Positions 1 to 49,390 of a stretch of 49,390 nucleotides of DNA are shown piece by piece. The stretch's first letter is position 1. Each line of letters begins with the position of its first letter. The translations under genes were made by a program, and so were the position numbers. The stretch lies in assembly GCA_014237405.1 (NCBI GenBank), contig JABZFO010000120.1, positions 1 through 49,390 on the forward strand. The letters are read 5' to 3'. This DNA comes from Desulfosarcina sp. Lineage in GTDB: Bacteria; Desulfobacterota; Desulfobacteria; Desulfobacterales; Desulfosarcinaceae. Below the pieces are notes generated by a model, which was not told the DNA's origin, made no database searches, and was given only the letters and a program-made list of their open reading frames with translations.

Positions 1-772
1 TCGCCCACACGGCTGGGGAAAGAGATTTACGTGTTCGTGGATCGGCTTGCCCAGCAAATGAAGCTGCTGGAAACCGTTCCCTTCGCCGCCAAGTTCGGCG
101 GCGCCACCGGCAATTTCAACGCCCACCACATGGCCTATCCGGACATCGACTGGATCGCCTTCGGCAACCGGCTGGTGAACGAGGGGCTGGGGCTGTACCG
201 CTCCCGGGTGACCACCCAGATCGAACACTACGACCACCTGGCTGCGTTTTGCGACGGCGTGAAGCGGATCAACACCATCTTGCTGGATCTTTGCCGGGAC
301 TTGTGGATCTACATCTCCATGGGCTATTTCAAACAGAAAATCAAAAAAGGTGAGATCGGCTCCTCGGCCATGCCCCACAAGGTCAACCCCATCGATTTCG
401 AGAATGCCGAAGGCAACCTGGGTATCGCCAATGCCGTTTTGGAACACCTGTCGGCCAAGCTGCCCATCTCCCGGCTTCAGCGGGACCTGACCGACTCCAC
501 GGTGACCCGCAACATCGGGGTGCCTCTGGGCCACACCCTCATCGCCCTTAAATCGCTCAAGCGGGGGCTGGACAGGCTGATCCTCAACGAAGACGCGCTG
601 AAAAGAGATCTTGACAACAACTGGGCCGTGGTGGCCGAGGGCATCCAGACCGTGCTGCGGCGGGAAGGCTATCCCAAGCCCTACGAGGCCCTGCTGGCGC
701 TTACCCGCACCCACGCGGTCATCGACCAGGCCGCCATCGCCGCGTTCATCGACTCCCTGGATGTGGCGGAGA
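1..772 (+). CDS. purB: adenylosuccinate lyase, C-terminal part (5' cut by window, 3' end damaged)
   Basis: Cleaves SAICAR to AICAR and adenylosuccinate to AMP in purine synthesis. The reading frame is open from the first base (SPTRLGKE...), so the start lies outside the window. The fumarase/aspartase-superfamily signature is clear: the flexible catalytic loop GSSAMPHKVNPIDFENAEGN is encoded at about 361-420, followed by SRLQRDLTDSTVTRNIG, as in the E. coli-type PurB. The family normally ends about 20-25 residues after the IDSLDV helix encoded near 750-765. Here the frame instead runs into the next gene's sequence, read out of frame, up to a stop at 916-918. The natural C-terminus appears to be missing together with the start of the neighbour. 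The identity is firm; the true end is not in this sequence. Confidence 0.9.
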
Positions 773-1652
773 CACCTCAAAGAATACGCGCGTGCCCTTA
801 CCGGCAGGGACGTCTTTATTGCCTGCCGGGAAGGCATTCTGCGCGACCACTTTCAGGATATCATCACCGACATCAAGTTCCTGGTGCGCCACGGCGCACT
901 TACCACCTTGCTCCATAATATGCCCAACCGGTTTGCCAACCAGAAGCTGATCAAACAGCTGGAGCGCCGGCTGCCGGCCACCGGCATTGTCCGGATTTCC
1001 CCGGAAATTGATTTTTACGACGCGGTGCTCGATCACCGGAAATCCATGTTCAAGGTCATTTTGCTGGAACGCCGATATCTCATTGACCGCCATGGGAATA
1101 AAATTAACGCCATCACTACCGGCCGGGTCCGTGAATCGCTGGAGGATTTCGGCGGTCTGATCGCCAACGTCAACTTCAAGGGCGCCATGGCGTGCATTTG
1201 CCGGAAGATCGAGGCCGGGCAGTGTGACCGCGTGCATATACTGCCGGCGGGCAAGAATACCATCAAACACGAACTCTTCACCGTGGAAGGGGCGGGCACC
1301 CTCATCGCCAACAACTTCCAGGAGGATTTTTGTCAGGTGCGGACCGATGAAGAGGTGGCCATCGTTTACCGAATTCTTGAGATGTACAAGCGCTCGGGCT
1401 TTTTGAAACCCCGCACCAAAGCCTACCTGAAGAAAAACCGCAACCGTTTTTACGTCACCGCCATCGACGGCATCGTGGTGGGATGCGTGGAGCAGAAAAT
1501 CATCGACGAGCAGACTGTTGAACTGGGCGCACAACCCCCGTCTGGAAGCGCTGTACGCCCAGCTGGGGTTCGTTCAGGAGAGCCGTCCGGAATACCGGCA
1601 GCGGCAGGCCCAGAGTCCGGATGTGAAGATGTTTTTCAACACCGATGAATGA
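773..1652 (+). pseudogene. N-acetylglutamate synthase-like protein (amino-acid-kinase fold plus GNAT), start missing and frame broken
   Basis: The frame is recognisable from HLKEYARAL (773) to TVELGA (about 1531). An amino-acid-kinase-like region carries HELFTVEGAGTLIA (near 1269-1310), matching the ELFT..G.GT motif of ArgA/ArgB kinases, and is followed by the start of a GNAT acetyltransferase domain (FYVTAIDGIVVGCVEQKIID). At 1528-1533 the reading jumps to another frame. Roughly 35 residues of the acetyl-CoA-binding part are absent, and the family's usual end (NPRLEALYAQLGF ... VKMFFNTDE, stop 1650-1652) follows. No start codon with a ribosome site is visible because the beginning is fused to purB. 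The likely role is N-acetylglutamate formation for arginine synthesis. The double damage looks like lost sequence, not slow decay, since codon quality is good on both sides. Confidence 0.7.
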
Positions 1653-1723
1653 AAGTGGCTCATAAGGATGACGCGAATACGGGCCGTTTATAATCCAATA
1701 TGGGCAATTCGCGACAGGACGGC

Positions 1724-2944
1724 TTAAATATACCTGCGGAGCAACAGCGCGGCAAACGTTCCCCCGGATGCGCAGGCGTTGACCAATCCATGGTTCACGG
1801 TCATTTCCCGGCTTTCCGTTTTTACCGCATCCAGTGAAATGATGGGAGACGTAAGACCGAGGGTCGGCGGCACGATGCCGGCGTGGATGGACAGCGCCAT
1901 GGCCGCTGCGCGGATGCCGCCGGAAGCAAAATTCTCTCCCAGGGCGCCTTTAATGGCTGTCACCGCCGGCTGCACGCCACCGTTAAAAAACTGCTCCAGC
2001 GCCCGGGCCTCCAGCCGGTCGGACTTGATGCCGCCGCTGGCCGCCGCCGACACCGTTTCGATGTCACCGGGACCGACTCCCGCCATGGCCATGGCCTTCT
2101 CCATGGCCAGCACCAGTCCGGCCGAATCGTCGGGCCAATCGTTGGCCGGTGCCGGTGCCCCGCTCATGCCCCAGCCGGCTATTTCACAATAAATGGTTGC
2201 ACCCCGCGACCGGGCCGATTCCAGCGACTCGAGGCAGAGCAGCCCTGCCCCTTCCCCAGCCACCGGGCCATTGCGGTTCCGGTCGAAGGGGCGTGCCTGC
2301 TCCTCACCGCCATCCTGAGGCGATAAAGCCATGAACCGCTCCAGCACGGTGAAAAAAAAGGGGGAGAGAATATCCCCGCCGCCGGCCAGCACCACATCGC
2401 CCCGGCCCTGTTGGATCTGGGTCGCCGCGTAAGCGATGGCCGTTTCCGCCGAGGCCTCCCGGTGGTTCACCGTGGTGTTGATTCCCCGCAGCCCCAGTTC
2501 GATGGCCGCGTGGCCGGCCGGGGCGTTCATCACCGTGTTGGGCACCAGGATGGGGTTGACCCGTCGGGGGCCGTCGGTGAACAGGGTGCCGGCGAACCGG
2601 GCGGCCACATCCGTAGCGCCGAAGGCCGTACCCATGACGATGCCGATGCGGTTCCGATCCGTACCGTCGAGATCGATCCCGGCATCTTCCAAAGCCATGC
2701 GTGCCGACGCGGTGACTATCCCGGAGAGGCGGTCCATGCGCCGCAGGGTCCGGCCGGAGATGAAATCCCTGGGTGAAAAATCACGAACTTCGCCGCCCAT
2801 ATGAGATTGAAAGGGCGCGGTGTCGAACCCTTCAATGGGGCGGATGCCGCAACCGCCGCCGAAAAGATTCTCGGAAAAAGCCTCCCGTCCGATGCCCAGG
2901 GGCGTCACCAGCCCCATTCCGGTAACCACCACCCGCCGGCTCAC
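1724..2944 (-). CDS. ketosynthase-like protein without catalytic residues (KS-beta / chain-length-factor type)
   Basis: About 406 residues with a full thiolase-fold ketosynthase layout, starting VSRRVVVTGMGLVTPLG. The start is a GTG whose last bases overlap the upstream gene's TGA, so the two are translationally coupled. Every catalytic position is replaced. The nucleophile site TACSSG of normal enzymes reads HREASAE, with Glu at about residue 163. The first His motif (NAHGT) reads SAAASGG near residue 301. The second (KSMIGH) reads KGALGE, keeping Lys332 but with Glu337 for His. Such a protein cannot condense on its own. By analogy with KS-alpha/KS-beta pairs of type II polyketide and aryl-polyene systems it should heterodimerise with the active ketosynthase next door. 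In classical chain-length factors the Cys is usually Gln; Glu is uncommon. No carrier protein, acyltransferase or ketoreductase lies nearby, so the product is unknown. Confidence 0.8.
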   Translation of the reverse strand: MSRRVVVTGMGLVTPLGIGREAFSENLFGGGCGIRPIEGFDTAPFQSHMGGEVRDFSPRDFISGRTLRRMDRLSGIVTASARMALEDAGIDLDGTDRNRIGIVMGTAFGATDVAARFAGTLFTDGPRRVNPILVPNTVMNAPAGHAAIELGLRGINTTVNHREASAETAIAYAATQIQQGRGDVVLAGGGDILSPFFFTVLERFMALSPQDGGEEQARPFDRNRNGPVAGEGAGLLCLESLESARSRGATIYCEIAGWGMSGAPAPANDWPDDSAGLVLAMEKAMAMAGVGPGDIETVSAAASGGIKSDRLEARALEQFFNGGVQPAVTAIKGALGENFASGGIRAAAMALSIHAGIVPPTLGLTSPIISLDAVKTESREMTVNHGLVNACASGGTFAALLLRRYI

Positions 2945-4185
2945 CGTGCACCGCCGTTTTCCGAAAACCTTCCGAAAGCCAGGACGGTGTTGTTTCCGCC
3001 GAAGGCAAAGGAGTTGGACAGCACCACGTTGACTTGTGCCTCCCGTGTACCGTCGGACACGTAGTCCAGGTCGCATGCCTCACCAGGGGTTTCATGGTGG
3101 ATGGTCGGGGGGACGAACTGGTGCTCTATGGCCAGCATGCAAACGACGGCTTCGATGGCCCCGGCAGCCCCCAGGGTGTGGCCGATCATGGATTTGGTGG
3201 AGCTGACCGGAATCTGCCTCGCCCGGGTACCGAAAACGGACTTGATGCCCCGGGTCTCCATCAAGTCGTTGGCCGGGGTGGCCGTGCCGTGGGCGTTGAT
3301 ATAGTCCACATTATCGGCAGAGATACCGGCATCGGCCAGGGCCGCGGTCATGGCGCTGACGGCGCCAACCGCGTTCATATCCGGGGCGGTCATATGGCTG
3401 GCATCGCAGCTGATGCCGCAGCCGAGCACTTCTCCGTAGACGGTCGCCCCCCGCTTCCGAGCATGATCCAGGGATTCCAGGATCAATATTCCCGCCCCTT
3501 CCCCCAGGGTCAGGCCCTGGCGATCCCGGTCGAAGGGCTTGCAGTAATCCGGATCCACGGCCTGAAGGGCGTTGAAGGCCGAATAGGTGATGCGGCACAA
3601 GGGTTCGGTGCCGCCGCAGACTACCACTTCGGCAGTTCCCTGCCGGATCAGATCCCGGGCGTATCCAATGGCCGTGGCACCGGACGAGCAGGCGGTCATG
3701 AATGTGGTTTTGGGTCCCATGAGCTTCAAGTGGGTGGCAATGTGGTCCGCCGATGAGGCGCAGGAGAAGGCGGCAAACGGGGAACCGGGCATCCGGTCGG
3801 CACCACTTTCCAGGTAGCGTGCGAATATGGGTTCGCACTCCAGCATGCCCCCGGCGCCGCCGCCGATCACCACGCCGGTAACCGCTGCAAGCTCTGTTGA
3901 AACAGGTGTCAACCCGGCGTCTGCCAGGGCTTCCAGCGTAGCCGCCATGGCCATGCAGTCCGCCCGCGACATGCGCTTTAAGGAAACGGTTCTCGGAATA
4001 TGCAGTAGGGGATCGAAATCTTTGACCTGGGCCCCGGTATGGGTGCGGTAACCGGCAGTGTCGAACAGAGTCACCGGACCAATGCCGCAGGTGCCGGCCT
4101 TCAGGGCGGCGGCAAACTCGGACACATTTTTGGCGATGGCGTTGACGGTTCCCCGTCCGGTGACAACTACCTGATCTGATTTCAT
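2941..4185 (-). CDS. beta-ketoacyl-[acyl-carrier-protein] synthase II-like (active ketosynthase partner)
   Basis: 414 residues, the usual length of FabF-type condensing enzymes. All catalytic residues are present: Cys166 in TACSSGATAI, His299 in INAHGTATP, Lys331 and His336 in STKSMIGHTLGAAGA, and the C-terminal SNSFAFGGNN loop. The reaction is decarboxylative condensation of malonyl-ACP with an acyl thioester in the cytoplasm. It is the first gene of a two-gene unit and overlaps the inactive KS-like gene by 4 nt, which suggests a KS-alpha/KS-beta heterodimer rather than primary fatty-acid synthesis. I therefore give no fabF symbol. The start ATG at 4185 matches the family N-terminus (VVVTGRGTV). 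The ATG is preceded, on the coding strand, only by a weak purine-rich stretch. Confidence 0.85.
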   Translation of the reverse strand: MKSDQVVVTGRGTVNAIAKNVSEFAAALKAGTCGIGPVTLFDTAGYRTHTGAQVKDFDPLLHIPRTVSLKRMSRADCMAMAATLEALADAGLTPVSTELAAVTGVVIGGGAGGMLECEPIFARYLESGADRMPGSPFAAFSCASSADHIATHLKLMGPKTTFMTACSSGATAIGYARDLIRQGTAEVVVCGGTEPLCRITYSAFNALQAVDPDYCKPFDRDRQGLTLGEGAGILILESLDHARKRGATVYGEVLGCGISCDASHMTAPDMNAVGAVSAMTAALADAGISADNVDYINAHGTATPANDLMETRGIKSVFGTRARQIPVSSTKSMIGHTLGAAGAIEAVVCMLAIEHQFVPPTIHHETPGEACDLDYVSDGTREAQVNVVLSNSFAFGGNNTVLAFGRFSENGGAR

Positions 4186-4646
4186 ATGCCTCGGTTTGGA
4201 AGGAGGAACGATTCACCGAAAATCGGATGCGGTCTCGATATGCGGGCCAAACCTTAACCAGATGCGTTGTGGAAAGTCAAGGTGGTGCAAAGGTGAGGGC
4301 AGGACAATCGCATGGTCCACCAAGCGCCATTGGGTCAACAATGCATGCGATTGCCCTGAATGTAAGGTGAGGATATCCATCAAAACAAGAATTTCATTAC
4401 CCGTAGGCGTTCACGGGTTTAGGGTTCACCGTTCAGGGTTGCTTTTTTCTTTGATCTTGCTTGTAGGCCTGCAAGTACTTGATGAAACCACATATGGGTT
4501 GAACCTCTGAACCCGTGAACGGTTACCATTACCCTTGTTGCGATGTCGCCGGTCGTTTGCTGTTGACAACAAGGCCGATTATGGTTCTATTTATAGAAAA
4601 AATAATGCTTTGCCGCGGCCCTAACCAAGCACACGGGGGAAGGGAT
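4186..4646. other. non-coding stretch between ketosynthase pair and small membrane-protein gene
   Basis: About 460 nt without a convincing gene. The ORF possible at 4196-4510 has no recognisable domain, no ribosome site and odd composition, and runs through an inverted repeat, so I do not accept it. The stretch holds the upstream region of the leftward ketosynthase pair (near 4186-4300) and the imperfect inverted repeat at 4408-4521. I see no strong promoter match. Confidence 0.5.
4408..4521. repeat. imperfect inverted repeat, about 21 nt arms around a 71-nt core
   Basis: The left arm (4408-4428) begins CGTTCACGGG and ends AGGGTTCA. The right arm (4500-4521) reads TGAACCTCTGAACCCGTGAA then CG, which is its reverse complement with a few differences. 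The core contains a near-palindrome, CTTGTAGGCCTGCAAG (about 4459-4474). It could form a cruciform or RNA hairpin, or be a miniature element. It carries no coding sequence and no T-tract typical of a terminator. Confidence 0.6.
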
Positions 4647-4910
4647 ATGGAAAGAAGAGAAACCGAAGACCGTCGGCAGGTTCACATGTTCGTCGCACAA
4701 GAGCGAAGAGATGGGCCATACGAAAGAAGGGGCGACGCAACCAGACGCCGGGAAAGAAAGCAGGAAAGGGAAAAAATAGAAAGAATTCGCGCCTTCAAGG
4801 AAAAAAAGAAAGCGTCTTTGCCTGTCACACCAGTGATGACAAAAAAGCGATGGGTTTACTTAGGCCTGGCCTTGCTGGTTATCGTTGTCGCCGTATTTCT
4901 GATCAAGTGA
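4647..4910 (+). CDS. small basic protein with C-terminal membrane anchor, unknown function
   Basis: 87 residues. I chose the ATG at 4647 because a GGGGGAAGGG purine run sits just upstream; longer in-frame extensions lack a ribosome site. The first 50 residues are extremely rich in Arg, Glu and Lys (MERRETEDRRQ, then RRRERKQEREKIERI) and look like a charged helix or coiled coil. They are followed by a single hydrophobic helix (WVYLGLALLVIVVAVFLIK) that ends the protein. This is a tail-anchored layout with the charged part in the cytoplasm. I recognise no family. It lies alone between repeats and is followed by a REP-like pair and a strong terminator, consistent with a monocistronic gene. Confidence 0.6.
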   Translation: MERRETEDRRQVHMFVAQERRDGPYERRGDATRRRERKQEREKIERIRAFKEKKKASLPVTPVMTKKRWVYLGLALLVIVVAVFLIK

Positions 4911-4926
4911 TCCTTTTGATAAAGAT

Positions 4927-4990
4927 ATCGCGGCTGGAAGCCGCTCCTACAGGGGGCATGTTCATCGTAGGAGCGGCTTCCAGCCGCGAT
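4927..4990. repeat. pair of REP-like palindromes in opposite orientation (BIME-like)
   Basis: Two 24-nt arms (4927-4950 and 4967-4990) are perfect reverse complements around a 16-nt spacer. Each arm contains its own small palindrome, GCGGCTGGAAGCCGC. The core TAGGAGCGGCTTCCAGCC resembles the REP sequences scattered in many proteobacterial genomes and mobilised by RAYT transposases. It sits between two converging genes, the usual location for such elements. Confidence 0.75.
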
Positions 4991-5020
4991 GGCAGCAAGG
5001 AAACTGTTTCGCAATCAGAG

Positions 5021-5058
5021 AAAAAGCCCCGGTGGCCTGAAGGGCCACCGGGGCTTTT
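5021..5058. terminator. strong bidirectional intrinsic terminator
   Basis: AAAAA, then a perfect 12-bp stem (GCCCCGGTGGCC at 5026-5037 pairing with 43-54 of the next block), a 5-nt loop TGAAG and TTTT. It can act in both directions and separates the rightward small membrane-protein gene from the leftward porin gene. Confidence 0.9.
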
Positions 5059-5136
5059 GAATTCATCTGTTATGCTGTCGAAATCAAGCATCCGGAAAAG
5101 ATTGATGCCGGATTGCATTCGGCATGACAGGATCGA

Positions 5137-6726
5137 TTAGAATGCTAAGGTCAACCGTCCGTAGAAGGTGGTGTTGTCTTCGACTTCGGTATTGTAGCCG
5201 CCGGCTTTCCAGTAGTCGCCGGCATCCAGATGGGCAATCACGCCCCAGAACTTCAGGTTGTTCATGATGTCCCCGTAGAGCAGGCCCAGATTCAGGTTGT
5301 CCAGCACCTGGTACTTGGCGCCCAGCCAGAAGGACGTGTAGCCTGCCGGACCGGTGACGGTGGTATGGCCGCCGGAGACGTTGCCCAGGGGGATGCCGTT
5401 TTCGTCGGTTCCGCCCAGGGTGGTGTTGAGGTTCTGAACGTCCGAGGTGAGCAGGAAACCGTGTTCCAGGTCGAGGGACTGCTCGAAATAACCGACGGCG
5501 CTGGTTTCGTCATCATCCGGGTTGCTGTCACCCTGAATATAGGTGCCGCCCGCGTTGAGGGTGAATCCGGCGATGTCGTATTTTACGTCCAGTGTAGCTG
5601 CCAGTGCTGCTGCGTCGATGGAGTTGAAGGTGGCGCCGGAAACCGGATCCGTCCGGGTTTCATTCAGGTCGACGGAACCCCACCCATAGAGAATTTCCGC
5701 TTCCGCATAGAGCGGTCCGAAAGTGCCCATAAAATAGGGGTTGATTACCCACAGCCCCAGTTCAGAGCGGGCGGGGCCGGCGGATATGGCTGCACCGGCG
5801 GCAGCGGCCTGGCCCTGGGCGCTTATCGCGTTGGAATTAAGACCATAAAGGTCGATTGCAGGAAGGCCAGCACCTGCAAGCGTTGCATCAAGAGCTGCGC
5901 TTTGGGCAGCGTCAAAGGGGGCAGCCTGTACAAGAGGCACCAAAGCGGGATTTAGAGCACCGGCTAATTGGAGACCTTGAGCATAAGTACCGGCATAGGT
6001 GCCACTGGCAACGGTAGCCGCGTCGACTGATTGCGTATAGCTCGCATAACCCATCTGAAAATTTCTGAGATCCCTCATGGTGACGTAGTTTTTGTTCTGG
6101 TAGTTGGCGACCAGCAGGCCGGTTGACCAGTTCTCCTGCTTGTAGGCAGTAAAACCATAGTATTTATGGTAGTCGGCATCGGTCATGATGTTTCCCTGAT
6201 CCCCCTCCCCGTTCTTCTGGGCGACGAGGCCGGAGATGAAGTCACCTGTGGGCACCACCCACATGATGCGGTCCTTGTGCAGGCTGTTGCTGCCGTGGCT
6301 GGCGGTGCTGTCGCCCATTGCGGTACCCCAGGGGGTATCGATGTAGCGGCCGATGATAAACCCGCCGATGGGAGACTTGATGGTCATGTAGGCGGCCTTC
6401 CAGTCGATGTTGTTGGTATCGTCGATGTCCGGTGCCAGCGGGTTGGTTTCGTTGAGCTTGGAGTTGGCATCGGTGCCCCACACATGGTCCTGCAGGGCGG
6501 TGAACTGGGTGGTGAGGGTGATGTTGTCGTTGACCTTGAACACCGGCTTCACCATGAGCTCCATGGTCGAGTAGTCGTCCGTAGCATCATCCTTACTGAG
6601 GTTTTCGTTTGAGTGATTGAAGTGCTCCACAAAATAATGACCCGAGACCTCCACCTCCAGGGCCATCGCCGGTGCAGCGATCATCAACGCTACACACAGG
6701 GCGATCATAAACCTAATGTTTTTCAT
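5137..6726 (-). CDS. outer-membrane porin-like beta-barrel protein
   Basis: 529 residues from the ATG at 6726, chosen because a perfect AGGAGG lies 7-8 nt upstream and because MKNIRFMIALCVALMIAAPAMA is a clean signal peptide; a longer ORF to 6750 lacks this. The mature part alternates polar and hydrophobic residues in short strands, has few Cys, and ends ...YGRLTLAF with a C-terminal Phe, the BAM recognition signature. This points to an outer-membrane barrel, probably a passive solute channel. The segment of about 100 residues encoded near 5780-6020 is unusually rich in Ala, Gly and Gln and could be a long surface loop. The gene is followed by a strong terminator and is downstream of an exported FG-GAP protein gene transcribed the same way. 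Confidence 0.75.
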   Translation of the reverse strand: MKNIRFMIALCVALMIAAPAMALEVEVSGHYFVEHFNHSNENLSKDDATDDYSTMELMVKPVFKVNDNITLTTQFTALQDHVWGTDANSKLNETNPLAPDIDDTNNIDWKAAYMTIKSPIGGFIIGRYIDTPWGTAMGDSTASHGSNSLHKDRIMWVVPTGDFISGLVAQKNGEGDQGNIMTDADYHKYYGFTAYKQENWSTGLLVANYQNKNYVTMRDLRNFQMGYASYTQSVDAATVASGTYAGTYAQGLQLAGALNPALVPLVQAAPFDAAQSAALDATLAGAGLPAIDLYGLNSNAISAQGQAAAAGAAISAGPARSELGLWVINPYFMGTFGPLYAEAEILYGWGSVDLNETRTDPVSGATFNSIDAAALAATLDVKYDIAGFTLNAGGTYIQGDSNPDDDETSAVGYFEQSLDLEHGFLLTSDVQNLNTTLGGTDENGIPLGNVSGGHTTVTGPAGYTSFWLGAKYQVLDNLNLGLLYGDIMNNLKFWGVIAHLDAGDYWKAGGYNTEVEDNTTFYGRLTLAF

Positions 6727-6941
6727 CTGGCTCCTCCTTGTTAAGAACATGGTGGTTAGTACACGTACTGATTCAGCTGACTGTAATGCTTTCGATCACC
6801 CCCTTTTCAATTGACGTGTGGATGCAGTTGTCCAGGCTGCACCGACAATCCAGCATGTGGTTGGCAACGGTCAGATGTCTAAAATGATAAATCTTTATAA
6901 AGAGTAACGGATATTGGAATTTTACTGTTTGTCGCTCCCCA

Positions 6942-8621
6942 CTACTTACCCGAAAGGCTGCCAATCTGTTCTACGACAATATTGCTGGACCTGGCCTGGG
7001 TGAGGCCGGTGCTGGCGACCATGGCGTAAACCGCCTCCAGCCTGCCGTCCCCGTTCAGGTCCGCCAGGGAGAAATCGCTGATATAGCCGCTGATATCCTC
7101 GCCGGTCCAGATTTCTTTCATGTTCACCTTGTTCCAGCGCAGGGCGATCATCCGCCCGCGGGTGTACTTTCGAAAGCGCTCCACGAAGCCCCTGGCCGCA
7201 TCGCGGTTGTGGACGGTGACCACTTCGACTTTTCCATCGTCGTCCAGGTCGGCAACGATAAATCGCTGGGTCAGGTAGGTCCGGTCTTTGGTTCGTGCGT
7301 CGGTGGACGAGGTGGCTTCGAGAAATATCGGGTTGCCGCCAAGGGTCTCTTCGCCGGCCCATTGGGGGCTGCCGGCCGGGTCGTAAATGCGCAGTTCATC
7401 GCCGGACGAATAGGCGATGGCCCGGACCTTGCCGTCATTGAAGATGTTGCCCCGGGCAAACCGGTAGAGGGTCATGTCGTTGGGCAGGGGGAACCGGCGG
7501 CCGGTCTGGTAGGCTTTGCCGTTCCAGGTCAGTTCGAACACGCCGGGCAGAAAATGGGTGTGGGCGTATAGCCCGCCGGTGTCGTTGGCTGACGGGGTGC
7601 CCCGCCGCTGACCCATCAGAATCCGGCCCTTTTCCGGATCGTCGGTGACCCGGAAGTACCAGCGCTGGTCGGTGGCAATGGCCTGTAGCCCGGAGCCGTT
7701 CCATTCCAGCACGACGGAGTCCAGCTTGTTGTGGGCGTCCAGTCGGGTGACGAAGATTTCTGCGGTTCCGTTGCCGTTGATATCCCCGGCGTCTACGGAG
7801 ATGATGGTGTGGCGTTTGCCGGCATCAAAGGCGGCCAGTCGATCCAGCCGTTCTTTATTCTTGTTTTCTACGATAATCCGGTTTTCATGGGCAAAGACGA
7901 TTTCCGGGCTGCCGTCGCCGTCCACATCACCGGTGGCCAGAGCACTGATGGTGCCTTTGAAGGGATTGCTTGTCCACAGGGCTTCAAGCGGCTCTGCGGT
8001 TGTCGTGACTGCTGCTGCCGTTGCGGCAACAACGGGTGCTGCCGGTGCCTGGGGCGCTATAACCACGGCGGGCTGCGGGGGCTGGACCAGCTGGACCTGG
8101 GGTGCCACCTGGGGAATCATCACCGCCGGTGCTGCCGCCGTGGGGGCTGCCACCTGAGGCGCGGCGGCAGACATGGATGCGATGTGCCGGCTGACCTGGG
8201 TGGCGAACTGGTTGATGTGCATGAGCGCATCGCCGCTGCTCTGGCCGAACTGGCTGAACTGCAGTGCCGCCTCGCCGGAGTCAACTTCTGTAAGTGTGGC
8301 ATCGGTGCTGGCGCTGTTGCCGAACAGGGTAACGCTGCCGGTGACCACATAATCGGCGTTCAGATCGCGGCCCATCTGGACGGGGTCTTTGCCCGGGTCC
8401 GGGGCGATTTCGCGAATCACTTTAGCCGACTGGCCGATGCGCGAGGCCATCATGTCCATGATGCCTTTGTTGAGAAACGTCAGGTCTTTTTCTGAGTGAA
8501 TCGTCAGGGGCAGGATCAGGACGCGTTTGGCATCTTTGTCCGCCAAAGCGGGTGATAAGGAAAAGATGAAAAGGGCAGTCAAAATGCAGCAAAAACCGGC
8601 CTGCCATCGTGGATAGCGCAT
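6942..8621 (-). CDS. exported FG-GAP/VCBS-repeat protein with TolB-like N-terminal domain
   Basis: About 559 residues. A hydrophobic N-terminal segment (CCILTALFIFSLSPALA) acts as signal peptide. Residues about 30-150 (RVLILPLTIHSEKDLTFLNK, then YVVTGSVTLFG) resemble the TolB/FlgO-like domain of envelope proteins. An Ala/Pro/Gln/Val-rich linker of roughly 60 residues follows. The C-terminal half has repeated calcium-loop motifs of FG-GAP/VCBS propellers (DVDGDGSPEIV, DINGNGTAEIF, DLDDDGKVEVV, DLNGDGRLEAV). It probably sits in the periplasm or on the outer membrane; the ligand is unknown. The ATG at 8621 is preceded by an in-frame TTG at 8624, and AAGGAGA lies 9-12 nt upstream, so either could be used. 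The gene lies between nadK and the porin, all leftward. Confidence 0.75.
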   Translation of the reverse strand: MRYPRWQAGFCCILTALFIFSLSPALADKDAKRVLILPLTIHSEKDLTFLNKGIMDMMASRIGQSAKVIREIAPDPGKDPVQMGRDLNADYVVTGSVTLFGNSASTDATLTEVDSGEAALQFSQFGQSSGDALMHINQFATQVSRHIASMSAAAPQVAAPTAAAPAVMIPQVAPQVQLVQPPQPAVVIAPQAPAAPVVAATAAAVTTTAEPLEALWTSNPFKGTISALATGDVDGDGSPEIVFAHENRIIVENKNKERLDRLAAFDAGKRHTIISVDAGDINGNGTAEIFVTRLDAHNKLDSVVLEWNGSGLQAIATDQRWYFRVTDDPEKGRILMGQRRGTPSANDTGGLYAHTHFLPGVFELTWNGKAYQTGRRFPLPNDMTLYRFARGNIFNDGKVRAIAYSSGDELRIYDPAGSPQWAGEETLGGNPIFLEATSSTDARTKDRTYLTQRFIVADLDDDGKVEVVTVHNRDAARGFVERFRKYTRGRMIALRWNKVNMKEIWTGEDISGYISDFSLADLNGDGRLEAVYAMVASTGLTQARSSNIVVEQIGSLSGK

Positions 8622-8698
8622 CAAATCAGGGAGTCTCCTTTTCCTATTTCAGGCGTGTGAACCATGTTAACATGATCCATGAAAAATTAAAAGTGCAA

Positions 8699-9454
8699 TT
8701 ACACCCGGCCTCCGCTCCATTTCAGCTTGGCCTTCAGAACATCGAAGTAGTTCTGGTCGGGCAGGGTGATCATCTGCACCGGACTGGGGCTTTTACTGAT
8801 GATGATCGTGTCCCGATCGTCGATCTTCAACCCCACCTGGCCGTCGCAGGTCAGCATGATGTCCGAGGTGTCTTCGGCCAGTTGGATTTTGATGGTGGCT
8901 GAGTCGGGGACCATCAGAGGCCGGTTGGTGGCCACGATGAGCCCGTCCGCACGGTAATCGGTGAGAAACTGGTCGTCGATATGGGTGCGAATCCGGGCCA
9001 GTCGAGCCAGGGCACCCTTGTTGATCACCACGTCATTGAAGGCCGACTCCCGGGCGATCTCGACACCCTCGCGGAGCGCCTGAACCTGCAGCCGCATTTG
9101 CGGCCGAATGGTGAATTGATCTTCCAGGATGGCTTCGGCCACCTCGCACAGGCGATCCTCCGTGGTCTCCGCCAGGAATCCCACCTCGCCGAATTTCACG
9201 CCGATGATGGGGATCTGCTGGTCGCCGATCCAGCGAACAGCGCTTAAAAATGTGCCGTCGCCGCCCAAAACGAATACGCAGGAAAGCGATTTCGGTGCCT
9301 GTTTCCGTGATCCTTCCGATCGCTTCCCACCGGGAGTCCCGATTTGCCGCCGGATGACGGTGAGGCCTTTATTGACCAGCCATCGCTCGAACCGGTCAGC
9401 CTGCTGCCGGGCATTGTCTTCGTCTTTGACAACCAGACCGATGTGTTTTTTCAT
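8699..9454 (-). CDS. nadK: NAD kinase, with an internal in-frame loss of the NAD-binding motif
   Basis: Phosphorylates NAD to NADP. GGDGT (residues 64-68) and the NDVV motif (140-143) are plain, and the C-terminus YFDVLKAKLKWSGGRV is typical. The protein is only 251 residues. After YRADGLIVAT (to residue 176) the sequence continues directly with NRPLMVPD, so the family's TPTGSTAYSLAAGGP block and what follows, roughly 34 residues (about 102 nt), is absent at about 8927-8929. That block binds NAD, so the encoded protein would not work, although the enzyme is normally essential. The loss keeps the frame and would escape an ORF caller. I take it as missing sequence and not as a natural short variant. 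Confidence 0.88.
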   Translation of the reverse strand: MKKHIGLVVKDEDNARQQADRFERWLVNKGLTVIRRQIGTPGGKRSEGSRKQAPKSLSCVFVLGGDGTFLSAVRWIGDQQIPIIGVKFGEVGFLAETTEDRLCEVAEAILEDQFTIRPQMRLQVQALREGVEIARESAFNDVVINKGALARLARIRTHIDDQFLTDYRADGLIVATNRPLMVPDSATIKIQLAEDTSDIMLTCDGQVGLKIDDRDTIIISKSPSPVQMITLPDQNYFDVLKAKLKWSGGRV

Positions 9455-9621
9455 GATGGGTTTCTGTTCCTGCTAAATTTAGGAATAGATAACAGTATTG
9501 AGTGGTTCGTCGAAATGTCTTACCTCATACATGGGTTTGTAAAGCAGGGCAAGTTCTAAGGGCCGCCACATGGTGCACGATCCGGATATTTGCCCTGTGT
9601 TGTGCATCGTGTGGAATGCTG

Positions 9622-9650
9622 TTGACATCATTTGCCCCGGATCATATACA
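9622..9650 (+). promoter_or_regulatory. sigma-70-type promoter candidate for the liv operon
   Basis: TTGACA (9622-9627), 17 nt, TATACA (9645-9650): a near-consensus match with ideal spacing. The start of transcription would be near 9657, giving a leader of about 240 nt before livK. Confidence 0.65.
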
Positions 9651-9812
9651 TTCCTTTACGTTGTAAGTTAATGAATTCGGTTCATATCGTTCCGCTTCGG
9701 TTTATGGCACCCCCGGCCATGGCCGGTTGTGTGATTCGGGCGATATGCGTTTTATGGAAGTGGATGCTTCGTAATCCCTTGGATTGCGCGGACCCGCCGG
9801 GCGCCTTTTGGC

Positions 9813-9842
9813 TTGACTGAACCTGATTAACTCTATTATACA
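9813..9842 (+). promoter_or_regulatory. second, proximal promoter candidate for livK
   Basis: TTGACT (9813-9818) followed after 15 nt by TATTAT (9834-9839), or after 18 nt by TATACA (9837-9842). The start would be about 50 nt before the livK ATG. Confidence 0.45.
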
Positions 9843-9895
9843 GCTGTGTTTGTTTGGAGGGGCTGTTTCACCAAAACCAATTGAGAAGGAGAGGC

Positions 9896-11023
9896 ATGAT
9901 GAAAAATCGTTTGGGACAATTCCTTATCGTTGCAGTAGTCGGTGTATTCATGGTTGCCGCCGGTACCGCCATGGCGGCAGACACCATCAAACTGGGTGTT
10001 GCCGGTCCTCACAGTGGAGACCTTGCCTCCTATGGTATCCCGACGATAAAAGCCGCTGAACTGGTGGTGAAAGACATTAACGCCAAGGGCGGTGTTCTGG
10101 GCAAACAGGTGGAACTGCTGGTGGAAGACGATGTGTGCAAACCCGAAGTGGCCACCAACACCGCCACCAAAATGGTTTCCGAAGGTGCCCACGTGGTGCT
10201 GGGCCATATCTGCTCCGGTGCCACCAAGGCGGCCATGGGCATTTACAAAGACTCTAACATCCCGGCCATGTCTCCATCGGCCACCAACCCCGCCCTGACC
10301 CAGAGCGGCGACTACCCCAACTTTTTCCGCACTATTGCCTCCGACGATGCCCAGGCGCGTTTGGAAGTGGATTTCGCACTGGACGTCCTGAAGCTGAAAA
10401 AGATTGCCATTCTGCACGATAAGGGCGATTACGGCAAGGGCCTGGCTGAATTCGCCAAGTCATTTTTGGAAGCAGATTCCCGGGCGGAAGTCGTTCTCTA
10501 TGAAGGCATCACCCCCGGTGCCGTGGACTACAGCGCTATTGTTCAGAAGATTAAGAGAAGCAAAGCCGAAGCCGTTATTTTCGGCGGCTACCATCCGGAA
10601 GCCTCCAAAATCGTCTCCCAGATGCGTAAAAAGAGAATGAAGACCATCTTTATCTCCGACGACGGCGTAATGGATGACACCTTCATCAAGGTAGCCCAGA
10701 AATATGCCGAAGGCGTATACGCCACCGGCCCCATGGACGTCTCCCAAAATTCCATGGCCATCGCCGCCAATGAGGCCCATAAAAAAGCCTATGGTGCCGA
10801 TCCGGGCGCATTTTACCTGAACGCCTATTCCGCGGCCATCGCACTGCTCAACGCCATCGAGCAGGCCGGCAGCACCGATTACGCTGCGGTGACCAACGCC
10901 TTGAGAACCAAGGACGTGGAAACCCCACTGGGCAAAATCCGCTTTGACGAACGCGGTGATGCCATTGGTGTGGGTTTCTCCATGTACCAGGTTCAAAAAG
11001 GTGTCTATGTCGAATTGAAGTAG
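9896..11023 (+). CDS. livK: branched-chain amino-acid ABC transporter, periplasmic substrate-binding protein
   Basis: 375 residues of the Leu/Ile/Val-binding family (periplasmic binding protein type I, Peripla_BP_6). The signal peptide FLIVAVVGVFMVAAGTAMA is followed by the mature start ADTIKLGVAGPHSGDLASYG. Characteristic stretches are KAAELVVKDINAKGGVLGK, VVLGHICSGATKAA and HDKGDYGKGLAEF. It captures branched-chain or related amino acids in the periplasm and delivers them to LivHM. The start is the tandem ATG at 9896/9899 behind AAGGAGAGG. It is the first gene of a five-gene operon and is separated from livH by a terminator-like hairpin, as expected where the binding protein is needed in excess. 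Substrate specificity cannot be read from the sequence alone. Confidence 0.92.
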   Translation: MMKNRLGQFLIVAVVGVFMVAAGTAMAADTIKLGVAGPHSGDLASYGIPTIKAAELVVKDINAKGGVLGKQVELLVEDDVCKPEVATNTATKMVSEGAHVVLGHICSGATKAAMGIYKDSNIPAMSPSATNPALTQSGDYPNFFRTIASDDAQARLEVDFALDVLKLKKIAILHDKGDYGKGLAEFAKSFLEADSRAEVVLYEGITPGAVDYSAIVQKIKRSKAEAVIFGGYHPEASKIVSQMRKKRMKTIFISDDGVMDDTFIKVAQKYAEGVYATGPMDVSQNSMAIAANEAHKKAYGADPGAFYLNAYSAAIALLNAIEQAGSTDYAAVTNALRTKDVETPLGKIRFDERGDAIGVGFSMYQVQKGVYVELK

Positions 11024-11042
11024 CTAAAGCGATTTCATGATC

Positions 11043-11083
11043 AATCAGGGGACAGACAACCATGCGTCTGGCCCCTGATTTTT
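11043..11083 (+). terminator. intercistronic terminator/attenuator between livK and livH
   Basis: 15-bp stem with one mismatch (11043-11057 pairing with 11066-11080, core AATCAGGGG/CCCCTGATT), 8-nt loop, then TTTTTA. It lies 16 nt before livH, so it probably causes partial termination and keeps permease expression below that of livK. Confidence 0.75.
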
Positions 11084-11099
11084 ATGGTGGTTCTATAAA

Positions 11100-12002
11100 A
11101 TGGAATATTTTTTCGAGCTTTTTCTGGGCGGGCTCACCCGGGGCAGCATTTATGCCCTGATTGCCCTCGGTTACACCATGGTATACGGGATCGTGCAGCT
11201 GATCAACTTTGCCCATGGCGAAATCTACATGATCGGCGCCTTTACCGCCCTGATCGTGATCAGTGTGCTCACCATGATGGGGTGGAACCAGATTGCCATC
11301 CTGCTGATTGCCGCCGGTGTTGCCGTAATATATTCCTCGGCATACGGCTATACCATGGAGAAGATTGCCTACAAGCCGCTTCGTCAGGCACCCCGGCTGT
11401 CGGCCCTGATAAGTGCCATCGGCATGTCGCTGTTTCTGCAAAACTATGTGCTGCTGGCCCAGACCTCGGATTTTTTACCCTTTCCCGGGTTGATCCCCGA
11501 TTTTGAATTCATGGAGCCTTATGCGCACATCATCGGGTCGCCGGAGTTGGTCATTATAATTACCACCACGATTGTCATGATTTCGCTGACTTTTCTGATC
11601 AAGTTTACCAAAATCGGGAAAGCCATGCGGGCCACGGCCCAGGACCGGGACATGGCCATGCTGGTGGGTGTCGATGTCAACCGGGTAATCTCGATGACCT
11701 TTATCATCGGGTCCGCCACCGCCGCCATCGGCGGGGTGCTCATCGCCTCCCATATTGGGCAGATCAATTTTTATATCGGCTTTATCGCCGGCATCAAAGC
11801 TTTCGTGGCGGCGGTGCTGGGCGGCATCGGCTCCATCCCCGGGGCGGTGCTGGGCAGTTTGATACTCGGATGGACCGAATCCTTTTTCACCGGATATATT
11901 TCCAGTGATTACGAGGATGTGTTCGCCTTTATTTTTCTGGTGGTCATCCTGATTTTCAGGCCCGCGGGAATTCTGGGACGTTCTACCGCGGAGAAGGTGT
12001 AA
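11100..12002 (+). CDS. livH: branched-chain amino-acid ABC transporter permease LivH
   Basis: 300-residue inner-membrane permease of the BPD_transp_2 (LivH/LivM) family with about eight hydrophobic segments. Family stretches include GLTRGSIYALIALGYTMVYG at the N-terminus, LINFAHGEIYMIGAF, MRATAQDRDMAMLVGVDVNR (cytoplasmic coupling region) and VLGGIGSIPGAVLGSLILGW. It pairs with LivM to form the channel. The ATG at 11100 follows the attenuator hairpin by 16 nt; no strong Shine-Dalgarno is visible (only TGGTGG). Length and ends match the family, so it looks intact. Confidence 0.92.
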   Translation: MEYFFELFLGGLTRGSIYALIALGYTMVYGIVQLINFAHGEIYMIGAFTALIVISVLTMMGWNQIAILLIAAGVAVIYSSAYGYTMEKIAYKPLRQAPRLSALISAIGMSLFLQNYVLLAQTSDFLPFPGLIPDFEFMEPYAHIIGSPELVIIITTTIVMISLTFLIKFTKIGKAMRATAQDRDMAMLVGVDVNRVISMTFIIGSATAAIGGVLIASHIGQINFYIGFIAGIKAFVAAVLGGIGSIPGAVLGSLILGWTESFFTGYISSDYEDVFAFIFLVVILIFRPAGILGRSTAEKV

Positions 12003-12077
12003 GGATTTAAATGAGTAATCGGCCGGCGATGATTACCCCACCACCTGGCCAACATATGCATTGAGATGTAAATACCC

Positions 12078-13286
12078 ATGCTTGTAAACGAACTGAAAAA
12101 ATCATTTTTAATCTCCCTCTGGTTCATGTTTTTGACCTTTCCCATCATGGTGATCCGGGTCAACACTGTGGAAAACATCATCCAGTGGCGCTGGGCTAAC
12201 CTTTTTTTCGTGGGCATCGGCAGTTTTGTGCTGTCTGCACTCTGGCGCTACCTGATCCGGCGAAAGGAGCAGGGGATAAAAAAGACGGAGGTCGATGGTG
12301 TTGCCCGTGTGACGCTGAGCCAGCGATTGCTGAGGGAGCGGCGATTCACCATCCCAGCCCTGATCGTTATCGCCATTGTTGCCCTGGCCTTCCCCTTTGT
12401 GTTTTCCCTTTACCAGACCAACATCATGATTACGGCTCTGATCTATGTGTTGCTGGGTCTGGGCCTGAATATCGTGGTCGGCGTAGCCGGCCTGCTGGAT
12501 CTGGGCTATGCGGCCTTTTACTTGGTAGGCGCCTATTCCTACGCTCTGCTTAACTATCATTTCGGGTTCGGCTTCTGGACTGTACTTGGCCTGGGTGCCG
12601 GAATGGCGGCCCTGTTCGGTATTATCCTCGGGTTTCCCGTGTTGCGGCTGAGGGGTGACTACCTGGCCATCGTTACCCTGGGCTTTGGTGAGATCATCCG
12701 CCTCATCATGGAAAACTGGAACGAATTTTCTTTTGGCCCCAGCGGCATCGCCAATATTCCCCGACCGGGATTTTTCGGTGTGGAGATGAACTTCGAGCAG
12801 GTGACTGTATACGTCTACTTTTTGATGATTGCCCTGAGCCTGTTCACCATCTTTGTGGTCAACCGGCTGCAGAATTCGAGGATCGGCAGGGCCTGGATCG
12901 CCCTTCGCGAAGATGAAGTCGCCTGTCAGGCCATGGGCATCGACAAGCGCAAAACCAAGCTGATGGCCTTTGCCCTGGGCGCCACCTGGGCCGGTTTCGC
13001 CGGTGTGGTGTTCGCCGCAAAAACTACTTTTATCAACCCGGCCAGCTTTACCCTCTGGGAATCCATCAATATCCTGTGTGTGGTGGTGCTCGGTGGCATG
13101 GGATCTATCGTGGGGGTCATCGTCGGCGCCTTCATCCTTATCCTGCTGCCCGAATACCTGCGCTTTCTTTCGGAATACCGCATACTGGCATTCGGAACGG
13201 TGCTGGTGCTGATGATGGTGTTCCGGCCCGGCGGCATCGTGGAAACGGTGCGACGGACATACCAGTACGAGGAGGCAGACCACTGA
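12078..13286 (+). CDS. livM: branched-chain amino-acid ABC transporter permease LivM
   Basis: 402 residues. An N-terminal extension with two hydrophobic segments (about residues 10-55) and a basic cytoplasmic stretch precede the usual LivM core, as in E. coli LivM. The core includes TALIYVLLGLGLNIVVGVAG, LLDLGYAAFYLVGAYSYALL, LRGDYLAIVTLGFGEIIRL, the coupling helix AWIALREDEVACQAMGID, and VVVLGGMGSIVGVIVGAFIL. Partner of LivH in the transmembrane channel. It lies 75 nt after livH, and the gap shows nothing notable. Confidence 0.92.
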   Translation: MLVNELKKSFLISLWFMFLTFPIMVIRVNTVENIIQWRWANLFFVGIGSFVLSALWRYLIRRKEQGIKKTEVDGVARVTLSQRLLRERRFTIPALIVIAIVALAFPFVFSLYQTNIMITALIYVLLGLGLNIVVGVAGLLDLGYAAFYLVGAYSYALLNYHFGFGFWTVLGLGAGMAALFGIILGFPVLRLRGDYLAIVTLGFGEIIRLIMENWNEFSFGPSGIANIPRPGFFGVEMNFEQVTVYVYFLMIALSLFTIFVVNRLQNSRIGRAWIALREDEVACQAMGIDKRKTKLMAFALGATWAGFAGVVFAAKTTFINPASFTLWESINILCVVVLGGMGSIVGVIVGAFILILLPEYLRFLSEYRILAFGTVLVLMMVFRPGGIVETVRRTYQYEEADH

Positions 13287-13317
13287 AGGCTGCAAAAAGG
13301 CCATTACCTGAACAGAT

Positions 13318-14115
13318 ATGGACATGGAACCGATACTCGACGTAAAACAGCTGACAATGGATTTTGGTGGACTTCGCGCCCTGGATAGCGTGGATCTGGA
13401 TGTTAGCCAGGGGGAGATCGTAGCCCTGATCGGTCCCAACGGTGCAGGCAAGACCACGTTTTTCAACTGCATCACCGGAATTTACGATCCCACCGGGGGG
13501 GACATCATGATCACGGCCCCGAAAAATGGCCGGACCCAGCGGATCAACGGTATCAAGCCCAACCTGGTCACCGAAAAAGGGCTGGCCAGGACATTTCAGA
13601 ATATCCGCCTCTTCCAGAACATGACGGTACTTGAAAATGTCATGATCGGCTGTCACTGCCGCATGAAGGCCGGTATTTTAGGGGCTGTGTTAAGAGGAAT
13701 CTCAACCCGCCGTGAAGAGGAAGCGGTGATTCAGAAAAGCTACTCGATCCTGAAAAAAATCGGGCTTGAAAAATATGTCAACGAATTTGCCAAGAATCTG
13801 CCTTACGGCGCCCAGCGGCGCCTGGAAATCGCCCGCGCCATGGCCACGGAGCCCTTCATGCTGCTTCTGGATGAACCGGCGGCCGGCATGAATCCTCAGG
13901 AGACGCGCGAATTGGATGAACTCATCGTCAAAATCTGCGAAACCGAAGGGATTTCGATCCTGCTCATCGAGCACGACATGAAACTGGTCATGAGCCTGTC
14001 GGACCGGATTTTTGTCATGGACTACGGGAAAAAGATCGCCCAGGGTACACCTGCGGAGATCCGGAAGAATCCGGCGGTTATCAAGGCCTATCTCGGAGAA
14101 GAAATCGATGCTTAG
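13318..14115 (+). CDS. livG: branched-chain amino-acid ABC transporter ATP-binding protein LivG
   Basis: 265-residue ABC ATPase. Walker A GPNGAGKTT (about residues 39-47), Q-loop FQNIRLFQ, and Walker B LLLDEPAAGMNP followed by the H-loop EHDMKLVM. The signature region is LPYGAQRRLEIARAMA, the relaxed LSGGQ typical of LivG. The C-terminus ends KAYLGEE as in the family. It powers transport together with LivF in the cytoplasm, and its last 8 nt overlap the livF start, implying translational coupling. Confidence 0.93.
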   Translation: MDMEPILDVKQLTMDFGGLRALDSVDLDVSQGEIVALIGPNGAGKTTFFNCITGIYDPTGGDIMITAPKNGRTQRINGIKPNLVTEKGLARTFQNIRLFQNMTVLENVMIGCHCRMKAGILGAVLRGISTRREEEAVIQKSYSILKKIGLEKYVNEFAKNLPYGAQRRLEIARAMATEPFMLLLDEPAAGMNPQETRELDELIVKICETEGISILLIEHDMKLVMSLSDRIFVMDYGKKIAQGTPAEIRKNPAVIKAYLGEEIDA

Positions 14116-14815
14116 CCTCGTTGATATACATACTTTTTACGGCAATATACAGGCGTTGAAGGGCGTCAGCCTGGAGGTGAACGAGGGAGAGATTATCACC
14201 CTGATCGGTGCCAACGGTGCCGGCAAAACCACGACGTTGATGTCCATCTCCGGGATCGTGCCGCCGAGAACCGGGAATATCCGCTTCATGGGGGAGTCCA
14301 TCACTCGGGTGAACCCTGACAAGATCGTGTCCATGGGAATCAGCCAGGTGCCGGAAGGCCGGCGAATCTTTCCTTACCTGACCGTACTGGAAAACCTGGA
14401 TATGGGGGCGTTTTTGAGGGATGACAAGGATGGCGTAAAATCGGACCTGGATTATGTTTACAGCCTGTTTCCCATCCTGGCTGAACGGCGCAACCAGGCC
14501 GGCGGCACCTTGAGCGGTGGTGAGCAGCAGATGCTGGCCATCTCCCGGGCCCTGATGGCCCGTCCCCGGATGCTTTTGATGGACGAACCCTCCCTGGGAC
14601 TGGCCCCGTTGATCGTAAAACAAATATTTGAAATCATAAAGAAAATTAATAGCGAAAACAACACCACCATTTTCCTCGTGGAACAAAACGCCAACCTCGC
14701 CTTGAAGGTCGCCCACCGGGGATACGTCATGGAGAACGGCCGGATCACCCTCTCCGATACCGCTGACAGCCTGTTATCCAATGAAGACGTGAAAAAGGCC
14801 TACCTGGGAATTTAA
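14108..14815 (+). CDS. livF: branched-chain amino-acid ABC transporter ATP-binding protein LivF
   Basis: 235 residues from the ATG at 14108, which fits the family start (MLSLVDIHTFYGNIQALKGV); the longer ORF back to 14012 lies inside livG. Walker A GANGAGKTT, Q-loop region SQVPEGRRIFPYLTV, signature LSGGEQQMLAISRALM, Walker B LLMDEPSLGLAP, H-loop VEQNANLAL. Second ATPase of the LivFGHMK transporter and last gene of the operon; no clear intrinsic terminator follows it. Confidence 0.93.
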   Translation: MLSLVDIHTFYGNIQALKGVSLEVNEGEIITLIGANGAGKTTTLMSISGIVPPRTGNIRFMGESITRVNPDKIVSMGISQVPEGRRIFPYLTVLENLDMGAFLRDDKDGVKSDLDYVYSLFPILAERRNQAGGTLSGGEQQMLAISRALMARPRMLLMDEPSLGLAPLIVKQIFEIIKKINSENNTTIFLVEQNANLALKVAHRGYVMENGRITLSDTADSLLSNEDVKKAYLGI

Positions 14816-15190
14816 ACTTGCAATCCCACGATTCAGGCCTAAATTAGTCGAAATGGCTGTTACTGAGCGGAAACCGGTATTTTTTGATTTCGCACCTTCA
14901 AGATTGATCGGCTGACCTATCCCCCGACACTAAAATCGCTGATCAGTGTTTGGTTACGATCTCTTGAATAGGAAAAACGTTTCACAATGTGGTGTAAATG
15001 CCACAGTTTTTGATGACCGTTTGCCATACCGGGAAGATTCATATCTTCACTGACTATTATCTAACTATATAAAATTATAGACATAAGTTTTCATTTACGG
15101 GTGTTTCGGCACTCTATTTGCTGAAAAGACTCGTAAGTTCGATGCAAGGCGTTGCAGTTTGTTGGTCAACCCTTACTGATGTGAAATGCA
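14816..15190. other. intergenic stretch after the liv operon
   Basis: 375 nt, AT-rich in its second half (for example CTATATAAAATTATAG near 15063-15078, a short palindrome). No ORF, convincing promoter or terminator can be supported. It contains the leader of the following transglycosylase gene. Confidence 0.5.
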
Positions 15191-15798
15191 ATGAACTCAG
15201 AAAATCACCACACCCATACTTTTTCCCATTTGAAAGATGCTGTCGTTTTTTTCGTTACTGTGGCCACCTGTACCTTCTTGCTGACCGCCGCTTGTACTTT
15301 GACTAAAACAACTGAAATTATTGTCGATACGATACCTCTGCTGGCCATGCCTCAACCTCCGGCACCGCTTGAGCTATCACCGGAACCCGAGTCCATTCTG
15401 CCGGAGATCGAAGTGATCTCGGCAGGTGTCGAAACCATTGCGGAGATATCATCGGCGCCGGATGGGGCCGTGGCGTACGAACCCATTCCCTTTCACGGTA
15501 TTATTGTTCAGGCGGCCGGACGATATGAAGTGGACCCGCACCTGATCCGGGCCATCATCTTCGCAGAATCCGGTTACAACCCCAGGGCAAAATCAAAGAA
15601 AGGGGCCCGCGGACTGATGCAACTCATGCCGTCCACCGCGAAATCTCTGGGTGTTGAAGACAGCTATGATCCGGAGGAAAATATCGACGGCGGGGGGTCC
15701 CGCCATTCCGGGCCACACAGCTGTATATCAAGAAGGTGTTGAAATTTCATAAGATATTCAGAACGGAAATGGCCACTCGCACCGGGCGACTGGCCTGA
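15191..15798 (+). pseudogene. lytic transglycosylase lipoprotein (SLT domain), frame broken by an internal loss
   Basis: The N-terminus has a hydrophobic segment ending LLTAAC, a lipobox-like site, then a Pro/Glu-rich linker and an SLT (MltC/E-type) domain: [31 protein letters not shown] with the catalytic Glu in AESG, and [17 protein letters not shown]. At ENIDGG (about 15690-15697) the frame shifts. The remaining family sequence [20 protein letters not shown] continues in another frame to the stop at 15796-15798. About 32 residues including the conserved ALAAYNAG motif are missing. The enzyme would cleave peptidoglycan glycan strands at the outer membrane. The break has the same size as those in other genes here, so I attribute it to lost sequence. 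Confidence 0.8.
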
Positions 15799-15952
15799 TG
15801 GCGCCTGACTGCAACCGCGAGCGGATCAAAACCATTCGGTTTTCAAGGTGAAGCCCCTCGTTGACTTCCAGAGTGGCTTTCAAACCGTATTGCCTACCCA
15901 TTGACCACTTGGTTCCCGGCAGTTGTTTTTCCTTTTTTGATCGTGCGGATTC

Positions 15953-16444
15953 ATGGTAAAGCACCGGTTCATGAAGAACAGGGATATCTACCACCGACCG
16001 GCACTTTCCACATCTTTCTGGCGAACCACCCCCTTGGACCGAATGACCCACGGTCAATGGGAATCCTTGTGCGATGGCTGTGGGCGTTGCTGCCTGCAAA
16101 AATTTCGGGATGGCAAAACGGGAAAGGTGACCTACACCTGGGTCTCCTGCTACCTGCTGGATACACGGGCGTGCCGCTGTACCGACTACGGAAACCGTAC
16201 CACCCTGGTGCCCGACTGCCTGGTGATGACCCCGGAACAGATTCCCTGCCTGCGCTGGCTTCCCAAAACCTGTGCCTACCGGCGGCTGTCCGAAGGCAAG
16301 GACCTGGATGCCTGGCACCACTTGGTATCCGGCGACCCGGAGTCGGTTCACCGGGCCGGCATATCGGTGCGGGGCAAGGCCATCTCCGAAGTATACGTTC
16401 ATCCGGAGGATGTTGATTTTTACGCCATCGGCTACCAAATCTGA
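15953..16444 (+). CDS. YcgN-type (UPF0260) cysteine-cluster protein
   Basis: 163 residues. The core FWRTTPLDRMTHGQWESLCD, CGRCCLQKF, then CYLLDTRACRCTDYGNR, PDC and KTCAYRRL is the UPF0260/YcgN pattern, with about nine Cys in the middle of the protein, probably binding a metal or iron-sulphur cluster. Biochemical role unknown. The family end (ISVRGKAISEVYVHPEDVDFYAIGYQI) is complete. The ATG at 15953 was chosen for agreement with family length; the ribosome site (ATGGTAAAG context) is weak. It is one of three cysteine-cluster genes within 4 kb, on the opposite strand to the other two. Confidence 0.82.
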   Translation: MVKHRFMKNRDIYHRPALSTSFWRTTPLDRMTHGQWESLCDGCGRCCLQKFRDGKTGKVTYTWVSCYLLDTRACRCTDYGNRTTLVPDCLVMTPEQIPCLRWLPKTCAYRRLSEGKDLDAWHHLVSGDPESVHRAGISVRGKAISEVYVHPEDVDFYAIGYQI

Positions 16445-16629
16445 AGCGATTGCCAGGACGGTGAATCTTCAATCGGCCTTGGGTCTTGACATCTGGCCGG
16501 CGTGTGGTAAGTACAGGCCAACTTTTGATCGGCTGCCATTAACTACCTGAAACGAAACAATATTTATGTTTACTTTCAGGGGCTTGAGAAAAAATCGGAA
16601 AATTACAGGCGCAACTTTCCGGCTCAGGG

Positions 16630-18309
16630 ATGGAGTTTTCGATGACGAGTGTGTTTATTACGACCCTTGGGGGTCTTGGCATGTTTATCCTCGGTATGAA
16701 GATGATGACCGAGGGGTTGCAGATGTCTGCCGGGAAGCGCATCAAGGCCATCTTGAGCGCAGTATCCTCCAACCGGGTGTTGGGGTGCCTCACCGGCGCG
16801 TCTGTCACGGCCATGGTTCAATCTTCATCTGCAGCCACCGTGATGCTCATTGGATTCGTCACTGCCGGTCTCATGACGCTACAGCAGGCAGTGGGCATGA
16901 TCCTGGGCGCCAACGTGGGCACGACTGTCACGGCCCAGCTCATCGCCTTCAAACTGACTAAACTGGCCCTTCCCGCCATCGCCATCGGTGTCGTGCTCAA
17001 GTATTTCACCCAGCAGAAAAAGACCCGCTACATCGGTGAGGTGATTTTGGGGTTCGGCCTCCTTTTCTACGGGATGACTGTCATGAAGTATGGGCTGGCG
17101 CCGATCAAAAGCGATCCCACCTTTCTGGCTTTTTTTACCAAGTTCGATCCCAGTTCGGTGGGTGGTTTGCTGTTGTGCGTGGTGGTGGGGGCCGGGCTGA
17201 CCATCATGGTCCAGTCTTCATCGGCTACTATCGGCCTCACCATGACGCTGGCCAGTCAGGGGCTGCTGACTTTTCCCGGCGCCATGGCCCTGGTGCTGGG
17301 GGAAAATATCGGCACCACCATTACGGCCGAACTGGCCACCATCGGCTCCAACAATATCAACGCCCACCGAGCCGCCAGGGCCCACACCATGTTCAACGTC
17401 ATCGGCGTGACCCTCATGCTGTGCATCTTTCCCCTGTTCGTAAAACTGGTGGAAACGGTGACCCTGGGACTCGGGGCCGGCCCTGTGGACCAGATGGTGG
17501 GTGAGGACATGGTGAATATCCCCCGGTACATTGCCAACGGGCACACCCTGTTCAACGTGATCAATGCCTCTTTTTTTCTCCTGGTGTTGCCCTGGCTGAT
17601 CAGAGTCGCCATATTGCTCTCACCCAAGGAAGAGGAGGAGATCGACTACTTCCGGCTGCCCAATTTCGGCGACCGGTTCATCGACACCCCCATTGCGGCC
17701 ATCGTGGAAACCCGCAGTGAAATCCTCCGGATGGCAGAGACTGCCCAATACACACTTCGAAGGACGGTGAAGCGGCTCAAGGACAGGGATTACAAGAAGC
17801 TGGCAAAGTGGCGGCAGGTGGAAGACCACCTGGACGACATGCAGCGGGAGATAGTGGCCTACCTCACCCGGATTTACCAGAGCGATGTGAGCGAATCCGA
17901 GGCCAAGGAGATCTCCAGCCTGATGCGGATGACCAACAACATCGAACGTGTCGGTGACTCCGTGGAAAACATCGCCCAGGCCATCGAGGATATGATCGAG
18001 GGGAACCTCACCTTTACCGACAAGGCCATGGCGGACCTGTACAAGCTGGTGGACAAAGCGGTCGAGTTCATGGACCTGAATATAGCGGCCATGCGGCAAC
18101 GGCCTGCCAATTTCATGAATCAGGCGGACAAACTGGAAAATATCATCGACGCCATGCGGGAAAAATATCGTGACGACCACATCCAGCGGCTTCGATCCTG
18201 CGAATGTGGCATCGACCAGGGCCTGGTTTATGTCAATCTCCTGTCCAATCTGGAGAAGATCGGCGACTTCTGCCTCAATATCGCCGAGGCGGTGGCAGGC
18301 AAGAAATAG
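16630..18309 (+). CDS. Na+/phosphate cotransporter family protein with C-terminal PhoU-like domain
   Basis: 559 residues. The N-terminal half (about 1-330) is the Na_Pi_cotrans fold, with two inverted repeats each carrying the hallmark QSSSA motif (MVQSSSAATVMLIGF near residue 64, MVQSSSATIGLTMTL near residue 195) and the helices GANVGTT and GENIGTT. The C-terminal part (about 370-559) is helical and PhoU-like (NNIERVGDSVENIAQAIEDM, LEKIGDFCLNIAEAV). It probably imports phosphate with sodium across the inner membrane, with the PhoU-like part regulating it. The start is ATG 16630, or ATG 16642 four codons later. No pst or pho genes are adjacent. Confidence 0.88.
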   Translation: MEFSMTSVFITTLGGLGMFILGMKMMTEGLQMSAGKRIKAILSAVSSNRVLGCLTGASVTAMVQSSSAATVMLIGFVTAGLMTLQQAVGMILGANVGTTVTAQLIAFKLTKLALPAIAIGVVLKYFTQQKKTRYIGEVILGFGLLFYGMTVMKYGLAPIKSDPTFLAFFTKFDPSSVGGLLLCVVVGAGLTIMVQSSSATIGLTMTLASQGLLTFPGAMALVLGENIGTTITAELATIGSNNINAHRAARAHTMFNVIGVTLMLCIFPLFVKLVETVTLGLGAGPVDQMVGEDMVNIPRYIANGHTLFNVINASFFLLVLPWLIRVAILLSPKEEEEIDYFRLPNFGDRFIDTPIAAIVETRSEILRMAETAQYTLRRTVKRLKDRDYKKLAKWRQVEDHLDDMQREIVAYLTRIYQSDVSESEAKEISSLMRMTNNIERVGDSVENIAQAIEDMIEGNLTFTDKAMADLYKLVDKAVEFMDLNIAAMRQRPANFMNQADKLENIIDAMREKYRDDHIQRLRSCECGIDQGLVYVNLLSNLEKIGDFCLNIAEAVAGKK

Positions 18310-18366
18310 CTTAAAGATCAAAGCTCAATGCTGAGAGCTGAGAGAAAAAGAATAACGTCAGATTGT

Positions 18367-19146
18367 TCAGGAACGAATGCTCCTGGAAGGAATGCCCCAG
18401 ACGAAATACCGAATCCATTCAAAACCGAAAAGCAGCAGCTCCCGATTGCTGATCCGGAGCTTTTTAACCAGCGCTTTTTTTACCCGGTAGCGTTTGAGAA
18501 AGCTGCTCTGAAACACAAAATCGCGGAACCGGTCAATGTTGTAGGCGGCCATGAAGGCCATTTTCCCTTTTGAGCTGTTCAGGCCCTCGGGTCCCCACGG
18601 GTCTTTTTGAAACAGCGCTTTGATCGTGGCCCAGCGGGCGGTCATCTGATTGTAAGTAACGGCCCCCTGATCATCCGCCCATCGGGAGAGGGTCCACGAC
18701 TGGCCTTCATACCGGCCCTGGCAGAAATCCGGCGGCCGGAAAAAACTGACGATTTCCGATGCACCGGGCCGGTCTTTGAACAGCATTCCATGTTCCACGG
18801 GAAAGGTGCGGCAGGTATCGGGCCGGTCCGGGTAGACCGTGCACCCCGCGTCACTTAGAAAAGGGCAGGTTTTTGATTCGTTGTCGGCCATCCGAAGCAG
18901 AACGTCGGGGAAATGATTGCCTTTCCGCAGCACCACATCCACATGGGTTTCCAAGAATCGGTCGGAATCCATATTGAGACCTTTTCTCAACCGCAGAACA
19001 TCGTAAGGGTAGAGAAACAGGTTCAGGTTCCGGCAGCATTGGTTGAAGCAGGTCAGCTCCCTGTGGCACCGGAAATTGAATGTATCTGTTTTTTTCAACG
19101 GTGTCCCCTGCAGTTTGTTTATCTCTTCCGGGTTAATCGATTTCAT
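18367..19146 (-). CDS. YkgJ-family cysteine-cluster protein
   Basis: 259 residues. The CxxxxxCC-type cluster at the N-terminus (FRCHRELTCFNQCCRNLNLFL, residues about 25-45) is followed by CPFLSDAGCTVYPDRPDTCRTFP, the pattern of the YkgJ/UPF0153 zinc- or iron-chelating domain, and by a later Cys in PPDFCQGRYEG. The C-terminal 100 residues are basic and aromatic and lack further Cys. Function unknown; relatives are linked to metal or Fe-S chemistry by their motif only. Its start overlaps the end of the next cysteine-cluster gene by 14 nt, so the two are co-translated. Confidence 0.82.
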   Translation of the reverse strand: MKSINPEEINKLQGTPLKKTDTFNFRCHRELTCFNQCCRNLNLFLYPYDVLRLRKGLNMDSDRFLETHVDVVLRKGNHFPDVLLRMADNESKTCPFLSDAGCTVYPDRPDTCRTFPVEHGMLFKDRPGASEIVSFFRPPDFCQGRYEGQSWTLSRWADDQGAVTYNQMTARWATIKALFQKDPWGPEGLNSSKGKMAFMAAYNIDRFRDFVFQSSFLKRYRVKKALVKKLRISNRELLLFGFEWIRYFVWGIPSRSIRS

Positions 19147-19786
19147 AGGCGCTGTCTGTGATGGTCACCAGCATCTGGGCAATGGTGAGTTTGATTTTAT
19201 CGGCATACCCCGTCTCCAGTCGCAGTTCCTTTTCCAGCGTCGCCATTTGCCGGTAAAAAGGGGTGCGGTCAAACCGGATATACTCGGTGTTGCCGCTTTC
19301 GCGGCACTGGTCGAAAAATGCATCGCACCCCGGATGCTTGGTGACGTTACCGCCGGGGCGATGAAGCTCGTGGGGAATGCCGTGAAGTCGGCAGATCATG
19401 GGGCGGTAGGGGTATAACATGCACCGTTCGTCCCGGTTCAGCGGGCACATGATGCGAAGGGTCTCGCCCCGACGGTCGGTGTCGGCCATCTTGGCGCTGA
19501 TCGTCAGCGCCTGTTTCCGGATCGCCTGGCGGACGCCGGATTCAAGGGTGCCCATGCCTTCCACCAGATAGAGATACTCTAAGAGCGTATGGTGGTAAAA
19601 TCGGGTCAGGCAGCAGTTGTCCGCACAGCCATTGCACCGAAACCCATACTGATCGGCAACGGCCGCATAGGTCCGGTCCATCTCACAAAAAAGTGCCTCC
19701 ATCTGGTTCAGCAGCGGAAGATAGCGGGGCCTGGTGGTCAAAAACGGTTCGGGGGTCAGGTTCATGGTGCTCGAGTATGGCCTCAA
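19133..19786 (-). CDS. second YkgJ-like cysteine-cluster protein
   Basis: 217 residues with FRCNGCADNCCLTRFYHHTL, then CPLNRDERCMLYPYRPMICRLHGIPHE and a later PGCDAFFDQC. The Cys pattern is the YkgJ type but the surrounding sequence differs from the neighbour, so it is a distant paralogue and not a recent duplicate. It sits between a dGTPase-like gene (4-nt overlap upstream) and the first YkgJ gene (14-nt overlap downstream), making a tight three-gene leftward operon. An alternative start is the Met at residue 8. Function unknown. Confidence 0.78.
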   Translation of the reverse strand: MRPYSSTMNLTPEPFLTTRPRYLPLLNQMEALFCEMDRTYAAVADQYGFRCNGCADNCCLTRFYHHTLLEYLYLVEGMGTLESGVRQAIRKQALTISAKMADTDRRGETLRIMCPLNRDERCMLYPYRPMICRLHGIPHELHRPGGNVTKHPGCDAFFDQCRESGNTEYIRFDRTPFYRQMATLEKELRLETGYADKIKLTIAQMLVTITDSAYEID

Positions 19787-20838
19787 ACGGTGGGCGAGGG
19801 AAAAAAGATTTTTTTGTATAGGCCGAGGGCATAACGGTCGGTGATGCTGGCGATGAAATCGCAGACCACCTGCTCCCGGGGGTATCCGTTGCTCAGGCAG
19901 CCGGCGATGCCCATGCGGGTGAGTTCGGTTTCGAAAACGCTCTCGTTATCCAGCAGATAGGCGTAGAGCTCGGACAGGATCTTTTTCGCTTTGACAAATT
20001 CCCGGTGGACCCGGACGGATCGGTAGACGTTTTCGTATAGAAAGGCCCGCAACGTGGTCATGGCATCGAAAACCTCGTCGTTCATGGCAAGCCGCAATTC
20101 TCCGTCTACCGCCCGGCTGGAAAAGATCAGGTCACGGATCATGGTGGTGGCCCGCTCCTGGTGGGTCCGGCCGATAATCCGTGTACAGACCGTCGGTACC
20201 TGGTCTTTTCGGATGACGCCGCTGCGGATGGCATCGTCCAGATCGTGATTCAGGTAAGCCATGATGTCGGATATCCGAACGATGCGCCCTTCGATGGTGC
20301 AGGCCAATTCATTGGGGTCATCGGGCAGGATTTTCCCGTAGCCTTTGGAGTGCTTGATGATGCCGTCGCGAACCTCGTGGGTCAGGTTCAATCCCCTGCC
20401 GTTGTTCTCGATCACATCAACTACCCGAAGGCTCTGCCTGTGGTGAGCGAAATCCGGTGAGTGGATCTCCTGAAGTACCGCCTCACCACCGTGCCCAAAG
20501 GGGGTGTGCCCCAGATCGTGTCCCAGGGCAATGGCTTCGGCCAGGTCCTCGTTGAGAAACATCGCCCGGGCGATGGTCCGGGCAATCTGGGCCACCTCCA
20601 GCGTATGGGTCAGCCGTGTGCGATATTCGTCTCCCAGCGGGTTGAGGAACACCTGGGTTTTATGCTTCATCCGTCTGAATGCATTGGAGTAGACGATGCG
20701 GTCACGATCCACCTGGAACGCGGTGCGGATGGGGCAAGGATCTTCCGGCCGCTGCCGGCCTCGGCTCTGAGCGCTCTGGCAGCCGAACGGAGACATGAAG
20801 TTTTTTTCGCGTTTTTCAAACTGCTTGCGGATGCTCAT
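19783..20838 (-). CDS. deoxyguanosinetriphosphate triphosphohydrolase-like protein (HD domain)
   Basis: 351 residues from the ATG at 20838, chosen because family members start MxIRxQ...RE and are not longer; the ORF extends to 20901 without support. The HD-domain metal ligands are in RLTHTLEVAQIARTIA, ALGHDLGHTPFGHGGE and, further on, RIVRISDIMAYLNHDLDDA. The N-terminal RTAFQVDRDRIVYSNAFRRMKHKTQVF is typical of the Dgt type-2 subfamily. It hydrolyses dNTPs to the nucleoside plus triphosphate, affecting dNTP pools, and some members aid phage defence. It is the first gene of a leftward unit with two cysteine-cluster proteins. Confidence 0.87.
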   Translation of the reverse strand: MSIRKQFEKREKNFMSPFGCQSAQSRGRQRPEDPCPIRTAFQVDRDRIVYSNAFRRMKHKTQVFLNPLGDEYRTRLTHTLEVAQIARTIARAMFLNEDLAEAIALGHDLGHTPFGHGGEAVLQEIHSPDFAHHRQSLRVVDVIENNGRGLNLTHEVRDGIIKHSKGYGKILPDDPNELACTIEGRIVRISDIMAYLNHDLDDAIRSGVIRKDQVPTVCTRIIGRTHQERATTMIRDLIFSSRAVDGELRLAMNDEVFDAMTTLRAFLYENVYRSVRVHREFVKAKKILSELYAYLLDNESVFETELTRMGIAGCLSNGYPREQVVCDFIASITDRYALGLYKKIFFPSPTV

Positions 20839-20982
20839 GGCGCTAAGGGTTTCACGATCAGAGCTTCGGGCTTTTGTGCAACTTGGTTGTGAATAGTTCA
20901 TTGCTGTTCTATTTTGAAATGATTATCTATTCACAGACAAAAGGCTTTGTAAAGCAGTATATTGGCGAGAGGCAGGTGAATC

Positions 20983-21537
20983 ATGGGGGGCCACCATCTG
21001 ATTCTTGGAAAGATCGACGATTTTATCACCGGTGAAGTACTGGCGGACACCCACGACGAGCGATACCGCCAGAAAATTGCCCGTATACTGGTGACGGATA
21101 AAGGCTATGCAAAGGCGGATATCCATCCCCGCAACCCGCTGATCGTTGCCGCCGGCAACCGGAAAGGGCACCTGTGGGTGGATTTTACGGTAACGGTTGA
21201 CGATCGCACGGCAATGGTGGTTAAATACGGACCTGGTTCTTTGGTGACCCGTTATCGGCCGACCCTGGCTATCTCCCGGCTGATGGCACCCTACCAAATC
21301 CCGGTGGTGGTGGTGACCAATGGTGAGTCGGCGGATATTCTCGACGGTGAAACCGGCAAACTGACGGCATCGGGGTTCAACCGGATTCCTTCTCGGAAAG
21401 ACTTGATGCAGCAGTTGGCCCGGGTCGATTTTTCGCCCATTTCATTAAAGCGGGCGGCAATGGAGGCCAGGATCGTCTACGCATTTGAAATTGACGGCAG
21501 CTGTCCCTGTGACGATGCCGCCTGCAGGATTGCATGA
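20983..21537 (+). CDS. stand-alone type I restriction R-subunit N-terminal domain protein (HSDR_N_2-like)
   Basis: 184 residues. The core DERYRQKIARILVTDKGYAK, then HPRNPLIVAAGNRKGHLWVDFTVTV and PYQIPVVVVTNGESADILD, matches the HSDR_N_2 nuclease-like domain (PD-(D/E)xK fold, putative active site around VDFTVTV). No helicase, specificity or methylase gene is nearby, so this is not a working restriction system in this window. Such solitary domains are common in deltaproteobacteria and their job is unknown. The C-terminus has an extra cysteine motif, CPCDDAAC. Its stop overlaps the tadA start by 4 nt, so it is co-translated with it. Confidence 0.7.
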   Translation: MGGHHLILGKIDDFITGEVLADTHDERYRQKIARILVTDKGYAKADIHPRNPLIVAAGNRKGHLWVDFTVTVDDRTAMVVKYGPGSLVTRYRPTLAISRLMAPYQIPVVVVTNGESADILDGETGKLTASGFNRIPSRKDLMQQLARVDFSPISLKRAAMEARIVYAFEIDGSCPCDDAACRIA

Positions 21538-21964
21538 ACCCGGAGACGGTATCGGTAAAAGATACAGCATTTATGACAGCGGCGCTTGATCTTGCCCAAG
21601 AGGCCCTGGCGGTCGGCGAGTTTCCCGTGGGATGCGTGATTGCAGACGGAGACACTGTGGTTGCCCGGGGTCACCGCACAGACACGGGGACAGGATCGGG
21701 TAACGAGATCGACCACGCTGAAATCAATGCTCTCAGGCACCTTTACAGCGCCAGGCCAGAGATCGATCGTTCGACGCTGACCCTATATTGCACCATGGAG
21801 CCTTGTCTCATGTGCTTTTCCGCTATCTTGCTCAGTGGTATCGGCAGGATCGTTTACGCCTATGAAGATGTAATGGGGGGCGGTTCTTCGCCGATTCGGG
21901 GAACCCCTACTGGGCGGACAGCCTGTTGAGTCGCTATACTTTGAAGCAGCCGGTTTCTCCATGA
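21534..21964 (+). pseudogene. tadA: tRNA-specific adenosine deaminase, frame broken by an internal loss
   Basis: Deaminates the wobble adenosine of tRNA-Arg to inosine. The zinc and catalytic motifs are intact: HAEINAL (His and the proton-shuttle Glu) and TMEPCLMCFSAIL (two Cys), then GRIVYAYEDVMGGG. At the six-G run (21875-21880) the frame changes. The usual family ending FFADSGNPYWADSLLSRYTLKQ follows in another frame, stop 21962-21964. About 33 residues between them are absent. The gene is normally essential, so a real disruption is unlikely. It starts within the stop of the HSDR_N gene. Confidence 0.82.
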
Positions 21965-22129
21965 CCGGTTTTCGCGTGGTTTTCCATTTTTTTCTTGCAT
22001 TTACCGGAAGCGTCATATATTGGACCAAAGTTTAGTATCGGGTTACTGTTTGGTGATTTGATCTTCAGGTAAGGGCTCTCGTCTTGCCGGTGCACGGCTA
22101 GGCCGAGATGATGTCAACGTTCTATCTTC

Positions 22130-22145
22130 AGGAGGTGTAAGCATA
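22130..22145 (+). promoter_or_regulatory. ribosome-binding site and AUA start codon of infC
   Basis: AGGAGGT, 6-nt spacer (GTAAGC), ATA. The spacing is optimal for ATA at 22143 and much too long for the ATG at 22167. A non-canonical start codon at infC is the known basis of IF-3 autoregulation. Confidence 0.8.
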
Positions 22146-22685
22146 GCTGGTCCCAGACATACACGGATGATGAGACAACGCCCGGATACAACACGGATCA
22201 ATCAGGGTATCCGAGTAAGGGAGGTTCGCTTAATTGACCAGGAGGGAAACCAGGTCGGTATTCTTCCGATTCATCAGGCATTGGCCAAAGCCAATGATTT
22301 TGGTCTTGATCTGGTAGAAATTTCGCCCAATGCGAACCCGCCGGTTTGTAAAATCATGGATTACGGACGGTTCAAGTACGAGCAGACCAAAAAGCAGCAA
22401 GAGGCCAAAAAGAAACAGACCACATTTTCGATCAAAGAGATCAAGGTCCGGCCCAAAACCGGAGAGCATGATCTCGAAACGAAAATGGGGCACATCCGCA
22501 AGTTTATTGACCGCAAAGACAAGGTCAAGGTCACGGTGATGTTTCGGGGTCGGGAAATCACGCTTTCAGACCGCGGCAGAGAACTGTTGCAACAAATTGC
22601 CACTGAACTGGAAGACATTGCCGTTGTGGAGCAATATCCCAAGTTCGAAGGGCGGACGATGATGATGGTGCTGGCACCCAGATAG
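22143..22685 (+). CDS. infC: translation initiation factor IF-3, probably starting at AUA
   Basis: Binds the 30S subunit, prevents premature 50S joining and checks the start codon. The two domains are clear: N-domain INQGIRVREVRLIDQEGNQVGI and C-domain KEIKVRPKTGEHDLETKMGH ... VTVMFRGREI. The first in-frame ATG (22167) lies 30 nt after the only ribosome site. A perfect AGGAGGT (22130-22136) stands 6 nt before an in-frame ATA (22143), giving the start (M)AGPRHTRMMRQRPDTTRIN. infC genes typically use AUU, AUC or AUA so that IF-3 represses its own synthesis, so I take ATA as the start. First gene of infC-rpmI-rplT-pheST. Confidence 0.93.
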   Translation: MAGPRHTRMMRQRPDTTRINQGIRVREVRLIDQEGNQVGILPIHQALAKANDFGLDLVEISPNANPPVCKIMDYGRFKYEQTKKQQEAKKKQTTFSIKEIKVRPKTGEHDLETKMGHIRKFIDRKDKVKVTVMFRGREITLSDRGRELLQQIATELEDIAVVEQYPKFEGRTMMMVLAPR

Positions 22686-22766
22686 TGCCGTTAGGCCAAT
22701 GACGGGTTGTGGCGTTGGCTCTTGTGCTCATGACCCATGCGAAAAGAAACAGACCGTTTCATAAGC

Positions 22767-22806
22767 TGGCGTGAACGCATGTTTTTCGTTCACGCCATCG
22801 GTTTTT
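22767..22806 (+). terminator. terminator/attenuator between infC and rpmI
   Basis: Perfect 11-bp stem TGGCGTGAACG / CGTTCACGCCA, 9-nt loop, then TCGGTTTTTG. It stands 82 nt before rpmI. It would separate infC from the ribosomal-protein genes, with either readthrough control or a further promoter downstream. Confidence 0.75.
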
Positions 22807-22888
22807 GAAATGCAGCTTTTGCCGAGGCACTACAAACTATTTTGATAATTCAGAAAGATGATAAATTTTTTATTCAAGGAGAGAGATC

Positions 22889-23086
22889 ATGCCGAAAATT
22901 AAAACCAACCGGGCGGCCGCAAAGCGGTTCAAGAAGACCGGGTCCGGCCGATACACGTTTTCAAAGTCTCACCACAGTCACATCCTGACCACCAAGACCC
23001 GGAAACGTAAACGCTCCCTGAAGAAGATGCAGCTGGTCAAAAAGAGCGACATGAGAGAAGTCCGACTCCTATTACCCAACGGGTAA
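22889..23086 (+). CDS. rpmI: 50S ribosomal protein L35
   Basis: 65 residues, full family length: MPKIKTNRAAAKRFKKTGSG, then the HSHILTTKTRKRKRSLKK basic stretch. The start is supported by AAGGAGAGAG 8-12 nt upstream. It lies in the conserved infC-rpmI-rplT order, after an attenuator-like hairpin. In many bacteria L20 represses this unit, but I cannot identify an L20-binding structure by eye here. Confidence 0.97.
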   Translation: MPKIKTNRAAAKRFKKTGSGRYTFSKSHHSHILTTKTRKRKRSLKKMQLVKKSDMREVRLLLPNG

Positions 23087-23192
23087 TCGGCGGCAAACAA
23101 GAATTTTCAAGGCAGGTTTCACCGGTAGCGGCATCTGAAGTGCGATGCAGGTGCGGGCGGCACGGTGGCCCTGTTAGCAAGGAGATGAGATC

Positions 23193-23543
23193 ATGCGAAT
23201 TAAAAGAGGATTCAAGGCGAGAAGACGCCGTCAGAAAGTGTTGAAGCTGGCCAAAGGATTTCGCGGCGGGCGAAGCAAACTGTTTCGGACCGCGGTTGAC
23301 TCCGTAGACAAAGCCCTCAATTATGCCTATCGGGATCGCAAACAGCGAAAACGCCAGTTCCGTCGGCTGTGGATTGCCCGTATCAACGCAGCGGCGCGTA
23401 TGAACGACCTTTCCTACAGCCGATTCATCAGCGGCCTGAAAAGGGCCGATGTGAACCTGGACCGGAAGGTGCTTGCCGATCTCGCAATATCCGATCCCTC
23501 TGGGTTCGCCCAGATTGCCGCGCTGGCATCACAGCAGGGTTAA
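23193..23543 (+). CDS. rplT: 50S ribosomal protein L20
   Basis: 116 residues, complete: [38 protein letters not shown], then [21 protein letters not shown]. It is needed early in 50S assembly and is the usual autoregulator of its operon. AAGGAGATGAGATC precedes the ATG. The gap to rpmI is 106 nt and holds no clear extra feature. Confidence 0.97.
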
Positions 23544-23692
23544 ACCGGGTTGACCTGTCGCGGCGAGTGCCGCCCGTATCGGTACCCCCCGCTGCCTTCC
23601 CCCTTTGTAACCGCGAAAGCGACCGCATTCCTCGTCCCGCCTTGGCGGGGCTGAGGAACAGCGATAATCCATATAAATACAGAGCGACGATC

Positions 23693-24787
<1,095 letters not shown>

Positions 24788-24811
24788 TTTTAACGGAGTG
24801 TTCCTGAACCA

Positions 24812-27133
24812 ATGAAAGTAAGTCTAAGCTGGCTGAAAGCATATGTGCCCATCGATATGACGGTCTCGGATCTTGCCGATGCGCTGACCATGGCGGGCCT
24901 GGAAGTGGAAGCCGTAGAGGATCGTTATGACTATCTGGAAACGATGGTCGTCGGACGGGTGGTGGAGGTGCTGCCCCATCCCAACGCCGACCTGCTGAAA
25001 CTGTGCCGGGTGGATGGAGGAAACGGCATCGTGCCGGTAGCTTGTGGGGCCCCCAACGTGTCGACGGGCATGAACGCGCCCCTGGCCCGTGTGGGCACCC
25101 GGCTGCCCAACGGCATCCTGTTGGAAAAGACCGTCATTCGGGGTGAGACCTCCGAAGGCATGCTGTGCAGCGAGATCGAACTTGGCCTGGGTATAGACGG
25201 TTCAGGTCTCATGGTGCTGGATGAGAATTTTCAGCCGGGCATTTCCTTGAAAGCGGCTTTGAATCTTTCCGACGACACACTTGAAATCGACTTGACTCCA
25301 AACCGACCCGATTGCCTGAGCATGATGGGCGTGGCCCGGGAGATTGCCGCCATCCAAGGCGTTAAAATGAATCCACCGGTATTCCGTCTGCCCGATGCCG
25401 AGGGCGACATCGGCGCGTTCACCTCGGTGACCATCGAAGCGCCGGTGCGGCCCATCAACAACCTGGTCGACGTGACCAATTTCGTAATGCTGGAAACCGG
25501 TCAGCCCCTGCACGCCTTTGATTTTGACCACCTGACCGGTCATCGTATCGTGGTTCGAACGGCTGCAAAGGGAGAGCCATTCACCACCCTGGATCAAAAG
25601 GCGCGTCGGCTTTCCGACCAGATGCTGATGATCTGCGATGGCGAAGAGCCGGTTGCCGTAGGTGGTGTCATGGGTGGACTGAGCTCGGAAATTGAGGAAA
25701 CGACCACCCGTGTGCTCATCGAAAGCGCCTGCTTCGATTCGGTCAGCATCCGCAAAACATCCAAGGCCCTGGGTCTGAATACCGATGCCTCCCACCGGTT
25801 CGAGCGGGGTGTGGATCCGGACGGCACCCTTTTTGCGTTGGACCGCGCTGCCGGTCTGATGGCCGAACTGGGGCAGGGCCGGCTGGTGGGTGGTGTTATC
25901 GATGAAGATTTCAGAACGTCAGGCCCCCCGGTGCTCTCGTTGAGTGTGTGTGCCACCAACAACCTTTTAGGCACCGGTTTGGATCGTGATCGTATGGCCG
26001 CCCTGCTGGAAAGCATCGAATTCAAGGTTCAGATCGACGGCGAAGACGGTCTTCAGGTGCAGGTGCCTTCTTTCCGTGTGGATGTCACCCGTCCCCAGGA
26101 CCTGATGGAAGAGGTGGCCAGACTCTCCGGCTACAACCAGATTCCCACCACCTTTCCCGCGCTGCCGGCCCAGGGCACCACCCCTTCCTTAATGATGGCC
26201 CGGCGCAACCAGGTCAGGGATCTTCTTACCGGGTTCGGATTTTCAGAGACCATCAACTACAGTTTCATCAGTGCAGATTCCTGCGACCGGATTCAACTGG
26301 ACGCCCATGACCCCCGCCGCCGTCATGTAGCTCTGCTTAATCCCATTTCCGAGGAGCAGTCGGTGATGCGGACCACGCTGGTTCCCGGCATACTGGAAAC
26401 GGCCCAGCGAAATATTTCCAGGCAACAGAACAGCCTGTGCTTGTTTGAAATCGGAAAGGCTTTTCTTCCCCAGTCGGATGCCGCCCTTCCCCTGGAAAAG
26501 GAGATGCTCGTCGGTCTCTGGACCGGTCTAAGCGGAAAGGCCGCCTGGCACACCCGGGAAAAGGCTTGTGATTTTTTCGATATCAAGGGTACGGTGGAAG
26601 GACTGGCCCTTGCGCTTGGCGTTGCCGCGCTGTCGTTTACCGCATTGCCGGATGATCGGTGCCGCTACACTCGGGCGGGTCACACGGCCCAGATCCTTCA
26701 CGGCGGGCAGACGCTGGGCATCGTGGGCGAGGTGGATGCCGCGGTGGTGGACAGCTACAGCCTCAGGCGGACGGCGTTTATTTTCGAGCTGGACCTGGAA
26801 ATGATAGGGCAACTGGTACCTGATTCCAAGCAGATGGCACCGATCCCCCGTTTTCCCTCAACGACCCGGGATATCACCGTCATTCTCGACCAGGATATCG
26901 AATCCGGATGCCTGTTGGATGCGGTGGCCCAATTTGGCGAAACACTGGTGAAGGACCTGTACCTGTTTGATGTGTTTGCCGGAGATCCCGTACCAGCGGG
27001 AAAAAAGAGCGTATCCTTCCGGGTGGTCTATCAGTCTGCCGACCGAACCCTGGAAGATGAAACCGTCAACGCGATTCATCACCATCTCACCCATCGCTTG
27101 ATTACCGAATTTGGCGCGGCGCTGCCGGTCTGA
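24812..27133 (+). CDS. pheT: phenylalanyl-tRNA synthetase beta subunit, with an in-frame internal loss
   Basis: 773 residues; the family is usually near 800. Domain order: tRNA-binding OB fold (about 40-150, VVGRVVEVLPHPNADLLKLC), the B3/B4 editing region (INNLVDVTNFVMLETGQPLH ... DASHRFERGVDP), B5 domain, catalytic-like core, and the C-terminal FDX-ACB anticodon domain (RFPSTTRDITVILDQDI to the end). At residue 211 VTIEAP joins directly to VRPINNLVDVTN. The normal CPRY...(31-32 residues) linker of the B3 domain is absent, about 93-96 nt, at 25444/25445. The loss preserves the frame and is easily overlooked. The rest is well conserved. The start ATG 24812 matches the family (MKVSLSWLKAYV). 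Confidence 0.9.
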   Translation: MKVSLSWLKAYVPIDMTVSDLADALTMAGLEVEAVEDRYDYLETMVVGRVVEVLPHPNADLLKLCRVDGGNGIVPVACGAPNVSTGMNAPLARVGTRLPNGILLEKTVIRGETSEGMLCSEIELGLGIDGSGLMVLDENFQPGISLKAALNLSDDTLEIDLTPNRPDCLSMMGVAREIAAIQGVKMNPPVFRLPDAEGDIGAFTSVTIEAPVRPINNLVDVTNFVMLETGQPLHAFDFDHLTGHRIVVRTAAKGEPFTTLDQKARRLSDQMLMICDGEEPVAVGGVMGGLSSEIEETTTRVLIESACFDSVSIRKTSKALGLNTDASHRFERGVDPDGTLFALDRAAGLMAELGQGRLVGGVIDEDFRTSGPPVLSLSVCATNNLLGTGLDRDRMAALLESIEFKVQIDGEDGLQVQVPSFRVDVTRPQDLMEEVARLSGYNQIPTTFPALPAQGTTPSLMMARRNQVRDLLTGFGFSETINYSFISADSCDRIQLDAHDPRRRHVALLNPISEEQSVMRTTLVPGILETAQRNISRQQNSLCLFEIGKAFLPQSDAALPLEKEMLVGLWTGLSGKAAWHTREKACDFFDIKGTVEGLALALGVAALSFTALPDDRCRYTRAGHTAQILHGGQTLGIVGEVDAAVVDSYSLRRTAFIFELDLEMIGQLVPDSKQMAPIPRFPSTTRDITVILDQDIESGCLLDAVAQFGETLVKDLYLFDVFAGDPVPAGKKSVSFRVVYQSADRTLEDETVNAIHHHLTHRLITEFGAALPV

Positions 27134-27180
27134 CCAACCTGAAGCAGCCGGCAGCGCTTCGACCGATATGGATAATACCG

Positions 27181-27543
27181 ATGAAAGAAGACGCTTACGG
27201 CGCAGCCGAGATACCCGACAAGTTTTACTTCAAGATCGGTGAGGTCAGCCATATCGCCGGCGTTCCCCCCTATGTGCTGCGGTTCTGGGAAACTGAATTC
27301 AAGCAGATCAAACCCAAGCGCACCGATGCGGGGCAGCGTCTATACCGCAAGCAGGATGTGGTGCTTGTTTTAACGATCAAACATCTTCTCTACGACAGGA
27401 AATTCACCATCGAGGGCGCCCGGCAGCATCTGAAGAAGAAATCCGGCACTGCACCGGAACCGGCTGCCGCGTTGCCGGACATTGCCGAGATCAGGGCGGA
27501 ACTGATTCTCATTCGGGACCTGATCGATGCCCGCCGACGTTGA
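27181..27543 (+). CDS. MerR-family transcriptional regulator
   Basis: 120 residues. A winged-helix MerR DNA-binding domain occupies residues about 15-85 (FKIGEVSHIAGVPPYVLRFW, ETEFKQIKPKRTDAGQRLYR, then DVVLVLTIKHLLYDRKFTIE). A short C-terminal helix, EIRAELILIRDLIDAR, probably makes the dimer. It has no metal- or drug-binding domain. Small MerR proteins of this type often follow pheT or ihfA in proteobacteria; the target is unknown. It is the last gene of the infC-pheT run, 47 nt after pheT. Confidence 0.85.
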   Translation: MKEDAYGAAEIPDKFYFKIGEVSHIAGVPPYVLRFWETEFKQIKPKRTDAGQRLYRKQDVVLVLTIKHLLYDRKFTIEGARQHLKKKSGTAPEPAAALPDIAEIRAELILIRDLIDARRR

Positions 27544-27630
27544 CTGCCGTCTGAACGCCTGATTTGCCGATCGTGCTCCCGTCATTTGAAACGTTCGGTT
27601 TGGGCGGGCATTGGGTTAGATAGAAAGATA

Positions 27631-27659
27631 TTGACAGAAGATCTGTTTTGCCTTAATTA
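27631..27659 (+). promoter_or_regulatory. promoter candidate for the tRNA-Gly gene
   Basis: A perfect TTGACA (27631-27636), then 17 nt and a weak -10 (TAATTA, 27654-27659). A start near 27666 would lie 7 nt before the tRNA. The -35 is strong, the -10 poor. Confidence 0.45.
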
Positions 27660-27672
27660 GTATTTTTGGTGA

Positions 27673-27748
27673 GCGGGCATAGCTCAGTTGGTAGAGTACA
27701 AGCTTCCCAAGCTTGGTGTCGCGAGTTCGAATCTCGTTGCCCGCTCCA
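27673..27748 (+). tRNA. tRNA-Gly (anticodon CCC)
   Basis: 76 nt with an encoded CCA end. Acceptor GCGGGCA pairs with TGCCCGC. The D-arm (AGCTCAGTTGGTAGAGT), anticodon stem CAAGC/GCTTG with loop TTCCCAA (anticodon CCC, reading GGG), and T-arm GCGAGTTCGAATCTCGT are all standard. Confidence 0.96.
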
Positions 27749-27794
27749 TTTCAAGTCCGGTTTCGTCTGTTCCGGTGACGGTTGCTGAACATGG

Positions 27795-27824
27795 AAACGG
27801 GCTGTTTGCCCGTTTTTGTTTTTT
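27795..27824 (+). terminator. intrinsic terminator after tRNA-Gly
   Basis: Perfect 8-bp stem AAACGGGC/GCCCGTTT, loop TGTTT, followed by TTGTTTTTTG. It ends 13 nt before the rimP start codon, so it both terminates the tRNA transcript and sits where the rimP leader would be. Confidence 0.8.
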
Positions 27825-27837
27825 GTTCGGTGAGAAT

Positions 27838-28386
27838 ATGGCCAAACGTGCCGGAAAGCGAAAAGCAAAAGCCGGGAAGCGGGTAGCGCCCCGCCAATCG
27901 GATCTGGAGACCCTGAAGCGACAGCGGACGTTTGCCGATTCGGTTACCCGTCTGGCCGATCCCCTGTGTACTGCCGAGGGCATGGAGCTGGTCCATGTGG
28001 AGTACCAGCGCGAGCCTGGCGGGTTGACGCTGCGCCTCTACCTGGACAAACCCGGGGGCGTGACACTGGACGACTGCGTCGACATCAGCCGACAGCTGGA
28101 CGACATGCTTGACGTGCACACGCAAGATGCGCCGCCGTACCGGCTGGAGGTGTCATCACCGGGCCTCGACCGGCCGGTGGGGAAGCTTAAGGATTTTATT
28201 CGCTTCAAGGGTCATCGAGCGAAAATTCGCATCGCCGGTGCCGTGAACGGCCGGAAAAATTTTACCGGCGTGCTGGCCGGGGTGGTCGATCAAATGATCC
28301 AGATTCAGGTGGATAACGAGACTGTCAATCTGAATATTAACGATATTACACGGGCGCGGCTGATCAATTATAACGGAGAACGCTGA
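27838..28386 (+). CDS. rimP: ribosome maturation factor RimP
   Basis: 182 residues from ATG 27838; the longer ORF starts inside the tRNA and is not real. A lysine-rich N-terminal tail (MAKRAGKRKAKAGKR) precedes the RimP N-domain (LADPLCTAEGMELVHVEYQ, RLYLDKPGGVTLDDCVDISR, then the hallmark YRLEVSSPGLDRPV) and the SH3-like C-domain. It acts in 30S assembly. Its TGA overlaps the nusA ATG by one nucleotide (TGATG), so the two are coupled; this is the classical rimP-nusA-infB order. Confidence 0.93.
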   Translation: MAKRAGKRKAKAGKRVAPRQSDLETLKRQRTFADSVTRLADPLCTAEGMELVHVEYQREPGGLTLRLYLDKPGGVTLDDCVDISRQLDDMLDVHTQDAPPYRLEVSSPGLDRPVGKLKDFIRFKGHRAKIRIAGAVNGRKNFTGVLAGVVDQMIQIQVDNETVNLNINDITRARLINYNGER

Positions 28387-29819
28387 TGTTTATAGCAGAT
28401 ATCAAACGTGTGGTGGAACAGGTAAGCCGGGACAAGGGCATCGATGTGAAAATTCTGATCCGTGCCCTGGAAGAGGCGTTGCGTTCCGCTGCCAGAAAAA
28501 AATTCGGCAGCAAGGTCGACATTGAGGCGCAGTACAGCCCCGACACGGGAGAGATCGAGGTCTTCCAATTTAAAGAGGTGGTGGCGGAAGTGACCGAGCC
28601 GGATCTGCAGATCAGCCTGGACGAAGGGCGAAAGCTCGACCCCGAATGCGAGATTGGCGACAGCCTTGGTACCAAAATGGACACCTCAACCTTTGGACGA
28701 ATTGCCGCGCAATCCGCCAAACAGGTGATTATCCAGAAGATGAAAGATGCAGAGCGGGATGCAGTTTACTCTAGCTATATCGACCGTAAGGGTGAGGTGA
28801 TCAACGGCATCGTCCAACGGGTGGACCGGGGCAACATCATCGTCAACCTGGGCACCACCGAAGCTATCCTGCCCACCCGGGAACAGATTCCCCGGGAAAA
28901 TTATCGACGGGGGGATCGGATCCGGGCCCTGATCCTCGATGTGCTCTATGACACCCGCGGCCCTCAGATCGTGCTCTCGCGAACCCATCCCGACCTGCTG
29001 ATCAACCTGTTCAAAACCGAAGTGCCCGAGATTAGTGAGGGCATCGTGGAGGTCAAAGGGGCAGCCCGGGAGCCGGGAGGCCGGGCCAAGATTGCCGTCT
29101 CCTCCAACGATTCAGACATCGATCCGGTGGGGGCCTGCGTGGGTATGAAGGGCAGCCGGGTGCAGAATGTGGTGCAGGAGCTTCGGGGCGAGAAGATCGA
29201 CATCATCACCTGGCACGTGGATGCGGCTAAGTATGTTTGTAACGCCTTGGCGCCCGCGGAAATTTCCCGGGTGATCATCGATGAAGAGAACAACACCATG
29301 GAGGTCATCGTCCCCGATGAATTCCTTTCCGTTGCCATCGGCAAACGGGGCCAGAACGTGCGTTTGGCCTCCAAGCTCACCGGATGGCACCTGGACGTCA
29401 ATTCCGAGTCCAAATACGATGAAATGATGAAGATCGGATACGAATCACTGGTCAATATCCCCGGGGTCGGTACCAGTCTGGCCGATGCCTTCTTTGAAAA
29501 GGGGGTTTATTCAGCAGAAGAGCTGGCCGAATCCTTAGTTGAAGAGCTGGTCGAAATCCGTGGCATCGGACAGGAAAAGGCCGTGGTGTTGATAGAAAAT
29601 GCAAGGCAGTATGCCATTCAGGCCGCCAAGGATGCCGAAGCCCGGCGTTTGGAGGATGAAGCCCGGCGCCTGGAGGATGAGGCCCGCGCTGCAGAAGAAG
29701 CGGCCCATGCCGGAGCGGAAGCCGGAGCGGAAGCGGAAGCGGTGCCGGTCGAAACACCGGCGGACGAACCAAATGAAGTGGCGGCTTCCGATGCCGAACC
29801 CTCTGAAGAGGTGCGGTAG
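28386..29819 (+). CDS. nusA: transcription termination/antitermination factor NusA
   Basis: 477 residues. The order is N-terminal RNA-polymerase-binding domain (1-130), S1 domain (about 135-200, INGIVQRVDRGNIIVNLGTT), KH1 (EPGGRAKIAVSSNDSDIDPV, then GACVGMKGSRVQNVVQELRG), KH2 (VAIGKRGQNVRLASKLTGW), and a helix-hairpin-helix repeat (IPGVGTSLADAFFEKG, RGIGQEKAVVLIENA). A low-complexity acidic tail of Ala and Glu follows, with a direct repeat RRLEDEARRLEDEAR. It controls pausing and termination at RNA polymerase. Complete. Confidence 0.95.
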   Translation: MFIADIKRVVEQVSRDKGIDVKILIRALEEALRSAARKKFGSKVDIEAQYSPDTGEIEVFQFKEVVAEVTEPDLQISLDEGRKLDPECEIGDSLGTKMDTSTFGRIAAQSAKQVIIQKMKDAERDAVYSSYIDRKGEVINGIVQRVDRGNIIVNLGTTEAILPTREQIPRENYRRGDRIRALILDVLYDTRGPQIVLSRTHPDLLINLFKTEVPEISEGIVEVKGAAREPGGRAKIAVSSNDSDIDPVGACVGMKGSRVQNVVQELRGEKIDIITWHVDAAKYVCNALAPAEISRVIIDEENNTMEVIVPDEFLSVAIGKRGQNVRLASKLTGWHLDVNSESKYDEMMKIGYESLVNIPGVGTSLADAFFEKGVYSAEELAESLVEELVEIRGIGQEKAVVLIENARQYAIQAAKDAEARRLEDEARRLEDEARAAEEAAHAGAEAGAEAEAVPVETPADEPNEVAASDAEPSEEVR

Positions 29820-29885
29820 CGGATCAGGACGCGGTCACGGTAAAAAGGGCGGAAACTGCTTACAAAACGATTTTGGGGGGAATTG

Positions 29886-32612
29886 ATGGCAAAAATCAGA
29901 GTATATGAGTTTGCCAGAGATCTTAACATGACGAACAGGGAACTCTTGGACAAGATCCAGGACCTTGATATCGACGTTAACAGCCATATGAGCTCTCTGG
30001 ACGAAGATGTGGTGGCGATGGTCAAATCGGCGCTTTTCGGAGAAAAGGACGATCAGCTTGAGGAAAAGCGTGTAAGGCCTACAGTGATCCGGCGGCGCAA
30101 GGTTGTGGCGCCCCAGGAATCGGAGGCCACCGAGGCTGCTTCGGCTGAAGAACCGGAATTCCCCCCGGCCGAATCGGAAAAACAGGCCCCGGCAGTGGCT
30201 GAAGTGAAATCACCGCCGAAGAAAAAGCCAGTGGTGAAGAAACGCAAGCCCGCCGAATCCGCCAAAATCATTTCAAAGCCCAAAACGGAAATACCCGAAG
30301 TGCCGCCGGTAGCAGTTGAACCCGAAGTGATGGATGCACCGCCGGAATCGGAGGCCACCACCGCCGCCGACGAAAAACCACCGGTCACTGAAGCGGCAGC
30401 CCCCCCTGCCGACGCGACCGAGGGTGATCTGGCCACCGGTGAGGCCGTTCCTGCGGCACCATCCGCCGACGAACCTCCCAAGGCTCCCGTGTCAAAGGCC
30501 AAGAAAGGCAAGAAAGAAATACCCGCCAAAATCATCAAAATGCCGACCAAACCTAAAATTGCATCGGTTTCTCCAAGGCGCTTCAAACCGGCGGGACCGC
30601 CGTCACCGCCGTCACCGGAAACCGCCGATGCACCCGTTTCCGCCAAGGACAAGAAAAAGAAGGGGTGGCGGAAAAAGGTTGTGGATGCCGGTGAGAATCG
30701 GTTTGCCAGAAAGAAAGGCGGTTTCCGAAAAAAGGAGATCGTTGAGGGGGCGGCTCTCTACAGCGGGAAAATGCGCGGCCGGAAGGGCCGGAAGGGCAGC
30801 AAACTGAGAGCCATGCCTGGCGGCCAGAAAACCCAGATCACCACGGCCAAGGCTATCAAGCGGCGGGTGAAGGTCGATGAGACCATCGTGCTGTCGGAAC
30901 TGGCCAAACGCATGGGCATCAAGGCCAACGAAATGATCGTCAAACTCATGGGGATGGGGGTTATGGCCACGGTGAACCAGACCATTGACTATGATACGGC
31001 GGCCCTGGTGGCCGGAGAATTCGACTACGAGGTGGAAAAGGCATCCTTCGAGGAGGAGGTGATCCTGAAGAAAATCGAACAGGACGACCCCGAAAAACTG
31101 GCTTCCAGGCCCCCTGTGGTGACCATCATGGGCCACGTGGACCACGGTAAAACATCGCTGCTTGACGTGATCCGCAAAACCCGCGTGACCGAAGGCGAAG
31201 CGGGCGGCATTACCCAGCACATCGGTGCTTACCATGTTGAGACCGAAAAGGGCATTATCGCCTTTCTGGATACCCCGGGGCACGAGGCCTTTTCGGCCAT
31301 GCGTTCGCGCGGTGCCAAGGTGACCGACATTGTTGTGCTGGTGGTTGCCGCCGATGACGGGGTGATGCCCCAGACCGTGGAGGCGATCAATCACTCCAAG
31401 GCCGCCGGGGTGGCGATCATCGTGGCCATCAACAAGATGGACAAGCCGGATGCCGATCCGGACCGGGTTCAGCGTGAACTCAGTGAACACGGCCTGGTGC
31501 CGGAAGCCTGGGGCGGTGATGCCATCTTTGTCATGGTGTCGGCCAAAAAGAATACCGGAATTGACGAACTGCTGGAAATGATTCTGCTTCAAACGGAAAT
31601 CCTTGAGCTCAAGGCCAATCCGGACAAGCTGGCCAGCGGCCACGTGGTCGAAGCCAAACTGGATTCAGGGCGCGGGCCTGTGGCCACCGTACTGGTGCAG
31701 GATGGCACCCTTCGTGCCGGCGATTCCGTCGTCTGCGGGATGCACTACGGCAGAATCCGCGTGCTCCAGGACGATTTGGGCCGCACGGTGGAATTTGCCG
31801 GCCCGTCCATGCCGGTGGAGATCGTAGGCCTTTCCGGCGTACCCATGGCCGGAGATGAACTGGTGGCGCTGGCCGATGAGAAGGATGCCCGCCAGGTGAG
31901 TCAGCACCGCATCCAGAAACAGCGCTCCAAGGAGTTGGCCAAGACCAATCGGCTGAGTCTGGAGGGGCTGTTCGAAAAGATGCAGATGGGTGAGGTCAAG
32001 GACCTGAACCTGATCATCAAGGCGGACGTGGACGGCTCCATCGAAGCGCTGAGAGACTCTTTGATCAAGCTTTCCAACGACGAGGTGAACATCAACGTGG
32101 TCCACGCGGCCACCGGCACCATCACCGAGTCGGACATCTCCCTGGCCGCGGTCTCCGATGCCATTATCATCGGCTTCAACGTCCGGCCCAATGCCAAGGT
32201 TCAGGAGATGGCCGCCGAGGAAAATGTGGACATGCGTTTCCACAATGTTATCTACAATGTCATCAAGGAGATCAAGGATGCCATTGTGGGCATGATGGAG
32301 TCCATCTACGAGGAACGGGTGCTGGGTCGTGCCGAAGTTCGCCAGACCTTCCATGTACCCAAGATCGGCACCATCGCCGGCTGTTATGTGACCGACGGCA
32401 AGATCCAGCGGGGCCAGCTCATGCGGCTGGTCCGCGACGGTATTATCACCTACGAAGGCAAAAACAGCAGTTTGCGCCGGTTCAAGGATGACGCGAAGGA
32501 GGTCCATTCCGGCTATGAATGCGGTATCGGCATTGAAAATTTCAACGACATCAAGGTCGGTGACGTAATTGAAAGCTACTACATGGAAGAGATACGACCG
32601 GAAGTGGAGTGA
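29886..32612 (+). CDS. infB: translation initiation factor IF-2
   Basis: 908 residues from ATG 29886 (the preceding in-frame TTG is less likely; GGGGGGAAT precedes). The N-terminal IF2_N helix ([20 protein letters not shown]) is followed by a long, low-complexity Pro/Ala/Lys region up to about residue 290 and a second IF2_N-like segment. The GTPase has G1 GHVDHGKT near residue 416, DTPGHE and [10 protein letters not shown]; domains II, III and IV follow, ending [19 protein letters not shown]. It delivers initiator tRNA to the 30S subunit. No internal loss is visible. Confidence 0.96.
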
Positions 32613-32621
32613 TGAAGCACG

Positions 32622-32909
32622 ATGGTTGTGGGCATTGGACGCATTATCTTCAGGGTTCATCAGTGCCGGTCCCTGAAGGAGAAACGCAAGGTGGTCAAGG
32701 CTATCGTTGCCCGCATCCGCAACCACTTTAACGCATCGGTGGCCGAGGTGGGGGACAATGACATTTACCAGCGGGCCGTAATCGGCGTCAGCCTGGTGGG
32801 CAGCGACCGCCGGTTGATCAACGCCAAACTGGACAAACTGTTTAACTTTGCCGAAGATCTGGGGCTTGCGGAAATGATTGACACCCAGTTGGAGATCATC
32901 TCCCTGTGA
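32622..32909 (+). CDS. DUF503 family protein (YlxP-like)
   Basis: 95 residues. The ferredoxin-like DUF503 pattern is VGIGRIIFRVHQCRSLKEKR, KVVKAIVARIRNHFNASVAEVG, DNDIYQRAVIGVSLVGSD. Members sit next to infB and rbfA in many bacteria and are thought to help ribosome assembly (as in YlxP), though the mechanism is unsettled. It lies 9 nt after infB. Confidence 0.88.
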   Translation: MVVGIGRIIFRVHQCRSLKEKRKVVKAIVARIRNHFNASVAEVGDNDIYQRAVIGVSLVGSDRRLINAKLDKLFNFAEDLGLAEMIDTQLEIISL

Positions 32910-32974
32910 TCGACGCACCCCGGTGACAGATCGGCAAATAACGATTCGGCGACCGGATCGAATGTGAGACAAGC

Positions 32975-33361
32975 GTGGTAACCAGATCATTCAATCGAGC
33001 GGAAAGAGTTGGCGGGCAGGTGCAGAAAGTACTGGCCGGTCTGATCCGAAAGGGTGTCAACGACCCGCGACTAGCCCAGGCCACCATTACCGGGGTAACC
33101 CTGAGCCGGGATTTGCGGATTGCCAAGGTTTACTTTGCCGCCCATGGTGGTGCGCATGATGAACAGGCCGTATTAGCGGGGTTTGAGAGTGCCAAAGGGT
33201 TTATCAAACGGGAACTGGCTAGAGAACTGGGCCTTCGATACATGCCGGAGTTGAAATTTTTTTACGATGCGTCGTTTGACTATGGTGCCCACATCAACCG
33301 GGTACTGGAATCCATACGAACCGATGATGAAAAAAATAATCCAACAGCTGACGAGCAGTAA
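32975..33361 (+). CDS. rbfA: ribosome-binding factor A
   Basis: 128 residues, GTG start at 32975 giving MVTRSFNRAERVGGQVQKVL. The KH-fold core is typical: DPRLAQATITGVTLSRDLRI, AKVYFAAHG and the end RYMPELKFFYDASFDYGAHI. Needed for 16S rRNA 5' end maturation and cold adaptation. Its end overlaps the nrnA start by 35 nt. Confidence 0.92.
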   Translation: MVTRSFNRAERVGGQVQKVLAGLIRKGVNDPRLAQATITGVTLSRDLRIAKVYFAAHGGAHDEQAVLAGFESAKGFIKRELARELGLRYMPELKFFYDASFDYGAHINRVLESIRTDDEKNNPTADEQ

Positions 33362-34319
33362 CCGCGTCCTGCTGGCATCCCACGTCAATCCGGACGGCGA
33401 TGCCATCGGGGCACTGCTGGCCACGGGTATTGGACTGGAAAAGCTGGGGTGCGAGGTGGTGCTCTACAACGAGAGTGCCATCCCAGCGGTGTACCGGTTT
33501 CTGCCCTCGGTGGACAATATCCAGAAACAGCTGACGGATCTGGAACGTTTCGATACGGCGGTGATTCTGGACTGCGGGGACCTGAGCCGTGTTGGATCGG
33601 CGGCTGATTCCATCGCCACCATTCCGGTCATTATCAACATCGACCACCACACCACCAACACCCGATTCGGGCAATACCATCTGGTGGATGTGGACGCCTG
33701 CGCCACGTCTGAAATTGTCTACCGGCTGATTCAGGCCATGGGTATTGAAATGGACACGGCCATGGCGACGGCTATCTACACCGGAATCTTGACCGATACG
33801 GGTTCTTTCCGGTTCTCCAACACTAACCAGGCGGCATTTTCCACCTGCGAAGCCATGGTGGCCATGGGGGTGAAACCGTCCACGGTGGCTCAGCATGTAT
33901 ACGGCACCTATTCCCTGGGACGGATCAAACTGCTCAACCTTGCACTGGATTCCATCGAGATATCCAACAACGGGCACTTTTCCATCATGACGGTTACCCG
34001 GGAGATGCTGGCGGACACCGGCACCCAGCCCGAAGATGCAGATGGCCTGATCAACTATGCCCGACGGATTCAGGATGTAAAGGTTGCCGCCTTGATTCAT
34101 GAACTGGAAAACGGCAACGGCCCGTCGGATGGTCGAAAACGGTTCCATGTGAGTCTGCGTTCGGACGGCAGTGTGGATGTGTCCCGCATTGCATCGGATT
34201 TCGGCGGAGGCGGTCATGCCGGAGCCGCCGGATTTTCCGTGGTGTCCAGCCTGACGGAACTGAAGAGGACCATTTACAGCCTGTCCGATGGTTTTTGCGG
34301 GACATGCCACCTGAACTGA
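33327..34319 (+). CDS. nrnA: bifunctional oligoribonuclease / PAP phosphatase NrnA (DHH-DHHA1)
   Basis: About 330 residues. The DHH domain has SHVNPDGDAIGALLAT, LDCGDLSRVG and NIDHHTTNTRFG (the DHH triad); the DHHA1 domain ends FGGGGHAGAAGFSV, the substrate-binding glycine motif. It degrades short RNA oligonucleotides and 3'-phosphoadenosine 5'-phosphate using manganese. The tandem ATG at 33324/33327 lies inside rbfA and was chosen by family length; the ORF runs back to 33267 without homology. Placement between rbfA and truB is the usual one. Confidence 0.9.
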   Translation: MKKIIQQLTSSNRVLLASHVNPDGDAIGALLATGIGLEKLGCEVVLYNESAIPAVYRFLPSVDNIQKQLTDLERFDTAVILDCGDLSRVGSAADSIATIPVIINIDHHTTNTRFGQYHLVDVDACATSEIVYRLIQAMGIEMDTAMATAIYTGILTDTGSFRFSNTNQAAFSTCEAMVAMGVKPSTVAQHVYGTYSLGRIKLLNLALDSIEISNNGHFSIMTVTREMLADTGTQPEDADGLINYARRIQDVKVAALIHELENGNGPSDGRKRFHVSLRSDGSVDVSRIASDFGGGGHAGAAGFSVVSSLTELKRTIYSLSDGFCGTCHLN

Positions 34320-35215
34320 ACGGGATTATCGTGGTGGACAAACCCGGGGGGATTTCATCAGCTGGGGTTGTCGCCCGGGTCAAGGGAATTTTCGAGGCTA
34401 AAAAAGTTGGCCATACAGGGACGCTGGACCCCCTCGCCACCGGCGTCCTGATCTGTTGCATCAACCGGGCTACCCGGCTCTCCCAGTTTTTCCTCAAGGG
34501 TGACAAGGCTTACGAGGCGGAACTTGTTCTGGGGACGGTGACGGACACCCAGGATGCGACGGGAACCGTCATCGAACGGCACTCGCTGGACGGTATATCA
34601 GCGGAACAGGTCCGGGAAACGGCGGCGCGGTTTGTGGGAACACTCACCCAGGTCCCCCCGGTCTACTCGGCCCTGAAACACCAGGGGACACCGCTTTATA
34701 AATTAGCGCGCCGGGGAGCAGCTGTGGAAAAGCCGGCCCGGCCGGTACGGATTAACCATTTGGCGATTCTTGACGTGAAACTGCCGGCGGTTCGATTTTC
34801 GGTCTCCTGTTCATCCGGCACCTATGTCCGCACCCTGTGTGCCGACATGGGGCGGGAACTGGGCTGCGGCGGGCATCTCAAAGGGCTGCGCAGAACGGCG
34901 AGTTGCGGGTTTTCCATTGACGACGCCATCGGCCTGGAGAAGCTGGCGGAATACAGGGATCGAGGCGGCCTGGGCGAAACGGTGATTCCCATGAACGAGG
35001 CATTGCCATTCATGCCCGCTGCGGTGGCCGATGACGCGCTGGCCAAAAAGATCCAAAACGGCATGAAACTGGCGGCAGCAGACTTTCCGGTTTCGCCGCG
35101 GGTATCGGACCAGGGCGTGTTCAAGGTTATAGACCCACGCGGCCGTCTGATCGCCGTGCTGGCCGAATCGCAGGCAACGGGCAGCTATAATTATTATTGT
35201 GTTTTTTCGGTGTAA
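34304..35215 (+). CDS. truB: tRNA pseudouridine(55) synthase TruB
   Basis: 303 residues from ATG 34304 (a TTG at 34295 is an alternative). It carries the catalytic Asp in GHTGTLDPLATGVL (near residue 40), the QVPPVYSALKHQG motif and CSSGTYVRTLCADMG, then a PUA-like C-terminus. It makes pseudouridine 55 in the T-loop of tRNAs. It starts within the end of nrnA (16-nt overlap), so the genes are coupled. Complete. Confidence 0.93.
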   Translation: MPPELNGIIVVDKPGGISSAGVVARVKGIFEAKKVGHTGTLDPLATGVLICCINRATRLSQFFLKGDKAYEAELVLGTVTDTQDATGTVIERHSLDGISAEQVRETAARFVGTLTQVPPVYSALKHQGTPLYKLARRGAAVEKPARPVRINHLAILDVKLPAVRFSVSCSSGTYVRTLCADMGRELGCGGHLKGLRRTASCGFSIDDAIGLEKLAEYRDRGGLGETVIPMNEALPFMPAAVADDALAKKIQNGMKLAAADFPVSPRVSDQGVFKVIDPRGRLIAVLAESQATGSYNYYCVFSV

Positions 35216-35272
35216 AGGTGATAATAATAAGGTTGTCGACCAATTGAAACTGATCTTAGAGACCGTCTAAAT

Positions 35273-35294
35273 CGGACTTTTACGAATTCATCAA
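35273..35294. repeat. solo copy of the pheS-pheT element's right end
   Basis: CGGACTTTTACGAATTCATC followed by AA. It matches the reverse complement of the left end of the element at 24611-24787, with one T fewer and one substitution. It lies between truB and rpsO and shows that this terminal sequence is dispersed. Confidence 0.55.
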
Positions 35295-35344
35295 AGATTA
35301 AAAGCAAAAAGGTAGTCAGTAACCATTTTAAGGAGGACGAAACA

Positions 35345-35614
35345 TTGGCGTATACAGCGGAAACCAAAAAAGAACTCATTGAAAAACACAAACAGCACGA
35401 TACCGATACCGGTTCTCCGGAAGTCCAGATCGGTCTTCTTACCCATCGGATATCCTATCTGACCGAGCATCTGAAAGTGCATAAAAAGGATCACCACTCC
35501 CGACGGGGATTGCTGATGCTGGTGGGCAAGCGTCGCAGACTGCTCAACTATGTCAAGGGCAACGACGTTCAGCGCTACCGTTCTATTATCGAAACCCTTG
35601 GCCTGCGGCGCTAA
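35345..35614 (+). CDS. rpsO: 30S ribosomal protein S15, TTG start
   Basis: 89 residues, full length. TTG at 35345 is used, decided by AAGGAGG (35330-35336) 8 nt upstream and by the family start [20 protein letters not shown]. Conserved [20 protein letters not shown] and [18 protein letters not shown]. It binds 16S rRNA helix 22 and often represses its own mRNA. Followed by pnp as in most proteobacteria. Confidence 0.96.
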
Positions 35615-35627
35615 GGTGATTCGAAAA

Positions 35628-35755
35628 CGGCAACACGCTGTTGCCGAATCCCCATTGCCGGTTTCCACGAATGCGGCTGCCGACGGTACTTCTGTCGGGC
35701 AGGTGGCATGCGCCCAGTGGCCCTCAGGCAGACGATTGGCCTGAACACCGGCAAT
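35628..35755 (+). promoter_or_regulatory. structured rpsO-pnp intercistronic leader
   Basis: The first hairpin is CGGCAAC/GTTGCCG (35628-35634 with 35640-35646, 5-nt loop) without a T-run, so it is not an intrinsic terminator. An outer pair, ATTGCCGG (35654-35661) with CCGGCAAT (35748-35755), could close a domain of about 100 nt. In enterobacteria an RNase III-cut leader here controls pnp; a similar role is an inference. Confidence 0.4.
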
Positions 35756-35819
35756 TTACAGGCACTGAGCGGATCGTTTTCGCCTTTGTCGCAATTATAT
35801 CAGGAGAAGGAATTCTAAT

Positions 35820-37917
35820 GGAATATACATTCAAAGCGGATGTGGGGGGCAACACCCTTAGCATCCAGGCGGGTAAAGTCGCCAAGCAGGCATCCGGGTC
35901 CGTTGTGGTTCAATACGGCGATACGATAGTTCTGGTTACTGCGGTTTCCGCCAACGACGAGAGAAATGTCGATTTTCTACCCCTTACGGTGGAGTACCAG
36001 GAAAAGGTCTATGCTGCCGGCCGGATTCCGGGCAACTATTTTCGCCGGGAGATCGGACGGCCCAGCGAGAAGGAGACCCTCACCTCCCGCCTGATTGACC
36101 GGCCGATCCGACCGCTGTTTCCCAAAGCGTACCGGTACGAGACCCAGGTTATTGCCACCGTACTCTCCATGGACCAGGAGAACGATCCGGACATGCTGGC
36201 CATGGTTGGTGCATCGGCGGCGTTGGAGATCTCGGACATCCCCTTTGCCGGCCCAATTGCGGCGGTACGCGTGGGCCGCATCGACGGCCAGTTCATCGTC
36301 AATCCCACCCTTTCCCATACGGCGGAAAGCGACATCAATATCATTGTCGCCGGCTCCCGCACCGGTGTGGTCATGGTGGAAGGCGGCGGCAATGTGGTGA
36401 GTGAAAAGGACATGCTGGAGGCCATCTTTTTTGGCCACCATGCCATGCAACCCATCATCGACATCCAGGAACAGCTCAAGGCGGAAATAGGCAAGCCCAA
36501 GCGGCCCTTCACACCACCGGAAAACGATCCAGCCCTGGTGGAGATGCTTCGGGAAAAGGCCTCTGCACCGTTGCGAGAGGTCCTTACCATCCCCGAGAAG
36601 ATGAAGCGATACGAGGCCGTGCGAACGACCAAGTCCCAAGTGGTCGAAACGCTGGGCGAGGAGATGGCGGACCGGCGCGGGGAGATCAGCGCCATTCTTG
36701 GCGACCTCCAGAAGCAGATCTGCCGGGACATGATTCTCAAAGAAGGCCGCCGTATCGACAACCGGCGGTTCGACGAGATACGACCCATCACCTGCGAGGT
36801 GGGGGTGCTGCCCCGGCCTCACGGCAGCGCTCTGTTCACCCGCGGCGAGACCCAGGTACTCGGAATCCTGACCCTTGGATCGGGTGGCGACGAACAGCGG
36901 GTGGAGACCCTCAGCGGTGAGGAAAACCGGCCCTTCATGCTCCACTACAATTTTCCCCCCTATTCGGTGGGGGAGGTCAAGCGTGTGGGGGGGCCCAGCC
37001 GGCGGGACATCGGCCATGGCGGCCTGTCCACCCGGGCCCTGGAAAAGGTGCTTCCGAACAAGGAGGATTTCGATTACACGATTCGTATCGTCTCGGAGGT
37101 GCTGGAGTCCAACGGCTCTTCATCCATGGGAACCGTATGCTCCGGGGCGCTGGCGATGATGGATGGCGGTGTGCCCATCAAGGCACCCGTGTCGGGCATT
37201 GCCATGGGGCTGGTGAAAGAGGGTGACCAGGTGGTGATTCTTTCGGACATCCTGGGTGACGAAGATCACACCGGTGACATGGACTTCAAGGTGACCGGTA
37301 CCGCCGAGGGCATCACCGCCCTTCAGATGGACATCAAGATCCACGAACTCTCCCGGGACATCATGGAAAAGGCGCTGGATCAGGCGAGGACGGGCAGGCT
37401 GTTTATCCTGGACAAGATGCTCCAGGCGTTGGCCACCTCGCGCGCGCAGATCTCTCCCTTTGCGCCGAAGATCATTTCCATCAAGATCAATCCGGACAAG
37501 ATTCGTGATATCATCGGTCCCGGTGGAAAGATGATCCGGGCCATTCAGAGCGAAACCAATACCAAGATCGAGATTGACGACAGCGGTCTGGTGAAGATCG
37601 CCGCCACCTCTGCCGAAGACGGTGATGCGGCCCGGCTGCAGGTGGAGACGCTGACTATGGAGCCTGAAGTGGGTGCCATCTACGAGGGGAAGGTGGTCAA
37701 GACTACCGATTTCGGCGCCTTCGTCCAGATCGTTCCGGGTACCGACGGTCTGGTCCACATCAGCCAACTGGCCAACCGTCGGGTGGCCAAGGTCACCGAC
37801 GTGGTCAAAGAGGGGGACATCCTCAAGGTCAAGGTGCTGGAAATCTCCAGGGACGGCAAGATCCGGCTCAGCCACAAGGCCGTTTTGAACGATGAACGTG
37901 AAAACGACGGTAAATAA
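35820..37917 (+). CDS. pnp: polyribonucleotide nucleotidyltransferase (PNPase)
   Basis: 699 residues from ATG 35820 behind AGGAGAAGG; the longer ORF to 35641 lies in the leader. Two RNase PH domains (1-215 and about 310-545; [20 protein letters not shown] and [20 protein letters not shown], then [14 protein letters not shown] with catalytic Asp residues) flank the helical domain. KH ([20 protein letters not shown], near residue 560) and S1 (about 620-690) follow. Phosphorolytic 3'-5' RNA decay. Complete; its last 26 nt overlap the protease gene. Confidence 0.96.
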
Positions 37918-39178
37918 AACCACCCTGAGCAACGGCGTCCGTATCGTTTCCACGGCCATGCCCCACGTGCGCTCGGTCTCCATGGGTGTCTGGGTTCACG
38001 TGGGGGCCCGTGACGAGACCGACGCAGAGGGCGGCCTGTCCCATTTCATCGAGCACATGATCTTCAAGGGCACGGTCCGGCGGACCGCCTTTCAGATCGC
38101 CAAGGAGTTCGATGCCATCGGCGGGCAGACGAACGCCTTCACATCCATGGAGCATACCTGCTACTACGCACGGGTACTGGACACCCAACTGGAAACCATG
38201 GTGGCCATCCTCTCTGATATCTTTCTCAATTCGGCCTTCGACGAAAAAGAGGTGGAGCGGGAGCGGCCGGTGATTCTTCAGGAGATCGGCATGGTGGAGG
38301 ACAGTCCCGAGGAACTTGTTCACACCATGATGGGACCGGCATTCTGGGGCGGCCACCCGCTGGGACGCTCCATCCTCGGCACCCGGGAAAACATCCTGAG
38401 TTTCGACAGTCAGGCCATCAAGGATTTCTTCACTCGGCGCTATCAGCCCGACCGCATCGTCATTGCCGTTGCCGGCAATGTGGATCATGACCGATTCGTC
38501 CGGATGGTGGGACCCGTTTTTTCTACCATCGCTCCGGGAAACGGATTCGCGCCACGCAGTACGCCCGCCGCCGGCTGTGAAATCAAGTGCAGGCACCGAG
38601 ACCTGGAGCAGACCCATATTTGCCTGGGAATGCATGGGGTATCGGTGGCCGATCCCCGCCGATTTGCCACTTCCCTGCTCAATACCATTCTCGGTGGCAA
38701 CATGAGTTCCCGGCTTTTTCAGACGGTCCGGGAAGAACGGGGATTGGCCTATTCCATCTACTCATTTCTGACCTCCTATGTGGATACGGGTATGCTCGGG
38801 GTATACACGGCAGTGGCGCCCAAGGATATGTATGCCTGCATCGATCTGATCCTGGACCAGGTCCGGCGGCTGGAAAAAGAGCCGGTGTCTGCCGAGGTTA
38901 TGCAAGATGCCAAGGAGTTCACCAAGGGAAATCTGCTCATGGCCGGGGAGAGTCCGGATAACCAGATGGTACGATTGGCCCAGAACGAGTTTTACTTCGG
39001 CCGGACCATTCCCATGCAGTCGGTGATCGACAACATCGATGCCGTTACGGCGGACGACCTGCTTTCCCTGGCGACTGACCTTTTCGGCAGCGGCAGTAAG
39101 GCCATCACGGTCCTGGGCCCCGATGCCGGCCTGATCGACCTTTCCGGACAGTTGAATCTATTTCGTTTCCAATCCTAA
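37892..39178 (+). CDS. M16-family zinc metallopeptidase (processing-peptidase-like)
   Basis: 428 residues. The inverted zinc motif HFIEH (His51, Glu54, His55) is followed by the downstream Glu ligand in [20 protein letters not shown]. The second, inactive half carries the family stretch [31 protein letters not shown]. It resembles mitochondrial processing peptidase beta and B. subtilis MlpA, encoded next to pnp in many bacteria. Substrate unknown. Overlap with pnp implies co-expression. Complete, no signal peptide. Confidence 0.92.
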
Positions 39179-39180
39179 CA

Positions 39181-39660
39181 ATGCGCCAGTGGAAATCCGT
39201 TATGAATCCTTCACCATCCATCGATTTCCTCAGGCTGGACCCCGAAAAAAACCAGGATATTCCGCTGCCCCGCTATATGACGGCCAAAAGCGCCGGCATG
39301 GACATCTGTGCCGCCATTGAAAATAACCTGGTGCTGGCCCCCGGCCGTATATGCCTCGTGCCCACCGGGATTGCCATGGCCCTGCCCGACGGTTTCGAGG
39401 CCCAGATTCGTCCCCGCAGCGGGCTGGCGGTAAAACACGGCATCGGCATCATCAACGCGCCGGGAACCATCGATGCCGATTACCGGGGAGAAGTAAAGAT
39501 CGCCCTGATCAACCTGGGCCAGGAACCGGTTACCATCAAACGGGGGGACCGCATTGCCCAGATGGTGATTCAGCAGGTCCATCAGGCCCGGATCAACGTC
39601 GTTCAGCGGCTTGATGACACCGGTCGCAGCAGCGGCGGATTTGGTCACACGGGGCGATGA
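39181..39660 (+). CDS. dut: dUTP diphosphatase (dUTPase)
   Basis: 159 residues with all five trimeric-dUTPase motifs in order: [49 protein letters not shown] and the C-terminal [11 protein letters not shown] that closes over the active site. Hydrolyses dUTP to dUMP, keeping uracil out of DNA. The start may be ATG 39181 or 39202 ([12 protein letters not shown]); neither has a strong ribosome site. It follows the protease by 2 nt, and its stop overlaps the next start by 4 nt. Confidence 0.95.
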
Positions 39661-40481
39661 TGGAGGCAAAGACGCCGGAAGCGGGTTTGCTTTCCCTATC
39701 CAACCAACGCCATCTTTCGGTCTGCGTCCTGGCCAGTGGCAGCCGGGGCAACGCCACTTACCTTTCCGATGGCCACACCGCCATGTTGTTCGATGCGGGG
39801 CTGTCCGGCATCGAGATCCAACGGCGCATGGCCGCCAAAGGGCTTGATCCAGAATCCCTTGATGCCATCATCGTTTCCCATGAACATGCTGACCACATTC
39901 AGGGGGTGGGGGTTTTATCACGGCGATTCGACCTGACGGTTCACATCAATGCGGGGACTCGTCAGGCATCGGGACCCGCTTTGGGCAACCTGCCTCGCGT
40001 ACGTGAATTCAACTGCGGGGAGCCATTTTCCATTGGCGACCTTGCCATTCACCCGTTTTCCATCTCCCACGATGCCGAGGATCCGGCAGGCTTTACCATC
40101 GCCTGCAACGGGGCCAAAGTGGGACTGGCAACGGACCTGGGGATCGCTACCGGTGTGGTGAAGACGCACCTGAAGGCCTGCGACATCCTGATTCTCGAAG
40201 CCAACCATGACCCGCAGATGCTGATTGACGGCCCCTATCCATGGCCTTTGAAACAGCGCATCCGCGGTCGCAGTGGTCATCTCTCAAATGACGATACCGC
40301 CAAGCTGCTGGCAGAGCTTCAGCACGACGGTCTGACGCACGTGGTGCTGGCCCACCTGAGTGAAGAGAACAATACGCCGGAAAAAGCCAAAAACACGGTC
40401 GAAGCCGTTCTAAACAGCTCTCGGGTAAAGCTCCAGGTCGCATCCCAGAACGCCGGCAGCAGCATGCTCACACTTGCATAG
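39657..40481 (+). CDS. metallo-beta-lactamase-fold hydrolase (YycJ/WalJ-like)
   Basis: 274 residues. [20 protein letters not shown] at the N-terminus and the metal motif [17 protein letters not shown] (HxHxDH) are followed by [29 protein letters not shown], and [11 protein letters not shown] with a final metal His. This is the WalJ/YycJ group, a putative exonuclease-like MBL-fold enzyme. Its role in deltaproteobacteria is not established. The ATGA overlap with dut implies coupling. It converges on the LysR gene with only 5 nt between them. Confidence 0.87.
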
Positions 40482-40486
40482 ACGTT

Positions 40487-41395
40487 TCAGCGGGCCGCCG
40501 GTGAAGGGATCTGGCTGTTGATAAAGTCGATGAAGGTCTGGCAGAGGGGGGAGACGCTCCGGTGGCGGTGCCGGGTGAGATAAAAGGCCCGCTTGAGATT
40601 CAGACCGTCGATGGTCAGCGTTTTTAAATTCCCCGCCGACACATCGTCGGACACCGCGATGGCGGAGAGAATGGATACCCCCATGCGGTTCTTGATCCCC
40701 TGGCGGATTGCCTCGGTGCTGCCGATGCGGGCCACCACTTTCAACTCGTTGATGCTCAGCCCCGCCTCGGAAAAGCTGGTCTGGATGGATTTAAGGGTGC
40801 CCGATCCGTGTTCGCGGATAATAAAGGGCTCTGTGAACAGCTGTTTCGTGGTGACCTGCTTTCTGCCTGACCATCGGTGACCGGTCGGGACCACCAGGCA
40901 CATCTCATCTTCCACCAAATGGGTCTGCAAAATGCCGGCATTGGTGGATACAGCACCCACCACACCCAGTTCCAGATTCCCGGATAGAATAGCCTCGATG
41001 ATCTGCCGGGTGTCGGCGATGGAGAGGCTGACGTTGACTTCCGGAAAACGTGTGGTAAAGGCGCCGATGATCGCCGGCAGTACGAAGGCTCCCGGGATAG
41101 TGCTGCCACCCAGATCCAAGCTGCCTTTGACCTTGCCCTTGAACTCGGCCATGGCGCTTTCAGCTTCGTCACGCAGGGAGAGCATCCGTTTGGCGTAGCG
41201 GTAGAGCAGGCGTCCGGCCTTGGTAGGCAGTGCCTCCTTGGCCAGGCGGTCGATGAGCCGGCAGTCGAAGTGATCTTCCAAGTCCTTGATGTGGCTGGAG
41301 ACGGTGGGCTGGGAGAGGTGCACCGCCCGGCCCGCCTGCGAAAAGCTCTTGAGGTCCACCACCTTGCAGAAAATATGAAGCTGCCACAGATCCAT
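40487..41395 (-). CDS. LysR-family transcriptional regulator (selenium-metabolism-associated type)
   Basis: 302 residues. The N-terminal helix-turn-helix MDLWQLHIFCKVVDLKSFSQ, AGRAVHLSQPTVSSHIKDLE is followed by a LysR_substrate domain (GSLDLGGSTIPGAFVLPAII, then GIKNRMGVSILSAIAVSDDV). The MDLWQLHIFCKVV start is what I remember of the selenium-metabolism-associated LysR group of Desulfobacterota, but no sel gene lies in this window, so the target is inferred. Transcribed leftward, 3 nt after coaD. Confidence 0.8.
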   Translation of the reverse strand: MDLWQLHIFCKVVDLKSFSQAGRAVHLSQPTVSSHIKDLEDHFDCRLIDRLAKEALPTKAGRLLYRYAKRMLSLRDEAESAMAEFKGKVKGSLDLGGSTIPGAFVLPAIIGAFTTRFPEVNVSLSIADTRQIIEAILSGNLELGVVGAVSTNAGILQTHLVEDEMCLVVPTGHRWSGRKQVTTKQLFTEPFIIREHGSGTLKSIQTSFSEAGLSINELKVVARIGSTEAIRQGIKNRMGVSILSAIAVSDDVSAGNLKTLTIDGLNLKRAFYLTRHRHRSVSPLCQTFIDFINSQIPSPAAR

Positions 41396-41398
41396 GGT

Positions 41399-41881
41399 TT
41401 AAGGGCCGAATTTGGCTTTGATTCGGCGGTTGACCCCTGGGGGCACCATGTCCGAGATGTCGCCGCCAAAGCGGGCCGCTTCCTTGATAATGGATGAACT
41501 GGCAAAGATCCACCGCAGGCCGGTCATGAGAAAGACCGTTTCAATCTCCCGGTTGAGTTTCCGGTTCATCAGCGCCAGCTGGAATTCATACTCGAAATCG
41601 GAAACCGCCCGCATGCCCCGCAGCACGGCGTTTGCATTTCGTTTCTGGGCGTAGTCCACCAGCAGGCCGTCGAAGGTGTCAAATTCGATATTGTCGATGC
41701 CCGATATGGATTCATCGAGCATCTCCAGCCGCTCTTTGATGGTGAACAGCGATTGCTTGCCGGGATTGTGCAGAATGGCAATGATGATCCGGTCAAACAG
41801 CTTCAAGCCCCGTCTGGCAATGTCGATGTGGCCGTTGGTGACGGGATCGAAGGACCCTGGGTAGATGGCGACACGTTGCAT
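41399..41881 (-). CDS. coaD: pantetheine-phosphate adenylyltransferase
   Basis: 160 residues, complete. The nucleotidyltransferase motif is YPGSFDPVTNGHIDIARRG (residues 7-25); the later ISSTxxKE-type site reads ASSSIIKEAARFGGD. It makes dephospho-CoA from 4'-phosphopantetheine and ATP. It forms a leftward run with rsmD upstream, a pairing common in bacteria. The gap to rsmD is about 200 nt with no accepted gene; an ORF at 41803-42036 mainly overlaps coaD and is rejected. Confidence 0.95.
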   Translation of the reverse strand: MQRVAIYPGSFDPVTNGHIDIARRGLKLFDRIIIAILHNPGKQSLFTIKERLEMLDESISGIDNIEFDTFDGLLVDYAQKRNANAVLRGMRAVSDFEYEFQLALMNRKLNREIETVFLMTGLRWIFASSSIIKEAARFGGDISDMVPPGVNRRIKAKFGP

Positions 41882-42082
41882 GAAGGCTCCCGGTGGTTGA
41901 ACCGCGAAAGTGCGGCAACCCCGCTGCTTGCAATGGGGGGAGCGCGCAGACTGAAAATCGATACGATCCTAACGATGCCGCAAAGCACTGCCGTCAGGCA
42001 GAACATTCCCCGTAGTGTACAGCGGAAAATCTTCAATACAGCAAAGGGGATCGAATGGAATTAAATGCTTGTCGGAAATGCT

Positions 42083-42637
42083 CTATAGCATGGGTTCCAT
42101 AAACGAAACAAGGGTTTTCCCGAATCGTCGCTGGTCTACAAGGGCCAGCGCGTCCATGGAATGGACAATGGGCTCCCGGGCGCTGTGTTCGATGACAACA
42201 CAGGCGCCGTGGGCCAGTGCCCCGCATGATACAAGGGCGGCCAACGCGGGTGCCACGGCATTTGTTTCATACGGGGGATCTATGAAGACCAGATCGAAGG
42301 CCTGCTGCTCCGATATCAGACAGTTGAGGTTCTCCAGAATATTCCAGTGGATGACACGGGTCTGACTTTCCAGCCCCAGATTCCGGATGTTGCGCCGGAT
42401 GGCCGAAAGGGCCGCCTTTGCCTGCTCCACGAAGGCGGCGGATACTGCGCCCCGGCTCATCGCCTCGATACCCAGGGCACCGGTTCCGGCAAACAGATCC
42501 AACACCCGCTTGTTCTGGATGCTGCCGGCCAGAATATTGAACATTGACTCTTTGATCCGGTCGGCCGTGGGCCGGGTGGCCATGCCGACGGGAGCCATCA
42601 GCCGCCGGCCTTTCAATGTTCCGCTGATGACCCTCAC
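42083..42637 (-). CDS. rsmD: 16S rRNA (guanine(966)-N2)-methyltransferase RsmD
   Basis: 184 residues with MRVISGTLKGRRLMAPVGMA, the SAM-binding motif VLDLFAGTGALGIEAMSRGA and the catalytic FDLVFIDPPYE (DPPY). Methylates G966 of 16S rRNA. Its start overlaps the ntrX-like stop by 4 nt, so it is coupled to the regulator. Confidence 0.93.
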   Translation of the reverse strand: MRVISGTLKGRRLMAPVGMATRPTADRIKESMFNILAGSIQNKRVLDLFAGTGALGIEAMSRGAVSAAFVEQAKAALSAIRRNIRNLGLESQTRVIHWNILENLNCLISEQQAFDLVFIDPPYETNAVAPALAALVSCGALAHGACVVIEHSAREPIVHSMDALALVDQRRFGKTLVSFMEPML

Positions 42638-43977
42638 CCCTTGCGCTCTGCCAGCAACGACTTGATATATTTTGGTTTCACACCGATGGCTTTTGCGGTT
42701 TTCCCCACGTCATTATCGTGGCCGGCCAATTTTTTACGGATATACTCGGCTTCAAAAGCGATGCGGGCCTGGTCCAGGCCATCAATGGAAAAGAGTTCTC
42801 CCACAGCGGTTTTCGGATCCGACAGGTTGGCGGGCAGATCCTTCATGGTGATGGTATCCTTTTGAATCATGATGGCCAATCGTTCGATGAGGTTTTTCAG
42901 CTCCCGTACATTGCCTGGCCAGGCGTATTTCGTGAGAATGTCCATGGCGTCGGAGGCCATGGTCTTGCGTTTTTCACGGTTGCTGGCGGCTGCCTCCGCC
43001 AGAAAAATTTCCGCCAGGGCGGGGATGTCTTCGGCCCGGACCCTCAGGGGCGGCACCTCGATGGGGACCACGTTGAGGCGGTAATACAGATCTTCTCTGA
43101 AACATCCGTTTTCAATCTCCGCCTCCAGATCCTTGTTGGTGGCCGCGATTACCCGGACATCTGTGGTCAGGACCCTGCCCCCGCCCACGCGCTGAAATTT
43201 TTTCTCATCAAGGACGCGCAGGATTTTGGCTTGGATAGTCAGACTCATGTCGCCGATCTCGTCCAGAAAAATGGTACCGGTGTTGGTCAACTCGAATTTG
43301 CCCCGCTTTTTGGTGCTGGAGCCGGCAATGGCCCCCTTTTCATGGCCGAACAGTTCACTTTCGATGAGGGTTTCAGGAATGGCGGCGCAGTTGACATCGA
43401 TCATCGGGGATTCGGCGCGGGGGCTCAACTGGTGGATGGTTCTTGCCACCAGTTCCTTGCCGGTGCCGTTTTCGCCTTTGATGAGCACCCAGGATTCGGT
43501 GGGGGCAACGGCGGCAATCTGCATTTTCAGCGCTTGCACGGGTGCACTGCTGCCGCTGATGGAGTGCTTCTCGATGGTTTTTTTCCGCAGGTAGCGGTTC
43601 TCTTCCTCCAGGCGGCGGAAGTTGAGGGCGTTGTTGATGGCAACGATGACCTTGTCGAAATTCAGGGGTTTTTCAATGAGGTCGAAGGCCCCCAGTTTGG
43701 TGGCTTTGACGGCGGTTTCCACGTTGCCATGGCCGGTGATAATGATTACCGGCAGGGCGGCGCTGCTTTTTTTGATCTCTTTCAACGTTTCAATGCCGTC
43801 GATTCCTGGCATCCAGATGTCCAGCAGCACCAGGTCAGGTGCCTCGGCATCGATGATCTTCAGGGCCTCATAGCCATTGTTGGCGGTGATTGCCTCAAAC
43901 CCTTCGTCGGTTAGCAGACCGCTGAGGGACTGCAGAATCGAGGGTTCGTCGTCGACAATCAATATGGAGGGGAACAT
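42634..43977 (-). CDS. sigma-54-type response regulator, NtrX-like, lacking GAFTGA
   Basis: 447 residues. The receiver domain has the phospho-acceptor Asp53 (DLVLLDIWMPGIDG) with Asp9/Asp10 and Lys103. The AAA+ domain has Walker A GENGTGKE (168-175) and Walker B GTIFLDEIGD (about 234-243). The loop that contacts sigma-54, GAFTGA, reads GAIAGS (215-220). A short Fis-like C-terminal HTH (DNDVGKTAKAIGVKPKYIKS) ends the protein. Without GAFTGA it may not activate sigma-54 promoters and may instead work as a repressor or sigma-70 regulator. It forms a leftward pair with the ntrY-like kinase 60 nt upstream. Called NtrX-like from this linkage and sequence. Confidence 0.86.
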   Translation of the reverse strand: MFPSILIVDDEPSILQSLSGLLTDEGFEAITANNGYEALKIIDAEAPDLVLLDIWMPGIDGIETLKEIKKSSAALPVIIITGHGNVETAVKATKLGAFDLIEKPLNFDKVIVAINNALNFRRLEEENRYLRKKTIEKHSISGSSAPVQALKMQIAAVAPTESWVLIKGENGTGKELVARTIHQLSPRAESPMIDVNCAAIPETLIESELFGHEKGAIAGSSTKKRGKFELTNTGTIFLDEIGDMSLTIQAKILRVLDEKKFQRVGGGRVLTTDVRVIAATNKDLEAEIENGCFREDLYYRLNVVPIEVPPLRVRAEDIPALAEIFLAEAAASNREKRKTMASDAMDILTKYAWPGNVRELKNLIERLAIMIQKDTITMKDLPANLSDPKTAVGELFSIDGLDQARIAFEAEYIRKKLAGHDNDVGKTAKAIGVKPKYIKSLLAERKG

Positions 43978-44037
43978 AAAGGGTCTCCTTTCCCAAAGCT
44001 GCCGTTCAGTATTGACCGGCGGGTTCGTCGTGCAATT

Positions 44038-46278
44038 TCAAGCGGGCAGTTCGATGACAAATTTCGCCCCCTTGGGCAGATTGTCCTGCACCCGTATCAT
44101 ACCGTTATGGTCGGTGACAATGGAGTTGACAATGGTCAGACCCAGCCCCATACCGGCTTTTTTGGTGGAAAAGTTGGGTTCGAACAGCCGGATCTTGTCC
44201 GCGTCGGCGATGCCGGTACCGTCGTCGGCCACTTCCAGACGGACCAGCTTCAAAATGGGGTCGTAGGCGGCAGAGATGGTAATGTGTCCTTGGTTGCGAA
44301 CGGCGGCCACGGCGTTGTCCACCAGGTTGATCATGGCTTGTTTGAACTGCTGACGGTCCAGATTCATCTGAGGGATATCTTCACCGATCCGGACATTAAA
44401 GACGATATCCGGATGCCCTTCCTTATAGAGGGAAACGGTCTCTTCAATGATGGGGGACAGCCGGCAGGGTTTGGGGTCTGCCGTGGGAAACCGGGCGAAG
44501 GTGGAGAACTCATTGACCAGGTTGCGGATCAGTTCGACGTGATCGATGATCATACGGGTGCACTCGTCGAATACCGGTTCGTCGATGCGCTCAGAATAGC
44601 GCCTTTTGAGCCGCTGGGCCGACAGGCTGATAGGGGTGAGCGGATTTTTCACCTCGTGGGCGATGCGTCGGGCCACCTCCCGCCAGGCGGCCATGCGCTG
44701 GGCCTTTTCCAGTTCCGTGAGGTCATCGAACACCATGACGATGCCCATGGGGCGTCCCTGTTCGTCCTTCAAGGCGTTGACATATACGAGAAAGGTTCGC
44801 GGCTGCCTGTTTACCGTTACCCGCAGGGGAATTTCCAGGGTCTGGTCCCGCACCGACGTGACCCGGTCCATGATATCCTCGGCAAACTGAAGGTGTTCTG
44901 TGACCAGCAAGTCTTCATAGTGCTTGTCCAAAATCTTCCCGGCATTGAGGCTGAGCATCCGTTCCGCCGACTTGTTGAAGGTGGTGATGATGCCGTCAGC
45001 ATCCAGGGTGATGACACCGGCGGAGACATTTTTCAGTACGATTTCCATGTATTGTCGCCGCGCCTCGATTTCCTGATTCTGTTCTGTGAGTTTTCGAGCG
45101 GACAATTCCAGCTGCTGGCGGCCGGAGCGCAGATCCCGCGTCATCTTGTTGAAGGCATCCACGAGACTGCCGATTTCATCGTCCGCCGCATTGCTGTCGA
45201 TGGAGACGGTGAGGTCCCCCTCGGCCACCCGCCGGGTGCCGTCGGCCAGATCCATGATGGGAATGGTGATGGTTTTGGCCAGGTAGAAGCCAAACCACAC
45301 CGCGCAGAAGATGACCAGCAGGGCCACGATGGACAGGGTGATGTAGTAGGTGATCTGGATGGGCTTTTTCAGCAGCTTGATCTGCTGGTATTCGTCGAAC
45401 CCTCTGGAGATGGATTTCATGTTTTCCGCCAGGTCCGGGGGAATGAAGAGCCCCAGCACCACATGGGCGGTGGCCGTTTCGGGGGGAACGCCAAAGGGCA
45501 CCGTTCCGATAGTTCGAAGCAGTTCGCCGTCACTCAACGTTTCAGTGAGGGTGCGCACGTCCTTTTCGCCGGCGTCCTTGACAAATGCACCGGGGGGTGC
45601 CGCCTCCATGGCGACGTTTTCCAGGTCTTTCCCCAAGGCATAGGTGAGACGGTTGTAATTGGCCGAATAGACCTCCACTGCGTCCAGGTCGAATTCGCGC
45701 TGAACCACCTGAATGTAATGGTTAAGTTCTTTGAGCTTGTCCGGCTCGGTAATGTTTTTGCGCTGGATCTGATAGGAGATCCGTTCAAGGAAAAACCGGT
45801 GGCGGATTTCGTTTTCACGATAAAACTTCTGCCCTACCAGAAGGGACTTCTCCAAGGCTTGCTCAACGGGAACGGTGAACCAGAATTCGATGCTGTTGGT
45901 GATAAAGTTGATGGAAAAGAAGAAAAGAATGATGGTGGGCAGCAGGGACAGGGCCACAAAGGCTATGACCAATCGGGTTCGCAGCCGGGCGCCCATGACT
46001 TTTCGGCGCCGGGCATAGAGCAGCTTCACCAGGTTCCGAAACACCAGAAAGATCAACAGGATCAGCAGCAGCAGGTTGATGTTGATCAGGATGAACATCA
46101 AGATGGTGTTGGAGACCGGGATGTCGGCGCCGAATGTAATCACCCGGTTTTCCACCAGGGTGAGCACCGCCACCACCACGATAATGACGACGATCAGCAC
46201 CACCTCCCGCTTCCGGCGTCTGCGTTCTTCTTCTGAGAGGATCGGTTTTGGCGTAGGGCTGCGTTTGCCGAAAATCAT
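44038..46278 (-). CDS. membrane sensor histidine kinase, NtrY-like
   Basis: 746 residues. Three N-terminal hydrophobic helices (about 26-42, 57-82, 103-126) precede a periplasmic sensor region (about 130-305) and a further helix (310-333). HAMP (about 335-390), a short coiled coil, PAS (about 405-515), and HisKA with His541 in RIAHEVKNPLTPISLSAQRL follow. The HATPase has an N-box (INLVDNAVAA) and G-boxes (VADDGTGI, GMGLGLTI). Partner of the NtrX-like regulator; in related bacteria NtrYX links nitrogen or redox state to envelope genes. The start ATG 46278 gives a cytoplasmic charged tail before the first helix. Confidence 0.87.
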   Translation of the reverse strand: MIFGKRSPTPKPILSEEERRRRKREVVLIVVIIVVVAVLTLVENRVITFGADIPVSNTILMFILININLLLLILLIFLVFRNLVKLLYARRRKVMGARLRTRLVIAFVALSLLPTIILFFFSINFITNSIEFWFTVPVEQALEKSLLVGQKFYRENEIRHRFFLERISYQIQRKNITEPDKLKELNHYIQVVQREFDLDAVEVYSANYNRLTYALGKDLENVAMEAAPPGAFVKDAGEKDVRTLTETLSDGELLRTIGTVPFGVPPETATAHVVLGLFIPPDLAENMKSISRGFDEYQQIKLLKKPIQITYYITLSIVALLVIFCAVWFGFYLAKTITIPIMDLADGTRRVAEGDLTVSIDSNAADDEIGSLVDAFNKMTRDLRSGRQQLELSARKLTEQNQEIEARRQYMEIVLKNVSAGVITLDADGIITTFNKSAERMLSLNAGKILDKHYEDLLVTEHLQFAEDIMDRVTSVRDQTLEIPLRVTVNRQPRTFLVYVNALKDEQGRPMGIVMVFDDLTELEKAQRMAAWREVARRIAHEVKNPLTPISLSAQRLKRRYSERIDEPVFDECTRMIIDHVELIRNLVNEFSTFARFPTADPKPCRLSPIIEETVSLYKEGHPDIVFNVRIGEDIPQMNLDRQQFKQAMINLVDNAVAAVRNQGHITISAAYDPILKLVRLEVADDGTGIADADKIRLFEPNFSTKKAGMGLGLTIVNSIVTDHNGMIRVQDNLPKGAKFVIELPA

Positions 46279-46299
46279 GAGGGCATGTGCGAAAAGCGG

Positions 46300-46872
46300 T
46301 TAATAGATAAAATCTATGGTATACCAGTCGGTTTCAAAATCCCAGAGAGAGAGAAAAAAAAGGACATAGTGCAGATAATAGGGCAGCGTTACCCGGCTGA
46401 GCTTTGCCTTTGCCTGGATCTGGTACTGTTTGCCCTTTTCTAGCAGTCCCAGCGGGATTACCTTGAGGCTGTCGATCTCGGTCATGAGCTTTTTCGCCGC
46501 ATCGAAGGATTGAACGACTACGGGGCTGTTGCTGTCCCATGAGCGGGATACGGCATACTCTTTTCTAAGGCTGTTGTACTTGATGGTGTGGGTGTTGATC
46601 AGATCTGCCATTTTTTTGTCGAACCACATGCCTCGGGTCCGGTACAGGTTGACGAAAAACGAGAAGGAGGCCGGTACTCCACTTTTGACGGCGTCCTCCA
46701 TTTTTTTTGTGAAGGCGCCATCCACCGACAGGTACACCAGCAGATCGTCTCTGGTGTTGGTGACGATAATGTTGGTGAGCTTGGCATCCTTGGCCATGGC
46801 CAATCCATGGATAGACAAAAGAAGGATACCCAATACGAGAAAGCCTGTAACCCGTTGGCCGGATCGGTTCAT
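46300..46872 (-). CDS. DUF4390 exported protein
   Basis: 190 residues. A signal peptide (VTGFLVLGILLLSIHGLAMA) is followed by a beta-rich DUF4390 domain: LTNIIVTNTRDDLLVYLSVD, SFSFFVNLYRTRGMWFDKKM, then PYYLHYVLFFLSLWDFETDW near the end, which may be membrane-associated. Function unknown. It lies 21 nt upstream of the ntrY-like kinase and is transcribed with it. This linkage recurs in proteobacteria, so it may modulate the sensor. Confidence 0.83.
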   Translation of the reverse strand: MNRSGQRVTGFLVLGILLLSIHGLAMAKDAKLTNIIVTNTRDDLLVYLSVDGAFTKKMEDAVKSGVPASFSFFVNLYRTRGMWFDKKMADLINTHTIKYNSLRKEYAVSRSWDSNSPVVVQSFDAAKKLMTEIDSLKVIPLGLLEKGKQYQIQAKAKLSRVTLPYYLHYVLFFLSLWDFETDWYTIDFIY

Positions 46873-46994
46873 GGACGTGCCGCTGGATTTTCGATGTTAA
46901 CTAAATAGAAGAAAACAATACGAAAAGCAAACATACTGGAACTGTTGAAAAATGGCAAGGTGTTTTGCGTCAGGTGAGGGGAGGCGGATCTGAT

Positions 46995-47772
46995 TTATGC
47001 CGGATCGTTTGCCATGGTGCAGGTTTCCCAGGATCCTTTTTCCTTGAAGAACTTCTCCAGGAAGGCATGGTTGAAGGCGTGACCGGATTTGCTGGCCACC
47101 ACATGTCCCATGATGGGCATGCCGATCAGGGAAAAATCACCGATGCAGTCCAGCACCTTGTGGCGAACGAACTCGTCCGGATAGCGCAGTCCGCCGTCGT
47201 TGAGAACCCGGTCTCCGTCGATGACCACGGCATTGTCCAATGAGCCGCCCCGGGCCAGGCCATAGCGTTTCATCATCTCAACCTCGTGGAGAAAACCGAA
47301 GGTTCGGGCCGAGCAGATCTCTTTCTCGAAGGTCTCCCGGTCGATGATAAAATCACAGGTCTGGGTGCCGATAAGGGGGTGATCGTAGGCGATGGTGCAG
47401 GTAATTCTGAATTCGGCCTGCCGATTTGATCAGTTTGGCGAACGGGCCGGCACTGCCGTCCATAATGGGCAGTTCATAGGCGTCCACTTCGACGATGGCG
47501 TTGTCAATGAACATGCCGGTGAATCCGGCCATCAAATGCTCCACCGTGGAGACGATGCAGCCCTCGGCACCGATGACGGTGGCCAGGCTGGTGTCCACCA
47601 CGTTGTTGAAATGGGCGGTGACCCCGGGGTGGCCGGGAAGATCGGTCCGGATAAATCGAATGCCGTGGTTGACCGGTGCGGGTTTGATGGTGAGGTGAAC
47701 GGTTTTCCCCGAATGGACTCCGACGCCGGAACAGCTCACCGGCGTGTTAATGGTCTGCTGGTGGTGTCTCAT
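46995..47772 (-). pseudogene. lpxC: UDP-3-O-acyl-N-acetylglucosamine deacetylase, frame broken by an internal loss
   Basis: Catalyses the committed step of lipid A synthesis with zinc. The first half (MRHHQQTINTPVSCSGVGVH to PIMDGSAGPFAKLIKSAG) carries the zinc His in STVEHLMAG. At about 47413-47417 the frame changes. The second half continues FRITCTIAYDHPLIG, then ARTFGFLHEVEMMKRYGLAR, GGSLDNAVV, the zinc stretch HKVLDCIGDFSLIG and the catalytic GHVVASKSGHAFNHAFL, ending at the stop at 46995. About 33 residues between the halves are missing. Essential in most Gram-negatives, so the break is probably not real. The gene is divergent from comM. Confidence 0.87.
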
Positions 47773-48068
47773 TTTGTGGTATATCCTGACGCGCAGCGAT
47801 CAATCCTGACCGGACGCAGGAGACGCTGCGTTATTCTTTTCAATAATGCGGGGCCGATTCCTGCCATTTTCCATCCCCAGCGGCAACACACTCGTCCAAT
47901 CAACGGGCGCCAACTGTTCATGCAATCTTAATCATCCGTTTTTCTTTTGACAACAACTAAATGTCATTCCCTTAGACAAAAACGTTGTTCTTGGCTGGCG
48001 GGCTTGATATACATCTTACCACGCAAGTTTCGCACGAAGTAGTCAATTATTTTTAAGGGAGATGGGAT

Positions 48069-49390
48069 TTGCTCGCCAGGGTATTGAGCAGTGCCGTCAT
48101 CGGTATTGATGCCTATCTGGTGGAGGTGGAAGTGGATATTGCCCACGGGCTGCCGACCTTCACCACGGTGGGGCTGCCGGAAACGGCGGTCAAGGAGAGC
48201 CGGGAGCGGGTCAAATCCGCCATCACCAACTCCGGCTACACCTTTCCGGCGGATCGGATCACCGTCAACCTGGCCCCGGCCAACATCAAGAAAGAGGGGA
48301 CGGGCTTCGACCTGCCCATGGCTTTAGGGATCCTTTCCGCCACCGGCATCCTTCCCGAAAAAGCAATTTCCGGTTACCTGTTTTTGGGTGAACTATCCTT
48401 GGACGGCCGCGTCAAGCCGGTCAACGGTTCCCTGCCCATGGCCATCGCGGCTCAGAAGGCGGGATACCGCGGCATTGTGGTCCCCGCAGATAACGGTAAA
48501 GAAGCATCCGTGGTGTCGAACCTCTCCGTTTATCCGGTCCGCACCCTGGGTCAGGTAGTGGATTTCCTCCGAGGGTTCAGGTCTATTCTTCCGGTAAAGA
48601 CCGACCTACGGGCCGTGTTTGATGCCCCTGATCGTTCCGGGACTGATTTTGCCGAGGTGATGGGCCAGGAGCATGCCAAGCGTGCTTTAGAAATCGCTGC
48701 GGCCGGCGGTCATAACATGCTTATGATAGGCCCCCCCGGCTCGGGCAAGACCATGCTGGCCCGGCGAATTTCTACGATTCTACCGCCCATGTCTTTTGAA
48801 GAGGCCATCGAAACCACCAAAATTTTCAGTGTAGTGGGGATGTTGAACCGGGAGCAGCCGTTAGTCACCCGACGGCCCTTCCGTTCTCCCCATCATACCA
48901 TCTCAGATGCAGGCCTCATCGGCGGTGGCCACATTCCCAGACCCGGGGAGGTGAGCCTGGCCCACAACGGCGTTCTGTTCCTGGACGAATATCCGTCCAG
49001 CTTTATGCTCATCGCCGCCATGAATCCATGTCCGTGCGGTTATTTTGCCGATCCGCGCCACGCGTGCCGGTGCACGGCCCACCAGATCCACCGCTATCGA
49101 TCTAAAATTTCCGGACCGCTACTGGATCGCATCGACATCCATGTGGAAGTGCCTGCAGTTCCTTACAAGGACTTAATGGTGGACGCGCCTGCCGAACCCT
49201 CAGAGGCCATCCGGCAGCGAGTGGTGGCGGCACGCCGGATACAGATCAAGCGGTTCAAAAGAACAAAGATCTACAGCAATGCTCAGATGGCCAGCCGCCA
49301 TATCCGTGCCCACTGCCGCATCGGTGATGATGCCAACAGCGTCTTGGAGTCGGCCATCGACCGCCTGGGCCTGTCGGCCAGAGCCTACAA
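48069..49390 (+). CDS. comM: Mg-chelatase-like AAA+ protein ComM/YifB (3' cut by window, in-frame internal loss)
   Basis: 440 codons are present and open to the window edge. The start is TTG 48069: AAGGGAG (48055-48061) precedes it by 7 nt and the reading LLARVLSSAVIGIDAYLVEV matches the family; the ATG at 48062 is out of frame. A ChlI-type N-domain is followed by Walker A GPPGSGKTM and the AAA+ core. After NGVLFLDE the sequence goes straight to YPSSFMLIAAMNPCPCG, so the usual LPEF...LT segment of about 31 residues (93 nt, just after Walker B) is lacking at 48989/48990. In natural transformation ComM is a branch-migration helicase. The frame is kept, so an automatic caller would see nothing wrong. 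Confidence 0.9.
   Translation, partial: MLARVLSSAVIGIDAYLVEVEVDIAHGLPTFTTVGLPETAVKESRERVKSAITNSGYTFPADRITVNLAPANIKKEGTGFDLPMALGILSATGILPEKAISGYLFLGELSLDGRVKPVNGSLPMAIAAQKAGYRGIVVPADNGKEASVVSNLSVYPVRTLGQVVDFLRGFRSILPVKTDLRAVFDAPDRSGTDFAEVMGQEHAKRALEIAAAGGHNMLMIGPPGSGKTMLARRISTILPPMSFEEAIETTKIFSVVGMLNREQPLVTRRPFRSPHHTISDAGLIGGGHIPRPGEVSLAHNGVLFLDEYPSSFMLIAAMNPCPCGYFADPRHACRCTAHQIHRYRSKISGPLLDRIDIHVEVPAVPYKDLMVDAPAEPSEAIRQRVVAARRIQIKRFKRTKIYSNAQMASRHIRAHCRIGDDANSVLESAIDRLGLSARAY

Follow-up and report, generated by a model that had tools for sequence, protein, structure and literature searches.

Nine conserved genes or gene boundaries of a Desulfosarcina contig were reported in a preliminary description to lack a block of about 85-110 nt each, which raises the question whether the organism or its assembly lost this DNA. 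The stretch analysed here (in the following called the window) comprises 49,390 nt and is the entire contig C67 of a draft genome (G000) of 4.90 Mb in 201 contigs, with ordinary quality figures of 92% completeness and 4.8% contamination. Genomes of same-genus relatives served for comparison, among them G006, whose coordinates correspond to D. widdelii PP31.

Joins in the window

To locate the putative losses we aligned the window to the relatives at the nucleotide level. At every position named in the preliminary description the alignment broke and resumed past a block carried only by the relative. The flanks were collinear, in the same order and on the same strand, with several relatives, including three whose genomes consist of one or two contigs (G001, G004 and G009). 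The following joins were found, where the names purB and NAGS are taken over from the preliminary description:

770..774, + strand: 3' portion of a purB-like gene joined to the 5' portion of the gene that follows (NAGS-like); 243 nt net versus G009, intergenic DNA included
1530..1533, + strand: join that interrupts the NAGS-like gene; loss of 110 nt, frame lost; one relative (G009), at 1532
5273..5274, - strand: probable join that interrupts a porin-like frame (5137-6750); loss of 102 nt; one relative (G002 only)
8927..8930, - strand: join in nadK (8699-9454, - strand); 102 nt missing, frame kept; four relatives, at 8929
15693..15694, + strand: join that interrupts a gene with a transglycosylase SLT domain (frame from 15191); loss of 100 nt, frame lost; one relative (G010)
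21879..21884, + strand: join that interrupts a tadA-like deaminase gene (from 21534); loss of 103 nt, frame lost; six relatives, at 21883
24069..24071, + strand: join that interrupts pheS; loss of 86 nt, frame lost; seven relatives
25445..25446, + strand: join in pheT (24812-27133); 93 nt missing, frame kept; seven relatives
27760..27788, no strand: non-coding join 3' of tRNA-Gly, near 27774; loss of about 72 nt (69-75 nt depending on the relative; seven relatives)
47415..47417, - strand: join in lpxC (about 46998-47772, - strand); 95 nt missing, frame lost; three relatives
48989..48990, + strand: join that interrupts comM (from 48069); loss of 93 nt, frame kept; four relatives

At the eight measurable joins among those originally named, 110, 102, 100, 103, 86, 93, 95 and 93 nt are missing compared to the same-genus relatives. 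The sizes that had been estimated from family spacing (107, 102, 97, 98, 86, 95, 98 and 93 nt) all lie within 5 nt of these values. A comparison with close relatives had been proposed as a check; the relatives carry 86-110 nt more at all eight joins. The reading frame is kept at three of the eight (losses of 102, 93 and 93 nt), as had been claimed. All nine joins are present, with the one at 770 real but unsizeable; the count itself was too low, since two more joins were found, the non-coding one near 27774 and a probable one at 5273 that is seen with one relative.

The alignment shows the join at 770 to be real. G009 is the one relative that spans it, and its additional 243 nt comprise a gene end, a variable spacer and a gene start, such that the loss cannot be sized. 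The G009 spacer resembles a dispersed repeat (query 933-1037) of about 100 nt with many matches in G000. For the NAGS-like frame (611-1645) Pfam returned no family.

Single relatives deviated slightly at two joins: G001, the fifth relative at 8929, gave 100 nt, and as the fourth relative at 47415 it gave 98 nt. The nadK product measures 251 aa in the window and 285 aa in most relatives; among the 120 best matches listed, proteins that cover the whole query have at least 280 residues. The pheT product has 773 aa as opposed to about 804 aa, and full-query proteins among the 120 best matches listed have 803-813 residues. In all 39 relatives searched the pheT match splits at residues 209-213 of the window protein. 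In 38 of these relatives a single contig carries both parts, and in G024 they are on two contigs; the match in G007 contains an additional split further along.

The window also contains stretches that some relatives lack. Between pheS and pheT lies a dispersed element (24612-24783; about 180 nt) that is absent from five relatives. C91:10091-10271 resembles it at 90% and C151:39747-39875 at 75%, and the C91 copy matches many sites in other Desulfosarcina genomes. About 135 nt at 41901-42043 are absent from two relatives and have no second copy in the G000 sequence searched.

Losses across the genome and in control genomes

Twenty contigs of G000 were sampled, and three long ones (C61, C151 and C91; taken whole, 219 kb) were aligned to the relatives. 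A strict criterion demanded an identical loss size in at least two relatives, while under a loose criterion one relative was enough for losses of 50-160 nt. As controls we used seven relatives, which were compared among themselves by the identical procedure. In this way 178,951 bases of G000 and 466,950 bases of the seven controls were aligned to at least two relatives.

Under the strict criterion G000 contained 20 losses of 68-123 nt, distributed over the window (7), C61 (5), C151 (3) and C91 (5). The controls contained one loss of this class (90 nt in G003) in their 466,950 bases. The remaining strict losses measured 13 and 591 nt in G000, and 36 nt (G004), 10 nt and 11 nt (both G010) in the controls, which thus showed four losses overall. 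With a rate taken from two control losses (36 and 90 nt) the excess in G000 corresponds to a Poisson P of about 1e-21. The loose criterion gave 41 losses in G000 versus 21 in the seven controls. Ten of these 21 control losses were seen only against G012; in three control cases, of which G003 contributes two and G004 one, a loss is seen against two relatives that disagree about its size. Beyond the three long contigs, C15 contains losses of 81 nt and 95 nt, each supported by two relatives, as well as of 86 and 125 nt (one relative each), and losses against a single relative were found in C12 (94 nt) and C133 (74 nt). At the G003 site (contig C175, L042:14654) two relatives agree on 90 nt and a third gives 84 nt. 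Contig C91 carries another dispersed repeat of about 140 nt (L059:15294-15437) with many copies in G002, G004 and G009.

For the size distribution we considered a set of 21 losses, which consists of the window's eight and 13 from the three other contigs; the coding status was examined for the window's eight. The losses had a mean of 93.1 nt and a standard deviation of 15.0 nt, with 15 of the 21 being at least 86 nt and six being 68-83 nt long. These sizes are compatible with a normal distribution (Shapiro P 0.78) and also with a uniform distribution between 68 and 123 nt (KS P 0.50). The size range of 85-110 nt given in the preliminary description therefore holds for the eight window joins (86-110 nt) but widens to 68-123 nt over four contigs, and up to 125 nt when C15 is included. 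A spread of about 68-125 nt does not support the term 'uniform size'.

By extrapolation from 20 losses in 179 kb, the 4.9 Mb of G000 would contain roughly 550 joins, provided that the sampled rate holds.

Join anatomy and search for the missing DNA

The joins are blunt. The longest common word near the cut points averaged 4.6 nt for the 21 blocks, compared to 4.7 nt for 3000 random pairs, i.e. there was no excess of microhomology. An excess of inverted matches at the cut points was likewise not seen for the 21 blocks, and their folding energy per base resembled that of random windows, of which up to 600 were compared (P 0.80). The GC content was 0.58 in the missing blocks and 0.575 in the flanks (22 blocks). 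Three simple origins were rejected on these grounds: a drop-out of coverage caused by GC content or hairpins, given that GC is like that of the flanks and folding like that of random windows; false merging via a short common overlap, given that common words are not in excess at the cut points; and a natural deletion that used short direct repeats, given that the block ends carry no repeat of several bases beyond random.

The frame is kept at 9 of the 21 losses (P 0.36). Together with the non-coding join, this chance-rate frame keeping provides no sign of selection on the lost DNA. Apart from the blocks, 27 small indels are common to at least three relatives. The length of 24 of them is not a multiple of 3, and many lie between longer frames.

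The missing blocks could have been present elsewhere in the assembly. For eight joins (lpxC, comM, tadA, pheS, pheT, 27774, NAGS-like and nadK) we scored 40 of 94-166 first-look candidates in G000 and found the block in none of the eight cases. Nor was an intact pheS found in G000, where two pieces and a 22-bit match in C99 were obtained, or an intact lpxC, of which two pieces were obtained; at 92% completeness a copy of either gene could sit in the missing part of the genome. The C99 match is to the class II synthetase core and belongs to an open frame of 305 residues on the - strand (8957-9262, L112), which presumably resembles a pyrrolysyl-tRNA synthetase. A bacterium of this kind is not expected to live without pheS, pheT and lpxC. 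A second protein with both NAD-kinase domains is encoded on C117, such that nadK alone constitutes no proof. Protein searches for pheT and nadK revealed no intact allele of the same species among the 120 best matches listed; the best full-length pheT match listed was 84% identical and one partial match 85%.

N characters were absent from the window. In 1.34 Mb of G000 examined, contig C130 contains 1,604 N. Two other contigs contain N as well, C71 (all N) and C73 (at both ends), and the N of all three probably represent masking. Outside these three contigs no N was seen in the G000 sequence examined.

Contig ends in G000 are left unmerged. Positions 1..39 of the window are identical to the final 39 nt of contig C118, and the two contigs adjoin by their position in G009. 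Among 148 contig ends (of 402), seven pairs overlap exactly, by 39, 47, 73, 90, 118, 119 and 119 nt. The sizes of these overlaps do not differ significantly from those of the losses (KS P 0.40, n=7). One fixed k-mer as the cause was rejected, given that the end overlaps range from 39 to 119 nt and are not of one length; we note that 39 and 119 appear to resemble k values used by known assemblers.

Origin of the losses and known assembly errors

The losses in G000 are very probably an assembly artefact of some kind. Equal losses against many relatives, their presence on several contigs, controls nearly free of them, frame keeping about as frequent as by chance, and the fragmented state of pheS and lpxC all agree with the systematic artefact that the preliminary description had proposed. 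The one similar loss in the controls (G003, 90 nt) and the 21 control losses under the loose criterion speak against this reading, as does the lack of a conspecific intact allele among the protein matches listed. That a decaying genome truly lost the blocks is very improbable. Such deletions would be in agreement with the absence of the bases from the given sequence and of any conspecific intact allele from the matches; however, pheS and lpxC are found only in pieces, the sizes fall into one narrow class, short repeats, a usual mark of natural deletions, are missing at the joins, the frame survives about as often as by chance, and the long window frames of 909 and 758 residues, which we take to be infB and pnp, remain open. 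We regard it as extremely improbable that the chromosome truly lacks the blocks and that the cell restores them from unassembled DNA or at the RNA level, which would amount to a bacterial scrambled-gene system; chance-level frame keeping, the non-coding join and the narrow sizes point to an artefact instead. The G000 losses contain no new biology.

Within the artefact we tentatively consider, as close to an even chance, that pieces spanned by read pairs were abutted and the bases between them dropped. An assembly break would leave two pieces, which, being bridged by a read pair, would be placed end to end. The unread inner stretch would be dropped without the insertion of an N run, such that the loss would match the inner distance between paired reads, which would account for sizes with a mean of 93 nt and a standard deviation of 15 nt irrespective of gene or frame. 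Living cells are predicted to carry intact genes. Two alternative steps inside the same artefact are double trimming and N removal. In double trimming the exact end overlap of neighbouring contigs is cut from both sides before abutting, and the common stretch is lost. The unmerged ends do overlap by 39-119 nt, which is the scale of the losses (the KS comparison given above), and C118 and C67 are true neighbours by their position in G009. Yet three of the seven overlaps measure 118-119 nt while none of the 21 losses does, nor does any of them match the two shortest overlaps (39 and 47 nt), with 148 of 402 contig ends compared; this step is conceivable but rather unlikely. Removal of N, for which scaffold gaps would have been filled with N that were deleted afterwards, was the cause named in the preliminary description, along with gaps closed too tightly, and stays a possibility that we hold to be unlikely. 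It would leave blunt joins without common bases, as seen, and agrees with the lack of N outside the probably masked C71, C73 and C130. Scaffold gaps are, however, usually far more variable in length, whereas no strict loss of 14-67 nt was found and above 123 nt only a single one (591 nt). The read-pair step is favoured over both double trimming and N removal because of the size distribution and the lack of losses of 118-119 nt, although a uniform distribution describes the sizes equally well.

The losses resemble in part a known class of assembly error. As worded in the part of PMC6169397 used here, a QUAST local misassembly has contig flanks whose alignments on a reference scaffold are separated by more than 85 bp and less than 1 kb; an excerpt of PMC5681816 contains a shorter version of this definition. 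In likeness to these excerpts, the G000 flanks lie in the same order and on the same strand of the reference. In difference to them, 6 of the 21 losses are below 85 nt and would count as long indels, the references used here are other species, and the consistent G000 events are mostly losses of one narrow class. According to the portion of Chen et al. 2020 (PMC7111523) considered, metagenome-assembled genomes bring incomplete or incorrect protein-coding sequences into public databases through their gaps and local assembly errors, and local assembly errors are suspected to be prominent in IDBA-UD assemblies. The errors treated in that portion are regions without read support, and Ns that were inserted despite an overlap, whereas genome-wide losses of about 93 nt without N, as in G000, are not described in it. 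A bias in variant calling in draft assemblies is the subject of PMC5368935, as far as its excerpt goes. Among the titles and abstracts searched we found no description of losses of about 93 nt that recur throughout a genome.

For the use of G000 this means that genes that look broken are not to be trusted. If the sampled rate holds, there is one broken spot about every 9 kb despite the ordinary quality figures, and gene-loss, pseudogene and pathway calls from this genome would be wrong, with errors that are invisible as Ns. Losses of equal size against at least two relatives, with the relatives themselves as controls, provide a simple way of detection that requires no reads. Among the relatives, contig C457 of G012 (L045:3658) shows a gain of 157 nt versus five relatives, perhaps a join error of its own.
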